Shown here one piece after another: positions 1-64,000 of a DNA stretch of 64,000 nt (positions are counted from its first letter, which is position 1; every line of letters starts with the position of its first letter). The DNA comes from Ricordea florida (taxonomy: Eukaryota > Cnidaria > Anthozoa > Corallimorpharia > Ricordeidae): positions 1,085,696-1,149,695 of the forward strand of contig OX453272.1 in the NCBI GenBank assembly GCA_949710005.1. The letters are read 5' to 3'. A model generated the notes under the pieces. That model was not told where the DNA came from. It made no database searches and worked only from the letters and a program-made list of their open reading frames with translations. The position numbers and the translations under genes were made by a program.

Positions 1-1
1 C

Positions 2-1063
2 TACATTGATGACTGCGTTGGCGCAACTTCATCCACCAGGGAAGAACTTGAGCATTTCATTAATTCTGTCAATTCGTTCCACCCAGCATTGAAATATACT
101 TGGCAAATTTCAGAAACCTCTATAGCTTTTCTCGATATCAACGTTTCAATCCACAACAACGGCCTATCAACTAGTGTGTACTACAAACCTACAGACTCCC
201 ATAGTTATTTATTCCACTCGTCTTCTCACCCCACCCATGTTAAAAATTCCATTCCATATTCTCAATTCCTCAGACTTCGACGTTTATGTAGTGATGAGTT
301 GGACTTCTCCAGCAAATCAGAAGAAATGCTTCAGTTCTTCAAGAACCGTGGCTACCCTGATTCAGTTGTGAAGACAGCTCAACAACGCGCTCAAACAACT
401 GACCAACACTCAGCACCACAAACGTCACAAAAGGAAGAGAACCAGAGAATACCGTTCACACTCACTTTTCACCCACTCAACCTACCTGTCAAGAACATCA
501 TTCTGAAGAACTTCAAGTTACTTCAGAATGACAACGAAACAGGCAGCATCTTCTCACTACCACCACTCATTTCATTCAAACGTAACAAAAACGTAAGCGA
601 TTTTTTAGTTAGAAGTACACTAAAATCAGACGAATCACCCGGCACTTTCAACTGCACACGCAAAAGATGCAAAACTTGCCCTTTCGTCCACAACACAAAC
701 AAAATAGCAGGACCTAAACGATCGTTTAAAATCACCGACCGTTTCACATGCACTTCCGCCAATGTTATCTATTGCATAAAATGCACCTTATGCAAGAAGA
801 CATACATCGGCGAGACTGGAAGAAGATTAGGTGACCGCTTCCGCGAACATCTGCGTGACGTCGAACGAAATGATAAAGATGCATCGAAACCTGTAGCGCG
901 ACACTTTAATCTACCTAACCACTCAACTCACAACATGGCGGTATGTGTACTTTCCGTGCATCAGGGCAATACGGAAAGCCGTAAAAACCTAGAACAGAAG
1001 TTTATCTTCCAACTCGGTTCTCTTAATCCCCACGGTATCAACGAACGTTTCTCATTCATTTAA
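2..1063 (+). CDS. Penelope-like element RT/GIY-YIG protein, 5' part cut by window edge
   Basis: The frame is open from base 2, so this is the C-terminal part of a longer protein. It begins at the YIDD box of the reverse transcriptase palm (bases 2-13), passes through the RT thumb and a linker, and ends in a Cys-rich segment and a GIY-YIG endonuclease (IYCIKC, TYIGETG, then R and EH residues near residues 225-255 counted from the ATG at 89). That RT-plus-GIY-YIG order is diagnostic of endonuclease-bearing Penelope-like retroelements (established family knowledge). The protein would copy the element RNA at a nicked chromosomal site. No internal stop is seen, so this copy is young. Two close copies lie at 31496-33722. 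Confidence 0.9.
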   Translation, partial: YIDDCVGATSSTREELEHFINSVNSFHPALKYTWQISETSIAFLDINVSIHNNGLSTSVYYKPTDSHSYLFHSSSHPTHVKNSIPYSQFLRLRRLCSDELDFSSKSEEMLQFFKNRGYPDSVVKTAQQRAQTTDQHSAPQTSQKEENQRIPFTLTFHPLNLPVKNIILKNFKLLQNDNETGSIFSLPPLISFKRNKNVSDFLVRSTLKSDESPGTFNCTRKRCKTCPFVHNTNKIAGPKRSFKITDRFTCTSANVIYCIKCTLCKKTYIGETGRRLGDRFREHLRDVERNDKDASKPVARHFNLPNHSTHNMAVCVLSVHQGNTESRKNLEQKFIFQLGSLNPHGINERFSFI

Positions 1064-1276
1064 TCATTCATCTAATTTATTCACTTCCATCCACACAATG
1101 CTATAGTTCCACCAATAGGATGGCTCCATACTTCTCTATATAAATTAAACGTAACCCACAATCCTCTCATTCGCTCCGACGAAGGGCTAACGCTCGAAAC
1201 GTCAGCACCTCCCATTCACCTTACGGTGGTATAACTTACTCAATCAACTCGTTTGATTTATCCAATTCCTCGAATA
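1064..1276 (+). mobile_element. 3' tail of the Penelope-like element
   Basis: This non-coding tail includes the hammerhead core and ends around TTTGATTTATCCAATT. It matches the tails of the copies at 33458-33665 and 31496-31698 (inverted) with scattered substitutions. The exact element boundary is uncertain. Confidence 0.75.
1173..1206 (+). ncRNA. hammerhead ribozyme core of a Penelope-like element
   Basis: Downstream of the RT/GIY-YIG frame sits a compact core: CGACGA, a short stem-loop, CGAAAC, then the cleavage triplet GTC. Minimal hammerhead motifs in the pLTRs of Penelope-like elements are established. The conserved CUGANGA box reads CCGACGA here, a one-base departure. The same core recurs in both copies at 31-34 kb. 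Confidence 0.7.
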
Positions 1277-2179
1277 AAATCATGATGTTTTATTGAAAAT
1301 GTCGCTACCAGTCCCCATAGTGTGCACCGGTACAGTATAACCGGGAAAGATTTCATGTATTTACCTACCACGAGTCCCCAACTACGTAACACTTTAAATT
1401 ATTCAATACTCCATTCAATTACGTTAACGTACCATTCATTTATGTACAGGGGACTCATGGTGGGTTTATACATGAGATCTCTGCCTGTAAAGGGAAACAA
1501 TTACATACAATGGGACTCGTGGTGGGTGTATACATGAGATCTCTGCCGTATAACCATAAGATGGTTCACGGTTGGATAACCCAAACCACTCGATCGTTGA
1601 CAAGGAAAGACTCTATTCAGCCTTACCTGCTTGATAACGAGGGACATAACGCGCTCCAAGCCAAGGAGATTTCTTTTAATTCTTATTGGAAGAGATTCCG
1701 AAACAAAAGGGTTTTGCTACGCTAGATGCTAATAAACAAACGAATATAAACAAGTAGTTTCTAATAGAAATGGAAATGCTGCGAACGGCACTGTTTGAGC
1801 CTCAATCGGTAAACTGTTTCTTTGAGCATCAATTGGCAAAGAGCAAGCTCTATCAGGCAAATACATGAGAGACAACGTATCTGTATGTAGGATAATTCGT
1901 CTTTCAAAGCGTTTAAGTACATTTTACCTCCTTCAAAAAGAATTTGATCAACAATGGCGTCAGTCCAGCTTTCGATCGATAATGTCTGGGCACATAGTAG
2001 CGCCGAAAATACTTACTTGTTCTGATTTCTTCAAGCGTACACCAACAGGACCAACAAGACCGAGACCAACGAAGTCCCACGTGCGTTGTATGCGTGCAGC
2101 ACGTCACGTACATCCATGATCGATAACGCTGATCATACTGACTGTTTGCTCTCGAGGTGCGCACACACACAATGACAGA
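1277..2179. other. intergenic, no gene seen
   Basis: Only short overlapping frames without family features occur here. Two imperfect direct copies of a segment ending TACATGAGATCTCTGCC lie at about 1457-1488 and 1513-1548. The stretch leads up to the Polinton target site. Confidence 0.5.
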
Positions 2180-2185
2180 CACAGG
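2180..2185. repeat. target-site duplication, left copy (CACAGG)
   Basis: CACAGG abuts the outer end of the left terminal inverted repeat and recurs at 18565-18570 just outside the right repeat. A 6-bp duplication is the known signature of Polinton integration by its retroviral-type integrase. Confidence 0.95.
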
Positions 2186-2470
2186 ACTACTATGTAAGCG
2201 GGTTTATAAGTTGGTTTTTAGGTTAAGTGGGGGGTCCCCAGTCATTTTTAGGTTACGGGTTATTTTAAAATTCGTCCTTTTTTAGCTTAAAGTTATAAGT
2301 TGATTTTTAGGTTAAGTGGGGGGTCCCCCAGTCATTTTTAGTTTACTGGATATTTTCAAATTTGACTGAAAAATTCGTCCTTTTTTAGCTTAAATTTATA
2401 AGTTGATTTTTTCAGATTACAAAAAAATTGATTTAAAGGATAGGTAATATTCATAAAGATTAGTTATGGA
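2186..2470 (+). repeat. left terminal inverted repeat
   Basis: Pairs base for base with the reverse complement of 18280-18564. It starts ACTACTATGTAAGCGGG and ends TTAGTTATGGA, so it includes the start codon of the first gene and its early-type promoter. Inside are direct repeats beginning TTATAAGTTG at 2204, 2293 and (partial) 2396, each full copy holding a small palindrome GGGGTCCCC. Confidence 0.97.
2424..2431 (+). promoter_or_regulatory. early-type promoter AAAATTGA
   Basis: The octamer, followed by TTTAAAGG, lies 34 nt before the ATG at 2466, inside the TIR. It is identical to the Mimivirus early-promoter octamer (established); function here is inferred. Confidence 0.7.
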
Positions 2471-2924
2471 TCAGTTAAGAGATTTATATACTTATGAACT
2501 AAAAATAATAGCGAAAGATCTTGAAATTAAAGGAAGAGCAAAAATGAGTAAGCAAGAACTAATTGATGAAATTACAAAATTTAAAGATGAGGAAATTACT
2601 GATTTAATTGAAAAAGTTTTCCCCATTAGCAGAATTATTTGTGACCATGGGAAAATAAAAAAATTTTGTAGTGAATGTAATGGGTATAATTGTACGCATA
2701 ATAAATATAAATATCGATGCAAGGAATGTGGAGGATCGCAAATATGCGAACATAATAATCAAAAACAACAATGTAAAGAATGTGGAGGATCGCAAATATG
2801 CGAACATAATAATCAAAAAGCTTCTTGTAAAGAATGTGGGGGATCGCAAATTTGTGAGCATGGTAAGCAAAAAGCTTCTTGCAAAGCTTGCAGAATGAAA
2901 TTATTATTAAATGATTTTTTTTAA
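2466..2924 (+). CDS. SAP-like domain plus Cys/His zinc-ribbon repeat protein
   Basis: 152 residues. Residues 1-40 look like a SAP or Rho-N-type helix-extended-helix DNA-binding module (LRDLYTYELK, KGRAKMSKQELIDEI). Residues 58-142 hold about five tandem copies of a unit of the form ICEHxxxKxxCKECGGSQ, pairing C, H, C and C as probable zinc ligands. Such CEH...CKECGG repeats are familiar from giant viruses and protists, but no function is established that I know of. Early-type promoter and position beside the TIR suggest a nucleic-acid-binding regulator or TIR-binding protein (inference). The ATG lies within the TIR, so the first residues are encoded by repeat DNA. A conserved hairpin follows the stop codon. 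Confidence 0.85.
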   Translation: MDQLRDLYTYELKIIAKDLEIKGRAKMSKQELIDEITKFKDEEITDLIEKVFPISRIICDHGKIKKFCSECNGYNCTHNKYKYRCKECGGSQICEHNNQKQQCKECGGSQICEHNNQKASCKECGGSQICEHGKQKASCKACRMKLLLNDFF

Positions 2925-2943
2925 GCGAAGAATGGGTAATTAT

Positions 2944-2972
2944 GTTATGTAACCCTATTTTGGTTTCATAAC
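2944..2972. terminator. 3' hairpin after the SAP/zinc-repeat gene
   Basis: GTTATGTAACC and GGTTTCATAAC pair over 10 of 11 positions around a 7-nt loop, 20 nt after the stop codon. The arm resembles those at 3669 and 9011 (GTTATRTAAC). Confidence 0.7.
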
Positions 2973-3003
2973 AAAAAATTGATATTTAAAAAGAAAAAAA
3001 CAT

Positions 3004-3011
3004 AAAATTGA
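3004..3011 (+). promoter_or_regulatory. early-type promoter AAAATTGA
   Basis: Lies 34 nt before the ATG at 3046, in the context AAAATTGATTAAAAG. A second AAAATTGA at 2975-2982 sits just upstream, directly after the preceding hairpin. Confidence 0.7.
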
Positions 3012-3045
3012 TTAAAAGTAGTTCAATATCCAGTAAAAATATAAA

Positions 3046-3654
3046 ATGAAACTCAAGTATTTCAACAATAAGAATCTCAATATTTGCGATTTTATAGAGG
3101 AAATAAAAGAAGATATATTAAAAAATTTGGTGAAAAATAGGGAATTTATAGAGAAAAAATACTTTTTTCGCCATCCAATAAATTTTCGTGTAAAGTATTA
3201 TAATAAAAATTATGATTTTACACATAGTATTTCTTGGGATGAAAAAATAAATTTTGGGGTTGGCGGAATTAAAACTAATAAATTCGCGAAAAAAATTTTA
3301 GAAGTAGCCAATAAAGATTTTATTGAAAATGAATATAGATATGGGTATGATCCAAATTATGGCTGGATTATTGAAAACGGATATGCAGTAGATCATTTTT
3401 ATGAAAATGGGGTTTATCTTGCTTATCATGATGCGGTGTGTAGAATTGAGGAATTTGATAAAAACTTTGTAATAAAAGAATTAGATTTTTGTGTTAATTT
3501 AAATGAACATAAGATTGCGCATAAAGAGTTATTTTTCAAACCATTAGATGCTGAATTAATCGAGGTAGTAATGCATCCATCAAGGTATTTAGATTGGTAT
3601 GTCGATTTTGAGGAATTAAGAGATTTGAAAGAACGTTGGGGTGAAGAAGATTAA
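3046..3654 (+). CDS. hypothetical Polinton protein (202 aa)
   Basis: I do not recognise the family with certainty. The protein is soluble in appearance, without membrane segments or a signal peptide, and rich in Lys, Asn, Tyr and Phe. The C-terminal stretch with VMHPSRYLDWYV recalls a short motif near the end of many uncharacterised giant-virus proteins, but that is recollection, not a search. It has its own early-type promoter, an ATG 34 nt after the octamer, and a hairpin at 3669 shared with the convergent gene at 3721-4353. Early expression and lack of structural features argue for a regulatory or host-interaction role rather than a virion component (inference). Confidence 0.8.
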   Translation: MKLKYFNNKNLNICDFIEEIKEDILKNLVKNREFIEKKYFFRHPINFRVKYYNKNYDFTHSISWDEKINFGVGGIKTNKFAKKILEVANKDFIENEYRYGYDPNYGWIIENGYAVDHFYENGVYLAYHDAVCRIEEFDKNFVIKELDFCVNLNEHKIAHKELFFKPLDAELIEVVMHPSRYLDWYVDFEELRDLKERWGEED

Positions 3655-3668
3655 TATTATCTAATTAT

Positions 3669-3700
3669 GTTATATAACTTTTGAGTAATAGTTATGTAAC
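3669..3700. terminator. bidirectional 3' hairpin between convergent genes
   Basis: GTTATATAACT pairs with AGTTATGTAAC over all 11 positions (one G-T wobble) around a 10-nt loop. It sits between the stop codons at 3654 (plus) and 3721 (minus), so it may end both transcripts. Confidence 0.75.
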
Positions 3701-3720
3701 AAAAAAAAGTCCTCGGTAAT

Positions 3721-4353
3721 TTATCTAAATCTTAAACTAAAAGTTATTGGTAATCCCCGCAAATCAAGTTTTTTCCAATCATTGTCTAAGATAGATAAAT
3801 CAAAGTGGTTTATGGGTCTCTCATATTTTTGAATCGGAATTGCTGGATAATCCTTCGAGGGCATGTTTGCAAGCAGTTGCGACGGAGCTAGTTTTAAAAG
3901 TTCACCATTTTTACTTTTATTCATATATGTCATCCTATTATCAACTATACTGCACATAAGTCTCAAAGGCTCCCTAATCTGAATATTTATAGGGTATAAT
4001 TTACCAGGATTTAAAACTATAGGAACTCCTAAACCAATTGACAATTCTCTTGTAATTATAACTTTGGAGTTCTTATTTGAATAAAGATAGTCAATGGTAT
4101 CAGTCTCAATTATTGTTATTTTTTCCAAACCAGGATCATTAAGAAAGATTGATTGAATGCCGCGAAGAGTATATGTGCCTGGCGGAATTATGAAGCTCTG
4201 ATTCTTACCATATAATATTGTCTGTTCGTCCTTGAAATTAATCAATCTTTTGGTTTGTATATTACAATCCAGGAGTTGTATCTCCCGAAGATTTTTCAGC
4301 GGTGGATCTAAATAAACCCGGGTTTCAGAATCATACATTGTAATACTTAGCAT
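3721..4353 (-). CDS. putative minor virion protein (210 aa)
   Basis: 210 residues, no membrane segment, predicted beta-rich with many short hydrophobic strands. The C-terminus, NHFDLSILDNDWKKLDLRG and a short hydrophobic end, has the form seen at the end of virion proteins encoded beside structural genes in cnidarian Polintons. A single jelly-roll penton or minor capsid role is plausible because no other penton candidate is obvious, but this is inference. The late motif ATCTAAA lies 27 nt upstream of the ATG. It is the last gene of the minus-strand structural block. Confidence 0.8.
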   Translation of the reverse strand: MLSITMYDSETRVYLDPPLKNLREIQLLDCNIQTKRLINFKDEQTILYGKNQSFIIPPGTYTLRGIQSIFLNDPGLEKITIIETDTIDYLYSNKNSKVIITRELSIGLGVPIVLNPGKLYPINIQIREPLRLMCSIVDNRMTYMNKSKNGELLKLAPSQLLANMPSKDYPAIPIQKYERPINHFDLSILDNDWKKLDLRGLPITFSLRFR

Positions 4354-4357
4354 TTTG

Positions 4358-4402
4358 TTTTGATTACATCATATTCATCTTTTAGATTTTATATAATCAA
4401 AA
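4358..4402 (-). terminator. possible 3' hairpin of the 537-aa gene
   Basis: TTTTGATTA pairs with TAATCAAAA across a 27-nt loop, immediately after the stop codon at 4405. The sequence differs from the GTTATRTAAC hairpins, so it is weaker evidence. Confidence 0.4.
4381..4387 (-). promoter_or_regulatory. late-type motif ATCTAAA
   Basis: 27 nt before the ATG at 4353, in an AT-rich stretch. Confidence 0.6.
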
Positions 4403-4404
4403 CA

Positions 4405-6018
4405 TTAACGAAATAAAAACCAGGATAATAATCCTCCTCCAAGCATTAAAATAATGAGATTATTTTGATGAGAAGAGGATGTTTCTATATTACTAACTTC
4501 TTCCTCATTGACTGATTTATCGTTATTGCTTAATTTAGGTTTACTTGGTTGTGGATTGGTATTTAATAAAACCTTTGATGATCCTAAACTATGACTTATT
4601 CCGACATTTTTTGTCTGCGCATTTATTGTATTATTTACCCCAAAAGTCATATCTTCTGTTACCCTTTTCAAATCATTATTATACCCAATAACGCTTTCTG
4701 TATTTATAATTAAATTGCTCGGCATTAGCCAAACGCCAGGAGCTACAGCTAAATCAAGTCGGGATTTTGATTCTTGAACCGCCGTTTGATATCTTTGAAT
4801 TGATTGGGACACATCATTTTCAATCACCGAACTTTCAAATAAAGTTATAAAGTTTTGTTGAGTTTCAAAACCTCCGCCCCCTTTACTAACAATTGAAGTT
4901 CTGGTATTAACTTGTGCCCCTAAAACGCAATAAACAAAAGCCTCAATCGATCTATTTATTCTTCCCAATCCCGCCTTTGTTAATCCATGCCCCGATTCTG
5001 GTATAAACCAAGCATATTGAAAATCAACAAAATGATCATTTCGAAGCATTGAAACTAAATTCCCCATATTTTTTCTTCCTCCATCGTCGTAAAATTTATG
5101 ATCGCGGCTCGGCCAAATATTTGCTTCTGTATCATAATTTCTTATAACCCTCACATTTTGAAATCCACCACCCTTTGCTTGCGCGGCTTCACTTCCCGGA
5201 ACTGCATCATGGTCTGTATATCCTCCCCCATAATCAATGAATATATCACCAGCCCCATGGTTTGCGCCTCCTTTGAATCTAAAATCCGCTAAAGTTTTGT
5301 TCCATCCCTTGTAATCTTGATCATTACTTAACCCAAATTCCGCGCACAATCTATTATAAGCATTTTTATTGTATGGGTTATTTTTCAAAGAAAAAGTTTG
5401 TTCGTCGGGTAAGGGCACCTTTAATTCCTGTATTATTCTTCTTATGGTAAAGTAAATGTGAAATACGAAAAAACTTCTAATAACTTTGGGATATCCAAAA
5501 ATATCACTTAAACTTACTCCGCATCCGGACGATGCGCACCAAACTGCCATGTTTAATTGTTGCGGCCACTGATTAATATTTGGTTTACTCAACCAAGCTC
5601 TTGTTTCTTTTCCACTGGTAAATCCCACAGTTTGATTTTTAAAAACATTCTTCATTGTCGCAGTGAAACTATCTTTTTCTGAAACATATATATTCAGATT
5701 GGTTAATAATTTTGTAACATCAAGAGCAAATTCGTCGAATTTAACTCCAGGTATTGGATATGTTTGTTTTGTAAATGTTAAACTTTTGGGAAATGAACTT
5801 ACCTTTACTTTATTTTTTAAACCCAAATCTTCCCGCAATAACTTTTTCAAATTATCGGGAAGATCATCAGTCCATGTTTTTCCAGTAGGATCATCATCAG
5901 ACATAACTGTTAAACCATTAACTTTCCATTTAACATATCCCCCATATAAATCATGCACATAACTGAATTTGGAAATATTTGCTTTTGGGTAGCGGGTACT
6001 GAAATCGCTAAATAACAT
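4405..6018 (-). CDS. large Polinton virion-type protein with C-terminal membrane anchor
   Basis: 537 residues from the ATG at 6018; the frame continues upstream to 6081 only from a TTG, and the late motif ATCTAAA lies in that extension 30 nt before the ATG, so the shorter form is preferred. The family recurs in cnidarian Polintons (recognised by stretches such as WPQQLNMAVWCASSGCGVS and the SVIGYNNDLKRVTEDMTFGV segment) but has no established biochemical role. Visible features are a Gly-rich middle, a Ser/Asn-rich linker near residues 470-510, and a single hydrophobic C-terminal helix (LIILMLGGGLLSWFLFR) that would anchor it in a membrane. Probably a virion surface or inner-membrane protein (inference). 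Confidence 0.88.
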   Translation of the reverse strand: MLFSDFSTRYPKANISKFSYVHDLYGGYVKWKVNGLTVMSDDDPTGKTWTDDLPDNLKKLLREDLGLKNKVKVSSFPKSLTFTKQTYPIPGVKFDEFALDVTKLLTNLNIYVSEKDSFTATMKNVFKNQTVGFTSGKETRAWLSKPNINQWPQQLNMAVWCASSGCGVSLSDIFGYPKVIRSFFVFHIYFTIRRIIQELKVPLPDEQTFSLKNNPYNKNAYNRLCAEFGLSNDQDYKGWNKTLADFRFKGGANHGAGDIFIDYGGGYTDHDAVPGSEAAQAKGGGFQNVRVIRNYDTEANIWPSRDHKFYDDGGRKNMGNLVSMLRNDHFVDFQYAWFIPESGHGLTKAGLGRINRSIEAFVYCVLGAQVNTRTSIVSKGGGGFETQQNFITLFESSVIENDVSQSIQRYQTAVQESKSRLDLAVAPGVWLMPSNLIINTESVIGYNNDLKRVTEDMTFGVNNTINAQTKNVGISHSLGSSKVLLNTNPQPSKPKLSNNDKSVNEEEVSNIETSSSHQNNLIILMLGGGLLSWFLFR

Positions 6019-6048
6019 CTTATTCTTTGTTTTCCAATTTACCTGATC

Positions 6049-6055
6049 TTTAGAT
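6049..6055 (-). promoter_or_regulatory. late-type motif ATCTAAA
   Basis: 30 nt before the ATG at 6018, within GATCTAAAGATC. Confidence 0.6.
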
Positions 6056-6133
6056 CTTTTAAGAATAAGATGAAAAATCAATTAATGCCAGCGAAACAAT
6101 TACAACCAACATCCGTTTTCTCATAAACAAATT

Positions 6134-6754
6134 TTAATGACCTTTCCCTCCGGTAAGTTCTTTTAATAGATCTTCTCGAACTTTCTTTCGTATTATACTC
6201 ATGTCGAAGTTTTTTTCCGAATCTTTTCTGAATTTTTGTCGTATTTCTTGTTTCAGTTTTTGAAACTTTTCCAATTCTGCTAAAATTATGGAAAATTCTT
6301 GGTCGGATATAGCATTATCTTTCAAAGCTTTTGAGACTAAATCGTTAATTGTGTTTAATTTTGATTTTGCAATTGCAACGGTTTGTTCGTGTTTACTAAC
6401 TTTACCAGAAAGACTTTTAGAGGCAAAACCAAATCCAATCGACAAACCTCCAAAAACACCCCCAACCGCACCCAAAGGAATACCGACAACAGCACCAAAA
6501 CCCGTGAGAGAAGTTCCTAATCCGCTTGCTGATAGAATAACTGAAATAAATCCGACAGAAACACTAATTTTTGTACATATTCCTCTTGCTCTATTATATT
6601 TTTTCCTTACTTCTTCGTAATGTTTAATTTCCTTCTCGAGATTTTGTAATACCTCGCTTGATTTTTGAAGTCTGAAATTAATCAAATTATCTCCGTTTTG
6701 TGTTTGGAAATTATTATTAGGTATTTGAGGATAAATTCCATTGTATTCACCCAT
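6134..6754 (-). CDS. membrane-associated Polinton virion protein (206 aa)
   Basis: The ATG at 6754 (MGEYNGIYPQ) is preferred because the longer frame to 6856 starts at TTG and overlaps the upstream gene; a late-type ATTTAAA lies 28 nt before it. Residues 1-35 are Asn/Gln-rich, 35-65 form a charged helix, and about 68-125 form a long Gly/Ala/Val-rich hydrophobic region that could span a membrane two or three times. The C-terminal third is a charged alpha-helical or coiled-coil tail. It looks like a family common in cnidarian Polintons, always beside the next gene upstream. A role in an internal virion membrane or membrane penetration is inference. Confidence 0.85.
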   Translation of the reverse strand: MGEYNGIYPQIPNNNFQTQNGDNLINFRLQKSSEVLQNLEKEIKHYEEVRKKYNRARGICTKISVSVGFISVILSASGLGTSLTGFGAVVGIPLGAVGGVFGGLSIGFGFASKSLSGKVSKHEQTVAIAKSKLNTINDLVSKALKDNAISDQEFSIILAELEKFQKLKQEIRQKFRKDSEKNFDMSIIRKKVREDLLKELTGGKGH

Positions 6755-6782
6755 ATTGTATTTTACTGAACGGAATGATATC

Positions 6783-6789
6783 TTTAAAT
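6783..6789 (-). promoter_or_regulatory. late-type motif variant ATTTAAA
   Basis: 28 nt before the ATG at 6754; one base from ATCTAAA. Confidence 0.45.
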
Positions 6790-6792
6790 TTG

Positions 6793-8010
6793 TTACTTTC
6801 TCTTCTTTTTTATACTTTCCACAAAATATAGAACTACAGCCATTATCAAAAGCCAAGCATTCTCACCTAAAAATCCAATAACCCGACCTGCGGTTTTGAA
6901 AAGAAAGCTAACTATGGCTCCGACCATTCCAGGTAATATTTCACCCAGTTTTTTCCCAAGATTTTTCAAACCATTTCCTACGCCTCTACCCAAAGCAGAT
7001 AAGCCCTTTGAAAGATTAGAAACTATAACCCCAACGATTACACCTACCGCACTTAGAACAGCAAAAACTGTAAAACCGTACTTTTTGAAGATATACTTTA
7101 GTTTCTCCCGCAGAGGTAAATTTTTAAATATTTCATCTTTTCGGCCCTCAATATCTGATAATTGTTCTTCACTTGAAATTGTTTTATTACTAAGTCGTTC
7201 TTTTAATTTATCTACCTCAGATTTTAATCTCTCATTACTTTGTTTTAATTTTGATTCATTTGATTTACCCTTCTTATATTTATCTATTTCTTCTTTGTAT
7301 AATTTTACTTCGTCCAAAAGTTTTTCCGCTTGTATTTTTAATTCCACATTCTGTTTTACGGTTTGATCGAAAAGACTTTTATTTTCTGCTTTTTGTACCT
7401 GTTGTCTCTCAATGAATTCCCTAAGTTCTTTTTCTCTTTCCGCGTATCGTTCAATCTCCAAAGGATATACTTCTGCTGTTGCTTTCAATCCCTGCAAAGC
7501 ATTATCTAATTCATTATTTGTTTCAATAGATTTCCTCAATTCTAACTGGGTATTATTATATTTTTCCAACATGCTTTCATAATCAGCACCTAGAGCTTTT
7601 CTAAATGTTTTTGGCAAATTTTCTATATTAAGAACCCCATTTTCATCAACTAATGTATGCCACACATTATTTCTAGCAGTACTTAATTGTCCTTCTATGC
7701 TACTATTTTCTCCAAACCGCACATTAAATGGGCTTTCATTTGGCTCGTAATCTGGGTAATATCGTTTGAGTTCTTGCCTAGCTTCTCTCATTCTATCATA
7801 ATCCTCATCTCTTTCTCCCAGGTTCATTCTTTCTGGGGGTTTTTCCCATTGAGCCCTGTCTCTTGATTGGTTATAATCATCATAACCAGAATAATCTTTT
7901 TCAAGGGATGTAGATGTGTTTGTGGTTTGTAAAGCTGTATCATCCCAATCATAATTATCATCATCATCATTATCTCTTGAAAAATCTTCCATTGGTATTT
8001 CTTCCGCCAT
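6793..8010 (-). CDS. coiled-coil membrane protein of the Polinton virion (405 aa)
   Basis: Residues 1-90 are acidic and disordered (a run of Asp near 14-24). Residues about 150-290 form a long Glu/Lys-rich coiled coil. Residues about 310-345 (YGFTVFAVLSAVGVIVGVIVSN) are hydrophobic, followed by an amphipathic Gly-rich stretch and another hydrophobic hairpin near 365-398, ending in KKKRK. The layout recalls a viral tether or fusion-like protein with a membrane-active C-terminus, but no fusion family is recognised. The ATG at 8010 has ATCTAAA 26 nt upstream. The 3' end overlaps only the non-ATG extension of the next gene. Confidence 0.87.
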   Translation of the reverse strand: MAEEIPMEDFSRDNDDDDNYDWDDTALQTTNTSTSLEKDYSGYDDYNQSRDRAQWEKPPERMNLGERDEDYDRMREARQELKRYYPDYEPNESPFNVRFGENSSIEGQLSTARNNVWHTLVDENGVLNIENLPKTFRKALGADYESMLEKYNNTQLELRKSIETNNELDNALQGLKATAEVYPLEIERYAEREKELREFIERQQVQKAENKSLFDQTVKQNVELKIQAEKLLDEVKLYKEEIDKYKKGKSNESKLKQSNERLKSEVDKLKERLSNKTISSEEQLSDIEGRKDEIFKNLPLREKLKYIFKKYGFTVFAVLSAVGVIVGVIVSNLSKGLSALGRGVGNGLKNLGKKLGEILPGMVGAIVSFLFKTAGRVIGFLGENAWLLIMAVVLYFVESIKKKRK

Positions 8011-8036
8011 GATTTTTTACTCATCAGTAAGAAATC

Positions 8037-8043
8037 TTTAGAT
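8037..8043 (-). promoter_or_regulatory. late-type motif ATCTAAA
   Basis: 26 nt before the ATG at 8010. The divergent early motif of the plus-strand gene is only 23 nt away at 8067, giving a compact two-class bidirectional promoter. Confidence 0.6.
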
Positions 8044-8066
8044 CTACTAGATTCGGAAATAAAAGA

Positions 8067-8074
8067 AAAATTGA
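8067..8074 (+). promoter_or_regulatory. early-type promoter AAAATTGA
   Basis: 37 nt before the ATG at 8112 in the context AAAAATTGATTTAAAAG. Confidence 0.7.
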
Positions 8075-8111
8075 TTTAAAAGAAAAAAAGGAATAAATAA
8101 AAAGAAATAAA

Positions 8112-8996
8112 ATGATGAACGAAAATACTAAACTAATAGAAGATATTAATAATTACAATCCAAAAGAAAGTATGATTTTTTCTAAACCAATTTTGGGAGA
8201 AGTTCCAGGTAGCAAGCCAAAGGTTGAATTTAGGCGAATTAAAATTTATTCAAGAAATGAAGATGGAACTAAAGGAGAATTAGTTATTAAAACCGGTCGC
8301 TTGTATTCATTCGGAGTTTCTGAAAGTTTTTCAACTTATTCTTTTCCCTTATGTTTATGGAGAGGAAATATTCCCACCGATGAAGAGGAAGAATGGTTAG
8401 AAAAATTTAATGAAATAGTAGATTGTTGCATTGATCATATTATAGAAAATAAAGAAAAAATTGATAGGTTTGAGTTGAAAAGATCTGATCTCACTAAAAC
8501 AAAGAGAGGTTTAAATCCTATATATTGGAAAATGGAAAAAATTGAAGATGGTAAAAACAAACCTTATTTACAAAGAGTTCCTGATAGCGGGCCAAGATTA
8601 TATCCAAAATTAATAAAAAAAAAAGGAGAATTTCTTACAAAATTTTATGATATTAGAAGTGAGGATTGTAATGAAGAAATAAATTACCAAGATTTAATCA
8701 ATAAAAGGTGCTACGCAGAGTGTTCAATCAAAATTGAATCAATATTTATTAATCCTACACTTATTTCATTGCAAGTAAAGCTTTATGACGCTCTCGTAGA
8801 AACGAAAAAAGAAATTAAAAGATTGGCTCCTCGCAGAAAATATAATCCCGAAGTAATTATTTCCGACGGAGAATCTGCTTCTTCCCATATTGGTTATGAC
8901 GATGAAAGCGAAAGCGAAAGTGAAATTTCCTCCAATGACGAATATAGACATTTTCCCCGAACCCGCGGGAGGAGTTTTGATTTGGTGGAGAACTAA
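8112..8996 (+). CDS. hypothetical protein, tentatively giant-virus DUF5871-like (294 aa)
   Basis: The only plus-strand gene inside the structural block, and the only one there with an early-type promoter. Residues 30-60 and 180-235 are beta-rich; the segment around residues 204-232 (SIKIESIFINPTLISLQVKLYD) recalls an uncharacterised family of nucleocytoplasmic large DNA viruses, possibly a single-stranded-DNA-binding type. That assignment is from memory and needs a profile search. The C-terminal 50 residues are acidic, Ser/Glu-rich and disordered. If correct, it would be a replication or early regulatory factor acting with PolB. Two adjacent ATGs (8112, 8115) are possible starts. A conserved hairpin follows at 9011. 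Confidence 0.82.
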   Translation: MMNENTKLIEDINNYNPKESMIFSKPILGEVPGSKPKVEFRRIKIYSRNEDGTKGELVIKTGRLYSFGVSESFSTYSFPLCLWRGNIPTDEEEEWLEKFNEIVDCCIDHIIENKEKIDRFELKRSDLTKTKRGLNPIYWKMEKIEDGKNKPYLQRVPDSGPRLYPKLIKKKGEFLTKFYDIRSEDCNEEINYQDLINKRCYAECSIKIESIFINPTLISLQVKLYDALVETKKEIKRLAPRRKYNPEVIISDGESASSHIGYDDESESESEISSNDEYRHFPRTRGRSFDLVEN

Positions 8997-9010
8997 TCAT
9001 AATAACTTAT

Positions 9011-9042
9011 GTTATATAACTAAAAATTATTAGTTACATAAC
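9011..9042. terminator. bidirectional 3' hairpin between convergent genes
   Basis: GTTATATAACTAA pairs with TTAGTTACATAAC at 12 of 13 positions around a 6-nt loop. It lies between the stop codons at 8996 (plus) and 9054 (minus) and shares its arm with the hairpin at 3669. Confidence 0.75.
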
Positions 9043-9053
9043 AAAATAATAAT

Positions 9054-9446
9054 TTATAATAATTTACTTACCGCATACCCCAAACCTAACATTCCGGCTC
9101 CGACATATACCATTTCCCCAGTCTTTTGGTCATCGTTTGGTTTGTAATAATCAGAGAATTTAGGTTCCGTCATTTGCCCGTACAATTCAAAGGCTTGATT
9201 TGTAGCCGAAATATTTTTTGATGCTTGATATTTTTCATCTTTTTTCTTCATTTTCCAATCAAGCATTTTTTGCCTTTTTTCCTGATATTCTGCGTAATCT
9301 TTTTGATATTTTTCCATTGCTTTATCGTGTCGTATTTTTTCTGTATCCACATTGCGTCCAGATAAATATTTTGCAAGATAATTTCCTCCTGTAAATGCTG
9401 TCGCATTCAATACCGCCCCTATCGCCATCATTGCTAATGTTGCCAT
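9054..9446 (-). CDS. small membrane-anchored Polinton protein (130 aa)
   Basis: Residues 1-30 are a hydrophobic helix rich in Ala and Met. Residues 35-80 are a strongly charged, Tyr/Lys-rich coiled coil (KAMEKYQKDYAEYQEKRQKML). The C-terminal 20 residues (VYVGAGMLGLGYAVSKLL) are a second hydrophobic, Gly-rich helix. Both ends could insert into the same or opposing membranes. I recognise the family as common in cnidarian Polintons but know of no assigned function. Its stop is beside the shared hairpin and the next gene upstream ends 2 bases before its ATG. The late motif lies inside that upstream gene. Confidence 0.83.
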   Translation of the reverse strand: MATLAMMAIGAVLNATAFTGGNYLAKYLSGRNVDTEKIRHDKAMEKYQKDYAEYQEKRQKMLDWKMKKKDEKYQASKNISATNQAFELYGQMTEPKFSDYYKPNDDQKTGEMVYVGAGMLGLGYAVSKLL

Positions 9447-9447
9447 T

Positions 9448-9666
9448 TTATTTTGGTAAAATCTTTTGTTCCTCTAAATATGTTTTTAGATACATGCTTC
9501 CGGATAGTACTGCAACCCATTTTGCGTAATTTGTAATACTCATGGATGGGTCACTCAAAAATGATTCTTTCATCATCTTTTTTGCGACATACCCAACTCC
9601 CGCGCTTAAACCGATAAGCACAGCTGAATCAGTTACAGTTTTCACAAGTTTGTTTTCTGTCGACAT
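9448..9666 (-). CDS. small membrane protein (72 aa)
   Basis: A 72-residue protein with two weak hydrophobic segments, about residues 13-28 (SAVLIGLSAGVGYVAKK) and 46-60 (AKWVAVLSGSMYLKT). It starts at a clear ATG with ATTTAAA 27 nt upstream and sits in tight tandem with two other membrane-protein genes. Size and position are typical of the small virion membrane proteins of cnidarian Polintons. Function unknown. Confidence 0.78.
   Translation of the reverse strand: MSTENKLVKTVTDSAVLIGLSAGVGYVAKKMMKESFLSDPSMSITNYAKWVAVLSGSMYLKTYLEEQKILPK
9485..9491 (-). promoter_or_regulatory. late-type motif ATCTAAA
   Basis: 38 nt before the ATG at 9446, inside the coding sequence of the upstream gene; the spacing is longer than at the other late genes. 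Confidence 0.5.
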
Positions 9667-9693
9667 AATTTTTTACTACATCAATATGAAACT

Positions 9694-9700
9694 TTTAAAT
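9694..9700 (-). promoter_or_regulatory. late-type motif variant ATTTAAA
   Basis: 27 nt before the ATG at 9666. Confidence 0.45.
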
Positions 9701-9712
9701 GACTTTATTCAG

Positions 9713-10123
9713 TTATTCCATTCCCAAAGATTTTGGAGTTGCAGAAAATGGTATCTTTTTTGGTTGCGGTAATTGTGGAACTTGCGATAAATCAGCTATC
9801 CTATTTGAATATTCATCTCTGGCTTTTTCCTTATATCTCATAAAAAGATCAAATGCTGTAAAAACTAATCCGACAACAGATAAAACAGTAGTAAAAGATA
9901 ACTCCGGAAGCCATGATTTTGATTCACTGTTCTCTGTAGTTTTTGGGGCTTCTTCGTTTTTCATCTCTCTGGCTAATGCTTCTTTTGCTTTTTTATTATA
10001 TTCCGCTAATTTCTTTCCAGCAGCGACCTTTTTGGGATCCTTCTCCCTCTTTTTAGTATCTTTATTTTCGGGTTTGGGATCTGCAGTAATCTGCTCAACA
10101 CCCTCTGCTCTTTCTTCTGACAT
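9713..10123 (-). CDS. single-pass membrane protein with basic cytosolic arm (136 aa)
   Basis: Residues 1-65 are highly charged (Lys/Glu), with an amphipathic helix GKKLAEYNKKAKEALAREM at about 36-54. Residues about 76-94 (FTTVLSVVGLVFTAFDLFM) are a single transmembrane helix, followed by a charged, Pro-rich tail. The family is familiar from cnidarian Polintons, without an assigned role. A motif ATCTAAA lies 26 nt before the ATG and a second lies only 5 nt before it. A virion-membrane adaptor is a reasonable inference. Confidence 0.83.
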   Translation of the reverse strand: MSEERAEGVEQITADPKPENKDTKKREKDPKKVAAGKKLAEYNKKAKEALAREMKNEEAPKTTENSESKSWLPELSFTTVLSVVGLVFTAFDLFMRYKEKARDEYSNRIADLSQVPQLPQPKKIPFSATPKSLGME

Positions 10124-10149
10124 TGTTATTTAGATGCTACAAATAAGTT

Positions 10150-10156
10150 TTTAGAT
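10150..10156 (-). promoter_or_regulatory. late-type motif ATCTAAA
   Basis: 26 nt before the ATG at 10123. A second copy at 10129-10135 is probably too close to the ATG to be the main signal. Confidence 0.6.
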
Positions 10157-10160
10157 CTTT

Positions 10161-10751
10161 TTAATATACTGTATCAACACCTTCAGCAGATTGCTTAGTT
10201 TCCTGATCCAGCTCTGCTGGGGAGGCGCTTACGCGCCGATCAGTTGTGTTATAATTTGCTGGTTCTTCTCTTGATTTTTGTTGATTTTTGTTGAATTTAA
10301 CGTGTTTAGCAACCTGAAATACCCCGCTAGCAAGTGCTGTCAGTCTTCCTCCTTTTAATGCCAAGAGACCTACAAAGTTTGTTAATTCTCGATTAACCAA
10401 ATTATCTTTCTTCAAATCATCGCAAAGAGCATCTATGTCATCTACCGGAACTAAATAAGAAATAAGTTTGGAAACTAATTCTAGGGAAGAATCTACCAAT
10501 CCTCCGTTAATTTTCTTACCCATTACCGATTGATAACGATTAAAATATTTTTCTACATCTTTTGCAGATAATTTCTTTACATCTCCCAGGCTCATTTCAA
10601 TTCCTAAATATTCTTTTGTTGTACCGAGAACAGCGAGAATGGCAAGAGATTCTTGTTTTATTTCAAGTTCGTCGTACTCAATCTTTTCTTCAGCTTTTCC
10701 ATCTGTTTGGTTAATGTAATCTTCCGGCTTCGCTCGATCTACGCTTGTCAT
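10161..10751 (-). CDS. hypothetical helical Polinton protein (196 aa)
   Basis: The ATG at 10751 (MTSVDRAKPEDYIN) is chosen; the longer frame to 10790 starts at TTG and runs into the ATPase gene. The protein is alpha-helical with an N-terminal acidic segment, a central helical domain (about residues 35-130) and a disordered Ser/Gln-rich tail. A short hydrophobic helix near 125-145 (GLLALKGGRLTALASGVFQVAKHV) could associate with membrane. I do not know a function. It follows the packaging ATPase by 8 nt, so co-expression with packaging or virion assembly is likely. Confidence 0.82.
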   Translation of the reverse strand: MTSVDRAKPEDYINQTDGKAEEKIEYDELEIKQESLAILAVLGTTKEYLGIEMSLGDVKKLSAKDVEKYFNRYQSVMGKKINGGLVDSSLELVSKLISYLVPVDDIDALCDDLKKDNLVNRELTNFVGLLALKGGRLTALASGVFQVAKHVKFNKNQQKSREEPANYNTTDRRVSASPAELDQETKQSAEGVDTVY

Positions 10752-10759
10752 CTTTTTTG

Positions 10760-11386
10760 TTAAATCACTTCGGGTATCTCTAAATAGCAATTAAATGGGT
10801 AACGCAAAGATAAACATAACCTAGAATATTTTTCTGTTTTCAGGAGTTGCACAAATTTTTTACCTAATTCATAATCCAAATCGCCGCCATAATCTTCGAA
10901 AAACATCTTCATGCCTTTCTGAGAAGGATTATGAAAAGTAACGACGCAGGCAACATTTTCCCGGAATGGTTTTGCTATTGAAGTTAATTGCTGAGTGAGA
11001 ACCCAAACTGATAATCCATGATGCCTTCCGGAGAATGCTAAATCTATAAATTTATTTGATCTTTTCTTCAGATCAGTGGATACCGCGCAATCATCTAAAA
11101 TTATTAAAGTATTTGTTCCGGAGAATAAAGTTTGGCAATCAGTTAGTAACTCATTAATCTCCTCTACGTTACTTGCATCCGGAGATAATACATAAAAACG
11201 CTCATCCTTTTTAGCAAAATTAAGATAAGTTTTATTTTTAGAATAAGTCGGACAAATTAAAACAATATATTCAAAAACTTTCCGGAAAGGACCTCGGAGC
11301 TGTTCAATTAAGTACTTTGTTTTTCCGCAATTCGTTGGTCCTGTTATAATACAATGGAAAGGGATTTTATCTCGTAAATCTTCCAT
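10760..11386 (-). CDS. FtsK/HerA (A32-like) genome-packaging ATPase
   Basis: Pumps the genome into the capsid by ATP hydrolysis in Polintons, virophages and large DNA viruses (established). Walker A GPTNCGKT lies at residues 16-23 and Walker B LIILDD at 94-99, counted from the ATG at 11386; the sensor-like SGRHHGLSVWVLTQQ follows. Length (208 aa) is normal for the family. An upstream ATG at 11401 in the same frame would add five residues. I prefer 11386 because it puts the late motif ATCTAAA 26 nt upstream, as at most other late genes. It lies between the capsid gene and the 196-aa gene. Confidence 0.95.
   Translation of the reverse strand: MEDLRDKIPFHCIITGPTNCGKTKYLIEQLRGPFRKVFEYIVLICPTYSKNKTYLNFAKKDERFYVLSPDASNVEEINELLTDCQTLFSGTNTLIILDDCAVSTDLKKRSNKFIDLAFSGRHHGLSVWVLTQQLTSIAKPFRENVACVVTFHNPSQKGMKMFFEDYGGDLDYELGKKFVQLLKTEKYSRLCLSLRYPFNCYLEIPEVI
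10779..10785 (-). promoter_or_regulatory. weak late-type motif ATTTAGA
   Basis: 27 nt before the ATG at 10751, within the end of the ATPase gene; two bases from ATCTAAA, kept because of its position. Confidence 0.3.
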
Positions 11387-11412
11387 ATTTTTTTGTATCA
11401 TAACATTATGTT

Positions 11413-11419
11413 TTTAGAT
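11413..11419 (-). promoter_or_regulatory. late-type motif ATCTAAA
   Basis: 26 nt before the ATG at 11386, or 11 nt before the alternative ATG at 11401. Confidence 0.6.
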
Positions 11420-11431
11420 TCTTCCCTTTGG

Positions 11432-12670
11432 TCAGTACTTAATTGATCTCAAACTTGAATTCATTATCTCCATCATTGCGTCAGCCACAACGAACATATG
11501 ACAAGTTATTGTTCCAGTTCCGCCTTGTTTCCTTTTAATTTCTATTTTTACTCCATCGTGCGTATTATTTAGAGCAAGTCCTCCTCCATGAATTCCATTA
11601 TCTGGATGAGTTCTAGTATCTACCCAAAGAGCAAACTTATCCGCGTAAAATTCTTTTTCTTTCAAAGAAATTTGTCCTCCCGTTGGTCGGAATCGTTTCT
11701 TCGCGGATTCCCAAAGATCGGACGGAATCATTCCCCTAGAGTATATTCTATTCGGAACGCCATCAACATCAATTTCAACGGAAGAAATACCAGGATTATA
11801 AAAATTTTCAGAATCCCTTGCTCCCGCAGCTTGAGGTGATAAAAACAAAAACAATATTCCTGTCATTGATCTTCTCGGTAAATTAATATGCTGATTAATA
11901 ACACCATCACCGCTAATTGAAAATGTGAAAGTTTTATGCAAAGTAACATTTTCATAAAAGAATCCTTTGCCGACTTGATAAGTTGCTTGAGCCTCACGAG
12001 CTAAGTATTCGCTAGAAATTGAGGAATATTCTAACTCTAAGTTTTTGATTGAATATGATGGCGCTTTAGTTGTATCAGAATAAATAAGAATATTGGCGAT
12101 CGGGGCAAGCGTAATCTCAAATATAAGATGATTTTCCAACGCTTTCGGATAAAAAACACCATGATCATTTAGAATAGGATGATTTATTGGTATTCTGTAC
12201 TTTGAACCGTGAACATTAGCGAGAGCAACTTCTTTTACATCTTGTGTTTTTGCATCTCCGGCTTTTGTTCTAAGTTTTCTAATATTTGGCGAAGAAATAC
12301 CTTGTTTTAATCTATCCTCTCGCTCTTCTTCGGTTAAGAATAAATCATGATATGTTTGAAATGAATCATATCCTTGAGTATCTTGCAATGTTTCTCCTCC
12401 AAAAAGAACTTTTAGTCTGGTTACAAGATTACGGCCCAAATTATTTACAACCGTATTATTTGCATGGCCCTCGACATCTAAATCAAATAGAAGAGATACA
12501 CTTCCAGGCACAATCACTAAATTCTCGGAAAGTTTTGGAATATTTATATATAATGTTTCTCCCGGGCTGGCTGAGGATGGATTTAGAGTAATTCGATTTA
12601 GGGTTGATTCGGCTTTCAAACCAAATGGTTCTTTGGGAATTCTGTTTGGGTTAATTTTTTCAGACGTCAT
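11432..12670 (-). CDS. major capsid protein, double jelly-roll
   Basis: 412 residues, a usual size for Polinton major capsid proteins, which form trimeric capsomers of an icosahedral shell (established for the family; homology recognised here by eye). Recognisable stretches include the N-terminal NRITLNPSSASPGETLYINI, the LGRNLVTRLKVLFGGETLQD segment that closes the first jelly roll, and the second-domain TGILFLFLSP and VDGVPNRIYSRGM segments. The ATG is unambiguous. The coding strand upstream holds GTATCTTATAAATT 5-18 nt before the ATG, matched upstream of the 59-aa gene, and GTTTAAA 29 nt before it. The frame is intact. Confidence 0.95.
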   Translation of the reverse strand: MTSEKINPNRIPKEPFGLKAESTLNRITLNPSSASPGETLYINIPKLSENLVIVPGSVSLLFDLDVEGHANNTVVNNLGRNLVTRLKVLFGGETLQDTQGYDSFQTYHDLFLTEEEREDRLKQGISSPNIRKLRTKAGDAKTQDVKEVALANVHGSKYRIPINHPILNDHGVFYPKALENHLIFEITLAPIANILIYSDTTKAPSYSIKNLELEYSSISSEYLAREAQATYQVGKGFFYENVTLHKTFTFSISGDGVINQHINLPRRSMTGILFLFLSPQAAGARDSENFYNPGISSVEIDVDGVPNRIYSRGMIPSDLWESAKKRFRPTGGQISLKEKEFYADKFALWVDTRTHPDNGIHGGGLALNNTHDGVKIEIKRKQGGTGTITCHMFVVADAMMEIMNSSLRSIKY

Positions 12671-12699
12671 TGTAAATTTATAAGATACTTTGGTTAACC

Positions 12700-12706
12700 T
12701 TTAAAC
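12700..12706 (-). promoter_or_regulatory. weak late-type motif GTTTAAA
   Basis: 29 nt before the capsid ATG. The alternative signal is GTATCTTATAAATT right before the ATG, repeated before the 59-aa gene at 12880. Confidence 0.35.
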
Positions 12707-12880
12707 CTTTTCTAACTTGGAAATATGTTTTAATAAACCCTCTCTCGCCTCAGGAATTAAAATCATAATATTAAAAATTTGATCGCCATCTTCCATATAT
12801 AGAATTTTTTTCCTAATAATTTTTTTCATAATGTTGATTTGGTATTCGGTAAATTTTATTTCTTCTTCCTCCTCAACCAT
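12701..12880 (-). CDS. small charged protein (59 aa) between capsid and integrase
   Basis: A short frame from ATG 12880 to TAA 12701. The protein opens with MVEEEEEIKFTEYQ, is helical throughout, and ends in a Lys-rich segment; no membrane helix. Support for a real gene: it fills the whole capsid-integrase gap on the strand of the structural genes, has ATTTAAA 26 nt before its ATG, and shares the sequence AGTATCTTATAAATT with the capsid gene just upstream of the start. Function unknown; small helical proteins in this position could be assembly factors (inference). Confidence 0.65.
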   Translation of the reverse strand: MVEEEEEIKFTEYQINIMKKIIRKKILYMEDGDQIFNIMILIPEAREGLLKHISKLEKV

Positions 12881-12906
12881 TTCAATTTATAAGATACTTG
12901 TTTATT

Positions 12907-12913
12907 TTTAAAT
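12907..12913 (-). promoter_or_regulatory. late-type motif variant ATTTAAA
   Basis: 26 nt before the ATG of the 59-aa gene and overlapping the integrase start on the other strand. Confidence 0.4.
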
Positions 12914-13886
12914 GATGACAAAAATATATTATTCAGCTGAAGGATATTGGAAAGGATATTCTGCAATTCCTAAATTGGCTGAGAAGGGGAAAGTAAGTGA
13001 AAATGAGGCAAAACAATGGTTGCAGAAACAGGCAATATGGCAAATCTATCTACCCGCCCCTAAATATATACCTAGACCGCACTGGACTGTGGATAAGCCC
13101 AATCAGATTCACCAAGCAGATTTATTATTTTTACCGCATGATAGAGTTGGAAGAAAAACTTATAAATATGCGTTAGTCTTGGTTGATATCGCCTCGAGAT
13201 ATAAAGATGCGGAGCCATTAACCTCAAAAGAAAGTCGAGAGATATCAGAAGCTTTTAAGAAAATATATTCTAGAAGATTAAAATACCCAAAAACTTTAAT
13301 GGTTGATCCTGGGAAAGAATTTATGGGAGAAGTTAGTAAACTCATGAATTACCATAATGTGAAGATACAAAGAAGTGAGGCTGGTAATCATAGAGCTCAA
13401 GCATTTGTGGAAAACGCAAATAGAATATTAGGAGAAAGATTATTTAGTCATCAATATGCGCAAGAAATGATCAGTGATGATCGATCAAGAGTATGGGTGA
13501 AAAGATTACCAGCTATTCTAAAAACTTTGAATAATACACTGATGAGAATAACCGGTAAAGAGCCTGATAAGGCTATAAAAATGAAAGAGGTGAATATTGA
13601 AACTAAAAATTACAAACGCGCGGTGGGGCTTGATGAGGTTAGACTACCAACTGAAGTTAGGGTTAGATATTTATTAGCTCCAGGTGAACTTGAGGGTGGA
13701 GAAAGAAGAAGAGCCACAGATCCCATTTGGAGCATAAAAGTTTATTATATTTCTGGAAGTAGAATTTCTCCTAATCAGCCTGTTTTGTATTTTTTGGAAG
13801 ACGGCCCAAGGCGCAGTTTTGTACGTGAAGAATTACAGGTTATTCCTTATGATACAGAGTTACCCCCTAATTCTGTTTTAAAATAA
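12912..13886 (+). CDS. retroviral-type (RVE) integrase of the Polinton
   Basis: Catalyses strand transfer of the element ends and makes the 6-bp target duplication seen here. The DDE triad is D70 (HQADLLF), D132 (VDPGKEF) and E167 (AFVENANR), a DD35E spacing. An N-terminal helical region precedes the core; the C-terminal domain (about 210-324) is beta-rich and Polinton-type, with no clear chromodomain. 324 residues is full length. Its last 9 bases overlap the end of the convergent polymerase gene. It has neither a clear early octamer nor a well-placed late motif; it may be driven from the bidirectional spacer shared with the 59-aa gene. ATG at 12912, with a second at 12915. Confidence 0.95.
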   Translation: MMTKIYYSAEGYWKGYSAIPKLAEKGKVSENEAKQWLQKQAIWQIYLPAPKYIPRPHWTVDKPNQIHQADLLFLPHDRVGRKTYKYALVLVDIASRYKDAEPLTSKESREISEAFKKIYSRRLKYPKTLMVDPGKEFMGEVSKLMNYHNVKIQRSEAGNHRAQAFVENANRILGERLFSHQYAQEMISDDRSRVWVKRLPAILKTLNNTLMRITGKEPDKAIKMKEVNIETKNYKRAVGLDEVRLPTEVRVRYLLAPGELEGGERRRATDPIWSIKVYYISGSRISPNQPVLYFLEDGPRRSFVREELQVIPYDTELPPNSVLK

Positions 13887-16800
13887 TGGTTTTGTGTGAA
13901 TTCCATCCTCATAAACCCATCTTTTATCATAATATGCGTTCAATCCCTTTTTAATTTGTGTATATGTCACAATTTGGTTATCATTGATTCTAAATCCTGT
14001 ATTTTGTGACATATCAATTGACCCTTTCAAAGCTGACATGTACCTATCCCAGTTCATTTCGTTTTGTCTATGAATTGTACCTTTGCAACTATACTTTGCC
14101 TTTCCTTTCTCATCCTCCGCGTAATAACATTTTGAGGAAAGAGCAATCATTCTAATGCCGTCAAACTCTTTTTTGAACAAACCCGGAGTCTTGTCATGAT
14201 ATTTAGAAGTTGATAGGAATTTTTCTTTTCCGCCGGTAAAGTATTCTTCTCTCATTTCGGGTTTTATAATATCATCCAAATTTTCAGACGAGATTGCCAT
14301 GTACATTGAATCTGTATCCATTTGAATCAGCTCAAAATCCTTTCTATCTAGATATTTATCTAGAAAATCGTAATAGAATTCCAGCATTCTTAATTTTGCT
14401 AGCTGATACACCGCGATGCCGCATTGGTAGGGTCTGTCTATTTTTATTAATCTTTTTCGTTTTATTATTTCATATGTGTCATTTATTTCATTAAGATCCT
14501 CAAAAAAAGCAGATCTTAGGGCTTTTTCAACCTCTTCCTCATCCTGAGTATACCTTGTGATATTATGTTTTTCTTTATCTTCTATCATTTTCCCGTAGAA
14601 AGAATTTCCCCTAAGTTTATTCGTGTCGGCTAATTCTTTACAACCTTTGTACTTTGGTTTTAGTTTTTCAATCAGTACTTTGATATCTTTATTTTCTTCA
14701 ATAACTTTAAATATATCGGGGAATTGGTTTAGTTCATTGGTAATTTTCACAACATCGTCAATCTTGTTTTCATCAAAGGCTTTACTTAGTTTTTCCAATA
14801 AAACCTCAATATCTCCATCTCTTCTTGCGTCTGCCACCTCTTTTGGGAAAAATCCAAAGGGCCTTCCCGATTCATACTTTAAAATATTATGGATGGCGGT
14901 AATCTCCAAACCATGATTAAGATACCATTTTATCATAGGAGTATATAAAAATATCTTTTTTGCCTTGGTTACGCCAAGTAATTTTTTATTGTCTTTTAAA
15001 TGTTTTCTTCCTGTAGCTGTTTGATATTCTTTCATATTCTCTGGTACTAAATATTCAGGAACGGAGTCTACAATAAATAAGGGGGAGAACTCTTCAAACT
15101 TTTCTTTTAGGTGATCAGGTGCATGGATATCAACTTGACAAAACCCGAAAAGATTTCCATCAAGAATATCTTCGCAAATCTTCTTAATAAATTTAGGATC
15201 CGATGGATTTTCAACCTCAATGCATTTTTCTTTTCCGCATGGCATTTCTTGTCCTGAACAGGATAGATATAAACCATTTGCTTCATACCCAACAATTCGC
15301 ACACATTTTTTCGGAATTTTATATTTATGGGGGCGAATCTTTGTTTCTTCCTTTTCTGCATATCGTGTAAATATAATACTAGGGCCTCCAACCATCCCCG
15401 TTTTCAATAACTTATAAATCTTGTTTTTGTCGCATATTTTACAATCTTTCTTTATTTTGTAGCATTTTTTGCAAAACTTATCTTTACAAAATTCACCGCA
15501 ATTATGGGCACAATATTGCCCAGGGGCGTACAATTCAGGATCGCCTTTCTTCTTCATTTTTTGGTATTTATTTAGAACAGCCCTCATTGATACACCCGGA
15601 ATGGAAACGGCATCTTTTAATATATCAATTTCGTCTGGATAATATAAACGCCTTGTTTTTTCAAGGGCTTCCAGAAAGGGAATAACATCATTCAAATTAT
15701 ACTCTTTCAACCAGTCTAACATTGTAACACAGCCCCTCTTTTCGAATTCGAGCAAATATTCTTCATATTCTTCTTTGGAAATATTTTTCTTTTTCAAGGA
15801 AGAGTAAAAATCTTCATGTTTCACGGGTCCAACTAAGGAAAGCTTATCATAACCGTCCAATTTTTCATAAGGTAGAACAAGTTTTTGGGCTTCACAATTG
15901 TTTGCTTTGCACCACTTATCAAAAGAAACCCCAGGCGCAAGGTAGGACATTATATCCAAGAATTTGAAATGCGGTGTTGTTAAAAACATATACCTATTCT
16001 GTTTCTTTGCAATAAAAATCTCCTTAGTTTTTTCGGTCATGTGTTTTATAAAATGTCTTTTAATCAAATTGATATCGTATTTTCCACTATTAAACCCCAA
16101 AACAGGTACTTGATTGCACCATTCTTCATATTTTTGCAAGACATTTTTTTGTAAGGAATCTTGATCAGGAAGCGGATATTCTTCTCTAACCTTTTCGACT
16201 ATAATTTTTCTTATTTCCTCCAATTTTTCTACGAATTCTTTTATGAGGAGATCAGGATTTTGGTTGTAAAGAAAAACAGGTTTTTTTGTTAAATTATCGA
16301 TTAGTGCAACACTAACTGGAATATGGGTATGGGTGAAAATTAAATCATCGGTAATCTGTTTATCTTCTTTTTGTAATAATCCCTCAAAATCGTAATCAAT
16401 AAAATAGGGATATGGATTAAATTTCTTTTTGAACCATATTTTGGGCAATTCAGGATTTTCACACTCCCAAACCGATACTACATTATAACCCAAGCTTTTT
16501 ATAATATTCTCTCTTTCAATAGTTTCATTATATTTAATTTTGTCGGTTTCTGAACACGGACACCCATGCCATTTACAACCATAAAACTCAAAAACGGTAT
16601 TTGTCTCGGGTTCGTATCCATCAAATAAAATCTCATTCCCCTCTTCATCCCTATAACACCTTTCGCCACCATGCCCACAAAGCGCATGATGAATATGTTT
16701 ACCCATAATTTTAGCTTGGTTTTCTATCCACCGACACGCTTTATAACTAAAATTGATTTTACCCCCGTAAAAAACTTTTTCAGATTCATTCATGATTCGT

Positions 16801-18284
16801 TTTATCTTTTCTCCTGTGCAAAATATTTTTGTCTTTCCTCCTGTGCATGTTTCATTGGTAAAATGCCTTTTTAAATCTTCGTGCCTGGTAAATTTTTGAT
16901 TACATCCTTGGCATACCCAGTTTTGAGCAAGAAGATCTAGATCCTTAATGAAAAAACCATGATTATTATAAAGACCTAAATTTAAAGTTGGTAAATTATC
17001 TTTGAAATTATTTTTCCCAAACACCAGTTTCCAAACTGAAAAATTTGATATATCTTTCTGCTCATAAACCCGGATATTTATTGAAAAAGTTTTTGAAATT
17101 TTCTCAAAATCAACCAATTTTGTTGATCTAACATCTTCTTTTTTTAGTTTTTTATTGCCATAAAAAGTTCTAGCCAGATATAATGATTTTTTCTCTATGT
17201 CCTTTTCAGGATTTTGTTTACCATCAAGAATTTTCATTAGAATAGCCAAACACCGCCATACACAGAGATTATCATCTTTATCATCTACAGAGTAAATACA
17301 TCTTTTCTTTCGTAATTCATCGGGTAATCTTCCGCACCCAACTAAAGGCTGTCTGGTATTAATAACTTTTATTTGTACTTCTCTAAACTCAACTCCACCC
17401 TCATTAACACCTGGTTTATTAATCTTCTTTTCTGGGGGTAAATATGCTCTCATCCAAGCATCTCCTTCTAAGCTCAATCTCTCACCCTCACACCTCTCTA
17501 TATATTTTTTTATTTCTGAAAGGGAATTAAAAGTTCCTCCGCTTCTAAATGTATGAAAGTGATAAGCTATTTCTCCGTTTCCTCTTTGAATCAAAGCAGA
17601 AAAACTGAAAACAATTCTTACCCCCATTTCTATTTGAGGTTCCAACTCATTATAAATTGTTTCTGTCAAATCATTATTTAGATTCCTCCTAATTCTAATA
17701 ATATTTTCATTTATTCTCCGGTTATTTCGAATTAGGGGATCATCTTCATTTAGATTTATTGAAAATATTTTGAGGGTTGTTGTTCTTTTCTTTTTAGTTT
17801 TTTCCTTCAATTCATCTCTCACACTATCAGAAAAATTTTTACCCTTCTTTTTTGGTTGAGATTTTTTACTATTAGTAAGTTTTATAATATTTTCATTGAT
17901 TAAATCCTCAAGCTTTTTATTTATTGGTTTGAGAATTGGAACATTAATTTCAGGTACCGGCTCATCAAGAATTGGTTTTTGTGGTTTTATAAACGTTGGT
18001 GCTAGTTTCCTTCTTCTTGGTGAAAAAGAACCAGGCGGAGTTCTTGATTTTTGCGGTTGATCGTGAAATAAACCAATTTCTTGAATTGGAATTTTTAATT
18101 GGCTTGGATTATTAACGAAAAACTTATTAATTTCTGGAATTTTACGTAACTCTTTCATAACTACATTTTTTCGTAATTTTTTACCTTTTTCTTTGATAAT
18201 TTTTACTAACTGTTTTATTATTAAGCTTCTTATTATTTTGCCATTTTCTTCTGGCTTTTCCGCAAAACTTTTTTTTGGGTCCAT
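13878..18284 (-). CDS. protein-primed family B DNA polymerase with extra N-terminal domains
   Basis: 1468 residues; replicates the linear element. Order: basic disordered tail (1-170); a cysteine-peptidase-like region with DDNLCVWRCL around C341 and NNHGFF at H442, resembling OTU-type domains (inference); a C2H2 zinc finger 458-480; a Vsr/PD-(D/E)XK-like segment about 553-608 (FEFYGCKWHGCPC). The 3'-5' exonuclease follows: ExoI D632/E634, ExoII N732-D737, ExoIII Y862-D866, then a Cys-rich knuckle 925-951. Polymerase motif B is KLRGNSFYG (1223-1231) and motif C MDTDS (1322-1326). Motif A reads GYEANGLYL, with Glu1001 where the catalytic Asp is expected. Start codon and promoter lie in the TIR. 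Confidence 0.95.
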   Translation of the reverse strand: MDPKKSFAEKPEENGKIIRSLIIKQLVKIIKEKGKKLRKNVVMKELRKIPEINKFFVNNPSQLKIPIQEIGLFHDQPQKSRTPPGSFSPRRRKLAPTFIKPQKPILDEPVPEINVPILKPINKKLEDLINENIIKLTNSKKSQPKKKGKNFSDSVRDELKEKTKKKRTTTLKIFSINLNEDDPLIRNNRRINENIIRIRRNLNNDLTETIYNELEPQIEMGVRIVFSFSALIQRGNGEIAYHFHTFRSGGTFNSLSEIKKYIERCEGERLSLEGDAWMRAYLPPEKKINKPGVNEGGVEFREVQIKVINTRQPLVGCGRLPDELRKKRCIYSVDDKDDNLCVWRCLAILMKILDGKQNPEKDIEKKSLYLARTFYGNKKLKKEDVRSTKLVDFEKISKTFSINIRVYEQKDISNFSVWKLVFGKNNFKDNLPTLNLGLYNNHGFFIKDLDLLAQNWVCQGCNQKFTRHEDLKRHFTNETCTGGKTKIFCTGEKIKRIMNESEKVFYGGKINFSYKACRWIENQAKIMGKHIHHALCGHGGERCYRDEEGNEILFDGYEPETNTVFEFYGCKWHGCPCSETDKIKYNETIERENIIKSLGYNVVSVWECENPELPKIWFKKKFNPYPYFIDYDFEGLLQKEDKQITDDLIFTHTHIPVSVALIDNLTKKPVFLYNQNPDLLIKEFVEKLEEIRKIIVEKVREEYPLPDQDSLQKNVLQKYEEWCNQVPVLGFNSGKYDINLIKRHFIKHMTEKTKEIFIAKKQNRYMFLTTPHFKFLDIMSYLAPGVSFDKWCKANNCEAQKLVLPYEKLDGYDKLSLVGPVKHEDFYSSLKKKNISKEEYEEYLLEFEKRGCVTMLDWLKEYNLNDVIPFLEALEKTRRLYYPDEIDILKDAVSIPGVSMRAVLNKYQKMKKKGDPELYAPGQYCAHNCGEFCKDKFCKKCYKIKKDCKICDKNKIYKLLKTGMVGGPSIIFTRYAEKEETKIRPHKYKIPKKCVRIVGYEANGLYLSCSGQEMPCGKEKCIEVENPSDPKFIKKICEDILDGNLFGFCQVDIHAPDHLKEKFEEFSPLFIVDSVPEYLVPENMKEYQTATGRKHLKDNKKLLGVTKAKKIFLYTPMIKWYLNHGLEITAIHNILKYESGRPFGFFPKEVADARRDGDIEVLLEKLSKAFDENKIDDVVKITNELNQFPDIFKVIEENKDIKVLIEKLKPKYKGCKELADTNKLRGNSFYGKMIEDKEKHNITRYTQDEEEVEKALRSAFFEDLNEINDTYEIIKRKRLIKIDRPYQCGIAVYQLAKLRMLEFYYDFLDKYLDRKDFELIQMDTDSMYMAISSENLDDIIKPEMREEYFTGGKEKFLSTSKYHDKTPGLFKKEFDGIRMIALSSKCYYAEDEKGKAKYSCKGTIHRQNEMNWDRYMSALKGSIDMSQNTGFRINDNQIVTYTQIKKGLNAYYDKRWVYEDGIHTKPLF

Positions 18285-18564
18285 AACTAATCTTTATGAA
18301 TATTACCTATCCTTTAAATCAATTTTTTTGTAATCTGAAAAAATCAACTTATAAATTTAAGCTAAAAAAGGACGAATTTTTCAGTCAAATTTGAAAATAT
18401 CCAGTAAACTAAAAATGACTGGGGGACCCCCCACTTAACCTAAAAATCAACTTATAACTTTAAGCTAAAAAAGGACGAATTTTAAAATAACCCGTAACCT
18501 AAAAATGACTGGGGACCCCCCACTTAACCTAAAAACCAACTTATAAACCCGCTTACATAGTAGT
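18280..18564 (-). repeat. right terminal inverted repeat
   Basis: Mirror image of 2186-2470. Its inner end carries the ATG and early-type promoter of the polymerase gene, so both terminal genes are driven by the same sequence. Confidence 0.97.
18319..18326 (-). promoter_or_regulatory. early-type promoter AAAATTGA of the polymerase
   Basis: Mirror copy of the left TIR octamer, 34 nt before the polymerase ATG at 18284. Confidence 0.7.
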
Positions 18565-18570
18565 CACAGG
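18565..18570. repeat. target-site duplication, right copy (CACAGG)
   Basis: Exact copy of 2180-2185 immediately outside the right TIR. Confidence 0.95.
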
Positions 18571-19183
18571 AGATACAAAATCGAGATTTTTCATGGCATA
18601 TAGCACACAGGGTTCCCAAAAGCAAAGATTAGTGTTGCTGCTCGCCTATCGGCTCGCAGTAATAACGAAGGAATTCTTAAAACAAACGAGAAATCATCGT
18701 ACAAGTTAAAACAAATGAAAAAAGAAAATATTGTACCTGAAGACTGGATCTCCTATTTGTAAGCTTGAAAATTAACTTATTGTTCGACGTAAACTGAAGG
18801 GCACTAATGACCGACGCTAAAAGCAACTGAACTATCAACTGAACTATCAACTGAACTTTGAAACCTAACAGTGATGCATTGTGGGAAATGTTTAATCTTT
18901 ATTGTCCGGACCACTGCTTAAGTCAAAGTCATATCACTGAGTTGGTTCAGTGCGTTTATCTCGCATCAACAGAACACTAATTTTCTCTTGTCCGCATTTA
19001 TTTCAAATCGTACACATCAATCATTTACATAATTATCTTGTACATATTGTTTGCAATATCTGAATTATCACTTCAAGAATGAAATTATGTTTATGATTAT
19101 TATGGTTCAATTTATTTACTTCTTTATTTATTTTCTAGGTAGCTCTTATTGTTATTGTCATATCGTCTGCGAGTAATTATCAA

Positions 19184-19255
19184 TTATCGGACCAAGCTCT
19201 CGATATCATCCTGACTGAAAGCGCTGACCGACGTGGTTTGTCGATTTATCTCACT
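19184..19255 (-). pseudogene. shortened copy of an unidentified terminal exon
   Basis: Counterpart of the exon at 23626-23745. After the AG acceptor the reading SEINRQTTSVSAFSQDD is kept, but a deletion removes the coding end and creates an early TAA after SLVR. It encodes 23 residues instead of 39. Whether it is a pseudogene or an alternative last exon cannot be told from the sequence. Confidence 0.4.
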
Positions 19256-19413
19256 CTGTAAAAAAGAATGATTTGATCTATAAGAATATAAAACTGTGAT
19301 ACTATACAAGACGCAACGACACCATGAAAAAACACGTGTTATTATTTATTCGAAATATTTCTATGTTTCTGATTGGCCAAAATGCTCTGGCTAATTCGTT
19401 ATATCAATCAAAA

Positions 19414-19513
19414 TGACGTCAAGTGCCCAAAAAGACATGCTGTTATCCTACAATTGAAGTCAATTGACGCTAATTGTAGCATAACAGTATAGATTTTTGG
19501 ACACTTAACGTCA
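19414..19513. repeat. foldback (MITE-like) sequence
   Basis: Imperfect palindrome of about 100 bp from TGACGTCAAGTG to CACTTAACGTCA. A rearranged counterpart lies at 23901-23996 in the second copy of the duplication. Confidence 0.55.
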
Positions 19514-19829
19514 AGGATCTTGCATAACCGAGAAACAAGGAAAATGGCGGCTGAAAGGTTTTCACCCTCCTCGATCTCCATAATTCTTTTTGTTACATAC
19601 CCAGACTTTCATGCAACAAAACGAGCACTGTGATCGGTTGATTTTTGGTCACTTGCCCCTAATCAAATTCAAATGTATCCCGACCGGGGTACAATTGCGC
19701 AGTTGTTGCCCGCGCGCAAGTTGAACCGTCTTCGTTTGTTCGTTTTTTGCTAAGGGAACGTCTAAGTATATAACAAAGCACTTTATGTATGGTCCCTCCA
19801 ATAACTAGTTAGTTTTGTTTTCCCTCAAG

Positions 19830-19870
19830 TCCTGATGTTTCCCTCTACTTTGCCTCGGGAAACATCAGGA
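19830..19870. repeat. short perfect hairpin CCTGATGTTTCCC / GGGAAACATCAGG
   Basis: A 13-bp inverted repeat with a 13-nt loop; repeated at 24315-24355. Confidence 0.6.
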
Positions 19871-19880
19871 CTCTCGGGAC

Positions 19881-22072
19881 CGGGATTAACGCTATACTAT
19901 ACTTACATTGGGCGAAAAAAACTTTCAATAACGCATTTAATATATGCATGAAGATTCAATAGCATTACTGTGCAATCTATAGCACTTTGGGACATTCTTG
20001 CGCTCGGAATGTAACGTCAATAGCACGAAATGACAAACGTTAGCGTCAATGGACAATCTATCGTTGAAAATGGACATTCAATAACACAATTTCCATAATC
20101 CCTAACATTCATTAAAGCATTTAACACAAACAATGGAGTGAATGGAATGGCCGATTATTCAAATCAGACAAACAAATCAATTCTTCAGCTAATCCCCGAT
20201 GTAAAAGTGTAGAACTAAAGCAACGGCGAAGTTACTCCCGAAGATAACCTCCCTCCTTGTCTATGATCCTACAGATACCAACGTCCCTTGCTCTGTCATT
20301 TAGTTAAATTTATTCTATCTGATCATTGAATTGTTTACGGAACCCACCTACTACGAATGACAAGCGTCAAACGGCAATGATGACTTCGTGATGCTTGTTT
20401 AGCCTTTGTTAGTGCGCTTTCTGTCCACAGTTTTCGACCTGAGAGGTATAGAGATTCTTGTTCATTAGAAATGTCAGTAAGGATTATTTAAAAAAAAAAC
20501 CTATTTACCCTGGTGGCAGAATTTGTGCAGCCATCTTAAGAATTGATCGTCTATTGTAATTAATGCTTAACTTTACCAAACTGATCCTTCAAAGGCAGTC
20601 ATTTTGTCCTGGAGAGCTCAAATTATTTTATATATTGTGATTGTTAAGTCTCTGAACAGCTTCCTTATTACCTTTTTAATTTCTCCTTAGTTTTATTTCA
20701 CGCTGCTTTGTTCTTGCTTTTATTCTTGTTATTTTCCTTTAGTAAATGTACAATGACGCCTCTTTTCAAGCCTCGTTAGATAAAAAAAGATTATAAATAT
20801 CTAAAAACATTTTCCTGCGAAGGAAAGCATGAAACATCTGTCTTTTTGTTCCCTAAGGTGCAAAGAGGTCGGGAAATCTCGAACGTCTTACATTGTACTT
20901 CTTATCTAGATAAACTGACATCCGCACCATGTGAGAGTCTTTCTGCTGATATTAGAAAAAAGTTGAAAAGAAAGCCAGGTTGTACTCCCTACATCTCTTT
21001 TTCCGTGTCGATTAGGCCGGCATATAAGTGACATTCCACAAATTCTCTTTCCCCTCTCCAAACCCGGGCTTAACACGTCTTGAAGGTAAGTTTCGTGTTT
21101 CTCATTGGACATCGGTTTCGCTCTCACAAACATAAAGGACAGTGCAACGATTGTAACCAGCAATAGACGCCATTTTGTGAGCAACGCTGCCTTCGTCTTT
21201 ACGGTGGTGAACTTCGGTTTGGTCTCTGGGATGTTACATAAAAAGACCACAAATATCTTTTTTTTTTTACATACTGTCACTATTTAAATATTTATCTGAG
21301 TTTGTCAAACGTATGTTAAAGTTGAAATTGCATAAATCACTTAAAGGCAAGTCACAGTGGGTTTTTCTTTATCTAGAAAGCTAATAAAAGGTGGATATAA
21401 GCATTAGTAAAAAGTACGATAGGTAAACACAAAGAAGACGCAAATACCTTTATGTCTGCATGAGGAATTTCAGAAACGAGTTGACAGACTACTTTAGCTT
21501 TGGAACTGAGTTAACCGCTCTGACATCACGAATGTAACTTAAATTTTAACTTGGCAGGCAAAATCAAACAGTTTAAAATACTAGAATAGTTACAATGTTA
21601 AAAAAAAAAGGAACGGTCAAATGGGTTTTCCTTCCGGCGTGAATAATAAAATAACCGAACCGGAAGATATGGGAACAATGTATCACAGCCTCAAAACGCC
21701 GCCATTAAACGCTTTGCAGCGGGAAGCAGCACTTAAATATTTAGGTAGTCTCATTTCCTTTACATGTGAAATAGGCAATTATTTCGAACTCTTAACAGCA
21801 GTTTCTTTTCCGTGGGAAGAAAGTACTTACAAGAAAAATTTGGCGCGTCGAAAAGCAATCAACAAATAAAATACAAAACAATGAGATAGTGTTCGGTTTG
21901 AATGTTGTGTTTTTGCGTTTTTAGATAAAAATATTTTGTTAGATAAAACTCACTCATGTCACATTTAAAAGATTGAATGTATACACGCCAAGTTTAAAAG
22001 AAAATCCTTAAAAGAATTGTTTAGTGTGCAGTTAATCATCAAATGAAACTTTAAATATTTTCTTTTCACTTG
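19881..22072. other. intergenic, no convincing gene
   Basis: Only short frames without domain features. Short A and T runs occur at about 20490 and 21250. I see no tRNA, exon pattern or transposon terminus I can support. Confidence 0.5.
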
Positions 22073-22279
22073 GCATTAATGCCAGGGGGTGGGTATTTCC
22101 TCATGTGGGCTTTTTAGGTACGTGCGGCTCCAAAGGGTATGGTTTTTCAGCCGATTTGGTCATACAATTTGAGCCATTTTGCTGCCATTTTGGTAATAAA
22201 TAGGGTACGGATTTGGGGAAGCGGGCCACACACCCCTACCCAATATTTCTGAGAGTACCCTCCCCCCGGGCATTAATGT
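22073..22279. mobile_element. short inverted-repeat element (MITE)
   Basis: Ends GGCATTAATGCCAGGGGG and CCCCCCGGGCATTAATG are imperfect inverted repeats about 22 bp long. There is no coding capacity. Superfamily unclear. Confidence 0.5.
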
Positions 22280-22617
22280 TATTCACTCTTTTAAGGCCAA
22301 GATCTTAGCGCAGTTATAGCTTCTCCAATTAACAATTAAAAACTGAATTACAATATCTGTGATATCGTATCACCAATAGCTAAAGCTGTAAACATTTGGG
22401 GGGAGTGAATTTTGTTTTTTACAAATTTGCTGTCGTAACTAACGCCTTGCGTTATATGTTTCTTACCATTGTACATAGATCATAAATAGACGTCTTCATT
22501 GGACACACTTAATGAGGGCGCAATATAATACTCCAAGAGAGACAAAACAGATGCTGAGAAAAAGGTTGAAGTCTTTAAATAAAAAAACACTCACGCAAAT
22601 GTTTGTAAGGCTGTTTT

Positions 22618-23046
22618 TTAAGAGGGAATCCGTCAGGAAATTGAGCTTTCAGTGGACAAAAACCTTGTGCAAGATAATTTAAAGAATCTCGCATTCCTGC
22701 TTACATTTTTCATTGGATATAGATGTAATTGGTTATCTGTAACACCAAAAAAGGTATATATAATGGGCTAAGCCCGAGAATATAAATTTCAAATCCCATG
22801 AAATAGCATCTTCCACATGAAATTTTTAGAATTTTACCTGTGTTTTCACAGTTCTAGGGAAATTTGACATTTATTTTCTCGGACTCCCATGAGAAATCGT
22901 CTATGGTGTTATTACAGATAACTCATCATATCTATAGCTCTTGAAAAGTCGAAAAAAGAAGTCGATATTGTTTAAATTATTTTGGTACAAGGTTTTTGTC
23001 CACGGAAAATTGACATTGCTCAATCTCCTGGTGGATTCCCTCTTAA
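22618..23046. mobile_element. TTAA-flanked MITE, piggyBac-like
   Basis: Starts TTAAGAGGGAATCC and ends GGATTCCCTCTTAA, with inverted similarity continuing inward through CAGGAAATTGAGC / GCTCAATCTCCTG and ACAAAAACCTTG / CAAGGTTTTTGT. TTAA at both ends is the piggyBac target hallmark. It has no transposase. Confidence 0.65.
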
Positions 23047-23625
23047 ATTCAGTAAAAGAAAAAAACGTTTTCTCGGCAAAGGGTTGTCAGATCACGATGA
23101 TCCACCCTAAATAATGAAATGCCCTACCGAGCAAACGAGAAATCATCTTACAAGTTGAAACAAATGAAAAAAGAAAATATTGTACCTGAAGAGTGAATCT
23201 CCTTAGCTTGAAAATTAACTTATTGTTCGACGTAAACTGAAGGGCACTAATGACCGACGCTAAAAGCAACTGAACTATCAACTGAGCTATCAACTGAACT
23301 TTGAAACCCAACAGTGATGCATTGTGGGAAATGTTTAATCTTTATTGTCCGGACCACTGCTTAAGTCCGCAAAGTCATATCATTGAGTTGGTTCAGTGCG
23401 TTTATCTCGCATCAACAGAACACTAATTTTCTCTTGTCCGCATTTATTTCAAATCGTACACATTAATAACTTACATAATTATCTTGTACATATTGTTTGC
23501 AATATCTGAATTATCACTTCAAGAATGAAATTATGTTTATGATTATTATGGTTCAATTTATTTACTTCTTTATTTATTTTCTAGGTAGCTCTTATTGTTA
23601 TTGTCATATCGTCTGCGAGTAATTA

Positions 23626-23745
23626 TCATTTCATTTTCTTCTTGATTTCCTGCTTAAGTTCATCAATCACATAATCCCGAACCAAGCTCTCGATATCATC
23701 CTGACTGAAAGCGCTGACCGACGTGGTTTGTCGATTTATCTCACT
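23626..23745 (-). CDS. terminal exon of an unidentified host gene
   Basis: A good acceptor (TTTTTTGCAG) precedes a 120-nt frame encoding 39 residues and a TGA. The peptide, SEINRQTTSVSAFSQDDIES through a Lys-rich end, looks like an amphipathic helical C-terminus. No upstream exon could be tied to it in the window. The reading is conserved in the duplicated copy up to a deletion, which supports a former or present exon. The gene is not recognised. Confidence 0.4.
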   Translation of the reverse strand, partial: SEINRQTTSVSAFSQDDIESLVRDYVIDELKQEIKKKMK

Positions 23746-23900
23746 CTGCAAAAAAGAATGATTTGATCTATAAGAACATAAAGCTATGATATAGTACAAG
23801 ACGCAACAACACCATGAAACACGTATTATTATTCATTCGAAATATTTCTCCGTTTCTGATTGGCCAAAATGCTCTGGCTAAGTCGTCATATCCAGCAAAA

Positions 23901-23996
23901 TGACGTCAAGTGACCAAAAATCCATGCTATTATCCTACAATTTACGTCAATTGACGCTATAGTATAGTAGTATAGATTTTTGGACACTTAACGTCA
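23901..23996. repeat. foldback sequence, second copy
   Basis: Counterpart of 19414-19513; part of the central stem is lost. Confidence 0.45.
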
Positions 23997-24314
23997 AGGA
24001 ACTTGCATAACCGAGAAACAAGGAAAATGGCGGCTGAAAGGTTTTCTTTCTCCTCGATCTGCATAATTCTTCTTGTTACATACCTAGACTTTTACGCAAC
24101 AAAACGAGCACTGTGATTGGTTGATTTTTGGTCACATGACCCTCATCAAATTCAAATTTATCCCGACCGGGGTACAATTGCGCAGTTGTTGCCCGCGCGC
24201 AAGTTGAACCGTCATCGTTTGTTTGTTTGTTTTTGCTAAGGGAACGTCAAGTATATAACAAAGCACTTAATGTATGGTCCCTCCGGAAACTAGTTAGTTT
24301 TATTTTCCCTCAAG

Positions 24315-24355
24315 CCCTGATGTTTCCCTCTACTTCGCCTCGGGAAACATCAGGA
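24315..24355. repeat. short perfect hairpin, second copy
   Basis: Same 13-bp stem as 19830-19870. Confidence 0.6.
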
Positions 24356-24366
24356 CTCTCGGGAAA

Positions 24367-24849
24367 TCAAAGCTAGATGGCAGCCTCATTGCTTAATGGG
24401 GTACCCTGGTAAAATAAATTTTCTTACCTTACCTTACCTCAAACTGACTGTTACCCTAGGGAATACACATAAGTGTATAATATCATACTCAGCTTCATCC
24501 AATAATTGTTAAATATTTTAACAAAATATGTCCAAGTACTGCTCAGGCAATTGGCTTTCAGATTCAAACGAATGCTTACACTGCATGATTTGATCAAACA
24601 ATCAAAAAGGCAGAGCTAGCTACATTATTTGGTAAAACAAACAGCGGGCACCACATTACAGTGCCGTTCAGTAGACAATAAAGGGTCACACTGCTCGGTT
24701 TGATCCGTAAAGGCTAAACATTTAGTCCGTTAGACCTACACTGAATAGTACAGAACTATTCAGTGGCTTCGCAAAGAATGGTCACACCGCATGGTTTGGT
24801 CCACAGATGAAAAATTCTAACCGTTTGCGGATGTCATTACAAAGGCAGC
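24367..24849. other. intergenic, probable SINE body
   Basis: No gene. The right part, including GTTTGATCCGTAAAGG and GAAAGTGCTGCCTTTG-like words, probably forms the body of the tRNA-derived SINE that starts at about 24935 on the minus strand. Confidence 0.35.
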
Positions 24850-24935
24850 ACTTTCTCCGGCTGGAGTTTGAACCCGCAACCTCGCGCGCGGTATTCTGGT
24901 GCTCTATCAAGTGAACAAACTGGTCGGTGTCAACT
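24850..24935 (-). mobile_element. tRNA-derived SINE head
   Basis: On the minus strand, TTGATAGAGCACCAG and GGTTGCGGGTTCAAACTCC are recognisable polymerase III A- and B-box-like segments of a tRNA-derived SINE. Only the head is clearly delimited. Confidence 0.5.
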
Positions 24936-24963
24936 TAATTTCACATTCAATTTAATTTCATTT

Positions 24964-25413
24964 TCAACTTAATTTCGCACTCAATTTCAGATGGGTGAAC
25001 CAGTTTAAACGCAAAGGAGCCACTGTAGTCCGTTGTTGGTAAATAATCTTTAATGCGGTTTTTACCAGGTGGTATGTTTCAAGCAAGTTTGTGACCAACT
25101 GATGATAGATATTAGCATTTTCAGTTGGATCATGGGATACACCTCGGTCGCCCAAACGTTTCAATATAGTTATTGATTTCCTATTTCTCACTTCATTATT
25201 GATAAGATTATTTATGTCTATCCACGTCTTTTTCATGCTATTGATGTTTATGCAAAAATAATTATGATAATATCTCTTCTTGCTTAGACTTATTAGAGTC
25301 AATATTTTATTTCTGTAATATTTATATAGGTCGGTCTCACCCTTTGACAGAAGTTTGTTTTTCATTTGAATAGATTTCCTTATTCCTCTCGTTATCCAAG
25401 GTTTAGAGTACAT
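24964..25413 (-). pseudogene. non-LTR retrotransposon fragment (endonuclease-RT linker)
   Basis: Encodes PWITRGIRKSIQMKNKLL and RKILTLISLSKKRYYHNYF, the typical linker between AP endonuclease and RT in Jockey/CR1-type LINEs. No endonuclease or RT catalytic motifs remain. The fragment is a dead relic. Confidence 0.65.
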
Positions 25414-25984
25414 GGGTTTTAGACAAGCGTGTTTGTTGGTCAGTTCATTTAACTTATTATAAATTTGGAGAATTGTTTATCGACATTATTTTGCTTTCGA
25501 AAACAACCTCCGTCCAATCAACTTGCAATAGATCATTTAAAACGTTTTGCTCCGAGAAGCGACAGTAGTCGCGCACTTAAGGTCTGAGATATTCATTATT
25601 TCCTACGATTGAATTCGTAATGCAGAATTGGGTAAGGTGGTCACTTATACTATATTACATTGCCACTGATGATTTCATGTTGCATATTATTAGTAAAAAT
25701 GTTAAAAATTCACACTGGGCATTTTTGGTCGATTTCGATAAAATCACAAAACCGAGACTCTTCTGAATCCCACCGCCATTTTGAACGCAGATAGTCCTGG
25801 GGATGAGGTTGAAACCCAAAACCAAGATGGCGGCCAGCTCTATAAACAACGAGATGGCCAAGGAAATATCGAAAGTAGAAGATCATTTTTACCAACGACT
25901 ATAAATGAGATATTTTTCTAGTGTTCCAGATGACGATGTCCCACAGTAGCTGGCTCTACAAGACCTATTTACAGATCTAATCAA
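25414..25984. other. intergenic, no gene seen
   Basis: Possible further LINE remnant at the left edge; otherwise nothing recognised. Confidence 0.35.
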
Positions 25985-26900
25985 CATGGCCGTGCAACGT
26001 CTAATACCGAATTGCAGTCCTAGAGATTGGCATGTGTCACCAATTGATAGGAGAACTGAGAAGCGGTTCACCGCTTATAGACAATCAAAGCCATTAACGT
26101 GTAATGGATATTTTGATGTCACGCTCCGAAGGGGTGACAATGTTGAGAACACAGCTGTATTTGTAATAGAGGGTCACGGCGAATCCCTCCTTGGTAGGGA
26201 CTCTAGGTTTAAGTTATGAATACGTAAACAACTAAATTCAGTTGCGAATGATCAAAGCAATAGGCAAAGCGGGTTAGGATCTTTGCTTGACGAATTTGAT
26301 GATTTGTTCCATGGGTTGGGGAAGGTCACCAATTTCTAGCATAAAATTGCAATTGACCCCAAAGTTCAACCTGTCAGTCAACACTTAAGGCGTATTCCGC
26401 TCTGTCAAGTGGATGCTTTCAACAATGAGCTTGACAAAATGCTAGAGGAAGAAATTGTTGAAGAGGTTAACAAAGCCAGTCCTTGGGTTTCTAACTTAGT
26501 TGTAGTGCCGAAAAAGTCGGGCGACATAAGGCTGTACTGTGACCTAATAGAGGTTAATAAGGCAGCCATAAGGGAACGCTATGTTTTACCTAAAGTAGAT
26601 GACACTACAAACTGGCGACGAGGATGGGATGTGTTTGGGCAGTCGAACGTTTGCATAACTACTTGTTTGGAGTACGGCTCACGCTCCTGACGGACAACAA
26701 ACCTCGTTCTAGCATATTCGATCCTCATGCAAGCAAAGTTTTGCCACCGCGAATTCAACGTCTTGCCTGGAGACTGCATCAGTATAGTTTCCAAATTCAA
26801 CATATCGCTGGTAATAGGAACACAGCCGATGCGCCATCACGGTTACCGCTCAGCAACACCGACAATTATGACGAGGGGGGTAAAGGGGTTATTGCGTGAT
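25985..26900 (+). pseudogene. decayed Ty3/Gypsy retrotransposon
   Basis: Three pieces of a pol polyprotein in order: the end of a retropepsin-like domain (VIEGHGESLLGRDSRFKL, to 26216), the start of RT (LEEEIVEEVNKASPWVSNLV, VPKKSG, about 26410-26600) and RNase H (LTLLTDNKPRS, about 26624-26880). The RT catalytic core is missing through an internal deletion near 26600-26625, and frames differ between pieces. No LTRs were recognised. Confidence 0.75.
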
Positions 26901-27112
26901 ACGTGGTTAAGTGTTTTTAATTGTCGTGAGCGGTGAAAACGCGAAATTAAAATCCGTGAACTGTTAATGTTTTACCTGTCGTGATACGTGAACCTTAAAA
27001 ATCGTTTGTCCGATTAAACGTGATGCGTTATTTCTACATTTTAATGTCCGTGCAACGTGCTTTATTAATATTTTATTAGTTTCACCACTCCGCCCGAGCG
27101 CCAGACCCGATC

Positions 27113-28290
27113 ATGGAGCCCTGCGTGTGTCCTGAATGCTCACGGGCTTTTGGTTCGCAGCGGAGATTATCCTTGCATCGGTGTAGGGCGCATGCGAAGA
27201 CTTTCCACCTGGAAAGGTTCCCTGCTCCTAGAGTGAAAGAGCGATGGGACGCGGAGGAGTTGCACATGTTAGCGAGACTAGAGATTTCCTTTGAAGAAAG
27301 GCCCTGCGGGGATCGGAGAGGTATTAATCAACGGTTGAATGAATTACATCCAGGTCGCACTCTTGAGTCCATCAAGAGTGCCAGGAAATCTCAACGGTAT
27401 CGTGACCTTGTGCAGGAATTGAGATCTTCCAGCTCCACAGCTCCCGACGCTGTTGGAACCTTCGAGCACGTCATGCCAGAGCCTGACTCCCAGACGGGTA
27501 ATGCCGACTGGGCGGAAGCTCTGAGGGTTGCGCTTGCAGTAACGCTCACTGACCCCATCGGCCTCGGTCTGGATGACCTTGTACCTGGGAACCCTTCCCA
27601 ACGGGTACGAGAGAGGATCGGCGCCGAATGCCTAGAATGGCTACATCCACAGTATACGGGTTCAAGAACGACACAACCCGCACAGCCCCGGCACGACCTG
27701 CCTACAAGACCTAGGGCAAGGCGACGGGGGCTGTTTGCACGCGTTCAACGCGATTGCAAATGTGGTCGCGGACGGACAGCAAGACGCGTGCTATCGGGGG
27801 AATGGGATGCCAGCGTATCCCAGACCCCCTTGGGCAACCTTGAGCGATTCTGGAACGGGATTTTTACCACCCAATCTGCCACGGATACCCGGGGTCCGAC
27901 ACCTACGGACCCTACCCAATGAGGGCTGGTGGCGCCAGTCTCAACGGACGAGGTGCTATCAACTCTCAAGGGTATGAAGGACGGAGCGCCCGGTCCTGAC
28001 AGCAGGAAATTATGCGATCTAAAGGACATCCCTATCACGGAGCTCCAGTGCCATTTCAGTCTTTGGCTGCTGGCGGGTTACCAGCCCGCTGCGTTGAGAC
28101 AGGGTGTAACTGTCCTGATTCCTAAGGCGGAGGGCACCAATCATCCGTCACAACATCGACAGATCACTATGTCCGAAATAGTGGTTAGGTGCACAGAATA
28201 TTGGCCAAGCGAATGGAGCACCTTCTGCCATTTAACACCAGACAGAAGGCATTCCGAGCAGGAGACGGAATTTTCTGTTTAGAATATCTG
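27113..28290 (+). pseudogene. R2-clade-like non-LTR retrotransposon, 3'-truncated and frameshifted
   Basis: The first frame (27113-27922) has a C2H2 zinc finger at residues about 4-26 (CVCPECSRAF then HRCRAH) and a Myb-like segment (RWDAEELHMLARLE), the N-terminal DNA-binding arrangement of R2-type elements. The reading continues in other frames with the RT start (VSTDEVLSTLKGMKDGAPGPDS, WLLAGYQPAALR, TVLIPKAEG) and stops near 28290, before the YxDD box. At least two frameshifts and loss of the rest of RT and the endonuclease mark it as dead. Its GC content is visibly higher than its surroundings. Confidence 0.8.
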
Positions 28291-28354
28291 AGTAGACGCA
28301 ACGAGAAAGTATATTGTCATTTTGCAAACTACAAATTCTCATGTTGCGAACTAC

Positions 28355-28410
28355 AGATTTCCATTTCGTTTCGTTCCATTTCGTTTCGCTCAATTTCGTT
28401 TCGCAAACTA
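28355..28410. repeat. short TTTCGTTTCG tandem tract
   Basis: Degenerate repeats of TTTCGTTTCG(C/T) over about 55 bp. No coding meaning seen. Confidence 0.6.
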
Positions 28411-28722
28411 AGTAAGTCCAAGTTAACCTAGCTACTTTTGAACAATTAGACCCTGGAAAATACATCGCAGAAACATTTGCAGCCCTAGGAACCTGTTTCC
28501 CATACAATTAGAAGTTAGTTGCTTTTGGCTCATGATATCTAGAGCGCAACGTATATTTAAAAACATTACATAACATGCTACAACTGCTGGAAAGACAGAT
28601 TGCACAGATGTGCAACAAATAACGGCCTGATTTAACTCAATCCATTTCGCCATATCTTGCACGTCAGCATTCACTGCAGATAGGTATACTAGTTGATATC
28701 ATTGTTAAGACTTAGAATAGAA

Positions 28723-28962
28723 TCAATTAATTCTCACCCTTTTACCCCAAATCCTTCTACCTCGCCTTTTACGTCCTCCACCGCACTTCCATGTAAACCC
28801 ACAAGGGCGGCGGGCTCTGCCACGTTTTTCAACGATTTCGTCTCCAAGTTTGGATAATTCATCTTCCAGTAAGTCACCCAGTTCTGAGGCCTGGCCATGA
28901 TGTGACGTATACAGAACTAGAGCCAAGCCTACAGCGGCCAGCATAAGCATAGACAAGTTCAT
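28723..28962 (-). CDS. secreted cationic peptide precursor (79 aa)
   Basis: Reads as a classical prepropeptide: signal peptide about residues 1-25 (MNLSMLMLAAVGLALVLYT core), an acidic pro-segment (DLLEDELSKLGDEIVE), a dibasic KR site at about 46-47, then a strongly basic mature part with two Cys (PCGFTWKCGGG) and many Arg/Lys. A good splice acceptor (TTTTTCAATTTACAG) ends at 29014 on the minus strand, so the coding exon starts at 29013 with a short 5' UTR. Two Cys would allow one disulfide, as in cationic beta-hairpin antimicrobial peptides; a neuropeptide or venom component is also possible. The family is not recognised. Confidence 0.6.
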   Translation of the reverse strand: MNLSMLMLAAVGLALVLYTSHHGQASELGDLLEDELSKLGDEIVEKRGRARRPCGFTWKCGGGRKRRGRRIWGKRVRIN

Positions 28963-29013
28963 GTCGGGTATTCTGATTCGTCAGTTAAGTTGGATGAGTA
29001 TTCAGTGTTTGTC

Positions 29014-31480
29014 CTGTAAATTGAAAAACAGTGGAAACCATTTCTTCACAAAAAACGGCATTATGTGCAAACAAGACCTGACAAGTGTAGTTCCTCATGC
29101 TTCCGAACCACTCAGAGAAAAGGAAACGAAATAAATGCAATGATCTGCATTTCAAGAACAGCTACGGCAAGTCGTAGGTAAAAAAGAAATAAATGAATCA
29201 ATTATTGATTGTTTCTATTAAATTGAAATTCTAAAATGAAATGCTTAATTACTCATATGCTGCAGCTTATTATTTATTTAGTACTTTATGAAAAACGATT
29301 GCCCGCAAGATTTCAACATTTGTTTCTTATTTGTTTTCTTTGAGAACGTTTGGCAAAACATGACGACATAGGACATGTTCTCCAAGAAGTAAAGTGCTAA
29401 TCGAAATGACATTTTGCAGAAAAAATCACTACCTTAGTTCCGTTGATTGAAGAATTTGACTATGTGCTTATCCTTCAGTTCAAATACTGATACAAAGGAA
29501 AAAATTACCAGCGAAGATTTTTCAGATCTTTAATTCCAAATGGCTCTGTCTGACTCACCTCTGGGGAGATGGTTAAGGCTCGAAAAGTATACCGAACGAA
29601 AATGCTGAGTTGGACTTTTTGAGACCCAGATTCTTCTAATAGGAAAGAAATGTTTGTTGTTTTCTTTCATTTTTTCTGGCCCTAATGACAAACTTTGATT
29701 TATATAATTAGAAAATTTTTAACGCTAACCAAACTGAACGATTTTTGTTACAATAAATCAAAAGACAGCTTAAATGTAGCCCCTTTCAGAAAAACAAGGT
29801 TTTCCTAATGTGTAGCAAAAGTTAGTGTTTGAAACGAGTTTTACTTTTTTGGCACAGTTGTTGAGTTATTTTTTAATGCAGTATATGTTTAATCAAAATG
29901 CTTTAGATTTTAAAGTTGCTTTGAAGAAACTGTTAATAGTGGTTTGATTTATGTCTCGATTCGTTTGGCTTGGTAACGTATACACCGCAAAGGGTAAAAC
30001 GATCTTGGATCCTTAGCAGAAACAAATACCTCACTACGGTATTCCTTACCCCAGTTAGCGCCAGAAGTGAAGGCTCCCTGGTTTAAAAGTGATTTTCTAG
30101 CCACCAACACAGCCAGCTGCGCGAAGCTCGAAATCAGTGCCGATTTAATTTTCTTACTATCTTTATATACATTCACTTCTCAGATAAGGCTACTCGCTTC
30201 CGAAAACATTTCCATATCTTGCGTGTATAACGGACAACATCATAAATGTTTCATATATTTTTGTAAGACTATTCAACAATAGCAGGATAAAAGTGGCGAT
30301 GCTCAAAGCTAAGCGTGAAATTGAGTTTACCTGGATTGAATTTGACAGCATTGAAACACAGCGACTGGACGAGACGAGAAGAATTAGCAAGTCCGGGTTG
30401 AAACATGGCGGACAAATTGACAGATTCCTTTAGTCCAGACGGCTGTTAAATCTGCTCACCAGTGCTAATGATTGAAAACTTCAAGCAGTCAGTGGGAGTT
30501 ATTCAGCACTAAGAAGGACTTTTAATGATCAACTTTGCAGAACTATAACTTTTTTTTATTTTAATTAGTAAACTCGAAATTTTAAACTGAAGCCATTCGT
30601 TTTGAGACATTATAGGGCTTTAAAAATGTTGCGTGCCTTGGTTGAAGAAGGATCGGCAACCTTATCCGTTTGCAGAAAGAAAAACTGACCTCAAATCACC
30701 GCCAAATATCAGTGATTTAATTAATCATAGTCATCAATACATCTTGCAGAAGCCTTGCATAATTTCAGAAAAGCAGGATGAAGAAATATTTAAGAGACGG
30801 ACGAGACGTCTTTTCGGACCTTTACCGATTTGGCTGATTTCTTCAGTGAAATTCAGCCATTATGTTCCATGTACATTGTTTGGATTAATTCGATATATTT
30901 CTTTTTTTTTTTTCTTAATACGATTTGGCTTCCGACGCTCAGATTTAGCCCTATACTTCGGGAGCTGCCAAATTAAAACTTGTTCACGAAACAAGCTGAA
31001 TTTTTCACATATTCAAGTTCTTTCCTTAATACTTGACATGTAATACAGGAAAGCTTGGAACAATGTTGACCGAACAAAAAGGCTTTGAAGATAACCTAGT
31101 AGTCTGTCAGAATACAATAAGCGAAACGTGACATACCGTCAGTTGAGTAAGTATTTATTTCAGTTCTCCAGTGCACGTGTGGCACCTAAGTAAAAGTAAA
31201 CTGAAAAATGACACGAAAGTACAAAGGCCAAACTAATGATTTACAGAATAAAATCTGTGGGCATTCTCCGCCCTGCGTTGTAGGCAATTCTGCTAAATTC
31301 CCAAATCTGCGTCATTGCGATGTACGCTTAGACTTCGGTGGGACGACCGCTAGACTAATTGTCCAACTAAAAACGCTTTTAACTTTAGTTAACATCAACA
31401 GTCCGCCTCATTAGTTGCAAATAAACATTTTCGGATGTTTATGCTGTTGTTTACAACAGATGCAAATATCCGTAACAGTG
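29014..31480. other. intergenic or intron, no gene seen
   Basis: AT-rich, with scattered frames lacking domain features. It may contain the intron and 5' UTR exon of the secreted peptide gene on the minus strand. Confidence 0.4.
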
Positions 31481-31495
31481 CTATGAGACCAGGAA
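31481..31495. repeat. target-site duplication of the Penelope pair, left
   Basis: CTATGAGACCAGGAA occurs here and at 33723-33737, flanking the inverted Penelope unit. Confidence 0.7.
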
Positions 31496-31555
31496 ATTGG
31501 ATAAATCAAACGAGTTGATTAAGTAAGTTATACCACCGTAAGGTGAATGGGAGGT

Positions 31556-31589
31556 GCTGACGTTTCGAGCGTTAGCCCTTCGTCGGAGC
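31556..31589 (-). ncRNA. hammerhead ribozyme core, inverted Penelope copy
   Basis: Reverse complement of the core at 33567-33600, with the same CCGACGA departure. Confidence 0.65.
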
Positions 31590-31698
31590 GAATGAGAGGA
31601 TTGTGGGTTACGTACAATTTATATAGAGAAGTTTGGAGCCATGCTATTGGTGGAACCATAGCAATGTGTGAATGGAAGTGAATAAATTAGATGAATGA

Positions 31699-32463
31699 TT
31701 AAATGAATGAGAAACGTTCGTTGATACCATGGGGATTAAGAGAACCGAGTTGGAAGATAAACTTCTGTTCTAGGTTTTTACGGCTTTCCGTGTTGCCCTG
31801 ATGTACGGAAAGGCCACATACTGCCATGTTGTGAGTTGAGTGGTTAGGTAGATTGAAGTGTCGCGCTACAGGTTTCGATGCATCTTTGTCATTTCGTTCG
31901 ACGTCACGCAGATGTTCGCGGAAACGGTCACCTAATCTCCTTCCGGTCTCGCCGATGTATATCTTCTTGCATAAGGTGCATTTTATGCAATAGATGACAT
32001 TGGCAGAAATGCATGTGAAACGGTCGGTGATTTTAAACGATCGTTTAGGTCCTGCTATTTTGTCTGTGTTATAGATGAAAGGGCAAGTTTTGCATCTTTT
32101 GCGTGTGCAGTTGAGTGTGCCAGGTGATTCGTCTGATTTTAGTGTACTTCTAACTAAGAAATCGCTTACGTTTTTGTTACGTTTAAATGAGATGAGTGGT
32201 GGTAGTGAGAAGATGCTGCCTGTTTCGTTGTCATTCTGAAGTAACTTGAAGTTCTTCAGAATGATGTTCTTAACAGGTAGGTTGAGTGGGTGAAAAGTGA
32301 GTGTGAACGGTATTCTCTGGTTCTCTTCCTTTTGTGACGTTTGTGGTGCTGAGTGTTGGTCAGTTGTTTGGGCGCGTTGTTGAACTGTCTTCACAACTGA
32401 GTCAGGGTAGCCACGGTTCTTGAAGAACTGGAGCATTTCTTCTGATTTGCTGGAAAAGTCCAA
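31699..32463 (-). CDS. Penelope C-terminal fragment with GIY-YIG endonuclease, inverted copy
   Basis: 254 residues of the linker and GIY-YIG domain (IYCIKC, IYIGETGRRLGDRFREH), intact to the stop. The RT part is absent because the copy is 5'-truncated at the inversion point near 32488. From the linker on, its protein is the same as that of the plus-strand copy. Confidence 0.8.
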   Translation of the reverse strand: MDFSSKSEEMLQFFKNRGYPDSVVKTVQQRAQTTDQHSAPQTSQKEENQRIPFTLTFHPLNLPVKNIILKNFKLLQNDNETGSIFSLPPLISFKRNKNVSDFLVRSTLKSDESPGTLNCTRKRCKTCPFIYNTDKIAGPKRSFKITDRFTCISANVIYCIKCTLCKKIYIGETGRRLGDRFREHLRDVERNDKDASKPVARHFNLPNHSTHNMAVCGLSVHQGNTESRKNLEQKFIFQLGSLNPHGINERFSFI

Positions 32464-33457
32464 CTCATCACTACATAAACGTCGAAGTCAGAAACCTCAA
32501 ATTTCAGAAACCTCAATAGCTTTTCTCGATATCAACGTTTCAATTCACAACAACGGCCTATCAACTAGTGTGTACTACAAACCTACAGACTCCCATAGTT
32601 ATTTGTTGCACTCGTCTTCTCACCCCAGCCATGTTAAAAATTCTATTCCATATTCTCAATTCCTCAGACTTCGACGTTTATGTAGTGATGAGTTGGACTT
32701 TTCCAGCAAATCAGAAGAAATGCTCCAGTTCTTCAAGAACCGTGGCTACCCTGACTCAGTTGTGAAGACAGTTCAACAACGCGCCCAAACAACTGACCAA
32801 CACTCAGCACCACAAACGTCACAAAAGGAAGAGAACCAGAGAATACCGTTCACACTCACTTTTCACCCACTCAACCTACCTGTTAAGAACATCATTCTGA
32901 AGAACTTCAAGTTACTTCAGAATGACAACGAAACAGGCAGCATCTTCTCACTACCACCACTCATCTCATTTAAACGTAACAAAAACGTAAGCGATTTCTT
33001 AGTTAGAAGTACACTAAAATCAGACGAATCACCTGGCACACTCAACTGCACACGCAAAAGATGCAAAACTTGCCCTTTCATCTACAACACAGACAAAATA
33101 GCAGGACCTAAACGATCGTTTAAAATCACCGACCGTTTCACATGCATTTCTGCCAATGTCATCTATTGCATAAAATGCACCTTATGCAAGAAGATATACA
33201 TCGGCGAGACCGGAAGGAGATTAGGTGACCGTTTCCGCGAACATCTGCGTGACGTCGAACGAAATGACAAAGATGCATCGAAACCTGTAGCGCGACACTT
33301 CAATCTACCTAACCACTCAACTCACAACATGGCAGTATGTGGCCTTTCCGTACATCAGGGCAACACGGAAAGCCGTAAAAACCTAGAACAGAAGTTTATC
33401 TTCCAACTCGGTTCTCTTAATCCCCATGGTATCAACGAACGTTTCTCATTCATTTAA
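32420..33457 (+). CDS. Penelope C-terminal region with GIY-YIG endonuclease
   Basis: The frame begins in the inverted arm, so the first 25 or so residues are antisense of the other copy; genuine Penelope sequence starts about 32500 (ISETSIAFLDIN). It contains the RT thumb, linker and GIY-YIG domain, with no stop codon. The RT palm is missing, so it cannot retrotranspose alone. Confidence 0.8.
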   Translation: MKNWSISSDLLEKSNSSLHKRRSQKPQISETSIAFLDINVSIHNNGLSTSVYYKPTDSHSYLLHSSSHPSHVKNSIPYSQFLRLRRLCSDELDFSSKSEEMLQFFKNRGYPDSVVKTVQQRAQTTDQHSAPQTSQKEENQRIPFTLTFHPLNLPVKNIILKNFKLLQNDNETGSIFSLPPLISFKRNKNVSDFLVRSTLKSDESPGTLNCTRKRCKTCPFIYNTDKIAGPKRSFKITDRFTCISANVIYCIKCTLCKKIYIGETGRRLGDRFREHLRDVERNDKDASKPVARHFNLPNHSTHNMAVCGLSVHQGNTESRKNLEQKFIFQLGSLNPHGINERFSFI

Positions 33458-33566
33458 TCATTCATCTAATTTATTCACTTCCATTCACACATTGCTATGG
33501 TTCCACCAATAGCATGGCTCCAAACTTCTCTATATAAATTGTACGAAACCCACAATCCTCTCATTC

Positions 33567-33600
33567 GCTCCGACGAAGGGCTAACGCTCGAAACGTCAGC
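33567..33600 (+). ncRNA. hammerhead ribozyme core, plus-strand Penelope copy
   Basis: Same compact core as 1173-1206. Confidence 0.65.
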
Positions 33601-33722
33601 ACCTCCCATTCACCTTACGGTGGTATAACTTACTTAATCAACTCGTTTGATTTATCCAATTTCTTGTGTTTCAATTTCCCACCGACGCAGCACCAGTTTC
33701 TTTAGAAACTATCCCCACAATA

Positions 33723-33737
33723 CTATGAGACCAGGAA
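33723..33737. repeat. target-site duplication of the Penelope pair, right
   Basis: CTATGAGACCAGGAA, matching 31481-31495. Confidence 0.7.
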
Positions 33738-33825
33738 CTGATATCTGATCCGCATTACAAATATGCAAATTGCCTGAAAACCCCATGTCCCATTGGCCGC
33801 AGAAAATGTGTCGTTGTTTTATTCA

Positions 33826-33893
33826 TTTGTGTGTGTGTGTGTGTGTGCGTGTGTGTATGTATGTATGTATGTGTGTGTGTGTGTATGTGTGTG
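33826..33893. repeat. (TG)n/(TATG)n microsatellite
   Basis: Dinucleotide TG tract interrupted by TATG units. Confidence 0.9.
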
Positions 33894-36800
33894 TGCCGAA
33901 GGGTTGAAACAGACTGGAAGTGAAAAAATCTTGAATAAAAAGAAAAGGATTCTATTGATTACTAAAAACTAAAAAACCCGGGCACACTCATGCTTAGAAG
34001 TAAGATTCTTGCCAAGACTTATCACCAATCATCCCCATCTCTTCAAAAGTCAAATGGTCAACCAAGCCCTCCATATGTTGAATAAAACATCGTATTGAAC
34101 GTTTCTTTTTTGTTCACATGTACTTTAAAGTGCCAATCAAAGAAAGTAGAATGAGTGCATTCGTCAAAGTCATAGCTACACCAAACAATTAATCAGATCA
34201 CTTGAGAGAAAATGAGGTAAGAGAACGTATCTTCCATACTGGGTTCCCTTACTAAAATAAGGGAACAGAATCTATTTTTAGACCCGGAAACTATTTTAAC
34301 TGACCAATGGTTGATGTCCTTCTCATCATGTGGTTGTAATTTCAATGCGCCATAGAGAAACCGCGCAGCCATGGAACGAGATATAAATAGGATTCCTCGC
34401 TAAAGATAGATTCTGTCCCCTTGTCATATCAGACGGGGTAATGTTCTCTTTCCTCATTTTCTCTTGATCAGATTGAGATAGAATCCCGCAGCTTTTCTGT
34501 TTTCATGGCAAAAGGCATTGTAGGTGTTCAATTTGTTCTACTGAGTTTCAGTGTCTTATTGATCATTTATAAGGGACTTTGTAAGAGCTGCTCACCGCGT
34601 TAAATGAACTTGTATCCTTGGCTTTTGCTCGGAGGAATTAAAATCATTCTGTAGCGTTTATATTCCCAACAAAACTAACCAATCTCAGGTATCGGCATCA
34701 CGCTATAAAGTAGCTGTGTATGAAAATTGCTAACCAGAAGCTCCTGTCTCAATTAAATAACAGAAACAATGTTCAATTTTAATGGCACCGAATATTCTTT
34801 CTATTTAAAAAGCACGAATGTGGAAATTCATCTAAAATACATAGCGGGTGTTTTCATCCCGGATTATCGATTTTTGCGGTTAAACTGAATCATAAAATGT
34901 CATTAAAACCTACATAACTTCTATTTCAATTTTTCAATTCAAACAGATTTTCAGGTTATCACTAAAACATTCTATTCTCATGACGGTACAACAATATCGT
35001 AAACATGGCTTTGACGCAATTTATCCGGAACCGTTAAGAATAATTTGCAGATTAACTAAGTGACTCGGCCTTGTGGTCAGTAATTACGGAGGGGTATTTA
35101 GGAGATGCGCATCGCTGTATAAATGCGCAGTAAATGCGAGAAATTGGCAGAAGGCACCCAGATTTAAGTGCTTATTTTTTTCACCGCAACCTTTTATTGT
35201 ATTTTAAACCCAGGAAGGAAATCCTTGGAATTTTGAAGATTATATTTTGAAAGTACAGATCCGAAATTAATACTACAATGCCTGAGGAATTACCATGCGT
35301 CTAGTAAAGATCCTTCATCGAAGTGAAATTTAAATGAGGAAGGATACAATCCCAATTGATGGAGTTTTGAACGACGAAGAGAGCGAGCATTTACGACAAT
35401 ATCCGAAGATCTGCAACGGTCGACGAATTGAAAAACGTCCAGTGACGATCCCACACCGAAGTCACAAATATCAACTGAACAATATCCGCTCGGAAATATT
35501 TTGGAACTTTAACAACCAATATTGGATTCGGGGTTTGAGTTATCTGAGAATCACAAATAGTTGAACCCTTGAAGACTTTGACTCTCAGAGTCAAACCATG
35601 AGTCACACAACAATGTGGTTTCCAGTTTTGACCCTTTTTCACTCCTACAGCGAAACCTAGAGTGACACGGTTTCGCCCCGACTTTAACCCTTTCACTCCT
35701 ACAGCCTTGAGCCATACAATCGTTATGGGGTTCCTTCTCTTAATACGTTCACCCAAACGATCGAATCTTGATTCATACAATTCTGCCTCAGCTTTCTACC
35801 TTTTCGCTCCCTGAGACGAATCTTGAGAAATACAATGTGCTTCTAGTTTACCCTTCAATGCAACAAAAAAGAAGGTTTAGCAGAGAGTTTGCGATTCTTA
35901 TGTCATTCATCAAGTTCTTTAATTTGTGTTAAACTGGCCTTCTTCTTATGTTCTACAAGGAGGTCTGATTCATTGACTGGCAGTACAGGTTTTTTAAGTT
36001 TTTCTTCTACCAGCAATCCCCCCTAGACTCAAACCTCATTGTGGAGCAAATGCGTAACGCTTTCGCCCTCAGATTGAAAAACACCGAGGTTATTACTTCC
36101 GTTTCAAATCTGAATATGAAAGTGATTCTAAATATAAGTATTTGCAGTTCTGGAATCAAACAGTGTGGGCTTAACTTTTTTCTTCCAGAATACAAGCTTG
36201 CGATGTACAAGATGGCTCAATGTCAATGCCAACCAATCGCCAACATTGTCAGTCATAACGCTTACATCTGTTGATGAAACTGACGAAAGGAACTTGTCTT
36301 TTCTAGGAAGTGACAAGAATTCTATCAAGCGCTTTTATATTGGTATAATTAATAACCGTCACTTCTCCAACAGTTGAAGAATCTCTTTAGCAAACTTCAA
36401 ATAATATAGAACGTTTGTTAACTTAGGATCTTGATTTGAGGATAAGCAGGCAAAGCAACAAGATAGAAAATTTGAATATGAAGAACAAAGCAACAGCTAA
36501 TTCTTGATATTTCATATTTTACACATGATTTGTGGTTATGATATATATCTTTGTCACTAATGCTATAATTGTTAAAAAATTGAATGCGATTGCGAAAAGC
36601 AACTTTTTCATGCCTTGTAGCGTCAATACATCTTCCACCTAGGTTCGTATGCGGAGGAAACAGAGTAAATACATATAACATGTAATTGAGTTGTTCCTCT
36701 GAAAAACACAATACTGAAGACACCGGACCACTACAAAGGACATTATGTCACCGTTTCCGCGTTCAAACAAGCAAGTTTGATAACAGGCAGTAAATTAAAA

Positions 36801-39043
36801 GATAAAAAAGTGCTGTTTAAGAAGCAAGTGAAAGCTCCTGTCTTAAGTCATTTAAAGTGAAAAAATTTTCAAGATTCCAAATTGCAGAATGACAACCCAA
36901 GTTTTTACTGCAGGTCCTTCCTTCTTGTTTAAATTAAAAGTCACTAAAACGGTGTGTTAAAATAGGAAGAGTAAATGAAGAATCAATTTTCTTCGTGAGC
37001 TATGCAAACTTCCTTTTCAAAGTAAACCGCTTTTCTCAGGCTTTACAACTTCAATACGCATAAGATGCAAATAATTGCCTATCAAAAAGCGTTTCAACTT
37101 ATCAAAACGCCGTCCCCAAAATATTGCCTTCTTTCCATTACCTACGCGATACCATAATATTTATTTTCTTGCGGTGCTTTTAGGAAAAAAGCGTAATTTC
37201 AAAAACGTCCAATACTTCCTATATGCTTTGGTCTTAAGGAAAAAGACTATTGCGCTTTCCAGAAATAAAAACAATGGGCCAAAAACGCGGAAAGCGTAGG
37301 AATCGGAAGATCATAGGTTCGACTCTTACGGTGAGAACTAGGAGTTTGCTTTTAGTTCCCAGTTTGCCCGTGACAGTGCCGAAAAATATATCTTTTCAGT
37401 ACAAGATAAAAAGGACTTTTGGAGTTTTCAAATCTGCAATTTTTTTTCTTTTTTTTAAAAAAAAAAAAAAATTGAAACATCTGAGTGGTTTTATTCATTT
37501 GTTTTTTGTTCCTTTCTTCTCTATTGTGAGCCGAAGAAATAAACGAAAAGACTTGACCATTTCTAATTGCCGTCCAATAAGAAAGTTAATAAAACTTTAC
37601 ATTTCTGCTACGAAGAAAACCGTTGTTTCGCCATGGCTGCTTAATTTTCTGAGACTTAAAACATATGAACTTTGAAAGAGGACGGAATCCCGGAATGTGG
37701 TTCAGTTTCAATGAAGTGAGAAATACTTGATTAGACCCCATGTATGCACAATTTTCTGATTACAATCTCGGTTGTCTGGTATCTACAGCAATTTCACTAC
37801 TTGAAGCCTTCACTTCTCAACATATCACCTGTTCCGGCAGCGTTTATTATGAAGTGCTAAAGGACAAAGAAGAAAAACTTTTCAATCTATTTTCAACAAG
37901 CTGCATTTTCCGTTAGCGGATGTGAAACGAAATGGGGCTTACCAAAAACAATGAGGAAGAAAATTTGGCTTGAGCGTTCAGGTAAACGCACAATTTTGCT
38001 AAATTGCCTTTCGAAATTATTAAAACTGTGACGATGATGACATTATCACAAGACGGTTTCTTAAAATTATAACCTTGCTTGGTGCCGCCCACAATAAAAA
38101 CAGAATACGGTTGACCACGTCAAAGGGAGTTCGCTCACGTTTTCTGCCTTGCGTTTTCGTGACGTTTCCCTAAATAGTTAAGAAATAGCACTTAATTTGT
38201 CCCTGAATATGGAGATTGTTGGAGAAATTAGCGCGTGGGAAATTCTCGATAAATTTTGATCAATGCTTTCGATCGTTTTTCAATGTAGCGACAAAAGGGT
38301 TTTGCCTGTAGTGCGCACTGCTCACATTTCCTCTGGTAAACGTTTGCACCTCTGAGGATTTCAACTTCAAAACTGATTTCGTCGTGTTTTGAAGCAGAAA
38401 TTTATGAGTATCGGGCGATGAACGCGGCAAAAAGGCTTTAATTGGAAAAGGAAGTGTAATTCATCTTCCAGTTCAAAAAAATACCCGCCCTCCAGCATAA
38501 GAGGCTGGAGTCTTGATTGTGAAAACGGTAGGCGGAACAGCTTTTCAAACTTAAGACACAAAGCACAATCAAATAAAGGTTTAGGGAGTGAATACGCAGG
38601 GGGTTTCTCCTCAATTTGTTTCTCATAAGTCCTAGATGAACTTATCTTTGACAATACCAGCTTTTCAAATGACGCCTGCGTTCTCGCCTCAGTTTAAAAC
38701 CATAGAGATATGGATGGGATTATTTATACAAATCATAACAAAACGCTGTTCAACTCGTTATTGTTTTTATGGTCGATTTTAAATTTACTGCGGTGACAGT
38801 TTACATCTCGTAATTAACGGTTGTACAAAGCCGTCTTAACTCAAAGTATTATTTAGACCCACGTCACTCAAGACTTCCCATTGAGACTTGTCTAAAAACT
38901 TTCCCAGATATTTACTCATTAGACATTTTACGTTTTCTAAATAGAGCATTATAGCGTTCAACGATAGGCAACGCCTGCTTTTCACCTTGGGTCACGTGAA
39001 TGCTATGTCTGCTATAACAGGAGAGAATCAAGTTCCTGGTGCA
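33894..39043. other. intergenic, no convincing gene
   Basis: About 5 kb of AT-rich DNA with scattered short frames only. A degenerate repeat with the word CCTTTCACTCCTACAGC lies at about 35590-35830. No exon chain, RNA gene or transposon terminus could be supported. Confidence 0.45.
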
Positions 39044-39052
39044 TAAATATAA
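39044..39052 (+). promoter_or_regulatory. TATA box of the secreted peptide gene
   Basis: ATAAATATA lies about 105 nt before the ATG at 39152, within TGCATAAATATAACAGC; suitable as a core promoter. Confidence 0.45.
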
Positions 39053-39151
39053 CAGCTCTCATTGGTGTAGTCTTGGAAGCAGCGTTCGAACAACTAAATC
39101 GGTCTTCTTTCGAAGCGTTCGCTTTAGTTCGTCAGGAGTTAGAGAGGGCAA

Positions 39152-39376
39152 ATGATGGAGTTAACGCATAGAGCTATCTGTGTCACTTTTATATCTGTTC
39201 TTTTAGCAGCGTCGCTCGCGTTTGAAAATAGTGGAGAAGTAGAAGACACCGGACAACAGTTAACCGCGCGCAACTTCGTGTCACCGTCACAGACGCGCTC
39301 CAAATCATTCAAACGATGCCTCTGTGGAGTAAGCTCGTTCAAGTGCTGTCGTAAAGAAAGAACACTCGACCAAATG
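39152..39376 (+). CDS. first coding exon of a secreted Cys-rich peptide
   Basis: Two adjacent ATGs start a protein with a signal peptide (ICVTFISVLLAASLA), an acidic pro-segment (ENSGEVEDTGQQ) and a Cys-rich basic stretch (KRCLCGVSSFKCCRKER). A consensus donor ATG|GTAAG ends the exon at about 39375; the frame beyond it (to 39412) is probably intron. A TATA box lies at a plausible distance. A possible next exon follows TTTTGTGCAG at about 40287, where Cys-rich coding occurs in one frame, but the phase does not fit cleanly. Likely an antimicrobial, neuropeptide-like or venom-type precursor; family not recognised. Confidence 0.5.
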
Positions 39377-40903
39377 GTAAGAAAGTTTCAGTTAACGAAA
39401 TCACGTTTTTAGGCCAAAGTAGGCTCAATTCTAATGCAAGAGAATCATAATAGCGGTTATGATATTTTCGTGCCTTTCCTTCCCTTATACCCGGCCTCAG
39501 AGAGTCATTAGCGTCAGTAACGCTTCCTCTTCTCTTCAAAAAACAAGTGTTTTCTAGCGCTTCAGGATATCATATACTTTTTCCCTACTTTGGCAAGACC
39601 TTACTTCTCTATCATTTGAAGAGTATAGAATGATACTAAGAACATATAGCAGCTACAAAGATAAGCATAAAAGCATGCAGTACATTGCCATTAGACTAGG
39701 GCTTCATGAACTTTATACTATGCAGTTCACAATACCATGGTTTATCTCAAATTATTTCATGATCAAAGTTCATATTACTTGTTTCGATGTTTTTTCAGTA
39801 AACAGATCGTGTCTATGTAATTAATAACTCTGGTATGCGTTTCTTAAGAAAATGTTCGATATCTTTTCGGGTTCGAAAAGACAATCCCAAACAAAGTATG
39901 AAACACTCACTACATAAAACCTGCTCTTTTTAACATGTCTTTTCTTGAGGCCGAGAAAACTCAACTTCGCTGGCATAACTTGACAGGCAAAAATGTCTTC
40001 GTTATCAGAATACAATGTCAATTATTTCGTCCCCCAACATTTCGGGACTTTCGAGAATTACACGACTGTACTCGTTTACTCAGGTCAGAAAATCTCCGTC
40101 AAGGCCCCCCTGGGTTCTTTTTGTTGCCGTTCTGCGAGAAAACAGCCACTTGTTCCTTTTATGTTATTCTAACTGGGAATCACCATGACATATAAGCTGC
40201 AGCCCAAGGGAAAATGTACTTCTTCCACGGCCTTAAGTTGTGTCGACCCTTTGTGAAGACACCCCTAATAAGAAAAGGTTTTGTGCAGGTTTTTGCGGTT
40301 TCCGCCGCTGCCGTTCTTACCAGCTAGCTTGTGGTTTTGCTTATGCCTGTCTTAGCTCTAACGCATCAACAGCAATTCAAGTTGATCCTTACAAGCGCAA
40401 TAAGACTATACAAATTAATATGGAGTGGATATACGGTTCGAAACCATTGTTAAGTTCAGCTGTTGTTTGTGCTTCTAAAGTTCACGACTCGAAGCTAAAT
40501 TGCGCCAACGGAAAAGAATGCAAAGACAAACATCCATCGTTGTACCGTCCTCCAGGCAAAACACTGCATGTTATGAGAGCTTCAAAAACTCATTAATAAT
40601 TAATTAGGTTTTTGTCCAATGAAATTAGGGAAATCAGTCACGTGCAGGAACCTTTATATGTGGTACAGCTCATCATTCTTAAAGCCCGGGGAGGGATTTG
40701 AATTCGGTGACAGGGAAATATGGGGTATACAAAGCAAATGCAAACAGATGCAAATTAGGATAAGAACTTTATATAAAGAATACTAATGAACATGAAGTTT
40801 TATATAAAACTTTATCCTAATTTCCATATCAAAATTAAAGATGCAAAACAACCAACATTCACTCTGTTTAATAACATGATGAAAGTTAACCTTAATTTTA
40901 GGC
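39377..40903. other. probable intron and downstream sequence, no firm exon
   Basis: Contains the acceptor-like TTTTGTGCAG near 40286 and a Cys-rich frame (FCGFRRCRSYQLACGFAYAC) after it. Otherwise nothing recognised. Confidence 0.35.
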
Positions 40904-41243
40904 TCACATATTGAAAGTACAATTATTGAATACACAACCTGACATCACTGGCATTGCATTTTGCCCAGCAGTGACTGGATTAACACTAGGTGTATCAACA
41001 CTAGCTAGAATTTCATCGGATAAATCAAAATTAAACAGTTCTTCAACATTCATATGATTATCACTAGGTAAGTTAATACTACCAAGAATTTCATCAGATA
41101 CATCAAAATCAAATGACTCTTTGACATTCAAAGCTTCCTTGTTAAGGTTTGGAGGACCCAACAAATTGCTTACTTTTTTTTCCTGCTCTTCACTTTTTTG
41201 CTCATAATTAAATAATGCGTTGGACCTATGTCCCGTACGCTCT
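40904..41243 (-). pseudogene. C-terminal exon of a Crypton-type tyrosine recombinase-like protein
   Basis: Reading from an acceptor-like CAG at 41244, the frame gives a stretch with RTGHRSNALFNYEQ, matching the H-x-x-R plus Tyr end of tyrosine recombinases in the DUF3504/Crypton group (from memory). It continues with VSNLLGPP, two imperfect repeats of the form FxFDxSDEIL, and ends GCVFNNCTFNM. The N-terminal catalytic half is not visible. It is a tail of a Crypton or a domesticated relative. Confidence 0.5.
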
Positions 41244-41462
41244 CTGATTAAGCAACTTTCACATAAGTTTTAAACGAGGCAAGATTAGCAATTCAAATCA
41301 TGCAGTCTTTACTGAAAAAATTGAAAAGATCATTATTTTAGCTTATCCCAAATAACAATACCCATTGAAACTAAAATAGAGATAAAAACCCGTGTGCATT
41401 TCAGGAAAACAAACAAAAAAGTGTGAAATGAACAGAGACTCCACAAATAAGTTTTTGAAGCC

Positions 41463-41562
41463 GTTCAATAAACTCGCAGATCGTGTTTTATCAGCTCTAA
41501 AAGCCCTCGGCTTCGCCTCGGGCTTTTAAATCTGATAAAACACTCCTGCTTGTTTATTAAAC
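41463..41562. repeat. foldback hairpin element
   Basis: GTTCAATAAAC...GTGTTTTATCAG...AAAAGCCC, a short loop rich in CTCGGCTTCGCCTC, then the inverse ending GTTTATTAAAC. Near-perfect palindrome of 100 bp. Confidence 0.75.
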
Positions 41563-44230
41563 AGTACATAAAACGTAAATCTTCCTCAAAATTGGTTGCG
41601 GAAATCCGTAATCCCACCCCCCACAGATGCGTTTTTTTTTCTTTTTAAAAGGCCTCCAAATTGCCAAATCAAACTAACCAATAGCTGTGTCGGGGAAATG
41701 TTCTCGCTCTTGTATTTACCGTTTAAAGAACTGAATTTGTAGTTTCATTTATATAGAACTGCGTGTGAAAAGAACAAGTAGAATGCTCTTTTTCTAATTG
41801 AGAGCAGAATATTTTCAATGCTTAACAGCGTTTCCATAGCAACCAATCATAATTTACCAGCTCGACAATTTTTTTTGTTTATCACAATACAATATCTTTG
41901 GTTGAGAAAATCCTTATTACAATTTTTAATGGACTGCTAATTGAAAAGTGCGTGCAGCTGTTAATTTTAAAGGTGAAATGTAAAGCAGAAAAAAAGAGTT
42001 CTTTCACCTACAAACTTACAATATTCTCCGGCTTGAACTAAAAGGGAGAAAATTGATCCCACGTGTCTTGGCAAATGACGGTGTCTGCCTGATTGTGTGA
42101 CCGTGTAAGTGTCGAAAACTATCATGGGTTAAAGGTAAAGGGTGATGAAACCGCTTTAACCTCGCTGAAAGACGAATTAACGAACAATACACCGTTTCAA
42201 CAACACGAGGTAACACTGTTTGAATTTCAATTAAGAACTACTGGTTCTCACATCATTTGAGATGGGTTTAAGTCCCGAATAAAATGAGAGAAGAGTCGAA
42301 AAGGCATAATATGTTTACGAGAAATTGCCAACTGCTCTTAACTAATTTCACCGAACAGAGTTTCTAATCTACCAAAAAGAACAAAACAGAAATACATTAA
42401 GAGAGCGTAAATTTACACTCGAACTGAAAAGCAAGCATATAGCTTAGAGCGATGCAGTTAATTGAAAGAGCAGGTTGATTGTTCTGCAGAACAGCTAGAA
42501 GTAAATCACTCTTGTGAAGTAATGAAGAAGTTATTTTTTCCGAACTAGTAATCTAGTAATAGGGTGGGCTCTTGCTGGGAGACCTCAGATTTGCCTTTCT
42601 CGAGTTTGCCTGTGTAAATCATTCTACTCTGGTAAAATAAAACCTTAATTTTCAATAAGACAACTTTTTTTTAAATTTTTGTTTAATTTTGTTGCCGTGG
42701 TTGTTGTACGTTCAACGGGTAATTGTCATCGTCTAAGCAACTCTCCCCACCATCTCAACATTTAAGGATAGAAATTGTTTCTTTGACATTTTACTGAAAG
42801 TTAAAATTTTGTCCGACGTAAAGAAAACGGCATTAAAGTTCATTTTGATTTGAACACAAATAAATATACAAATGAGAACTAAAAATACACGAGTAACTGA
42901 TTGCATTAATTTCCCGAAGACTTATTCAAGAAGTAAAAATGTTATGGCAAAATTTTCCATTTAAAAGGCAGTATTATGAAAAAATAAATTGATTACAGGA
43001 TTTTGAATGTGTCACGTCATGAACTCGAGTATCGTCAAAATCTACGCTGAACGTTGTTTCTGGACGTCTATTTTTAGGGCCAAATCGGATTTAGATTAAT
43101 TGTGTATAAGTTACTGCGATTCAAATGTCCAATTTATTTTGACAGAGAACATGGCACTCTGCATTTGCTGGCTAAGATCGCGTTATGTAATAACAATCCT
43201 TGCCAAGATGTTAAACTCCACGAGTCTTGTGATTGGTTGTCTTGATTTTCCGCTGGTCAATAAATGTCTGGTTTGGTCAAGTTGTTCGGTATTGACCTCG
43301 TTCTTATTTGTGTTTCCGCTCCATCATTCCCATGGATACTCATCATTATTCAATTTTGTCTTGTCCCCCAGAAAGCAAAAGAACAATCGTTTGTGCATGA
43401 GAGCAGAAAAACGTGTCGGCCCTAATGGCCAATGGGTTTATATATACGTCCTTTCTTGTAGGGGAAATATACAACAGTAATTCCCGTTATGCCGTTTATC
43501 TGTTCAAGTAAAAATAGTCCGTGTGAGAAGAACAAAGGTGCTACACGAGCAGCAGAAGAGTGAATCACTAATGCGCTCAATTCATTTGAGGTCTTCTGTC
43601 ATCTTTTTAACATGAAGACTAAGAGTTCAACTTTTCAACGAATCAATAGACAACTCACAGAAAGCGAGAACGAGTAGTCGAATCGTGTTAGCAGAAACTA
43701 ACATACTACTGTCGATGCTATAGCAATATTCACTGATTTTTCAACTTATTGAGTGCACTGTAGTCTTCCAAGCGCGGATATTTTTGCTTCTCGCAACCGG
43801 GTTGTCAAAGAATAGATACTAAGTTAGCCAATCAGATTGCGGGCTGTCTGAAAGCAAAATGACACCTCTTTGTTTCAAGCAAAAAACATAAGAGAAAAAT
43901 CTCGTCAAAACTTCAATTGATTGAACCTTTTCAAGTTCGTTCCACTTGGAACAACCAGTAATCCTTCAAATACTTGTTTTCCTTACATCTGTACAGCTCC
44001 TGATACAATTTTTGCGAGTAACTAAGTTGCCCAATTCGACATTATTCTTCGGATAACTTGAAAAGCAGTTTGTCTATGACAATGTACTCCACACAGCACA
44101 TTCCTAACATTCGCTGTGACGGCGGTACAGCTTTAATTATTAATTCGTTTGGTAAAACCATTACTGTTTCAAGTTCCCACCGACGCAGCACCAGTTTCTT
44201 TACGACGCAACTCCGTCAAGTTTACTTCTA
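41563..44230. other. intergenic, no convincing gene
   Basis: Short frames only. Near 44163-44202 is a solo copy of the Penelope tail sequence CCCACCGACGCAGCACC. Confidence 0.4.
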
Positions 44231-44474
44231 CAGGGGCGTAGCTAGAGGGGGGTTAGGTACTAGGGTGCCCCTCACCCACCCTCTTTCTGAAATATTTGTT
44301 TTATGACCCTTGAATTCAGATGGCAAATGCGAACAATCAACATGCAATAAATCTTTAAATCCAGTGCTCGATCATTACGTACTCCATTTGCAGGACCGAA
44401 CATCTGCAGTAGACCATGTTCTTGTTCGTTACTTGTAACCCCCCCCCCCTTGAAAAATCCTAGCAACGCCCCTG
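44231..44474. mobile_element. hAT-like MITE
   Basis: Ends CAGGGGCGTAGCTAG and CTAGCAACGCCCCTG are inverted repeats of the hAT type. TTCTA is found on both sides, shorter than the usual 8-bp duplication, so target evidence is partial. No coding capacity. Confidence 0.7.
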
Positions 44475-45467
44475 TTCTAGCCTATGACGTCAGCTGTGTT
44501 TCTGTCCTCTAATAAATCATGGATAAACGACTAATCACAGCGAGCGTGGTATTTAACTCGTTGCTTTAAAAATCCAGACAAGGTAGTCACATGATTTACG
44601 TCATGTACCTTTCATAATTTCTTCATATCTATTCCTTCTCAGAAACAACTTCGCTCTATAGACCAACAAATGAACACCGCACGTAACAACGGAGATTATT
44701 CGTCACAAGGAAAGGAAGAATTTTTGAGGGGAATCTTCCAGAACAGGATCCCATATTCCAGAGAGGAATAACAAATAAAAAATGCATATTTGCAAATTGA
44801 TTTGTCTTGAATGGATAGAATTAAAAATGCTCTTACATATTTGGACCAAGATTTGCATTTCAAGAGTTGTAAGAACTTAGCATGTTTCGTAACTTTCAAT
44901 TTACCTCTCCATGGAGATATGGTGCGGAAAGAGGCGTACTGTTACTGCAGCGTTATTCAAATTGTAAGCATATTCATTAAAATTTGAAAAAGATAAATCC
45001 GTTATTTATCATTATTATTACGAACAGAAATACGACGGTCTCAGAGGAAGTGGGAGAAAGATCTTGGCAAGTCGTTTCCACTCAAAAGTTGAAAAAACTC
45101 TTCTGTTGAGAAAAAGAGGGGCGAATTTCGCATGTTTATCTTGACATAACAAAGTTAAAGGTATAAACAACTCGTTAGATCAATAAAATTTATTACTACT
45201 GTAATTTAGTTATTGTCGCATTTTTTAGGATCGAGAAAACTTCGTTGACAACCAGTAATGCTGTGTAGAGTTCAAATTTACTCGCACGTGAAGGCGGTCA
45301 ACAATACATTGAACCGTTTCGCCAGTAGTGTACCTATGTGGCGTTACCAATAAAATCCGCATTGTAAGTTTCAATGTAACTTCAATGCTGCAAGTTAACC
45401 TTCCTGGAAAGCTTAACAGTATAATAATCGTCAGCTGTTGTCTCGGATTTGAACATTTTAAGCAATT

Positions 45468-45664
45468 TCGTCTCCGCAGGTCGTGGGAGTAGATTAATGA
45501 GAAGCCTTTTTTGTTGTGTATTACTGCTTATTTCGTCTCAGTAGGTCGTGGGAGTAGATTAGTGAGAAGCCTTTTTTGTTGTGTATCACTGCTTATTTCG
45601 TCTCAGTAGGTCGTAGGAGTAAGGATAAGTGAGAAGCCATTTTTGTTGTGTATTACTGCTTATC
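45468..45664. repeat. 65-bp tandem repeat, three copies
   Basis: Units contain TTCGTCTC, AGGTCGTGGGAGTA and GAGAAGCC(T/A)TTTTTGTTGTG. The repeat abuts the 3' end of COPB2 and probably lies in its 3' UTR or just beyond. Confidence 0.8.
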
Positions 45665-45686
45665 CACGAAAAACTCAGATCGCCCG

Positions 45687-48600
45687 TCAGTCATCCAGAA
45701 GGTCGTCATCGTCATCGTGCAGTAGATCATCATCGTCGAGATTTATATCAACCTGAAAAGAGGCAGAGTTGTCAGAATATGAGCCATTCACTTATAAATA
45801 ATCCATAAAAAAACGTCAGACTCAATCGATGTATTTCATCACAAAAACAAGCACCCCAATACCACGTTAAAGATTATCCACTGAGCGTGGTGTTTTCAAA
45901 TTTATTGTAATTGCTTGATACGTGATGAAGCACTGTATCTCGTGTTTGGTACTTGATGTAAAAGGGACCAGTTCAACGGAATGCCTGTCAACTATCCTAC
46001 ATCTGTTTGGACAGTTTGACGATTTGCACTAGCATTATGTGTAAGACAAAAATAGCCACGCAATTAGTAAAGGCAATCATAAGGTTTCGAGTTCAATTTG
46101 GAATTAATTTTCACGAGTGAGTTTTTCAAAAAGCTGAAATTGCATCCAGTGATACAGAATGAATGAATTTATAATTTAAAAGGCGCAATTTCTATATATC
46201 TATATATATCTATATATATATAGATATATATAGATATATATATATATATATATATATATAAGCGTTTCTGAGAAAACGTACCTATAAAAATTTCACCTGA
46301 CATAAAAAATCAAAGCGTTTTAAGCCTTAGCATTTCAGCCCAATTACCTTAATCAGACATAAACCAAAGCCTATTAGGCCCCCTATTCCCCCACATCCCT
46401 GTCCTCCCCCCTTACTGCTTTCCTGTCATATCCCCTGCCGACCCCACCCCACCCCCCCCCCCCCCCTCTGTGGTATGACTAACTCTCTTTAGGCTTTACA
46501 TGCAAAATAAAGTACCTTACACAAACTCTGATTACACACTGAAACAACTGAGATGAGAAATCTAATAAAACAACAGAGATTTTTAGCCTTAAAACCTAAA
46601 TTCCCTAACCCTACCCCCGACAAAACAATAGCACTAGTCCGATAAGGACAATATGGCAAGGTAGAACGCGATATGATGAATTCGTTGGCACCTTCTTTGA
46701 AAAACACCTAGATATATATATATATAAATATATATATATATAGATATATATAGATATATATAGATATATACGTATATACGTATATACGTATATACGTATA
46801 TACGTATGTATGTATGTATGTATGTATGTATGTATGTATGTATGTATGTATGTATATATGTTATAAGAAAATTTGAACCATGGAAAAAATCGAACTACAA
46901 CATATATATCAAATGCGCTATGACAAACCCACTACGGAAGACACACAAAATTACATTTACAAGGGCCAAACGGGAACTACGTCGCCAACTCTTCGCGAAC
47001 AGTGTGTGTCTTCTTTAACGTCCCACGAAGTTATTACGAACAAGGACTGTAAGACGGGACCTATGGTTTATCGCCCTTATCCGAGAAGACTAAAAAGTCT
47101 AAGACCCTGAGTGATGGTTCAAACCAACGACCTCGCACACGATAGTCCCGTGCCTTACCAACCGAGCTAACCGGTGGACGGCTTTTGGTGTATACTCACA
47201 GAACATTTTGTGTAACCTCAAACACTTACGTCGTCATCGTCATCGTCGTCGTCTTGTCCTCCAAAGTCGAAGTCATCCAGATCGTCTTCGTCCTGTAACG
47301 CAAGGTACATCAGGATTTTTTTCAACTGTTAATACAAGAACAGAGAGCAGTGCGAATTAAGAGAACGAGAAAAACGAACCCAGCACCACACGCGCCTAAA
47401 AGCACCCTCTCTAACACATTGTGCACAAAGGGAGGGTTTAGGCCTTGTTCAACAAAACCGTTGCCTAAATTGCATTCGAACTGCTCCAAATGAACCTTTC
47501 AATCTTGTTTGCACCGCACAAGTGGTCAATACCTGCTTACTCAAAATGAATAAGTTCCATCGAATCTTTGTCCGGTAATCACTTGATTAGTTACAAACAC
47601 TTCCAATTTGACTTAAACCACGGATGAAATTAGACACCGCTTACATAACCAGTCCTAAATATCTAAATGAGCAGAACGAAACACTGTATACCTTATCTTG
47701 TTTCGGCGGCGGTTTTTCCGGTGCTGTTGCTGCGGGGGCGGCAGATGGCGGAGGTGGTTGTTGCGTCGATGGGAGCGGAGGAGGGGATGGCGACGAGGAG
47801 GGTGGAAACAGTGGCTGTGAAGGTTCAATGGGTTTGGAAGCGGAAGGCTCGCTTATGCTGAGATTCTCAACGGAGGCCTGCAAAAACAAACGTGGTAAGT
47901 AAGCATACAGCCTTGATTAGAGCGGCGATACTTTGCACGAGAGTGGGTGTTTGCTGCATCAAACTGCGCTGCCCGTTTGATTCAAGGTCAAGAATTCAAG
48001 CGAATGGTCTTAACCTTTTCGACTTCCCACTACGTTCCAGCATTCAGGAATGGATTCGTGCTTAATCCGAGATCTGTGGTGATGAGTAGTAATGCTACAA
48101 ATGTCACGCTCCAATTTTCACCGGTTATAGCTTTTGTGAGGCTCCCGAGTTCCTTCCTTTGGCTGTAATAAAGAGGGACGGGTGGAGAAAAATCTGGATT
48201 GACGATACTCTCTAGCCACGAATAGCTTAAGGAACGTGACTGTGCCACCTTCAATTATGCAATGAGGCCAATTGGTAACATGCCACAATAATACTCACAA
48301 CTCTAAACAAAATAGGTCCGCAACACGTACATGTGTGGCTTACGTGACAGGCCTCGACTCACGGGGACAAAAAAATAAATAACTAAATACACACTTCGTG
48401 TAAGCCACACAACAAAGGCGGGAAAATTAATATGGAAAGAGTAAGAGTACGAGTTTGATATGAGTAATGGCGTGATCGATCTAGAGTCTCGCCACTTACC
48501 AATATAGCATCCAGAGTGCCGTTCTCCTTTGCCGTTTTCAGTTCCTCAAACACATCCCGCTCAGAGTTATGCTATGGATACAATTTATAATTAGGTATCT

Positions 48601-51600
48601 GTAAGTAACTTAAACTGTCCCGTGTAACGACCGTCACATGATGCCAAGTACAATACAAGCGTCTTACAAAACAACAAGCGCGCTGCAAGCTGTAAGAACG
48701 AGTTTAAACTGGTTCCATATACATGGTGACATGACGCTGACTGGTTCTCCCTTCGTCACAGCGGATAACGAAGGGATTACGCCTGAAACGCCTGCTTCAA
48801 ATTTATTTTATAGTGGCACAGTATACATATCACCTCGTTTATTTTATAGTGGCACAGTATACATATCACCTCGTTTATTTTATAGTGGCACAGTATACAT
48901 ATCACCTCGTTTATTTTATAGTGGCACAGTATACATATCACCTCGTTTATTTTATAGTGGCACAGTATACATATCACCTCGTTTATTTTATAGTGGCACA
49001 GTATACATATCACCTCGTTTATTTTATAGTGGCACAGTATATATATCACCTCGTTTATTTTATAGTGGCACAGCATACATATCACCTCGTTTATTTTATA
49101 GTGGCACAGTATACAAATCACCTCGTTTATTTTATAGTGGCACAGTATACATATCACCTCGTTTATTTTATAGTGGCACAGTATACATATCACCTCGTTT
49201 ATTTTATAGTGGCACAGTATACATATCACCTCGTTTATTTTATAGTGGCACAGTATACATATCACCTCGTTTATTTTATAGTGGCACAGTATACATATCA
49301 CCTCGTTTCATAACCCCATTTTTGGTGTTTAAATCTCCCACTACACAGCACCGGTTTCCTGATAAAATAACTCCCTTAATCCAGTGAGATTTTCTGCAAA
49401 GGCAACCCCGACTACCGATGGAAAAGCTTACAGATTCGTATTCGTAATAAACTATTGCATTTTATAAAGGCGAACATTTTTCTGACTTACGGGAACGTTC
49501 TTGTACTGTGATGCGGGCTTCAGCAGATGTCTCTCACGCTTTAAAAACTGGGAAAACAAACAGTGACACTTATAAGAGGCATGTCTGGTGCCCTAGCAAC
49601 AGAGTACCCTACGCGAAAGGTTTTGTTATGTTAATTGTAGCGGCTTTAATTCACTTCCAGGACCACGTACAATAGTCCGAAAGGCGACAAGCTTCAGTTT
49701 CTCTCTGCACTGTAAACGCATGGCGAGCGTCGGAGAAGAGCCAATAAGATTGGCTGGTTCCAACCTCAAGTGCAACTCCGGTTTTCTGACTGACAAAGCT
49801 TGGTTTAGCTCATTTTCAGACGAAAAACCTCCGAATACGGAGCCCCTCTACCTTTCCTATTAAAATGACACCACGATTCAAGTGAGGTAAACGAGACATC
49901 TATTTTACGCTTCAAGATTACACGACACAATAAAGAATCCCAGAACACGATCATGACACAGTTAAGGATGGCAAGAAACACCTGCGATTTCTCATCCCCA
50001 GCACTCAATATTTTGAGGTAGGCAGGTCTTACCATGTTCCATTACACTGGTCATTAAATAATAGAACACACCTACACAAACAACACAAGCAATTCAAACA
50101 ATGCAAGTAGCCCTAAAAACGAAAGAGCTGTAGAGATCAAATTAAACTAAGGGATTTAAAGATCTGCATAGTATCACTAACATTTGCCAGACCTCTCGAC
50201 ACTGCGTAAAGAAGCGAACAGCGTGTTTCTACGTCCAACTTATCGCTTTTAATTACAAACGTTTTCTTTACATACTCAGGCGTACCAGGACTAGCGTAAT
50301 CTCAACAATTAAAAGACACAGCTAACTGTACACCAAATCAAAGTCATAGCCACCTTTAGTCTCGACTGAGGCACCCAAGTGTTTTTAAGCTACGGTATTT
50401 TCTTTTATGTACGCACAAATGGAATTGTATCTTAGAGACTTCGCGCATAGAAACAGGGTCCGAAATTAACTTTTTTAGGCAGGCGGCAACTGGCGACTGG
50501 AATTTTTTTTCAGTTGCCATATGGAAAAATGTGGTCGCCAAAAAGCGCGAGAATAAAATTTTTCCTTTGCAGTGAAACACAAGCCACAATTTTTGGTCGC
50601 CAATTTTTCCTTTACGAATCATAACGAAGAGAACGTGTTTGGGGCCGCAATGGCGATTTTTCCGCTAACGAATAAGATTAAATACAAACACGCTGATTAT
50701 TTATACACCTACCACTGAAAAACCACCACGAAATGCCGGCCATATAGCAGTTTCGTGCGTCTGCCAAATGTTTCAAGTCAATTTTATACCTTCTCTTGTC
50801 TCTACGCTTTGGAGAAGAAATGTACACAACTGAACTAGTCGCAGAGCTTTTACTGACATGCGATTGCCGATCAGTTGGAGAAACGTTACCGGCATCAGTG
50901 GCCACTTCAATTGGCGCCGTCCCACAAGATATTTCTGAATTCCAATGGAGAGGGACGAAATGGTTTGGCACATACACCATGAGTTTGGTCGGTTGTCAAG
51001 GCTCCCGCATCTGGACCACAGGAGACACACTGGATCATCATTCATGGGAGGTAAACGAGGCTTAAGAACATTGTGCATTTGAACCTGATATCGAAAAGCC
51101 ACGTTTGGGTACACCGAGTAAATCGGTCGTCTTATCACAGAAGCGAGAGCCATCATGTGTCATTAAAAGCCAACCCCACTTTCTTTCACAGCGTCCACTT
51201 CACTTCCACCACTACCATCGGACGAAAGGGCAACGGAAAATGATAGTAGATCTTCTGGGATTCCAGAGCGTTCCTTGGTTAGTTTAAAAATTTCGTGGGT
51301 TGGGTAGTACTCCGTGTTGAAGTATAGCTCTTCGGCAACAAGAAGACGCAAACTGCCATTACGTAATTGATGTCCGCAAAGGACCAGGGAGGCAGAATTG
51401 TATAAACAGTTCCCGTCTCCGGTTACAGTCAATGCCACGGGCTCAGTTGCCGGCAAAATATTTGAAATCGATGTCACAAGGAATCAAACCAGTGCTGAAA
51501 TCATCTTTAGACCACTTTGACAGATCCACATTTCCACCTTTTGACGCCCAGAGAATATCTAAATCTTCAACTAATTTCTTCGCGGATGTGCCATCTCCAC

Positions 51601-51931
51601 TTTGTAATAAATTACGGAAGGATTTCAGAACATCTTTGGACCCCACATCGCCTGAATAAATATTCATGGCGAAAGAACGCACGTGGCCTCTTGCGCCCGC
51701 AATACTTGTTATTGGTAACCGCTGAAAAAACATGGCGACCAAGCTTCGCACTGATCGTAGCTGTGAAACGTTGTGGTAGATTTACAATAACAGGAAAATC
51801 GGTTTTATACTTCAAAAGCAGCGGAAAAATAAAAAGTAAGTGACCAATTAGCGGGCGGCTTTGAATTTTACTTTAACCGATTTGGCTGAAAATCAAAGTT
51901 ATTGTTTGTATAATTATCGTGGCATGAAATA

Positions 51932-51977
<46 letters not shown>

Positions 51978-54900
51978 CAAAATTTTTAGTCGCATTGGCG
52001 ACCAGGAAAGCGCAATTTCGGACCCTGCAGAAAAGATGCTAGAAGTAAATATCTTACCTGCTCTGCTCGTAAGGCTTCCTGAAATTCCGGAAAAAGGTTT
52101 TCATACTCCAATGGATCCGCCAGCGAGTCAGCTGCTTTCTTGTTGATCTTTTCCAGATCTTCCTTCCATAATTTGATAATTCTAGGTTAAAGAAAAGCAT
52201 CTGTTTATAACAAAGCAGAGCCCAGAAAAATCAAACTGCAAAGGAGATAAAGGTCGTTACATTGTCGCATGCTCGCAAAGGACGCAGGTTGCAAGTCACG
52301 CTGGGTGAACATAAAGCAACTAAATTGAAGTAAACAGCCAGAAGAAAAACAACCACGCAAAATAACAGATAAAATCTCAAACAACGGTGCATTTATTTGG
52401 TAACAAGAGGCTTCAAAAGTCTTCACTGGGTTGCCTTTGTGAATCCTTAGTACGCAAACGGCTCAATTTTTTGAAACTGTTTTGTCAACCCATTTTAGTT
52501 TGCAGTGTCCGTTGGACTTTGGTCTTTCATATATTCATTTGCAACAGTGTCCGTTGTGTTCAATAAGAGAAGTGTACAATGAGTTAATCAAAGGCTCCTA
52601 TGAACAAACTCATGAATGCATTCGGTGACATGAGGAGAATTTTAGATTTCAGAACTCATTCAAATAATTTAATCAAGAAAGGCCTGTAGGGCTCTGCCAT
52701 CTCATGTTCCATTTACTAATTTAAAAAATAGGCAGCCAAGGCCTGCATACAGCTTCACATTCTATATAGACAAGGGTATCTTTGAAAAAAAGAAAATCGA
52801 TTCAGTCACGAATAACTTCACTGGGGATTTAACTCGGGCCATCTGCTCCACAGTCCGGAATGCTATCCATTAGACCATCCAGAATTACCTGGTTACTAAG
52901 GGTATATCTTAAATTTTATATGTTATAGATCTTTCGCTCGTACACTCTACTGAGTGAAGCTGTAAAAATTATATCTCATTTTTCAACGTTCATGAAAGGT
53001 AGTCCGTCATTCCCGAGGCTTTATCTGGAAACCGATATTTAAAATGGAGATGCCGTTGTAGAATTGACAAAATTGTGGTAAACATTGACGAACGTGTTTT
53101 ATTCTATGGGGAAAGTGAAACCTGAAACGTGACACGACAGCACAAACGCAGCCGTGGATACTTGGCATCTTTCCTTCCTCTGACCCGTTTTGGAGGTTCA
53201 ACATTTTATTTGAAAGCGTGAAGTTCACCAGAAATAGATAAGTTCCTTAAATTGGTGGGTATGTGCCGGTTTCGGTGTTGTCGCAAATACTGATTTTGAA
53301 ATTCAATGAAGCTGCATACCACCGGACTGTTTTTGCTCCAGTTGATTATATATCGGGTTTTGTAGTTTTTGTACAGTATAGAGGATCCAACGCTATAAAT
53401 ATAAATGAACACTTTATGAGAATGCTTCCCCCGATGTTTTCGATTTGATCGCTTTTAGAAGTCAAGTTAAGACGAAGTATCGTATTTTGACGTGCGTAAC
53501 CAGCTTGTTATCTCGGACTCAAAATAATACATGTCACAGCGAGCCACACTCTTGCTTTCCAAACTTCACGCGTGGATCGACTCATGAACTCGATGGACGT
53601 GGTCTGCTAAGCGTGAACCAGTTCTTAAAAATAAGCTCTACATTTCCAACAGAAAAGATGTGAATCCTTTCACCGAGGGAATCGCTAACACCACAGACCT
53701 CAACGTTTAAAGAAGAAAACACTCTCCAGCACGTAAACACATCCAGGAATAGCAAACATAGACACTAATAAGGTCATTTAGTGAATAAATCGAGTTAACA
53801 GCTCGAAAAGAGAGCAGCTCTGCACAAGAAAAACACTTAGGCGAATGGAGTCCACATGAGACTTTTCACGTTCCCTTCACCGTCGTACTTACTTCAATCA
53901 GGTTGTTATGGCGATGTTCATGCCGAGCCAATCACACAGCGGCGGCGTCTTTGCTAACACTTGTTAGGCAATATCGCGCAAGAATTGCAATTTCTCACGG
54001 AGAAAAAAATACCAACCCCATTTTAATACTGGATTGCCATGGCAACCCAGTAATAACTGTCTTTTAGTTCCAGGTCAAACGCTATATTTTTCATCACTCA
54101 GGTTAGTTCTAAATGGACCGACCAAAAATTACCTCTGTTGATTTAGAAGTTGGCCGTTCCATAACTGCTTCCAATACAGGTCCAAGAAAACGTATCAACA
54201 ATATCACTACCACTCTTTGTGTTCTGAAATTCAGCTATTACGCTCTTCACATGAATAATTCTGTGTCTGAATCAGAAACGTTCTAAATTAAAACTATCGT
54301 CCTTCATTCACTGAGAAGCCAAACTTTCCTTATCGTTGTATTATATCAGTCAGGCTACGCTCCTGAAAAGGACGACGCCTGAACGGCGCTTAAATAAGTT
54401 GACAACACGACCTGTACGGTAAACTTTAAGTCAAAATCCCTGATTAAACAGACTTCGCACACAGTGTAGCAGCTTGGATTCACTTCCTGGACAGGGCTGA
54501 AAATTAACTCCAGTGCTTGGTGACCAGTCGGGCCAGTTTCCTTGAATTCTTAGTGGCCCATCCCAAAATGAAGTAACCCTCAATTTTTCTTTTACGTGGT
54601 AATCACAAAATCAAAATGGCGTCTGTATGTTGTGAAAGTGGATCGCTCGTGAAATCACTGTTAAAACGGCTCGGAATTTCCACTTCAGAACTAAAAATTC
54701 AGTAGTAAACTGCATGTTGAGTTTTATTTTTAACTTTGCACTTCGCATAATTTACATTGCAACTTTTCGAAATTATCTAGCATAGTCGCACATCGGGCGT
54801 TCCAACCTTAACTTTTGGTAGCCCTTGTCAGTTTTAACTCGCCACTGGCGACCGTGCGATCGCCAATTTTTAGCCCTGAGGTTAGAGGGTCTGGAAAGCG

Positions 54901-57900
54901 ATAAGTTACGATTGCTTTCTGCATGTCAAAAAAGTGAGTAGCCGATGAAAAAAGGCACACTCCGATCTCCAGTGCAAAGACAATATAACAGCTATGATAA
55001 CACCAGAGTATTTTTTTTCGAAGGCACCTTATACGACCTCTTGCTCTGTGAAGGCAATTTTATTCCCGATCCCTTGTTTCATTGTATTTTCATGTAGCGC
55101 ACCTGGATACTTGACTTGGTAGGTAGGTACGGGCCATGAACGCCGCCTCTGGGTATCGCCCGGTACTGCACAGTAACTCTATACCCTCCTCCAGCCTGAG
55201 AAGACACAACACACAAACATTAATCATTAACAGGGCGAGACAATATTCTTGCCTTACAAAGGGTACGGGTATGGATAGCACTGAGCCACTTCGTTTACAA
55301 ACAAGGTAATTGAATAAATGATTAATGACTTGGTTGACTGACGGATCTACTGATTGAACGAATTACTGGACGATTGATTGATCGACTACCTGTCCAAATG
55401 ATCAGGGAATACGAAGGTCGTGCGCCATGCGCGTATGGCGCATAAAGCTACGAAATGGCGCAACTCACCAGACCTGTGATGCGCCCAAGCCGCGAAACAG
55501 CTAGTAAAATATACACCACTTTGTGAAAACGAATTTAATTTGTAAAATGGTCAGTTTAATGACGAATAAACAAGCGAAAAACCACGGTGCCTTCACTCTT
55601 TGATTCGCATTTGCTTCATTCTTGTCCCCAGATCCTCAACTCAGACTTTACTTGCAAACGAGGCTTTTACTCGGAGTTCCATGTGCTTTCATTGTTTTCG
55701 CGTGCTTTGGATATATTTGCATCTTTTATTAGCCTCAATTGTTTAGAGTTAACATGCCTCCGAAAAAATAAAATGGCCCATTTAATTACCCTAATGGCCT
55801 AAACTTTTTATAAATGGGCCATATCTTTCTAGTGACAGGGGCCATAGGTTTTTCTTCCTTATCCCTGAAATGATTGATTGATTCATTGATTAATTGACTA
55901 AATGATCGACTGACTGCCTACATGTCTTATGTACTGATTGATTAATTAACTGACTGATCGATTGACTGCTTAAATGACTGATTTACTGATTGATTGATTA
56001 ATTAACTGACTAAACCATAGACTGCCTAAATGACTGATTTACTGATTGATTAATTAACTGACTGATTCATAGACTGCCTAAATGACTGATTTACTGATTA
56101 TCAGTGCCATAACGTTGGACAATGAAAGCCATAGTTGCGAGAAATCTCAATGATAATAGCATACCGCCCGAGAAGAAAGTAAGCTAAGAAAGCCACGTTA
56201 TTTTTGCCCTTTTTGGCAGACGTCTCGGCAAGTCGCAGAATCATGTCAGCGTCACCAGCCGACGTTGCTAGTAGCAACAGACCGCCGAAATCCTGGGCAT
56301 TAATCAGACATTCTTGGGCGAGTTGGAACTGGCACTTGGAAATGGCCAGTTCAGCTAGCTGTTTCCATTTCTGTTCATTCTGAAAAGCAACAGATGATAG
56401 AATATGTAAGAACAGTAGCGCTCTTTACGGGGGGCTGGGTTGGGTGATTTTAGTAACTTTTGGTCAATGCTTTTCATAAAATGGCCGCGTTTGCTTGAAC
56501 TTAATCTGTCTGTCGATAATACCTTGAAACAGACATGTAGAAATTTTGGGACCAAAAGGCAACCCGTAATCGTTAAACCAAATTAAAAAAATACATATAT
56601 GGATATTTTTTCCCAACTGGTTCCATTACCATTAATTTTGCTTATTTAATGCCACTTCACTCAGTTACTGTCACGCTTTTTGATCACGTGTCTTTGAATT
56701 AAATGGTCACGCCACAGTAAGTCACGCTGTTCAGCATTAAAACCAACCTCGGACTCGGAGGCAATTTCATAAGCAATCTTCAATTCCGACAGCTGAATTG
56801 CCAGCTCAAATCTATAGTAAGAAAAAACAAAGCGTTAAATGACAAGCACAATAAGACTAAAGCAGCAAAAACGCTTCGTCCACGGAAAGGATCGTCCGGA
56901 GAACGGGTCCAGCAATAACGTAATTTCCTTTTCAATAAATTACCCCGTGAACCAACTAAAATAATGCAAGTTTTTCCCGTGGTAGCAACACAATCGATAC
57001 TATGTCTGACACAGAGATGACCAAAAGTACAGCAACTTTCAACAAAGGAATACTTAATCCATCAAAGAACGAATTCTCCAAATTATCATACCATATAAAA
57101 TACCACATTTTTTCCATTAAACGCCCTCACTTATATTGTTGACTAGTGCGCACGTACTAAACAAACCTGGCCGCAATTTCATTATGACGCAACCCTACTG
57201 GACGGTCGACTGTGTACTTCATGAAGTAACCGCAAATCTAGTACTGCACGCATGCTCACCTATGCTCTGGGTCACATGACACAGCAAGAGCTTGTTGTTT
57301 GAAGCCTTGTTTCTCTAAAAAGTGAGCCACGCGGTTTCTTTGATCTCTTGGTATGGTCGGTAGTACCTAAAATGAACAGAAAAACGGTACTCCACTTCCT
57401 AGCGCACTGTTAACTTAATTGTTAACCTATAATTTTGAATTTGTGAAATAGCTCACATATTTGCACTCTCGATGGGGAAGAAATGGCAGATTTGACCCAC
57501 AAAATTGTCAACGTAATCGGTCAAGTCAAGACTGTGCCCAAAGAGAACGGGCCCAAAGCTTTCAAAGCCTGGCAAAATGAATGAATGAATAATGAATGTT
57601 TATTTGCCACACAATCAATAGTATTACCAAGACAATCAATAATAATAATAAAGTCGTTAATGATTGACGTTACAATGATTGTGGCGAGGAGACCCCAAGA
57701 AACCCCCGGGCTTACAAGAGGGCCCCACTCGTACGCCTATAATTAATCTACATGATCTCACGCAATGCTTGTGCGGCTAACTAACTCAGTTTATAGTGGC
57801 TACTGCCCTCCCTACAGGCAGGAAGCCACTTATGCTATCGTGTTGTAAGAGTGTTCACTGCGCGCGCATGGAAGCCACTTATGCTATCGTGTTGTAAGAG

Positions 57901-60900
57901 TGTCCACTGCGCGCACATGGAAGCCACTTATGCTATCGTGTTGTAAGAGTGTCCACTACGTGCGCATGGAAGCCACTTATGCTATCGTGTTGTAAGAGTG
58001 TCCACTACGTGCGCATGGAAGCCACTTATGCTATCGTGTTGTAAGAGTGTTCACTGCGCGCGCATGGAAGCCACTTATGCTATCGTGTTGTAAGAGTGTC
58101 CACTACGTGCGCATGGAAGCCACTTATGCTATCGTGTTGTAAGAGTGTTCACTGCGCGCGCATGGAAGCCACTTATGCTATCGTGTTGTAAGAGTGTCCA
58201 CTACGTGCGCATGGAAGCCACTTATGCTATCGTGTTGTAAGAGTGTTCACTGCGCGCGCATGGAAGCCACTTATGCTATCGTGTTGTAAGAGTGTCCACT
58301 ACGTGCGCATGGAAGCCACTTATGCTATCGTGTTGTAAGAGTGTTCACTGCGCGCGCATGGAAGCCACTTATGCTATCGTGTTGTAAGAGTGTCCACTAC
58401 GTGCGCATGGAAGCCACTTATGCTATCGTGTTGTAAGAGTGTTCACTGCGCGCGCATGGAAGCCACTTATGCTATCGTGTTGTAAGAGTGTCCACTACGT
58501 GCGCATGGAAGCCACTTATGCTATCGTGTTGTAAGAGTGTCCACTGCGCGCGCATGGAAGCCACTTATGCTATCGTGTTGTAAGAGTGTCCACTGCGCGC
58601 GCATGGAAGCCACTTATGCTATCGTGTTGTAAGAGTGTCCACTGCGCGCGCATGGAAGCCACTTATGCTATCGTGTTGTAAGAGTGTCCACTGCGCGCGC
58701 ATGGAAGCCACTTATGCTATCGTGTTGTAAGAGTGTCCACTACGTGCGCATGGAGCTGTCAAGAGATTTTTGGAGTTACACTTCACTGCTGAAAATATTA
58801 TAATTATAATGCAGTTCAAATATATGGTCTTTCATATATTCATTTGAATCATTCTTCTCCATCTACGGGTATATTACGAACTCACAATATGACCAGCTCC
58901 CAGTAGGCTTGATAGCTCAGTTGGTAAAGCACTGCTCCGGTATCGCAGAGGTCAAGGGTTCGAATCCCGTTCAGGCCCGAGTTTTTTTCAGGCTTTAATT
59001 TCACAGCTGCTTAAGTTGTGTACATAACTGCGATGATCAATTAATGTCATTATAGATATTGGATTTACTCAAATGAACGGACACGGACGGTATTAATGCT
59101 TCAACTCAATACAGCTTGGTTCGAAGGTAGCTCGTAAGTAGTTCTTCATTCAAAAGCAGATGTCTTGAGATACGATGGTTCGGGTAAACAAGGTGCGTTA
59201 CTTCTGATCACAAACTGTGCAGTTATATACAACACTGAACCCAAATGGCAAATTCTCTGGTGACTTTGTCTAGTTGGATATGGGGTTAAAACATTCAGTG
59301 AAGAAATCGAATACTAAGAAGGAATCCCACCAGACGAACTAGGGTTGAATTCTTAAGTATTTATTTTTAAGGAAGCCACGAGCTACGCAACGCCGAAAAG
59401 CATGATCGGTCAAAGGCTTACAAAGTCGAGTTCTGCCCGCTCGTACATTTGATTGAGTCAGAATGACCAATCATTGAAATATTCAGGGCTGCCATAAAGG
59501 GCCAACGACTGGCGATATCGCCCGCTACTCTCGTAAATGCGCCGGAGGCATTTTGTCGGGTATGCCGCTTTTAACCCCAAAAAAGACAAAAAATAAGAAC
59601 ATAAATAACAATTTGAACCAAGAAAGTAGTACCCACATTCCATGCAATTGTAATCTGGTAAAGGAGTGAGCAATTGTTTACTCTTCATAGTTTGTTTACC
59701 TTTGCAATTTGATTCGAGCGCACACGTTGCGAAGTTTCAGGCGTGAAAAAGTTGTCTTGACGTTCAGAATCGCTTGAAAGAACTTAACATATTGCTTAAA
59801 TAAGCCGACGAAAAAACAAAATAAACCTGATCGGCTTGAAATGATAACCGTTAGATGATAGAGTTACGTTGTATATGTTAAATTCTCTTCCACCTTGTTT
59901 AAAAAAGTCATGTGTGAATTAATGCAGCGCGGATCAACCTCCAGAAAGCCGTGCTCTATGATTGTTTTTACCTGTTTTGTGAACAGTTGGGAATATTCAG
60001 ACTGGATTTTCATTGAAACACCAAAGGCAGATGCTAATTACTGTGATAACAGCAACATCATTAGCTAGGTGACAGTCAGCATCTTATAGAAAACGGATTC
60101 AAATAAATCCTGATTCACGCCTGTATTGCAGTGTTAAATAAATCCTGATTCACGCCTGTATTGCAGTGTTAAATAAATCCTGATTCACGCCTGTATTGCA
60201 GTGTTAAATAAATCCTGATTCACGCCTGTATTGCAGTGTTAAAACATTATAACAAAAATATCTGCCATGTTAGAAAAAACCTGTCTAATCTTTTTCCTGG
60301 AACGTCCAGTTTCAAACTTGTTCTGCCGTGTAGTAATACTGCGTAAAGCCTGTTCACTGATAAAACGAAACGTCGCGATCAACATCCAGTGACTACATCG
60401 TGTGACAAATGAAGAATTTATATTATCATCATCACATTTTCCCCGATGAACAACAAGCCTTTCCTTAACAGCCTGTTCACTGTATCAAAATCCTGTTCCA
60501 TACCTGTTTCGCCGTGTCAAAATCTTGTCTCATCACAGCCGTCTGATACTCTAACACAGAAAGCAGCAGTGAGTAGCCAACAACATTCATGTCCTTGTCA
60601 CTGAGGTAAAGTCTGTTGTCCTTGGGGATGTAGCCCAGGAGGTACATTGTTCTGTAAAAATAACAATGGGAATTATAAGCCCTCGTGAACAAAAAATTGA
60701 CAGTGTTAGCTTAAGACGAATATGTATACCAGCCCTGCCCTGACCCAGGTTGTTTGACAGCTTACTAGCACTAATCTATGGCAAAAAAATAGATAGTAAT
60801 TTACTTATAACCGATTCGCCCTGAAAAAGCGCTATATTAAGAATAGGCAGTAACTAACTCACAGCACTGGATAAGGGCTAATCCAGGGTTAAACAGTAAC

Positions 60901-63101
60901 TACAGTTCCTCTTAATGATTAACCCTGGGTTACAGCTAATATAGACTTAAACAGTAACTTTCACTTCAGTAACTATCTATCAACCCTAAACTCTGGATTA
61001 GCACTTATCCGGAGTTACACAGAAACTACAACTCTTATTCTTTACCCAAGGATTTGTGCTAATTCACGGTTTGATAACATACATGCCAAATGTCAACACG
61101 CTGATTGGCTGAGAGCATGTCAATTAATCACATACAGTGCAGAAAGTTGAAGTTGTGGGAAGAAACTTGAAATTAAATTTTTACATAAATATTATTAACA
61201 AGTAACCAAACGCTTTTGAATGCACTTTTGTAAAATTGCACTCGACCTACAGGGTCGTGCAATTTTGTTAGTCTTGGACAAATTTACTAGGCTTGTGTTC
61301 ACTTATTCCAAATTGCCCTTGCAACCATTTGATTACCTATATCAACAGCAATAACTCGGTACATACTTGGGCTAAGCCCTGGATCAGTGCTAATCTGAAT
61401 CAGGAGTTAAAAAGTGACTCTTCACACTTAAACCTATATCAAAGCTAGTCTGGGGTTAAACAGTATCTAAATGCACCTGTTACATTTAACACTAAACCCT
61501 GGATTAGCGATAATCAAGCAAAAAAAAATTAGTACCTCTCAGCGCTTAACAAAGAATTGGCTTTTGAATAACGGTCACGTACCCTAGCTATTTAATGTTC
61601 AACAAAATTTAACCGTGGAAATACACCTTCAAGCAACTATTACTCTATAAAAAAAAATGTTGAAGTTGAACAGACCTGTCCAGATGAGCAATGGTGACAA
61701 TTTCACCTCCAACATAATAGTTGAGACGATTCACTGCAAAACAATAAACAACACAACTCGGTCTCGGTGACAGTATACAGGTCGAGTAGAGTCGCACAGC
61801 ACCAACAACCCTTTGAACTACTTGAACCTTGACTGTATTTAACGCAGTATGAAATGAAAAGTTTAGCAAGTGATTCCCAAGCAAAAATTATGCCAACCAA
61901 AGATTTACATAAATAAATAGCACTGTAATCCAACAAGAAAAAAAAAATGATTGGTTTTCAAACGGTATTTTTCACGATGATTTTGACGCTAATATTACAT
62001 TATTTTCAGTATGTACAATCGTTTATTTCGTAGTCCAACCGTTTCGGTTTGTTCGATCGTTACGTGTGAAGGTAATTTTTTCCATTATTGCATTGCAAAC
62101 AACAGAAGCTCTCTAGATGATCTCTTCTTGCTCTTAGAGCAAATGCTGTAAGAAATATTGTTTAACCCTTCAAGTCCCAGTAGTGAGCAGCATCCAATTT
62201 CTCATAACAATACACCTGTATTCACTGTTCATCAACCATTCATTTTAAGCGAAAAACGAAAATGATCACCAAGAAAGAGTTGTGTTGATATTAAATTTTT
62301 TAACAAAATTTTCCTCACTATGAAGACATTTTGGCAACCAAAACAAACTTTTTAATTTAGCGGGCCGTACCCGCTAAATTGACCAGTCACAGCGTGCGTA
62401 CTAACTGAGATATAATAATGTGATTCATTTCTTAGAGTAAAATTGTCAACGATCGAAATGCACCAATCGTGATGCATAATGCTGAATCGAAACTGTCGAC
62501 CCTATCGCCTGAAGAAGACTAGCAGTAAGCAGTATGACAAATTTAATAGAAGAATTGATGGAAAGCGTCTTTGAACATATCCATAACATTATGAAAAAGT
62601 GCGCTATGCAAATTTATCATCATCATTATCATCAGCAGTCGGGAGACAAAAGAACAAATATATATTATCATTAAGCTACCAGGATGAATAACAATCTATT
62701 TCATAACGATATACCGGCTGTTAAAAAAAACTACTGTGTTGGTCCTTGGCATATTTTTATAACAAAAACCCTGTTTTAAACAAATAAAATAGAATAAACA
62801 ATCAAAAGAGGTGGAAGATCTTTGCAGTTATGTAAGTAGCGTAAGCAGTTGCAAAGGTAAGACCTGAAAAAATTCAGAGTTGCTTAAATGTAAATAACTG
62901 AAAAAATATTCCACTTATTTACTCTTTCTTCCACATATGCAAAACTGGCATGTGTTCACATTCACAAAAAAAAACACCTTGTGAAGATACATCTCTCCTA
63001 CAGATAAAACCAAGCGACAATACTTCACCTGAGTTGGTGTAGATGAAACAATCTCCAACCCAAAGGCCAGTTCGGACTGATTCCTCGATCTCATTGCATA
63101 C
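45687..63101 (-). CDS. COPB2: coatomer subunit beta' (beta'-COP), C-terminal 13 exons
   Basis: Beta'-COP is a COPI coat subunit for Golgi-to-ER and intra-Golgi vesicles. Exons in transcription order: 63101-63029, 61733-61676, 60651-60504, 57366-57260, 56811-56748, 56379-56165, 55195-55103, 52181-52058, 49547-49491, 48571-48500, 47877-47692, 47292-47230, 45752-45687. All introns are GT-AG and phases join to one 441-codon frame ending in TGA. Recognised stretches: [77 protein letters not shown] and [10 protein letters not shown], all typical of the C-terminal alpha-solenoid. The tail has a Ser/Pro-rich exon and two acidic exons. The N-terminal WD40 part lies beyond 64000. Confidence 0.97.
46186..46260. 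repeat. TATATC/TA microsatellite in a COPB2 intron
   Basis: Alternating TATATC and TA units, partly self-complementary. Confidence 0.9.
46440..46467. repeat. poly-C tract
   Basis: CCCCACCCC followed by 16 or more C, in the last COPB2 intron. Confidence 0.85.
46710..46860. repeat. TATATA/TACG/TATG microsatellite, SINE tail
   Basis: Successive TATATAGA, TATACG and TATG blocks adjoining the 3' end of the minus-strand SINE. Confidence 0.85.
46866..47178 (-). mobile_element. tRNA-derived SINE
   Basis: The head (47178 to about 47106) reads as a tRNA with GGTTAGCTCGGTTGGTAAGGC as A-box region and GGTTTGAACC as B box. The body includes TCTTCTCGGATAAGGGCG and GTGGGACGTTAAAGAAG, and the tail is the adjoining microsatellite. 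It lies in the last COPB2 intron, same strand as the gene. Confidence 0.65.
48803..49307. repeat. 36-bp minisatellite, 14 copies
   Basis: Unit of 36 bp containing TATAGTGGCACAG and ATATCACCTCG; copies differ at only a few bases. It lies in a COPB2 intron between 48571 and 49491. Because 36 is a multiple of 3, frames on both strands stay open. Confidence 0.95.
50454..52027. mobile_element. TIR element carrying an OTU-type gene, in a COPB2 intron
   Basis: Starts CAGGGTCCGAAATT and ends AATTTCGGACCCTG. Sub-terminal GGCGACC-type words recur at both ends. It contains a broken OTU-protease-like gene on the minus strand and no visible transposase. A related empty element is at 54492-54878. Confidence 0.6.
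50700..51751 (-). pseudogene. OTU-domain cysteine protease-like gene, frameshifted
   Basis: Pieces in transcription order: 51751-51443 (helical N-terminal part), 51477-51163 with the OTU nucleophile box [17 protein letters not shown], 51156-50780 ([15 protein letters not shown]), and 50980-50900 with the His box PNHFVPLHW. The Asp/Cys and His boxes are those of OTU deubiquitinase-like peptidases. The reading changes frame at least twice, so this copy is dead. Similar genes occur in repetitive elements of cnidarians (recollection). Confidence 0.6.
52815..52895 (-). mobile_element. tRNA-like sequence, probable SINE head
   Basis: Minus strand reads TGGATGGTCTAATGGATAGC then GAGTTAAATCCCCAG, a tRNA-type A box and a degraded B box. 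In a COPB2 intron. Confidence 0.4.
54492..54878. mobile_element. MITE related to the OTU-carrying element
   Basis: Ends CAGGGCTGAAAATTAACTC and AATTTTTAGCCCTG, with GGTGACCAGTCGGG and CGCCACTGGCGACC near the ends, the same arrangement as 50454-52027. No coding capacity. Confidence 0.6.
55862..56100. repeat. degenerate tandem repeat rich in CTGATTGATTAATTAACTG
   Basis: About four imperfect units of roughly 60 bp ending in GACTGCCTAAATGACTGATT, in a COPB2 intron next to the exon at 56165. Confidence 0.8.
57826..58753. repeat. 49-bp minisatellite, about 19 copies
   Basis: Unit contains ATGGAAGCCACTTATGCTAT then GTGTTGTAAGAGTG. Two linked variants, TTCACTGCGCGCGC and TCCACTACGTGCGC, alternate regularly in the middle copies. 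In a COPB2 intron. Confidence 0.95.
58906..58978 (+). tRNA. tRNA-like gene, anticodon arm irregular
   Basis: GGCTTGA pairs with TCAGGCC (acceptor stem, one G-T). TAGCTCAGTTGGTAAAGC is a good A box and D arm; GGGTTCGAATCCC is a perfect T arm and B box. The anticodon stem CTGC/GCAG closes a 9-nt loop TCCGGTATC, and position 33 is not T if GGT is read as anticodon. Could be a threonine-type tRNA pseudogene or a SINE head. Intron of COPB2, opposite strand. Confidence 0.5.
60105..60245. repeat. 35-bp tandem repeat, four copies
   Basis: Unit contains AAATAAATCCTGATTCACGC and CTGTATTGCAGTGTT; copies are identical or nearly so, in a COPB2 intron. Confidence 0.92.
60836..61520. repeat. degenerate interspersed repeat around CTGGATTAGC
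   Basis: Words such as CTGGATAAGGGCTAATCC, AACCCTGG and TTAAACAGTAACT recur in both orientations across the interval. Probably an old transposon; no coding part. Confidence 0.45.
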
Positions 63102-64000
63102 CTTTAGATAAAACACAAACAAAAAATAGAGAAAATTGATGACATACAGTCACTGTGTCATTTGCAGCAATATTATTTCCAAGAAACACAAAATGTTAAG
63201 AATATTCATATCACCCAAAGTCACTGTAAACAGATTTGTTCAGTAGCTTTGCAGTGCATTATCACAGTGAATGGGTTTGGCAACAAATATGTATGTGAAG
63301 ATCAAAGGAAAGACTTAACTGTCTAGTAACTAAGAATAAACAGTATCACCGCAGAACACTGGTTACAATAAAATTTTTCCACAAAATAATAACATGGCAC
63401 AATATCATTCACATAACAGAGGCAAGGTTCTCAATAAGAATTGTAGCAGTAGAAAAATTGTGTAAAGTAACAGGAGAATATTCTGAAAGCGCTCCATGTC
63501 TGAATTTAAAACTAGCTCAGGACATCTAAATTTGACAGAAGAATCTTCGTAGTAGCTGGAGAATTATCCCATTTCTGATGCCTAATGAACACCCTGCAGA
63601 GGGCTAGAATAAGACTGTTACACTCTTTGCTTTGATTCCAGATTTGTTTCAAACATTGTGTTAAAAAACTAGTGCATAATAAGGATAAACATTGCATGTA
63701 TGTATTGCCACACTGCATTTTTGACAACTGAATGCATCTTTGCAAGAATATTGCTCTCTTTAAAAATTGAAGATCTAAAAGTGAACGTATGGTTTGTGTC
63801 AGGTTTAGACTTTAAAACTTCAAAATGATAAGGAAGGCAATGCCGTGAATTTCATATTTTTGTTTTAGCATTTACAGGTACAAGTATATGTAATTTCCAA
63901 GTAAGGCATTTTCAGATTTTGCCCTGATACACCTGACAAGGAATGCAGTTAACACCCAATCAACTGGTACTGGGAAAAAAACGTCGTTTTTAGCATACAT
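63102..64000. other. COPB2 intron, continues past the window
   Basis: No further exon of the gene is recognised before the window ends. AT-rich and non-coding by eye. Confidence 0.6.

What the first reader, a model, noticed from the sequence alone, without database searches (positions are those of the whole stretch)
2424..18326. Giant-virus early promoter octamer at fixed spacing before four Polinton genes
AAAATTGA lies at 2424, 3004, 8067 (plus) and 18319-18326 (minus), 34, 34, 37 and 34 nt before the ATGs of the SAP/zinc-repeat, 202-aa, 294-aa and polymerase genes. The extended form AAAATTGATTTAAA is nearly constant. AAAATTGA is the known Mimivirus early-promoter octamer. Octamers also occur by chance in the AT-rich coding regions (near 8456 and 8541, for example), but not at this spacing. 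Most telling, the only plus-strand gene in the structural block has it. This suggests early transcription by a Mimiviridae-type cytoplasmic RNA polymerase, as expected of a virophage-like lifestyle.
Basis: partly seen in the sequence, partly recalled or inferred. Interest (0 to 1): 0.93.

Follow-up and report, generated by a model that had tools for sequence, protein, structure and literature searches.

The report
Virus-style promoters in an animal Polinton
A virus-like jumping element in the genome of what looks like a coral or sea-anemone relative carries a shared promoter code and gene-end hairpins that resemble those of giant viruses, which hints that virus-type machinery, not the animal's own, may read its genes.

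Summary
But two of the four lie in the element's identical terminal inverted repeats, so they are one sequence; three sites are independent. In divergent copies the strict octamer is mostly lost. What persists is a composite, A-tract + TGA + TTTAAA, before plus-strand (replication-type) genes, and a wider box, T[TC]TAAA, about 33 nt before most genes, late-type ones included: 12 of 15 independent upstream regions here (2.6 in shuffles), 19 of 22 in six divergent elements (2.1). TGATTTAAA is in 7 of 9 plus-strand and 0 of 12 minus-strand upstream regions. Most early/late convergent junctions seen hold a conserved hairpin, TGTTATRTAAC...; its pattern has 2,663 exact matches in the host genome and none when reversed. 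Host poly(A) signals are not enriched. Best reading: a two-class promoter code of nucleocytoplasmic-large-DNA-virus type, with short leaders and hairpin 3' ends. Use of a giant virus's polymerase (a virophage-like life in an animal) is plausible but unproven: no helper or transcript was seen, and a TATA-like host promoter is the main rival.

The parts
2186..2470 (.). left terminal inverted repeat; contains the early promoter and the first 5 nt of the SAP/zinc-repeat ORF
   Evidence: CACAGG directly outside both ends
18280..18564 (.). right terminal inverted repeat; contains the polymerase-like gene's promoter and first 5 nt
2424..2437 (+). early-type promoter AAAATTGATTTAAA of g1, inside the TIR
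18313..18326 (-). same promoter for the 1,468-aa polymerase-like ORF, inside the other TIR (not independent)
3004..3017 (+). early-type promoter AAAATTGATTAAAA of the 202-aa gene
8067..8080 (+). early-type promoter AAAATTGATTTAAA of the DUF2738 gene
2466..2924 (+). g1, Rho_N (SAP-like) domain plus cysteine repeats
   Evidence: PF07498 E 2e-6; relatives
3046..3654 (+). g2, 202 aa, unknown
8112..8996 (+). g7, DUF2738
   Evidence: PF10927 E 8.1e-51
13878..18284 (-). g14, 1,468-aa polymerase-like ORF (MDTDS and NSFYG motifs; no Pfam polymerase hit)
12912..13886 (+). g13, integrase (rve); neither octamer nor T[TC]TAAA box in the 100 nt upstream
   Evidence: PF00665 E 3.7e-9
11432..12670 (-). g12, possible major capsid protein
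   Evidence: PF16903 E 0.0023, below cut-off; some relatives carry PF16903
10760..11401 (-). g11, A32-like packaging ATPase
   Evidence: PF04665 E 1.3e-11
4381..4386 (-). TCTAAA box, 33 nt before g3
6049..6054 (-). TCTAAA box, 36 nt before g4
6783..6788 (-). TTTAAA box, 34 nt before g5
8037..8042 (-). TCTAAA box, 32 nt before g6
   Evidence: similar letters in many copies
9485..9490 (-). TCTAAA box, 44 nt before g8
9694..9699 (-). TTTAAA box, 33 nt before small ORF g8b
10150..10155 (-). TCTAAA box, 32 nt before g9
11413..11418 (-). TCTAAA box, 17 nt before g11 (ATPase)
12700..12705 (-). TTTAAA box, 35 nt before g12 (capsid-like)
12907..12912 (-). TTTAAA box, 32 nt before small ORF g12b
2943..2973 (.). 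hairpin 3' of g1
3668..3701 (.). hairpin at the convergent g2/g3 junction
9010..9043 (.). hairpin at the convergent g7/g8 junction
4356..4404 (-). 14-bp inverted repeat (one mismatch) 3' of g4 whose loop holds the g3 TCTAAA box
   Evidence: also in L074

Best explanation
The octamer is the 5' half of a composite early-gene promoter, A-rich + TGA + TTTAAA, whose 3' half (T[TC]TAAA, often followed by GA) is a core box about 33 nt before most genes of the element. Replication-type genes on the plus strand and the polymerase-like gene carry the composite, two of them through the terminal repeats; capsid-like and other minus-strand genes carry the box alone. Most likely an RNA polymerase of nucleocytoplasmic-large-DNA-virus type, with an early factor that reads the A-tract-TGA part, starts transcription some 15-20 nt before the ATG, and sequence-specific hairpins at early/late convergent junctions end the transcripts. 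Shown: motifs, positions, class split, recurrence in divergent copies, hairpins. Inferred: temporal classes, start sites, terminator role, polymerase type, cytoplasmic site, dependence on a helper giant virus.
For: Box 12 of 15 vs 2.6 shuffled, octamer 3 of 15 vs 0.08. Six divergent left halves: box 19 of 22 vs 2.1; TGATTTAAA 7 of 9 plus vs 0 of 12 minus. DUF2738 upstreams keep TGA-TTTAAA in register in 8 of 12 cluster representatives, down to about 60% protein identity. AAAAWTGATTTAAARGAWAAG: 74 exact matches in the host genome, 0 in the reversed control. Hairpin: 2,663 exact matches, 0 in the reversed control; among the first 100 places 19 same-strand neighbours 4.3-5.3 kb apart and 0 opposite-strand pairs at 4-6 kb; present after DUF2738 in 9 of 12 cluster representatives and at the corresponding convergent junction in 4 of 5 divergent elements; 236 of 252 pair cells standard on the plus strand, 246 of 252 on the minus, 10 cells changed on both sides vs 4.3 shuffled. 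AATAAA within 100 nt after the stop in 2 of 14 genes vs 4.2 shuffled. Geometry: box start to ATG has median 33.5 (window, 12) and 33 (divergent, 23); with African swine fever virus spacing (core 15-16 nt upstream of the start site, passage of PMC8906413) the start falls about 19 nt before the ATG.
Against: The most conserved piece is TATA-like, compatible with a cellular TBP. Exact AAAATTGA is retained in few divergent genes. Mimivirus hairpins are not conserved in sequence (passage of PMC4402537) whereas these are; in 14 of 21 rows pair 7-40 is not standard on the plus strand, 8 of 12 pairs never vary, and two of the five covariation measures do not exceed shuffles. Hairpins do not stand out after g5, g6, g9-g13, and g14 is borderline; one divergent junction (L071) lacks one. 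The only polymerase family searched, Rpb1_5, gave 15 partial matches in the host genome, none over more than 88 of 267 positions, so no complete viral subunit was seen; D5_N gave nothing, the NCLDV capsid family gave nothing with an uninformative control. Motif patterns were chosen after looking at part of the data. No transcript data.
Confidence: 0.5

Rival explanations
1. Host RNA polymerase II reads the element in the nucleus: T[TC]TAAA is a TATA-like box bound by TBP and the A-tract-TGA only modulates early genes.
For: The box precedes early- and late-type genes alike. A large number of integrated copies must be expressed at times. No complete viral polymerase subunit was seen (one family). 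In the window only 1 of 12 distances is 31 nt or less, so starts just before the ATG are possible there.
Against: With TBP spacing of about 30 nt (recalled) leaders would be only a few nt long, and 9 of 23 divergent-element distances are 31 nt or less, putting starts at or inside the ORF. No enrichment of AATAAA/ATTAAA 3' of genes (3 of 14 vs 6.5 shuffled). It does not explain the 3' hairpins or the class split.
Confidence: 0.28
2. The signals are inherited from a virophage- or giant-virus-dependent ancestor and are kept mainly by recent descent, with no present virus-type transcription.
For: Many copies are close relatives; the TIR pairs of three elements are identical from the octamer to their ends; a recent expansion could carry fossils.
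Against: Box and TGA core outlast the flanking sequence between elements whose DUF2738 proteins are 49-63% identical to the window's, and the hairpin shows some compensatory change.
Confidence: 0.12
3. The hairpins are paired binding sites (GTTAYRTAAC is nearly palindromic by itself) for a DNA-binding protein, an insulator or replication site, not RNA terminators. This concerns the hairpins only and can be true together with any promoter reading.
For: Each arm is a near-palindrome; the sequence is conserved, unlike Mimivirus 3' hairpins; plus-strand RNA pairing is imperfect and most arm positions never vary.
Against: They sit directly 3' of stop codons at convergent junctions; the three cluster representatives that lack them have a tandem neighbour instead; the pair next to the loop is C-G in 13, U-A in 7 and U-G in 1 of 21 rows, never unpaired on the plus strand.
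Confidence: 0.3
4. Chance octamers in AT-rich DNA.
For: 24 octamers in the window, several inside genes; two of the four are TIR duplicates; the 14-mer with two mismatches is not enriched window-wide.
Against: Shuffle controls of upstream regions and recurrence in divergent elements.
Confidence: 0.03

Closest known systems
Mimivirus/CroV early promoter AAAATTGA and CroV/mavirus late motif TCTA (passages of PMC5294985 and PMC8547959)
   Same: A-tract + TTGA upstream of early-type genes; TCTA within 6 of the 10 minus-strand boxes listed for the window; two promoter classes
   Different: Strict octamer not conserved; TTTAAA is fused to it; in divergent elements 5 of 11 in-register minus-strand boxes are TCTAAA and 6 are TTTAAA; the element sits in an animal genome
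African swine fever virus and poxvirus early promoters (AAAATTGAAT; AAAANTGAAAA; passages of PMC8906413 and PMC5294985)
   Same: A-tract, TGA core (with a variable base before it in poxviruses, as here); viruses of animals
   Different: TTTAAA instead of A-rich or AT after TGA; no start sites mapped here
Mavirus / endogenous mavirus-like elements (passages of PMC8547959 and PMC10945749)
   Same: Integrated, rve integrase, many copies; there, promoter motif matched to a giant virus
   Different: Polinton-type element in an animal host; no helper virus known here
Mimivirus hairpin-directed polyadenylation (PMC4402537, abstract and passages)
   Same: AT-rich palindromes at gene 3' ends
   Different: Here sequence-conserved and mainly at convergent early/late junctions

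Membership tests
Polinton/Maverick | Terminal inverted repeats with target-site duplication | tested here: met
   286-nt perfect arms; CACAGG both sides
Polinton/Maverick | Retrovirus-type integrase | tested here: met
   PF00665 E 3.7e-9
Polinton/Maverick | FtsK/A32-like packaging ATPase | tested here: met
   PF04665 E 1.3e-11
Polinton/Maverick | Protein-primed family B DNA polymerase | tested here: inconclusive
   1,468-aa ORF with MDTDS and NSFYG motifs; no Pfam polymerase hit and no PDB sequence hit
Polinton/Maverick | Double-jelly-roll major capsid protein | tested here: inconclusive
   PF16903 E 0.0023, below cut-off; no PDB sequence hit; structure prediction switched off
NCLDV-type early promoter | A-tract + TGA core at a short, near-constant distance before early genes | tested here: met
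   as TGA-TTTAAA in 8 of 12 and TGATTTAAA in 7 of 9; octamer in 3 of 15 in the window
NCLDV-type early promoter | Strict AAAATTGA octamer (Mimivirus) | tested here: not met
   present in the window; only 5 of 12 cluster representatives and 2 of 9 divergent plus-strand genes
NCLDV-type early promoter | Recognition by a viral polymerase and early factor, mapped start sites | not testable with these tools
   no transcript data
Mimivirus hairpin rule | Palindromes at most gene 3' ends | tested here: not met
   stand out (9 or fewer of 300 shuffles) at 6 of 14 gene ends, that is four sites: g1, g2/g3, g4, g7/g8; g14 borderline at 17 of 300
Virophage (helper-dependent) | Replication and transcription in a giant virus factory | not testable with these tools
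   no helper known; NCLDV marker searches of the host genome mixed

The most novel reading that the evidence does not exclude
Polintons that fill an animal genome, perhaps by the thousand, are transcribed by a giant-virus-type, probably cytoplasmic, RNA polymerase supplied by an infecting large DNA virus: an animal counterpart of the mavirus system, with its own two-class promoter code and hairpin terminators.
Probability: 0.33. Interest if true: 0.92.

Novelty: new variant of a known kind. Interest (0 to 1): 0.7.

Why it matters
How animal Polintons are expressed is, as far as my searches show, not described: the listings (titles and abstract starts; few papers opened, and those by passages) showed no paper on their promoters. 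A promoter code that can be read off many copies in one genome makes the question 'host polymerase or virus polymerase?' directly testable by mapping transcript ends, and would tell whether animals, like Cafeteria, carry virophage-like elements tied to large DNA viruses.

Tried and rejected
Independence of all four octamers: rejected, two are TIR copies. Strict octamer as the conserved unit: rejected. Chance: rejected. Relatives in IMG/VR (capsid-like protein; DUF2738 alignment) and in GTDB contigs (DUF2738): none confirmed. PHROGs: no informative match for the eight proteins tried. Giant-virus insertions in the host genome: four VLTF3-family matches, two of them with stops, against 0 of 14 control genomes, but a passage of PMC11244446 describes VLTF3 in adintovirus-like elements, and D5_N and NCLDV capsid (uninformative control) gave nothing, so this is not used as proof. 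Poxvirus T5NT terminators: 1 of 14, shuffled 1.7. Host poly(A) signals: not enriched. Structure of DUF2738: tool switched off.

Limits. The 60 DUF2738 copies are the best 30 of 133 and the best 30 of 139 matches; both lists keep only the best candidates, so they favour intact copies, and their overlap was not checked. Gene starts for g4, g5 and g10 were moved to the first ATG in the ORF; g8b and g12b are small ORFs found by eye. The 1,119-aa ORF of L073 was not identified. The box distances were typed, taking the copy nearest -33 where there were two; L069 x6 (19 nt of upstream) was left out and L074 g2b has no box. The window's own hairpins do not fit the genome pattern (loop length or one base), so they are not among its matches.
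Full report
What the element is. The window comes from a 538-Mb genome of 48 contigs with Wnt exons (52 matches) and arrays of GFP-like exons (61 matches, mostly on contig C11), so the host is an animal and probably a cnidarian (inference). The element spans about 2186-18564, with perfect 286-nt inverted arms and CACAGG on both sides. It carries an rve integrase, an A32-like ATPase and a possible capsid protein below the Pfam cut-off, and a 1,468-aa ORF with polymerase-B-like motifs but no Pfam polymerase hit. Sixteen ORFs were submitted to Pfam, two of them outside the element.

The observation. The four octamers and their spacings are as stated. The copies at 2424 and 18319 lie in the inverted repeats, which reach 5 nt into both flanking ORFs, so both outer genes share one promoter and the sites are not independent. 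Counting 15 independent upstream regions (the polymerase-like gene dropped as a duplicate), the octamer lies at -50..-30 in 3, against 0.08 in dinucleotide shuffles (0 of 3000); over -100..-8 the shuffles reach 3 in 17 of 3000. The 14-mer with up to two mismatches is not enriched over the whole window. The octamers at this position are more than chance.

What is conserved. The 60 DUF2738 copies examined (best 30 of 133 and best 30 of 139 matches) fall into 12 clusters at 90% protein identity. The strict octamer is present in 5 of 12 representatives; TGA followed by TTTAAA is in register (-36 to -46) in 8 of 12, at -15 in one and absent in three. In the left parts of six divergent elements, 25 upstream regions were listed and the 22 of at least 60 nt were counted: T[TC]TAAA lies at -45..-25 in 19 of 22 against 2.1 in shuffles; TGATTTAAA is in 7 of 9 plus-strand and 0 of 12 minus-strand genes (the 22nd region belongs to an unidentified ORF of L073, which has it); exact AAAATTGA is in 2 of 9 plus-strand genes (25 of 2000 shuffles do as well) and 0 of 12 minus-strand genes. 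In the window the same box is at -50..-15 in 12 of 15 against 2.6. The pattern was suggested, part of the data later counted, so the test is post hoc, but the effect is large. The octamer is thus the upstream half of an early-type composite whose downstream half is a box common to both gene classes. A longer composite, AAAAWTGATTTAAARGAWAAG, has 74 exact matches in the host genome and none reversed; all 74 listed have the AAAATTGA form.

Gene ends. The 11-mer TGTTAYRTAAC occurs five times in the 64-kb window, all in hairpins 3' of g1 and at the g2/g3 and g7/g8 convergent junctions. The hairpin recurs after DUF2738 in 9 of 12 cluster representatives, and the three without it have a g6-type gene in tandem rather than a convergent neighbour (read from the letters). 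It recurs at the corresponding convergent junction in 4 of 5 divergent elements (L073 lacks the junction). Over 21 distinct hairpins 236 of 252 pair cells are standard on the plus strand and 246 of 252 on the minus strand; 10 cells are changed on both sides against 4.3 in shuffles, but 8 of 12 pairs never vary and two of the five measures do not exceed the shuffles. The rows were picked by me as the distinct hairpins that showed the motif, so their pairing is not an unbiased sample. Genome-wide the pattern has 2,663 exact matches (symmetric sites count twice) and the reversed control none; the window's own hairpins fall just outside that pattern. Of the first 100 listed places, 19 neighbours lie 4.3-5.3 kb apart on the same strand, and no opposite-strand pair lies at 4-6 kb; the two junctions in the window are 5.3 kb apart. 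This suggests roughly a thousand or more such elements (inference). Hairpins do not stand out at most other gene ends of the window. Host poly(A) signals are not enriched after the genes (AATAAA 2 of 14, shuffled 4.2; AATAAA or ATTAAA 3 of 14, shuffled 6.5).

Links to giant viruses. DUF2738 (PF10927, E 8.1e-51) has 331 relatives in the protein search, 120 of them listed. One listed relative is named from Stylophora pistillata, another carries the label viral metagenome with a longest contig of 366 kb, and many are unnamed metagenome proteins. The 26 relatives aligned are 44-85% identical to the window's protein, all but the closest 44-63%. That some of these contigs are giant viruses is inference: none could be opened, since the viral-contig scan found no relative. 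The host genome has at least 133 and 139 copies in two searches, with stops inside in 2 and 3 of them, though only the best candidates are scored. Four matches to the VLTF3 family of large DNA viruses lie in the host genome, but such genes can also sit in adintovirus-like elements (passage of PMC11244446).

Mechanism. With the spacing reported for African swine fever virus (core 15-16 nt upstream of the start site; passage of PMC8906413), transcripts would begin about 19 nt before the ATG. With the usual TATA-to-start distance of about 30 nt (recalled) they would begin within a few nt of the ATG, or inside the ORF for 9 of 23 divergent-element genes and 1 of 12 in the window. Together with the hairpins and the lack of poly(A) signals this favours a virus-type polymerase. 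Against it, the box is TATA-like, the hairpin sequence is conserved unlike in Mimivirus, tandem late genes lack hairpins, and no complete viral polymerase subunit or clear giant-virus insertion was seen. I put this reading at 0.5 and dependence on a helper virus at about one third.

Comparison. Type 4 mavirus-like elements carry TCTA, the late motif of CroV (passage of PMC8547959), and genes of a pacmanvirus transpoviron are preceded by the AAAATTGA of their host virus (passages of PMC11788076). The present element works like these if the inference holds, but it is a Polinton by integrase, ATPase and repeats, and the strict octamer fails across its relatives. Listings showed no paper on promoters of animal Polintons.

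Noticed in passing
4356-4404; L074 2027-2072 (reverse-complement orientation): A 14-bp inverted repeat 3' of g4 encloses the TCTAAA box of g3 in its loop, here and in a divergent element.
   Followed up: partly
host genome C15:18661274, C8:15643102, C12:7234181, C6:16806129: Four matches to the VLTF3 late transcription factor family of large DNA viruses, two with internal stops; 0 of 14 control genomes match.
   Followed up: partly
L039, L041, L044: In these cluster representatives DUF2738 is followed in tandem by a g6-type gene, unlike in the window, and lacks both the early composite in register and the hairpin.
   Followed up: partly
12912: The integrase has neither octamer nor T[TC]TAAA box upstream; its ATG is preceded by TTTTTAA.
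   Followed up: no
18683-19879 and 23132-24364: A repeat of about 1.2 kb beside the element, pieces 88-99% alike, about 4.4-4.5 kb apart.
   Followed up: no
89-1063: 324-aa ORF outside the element with a GIY-YIG match just under the Pfam cut-off (22.4 against 22.6 bits).
   Followed up: no
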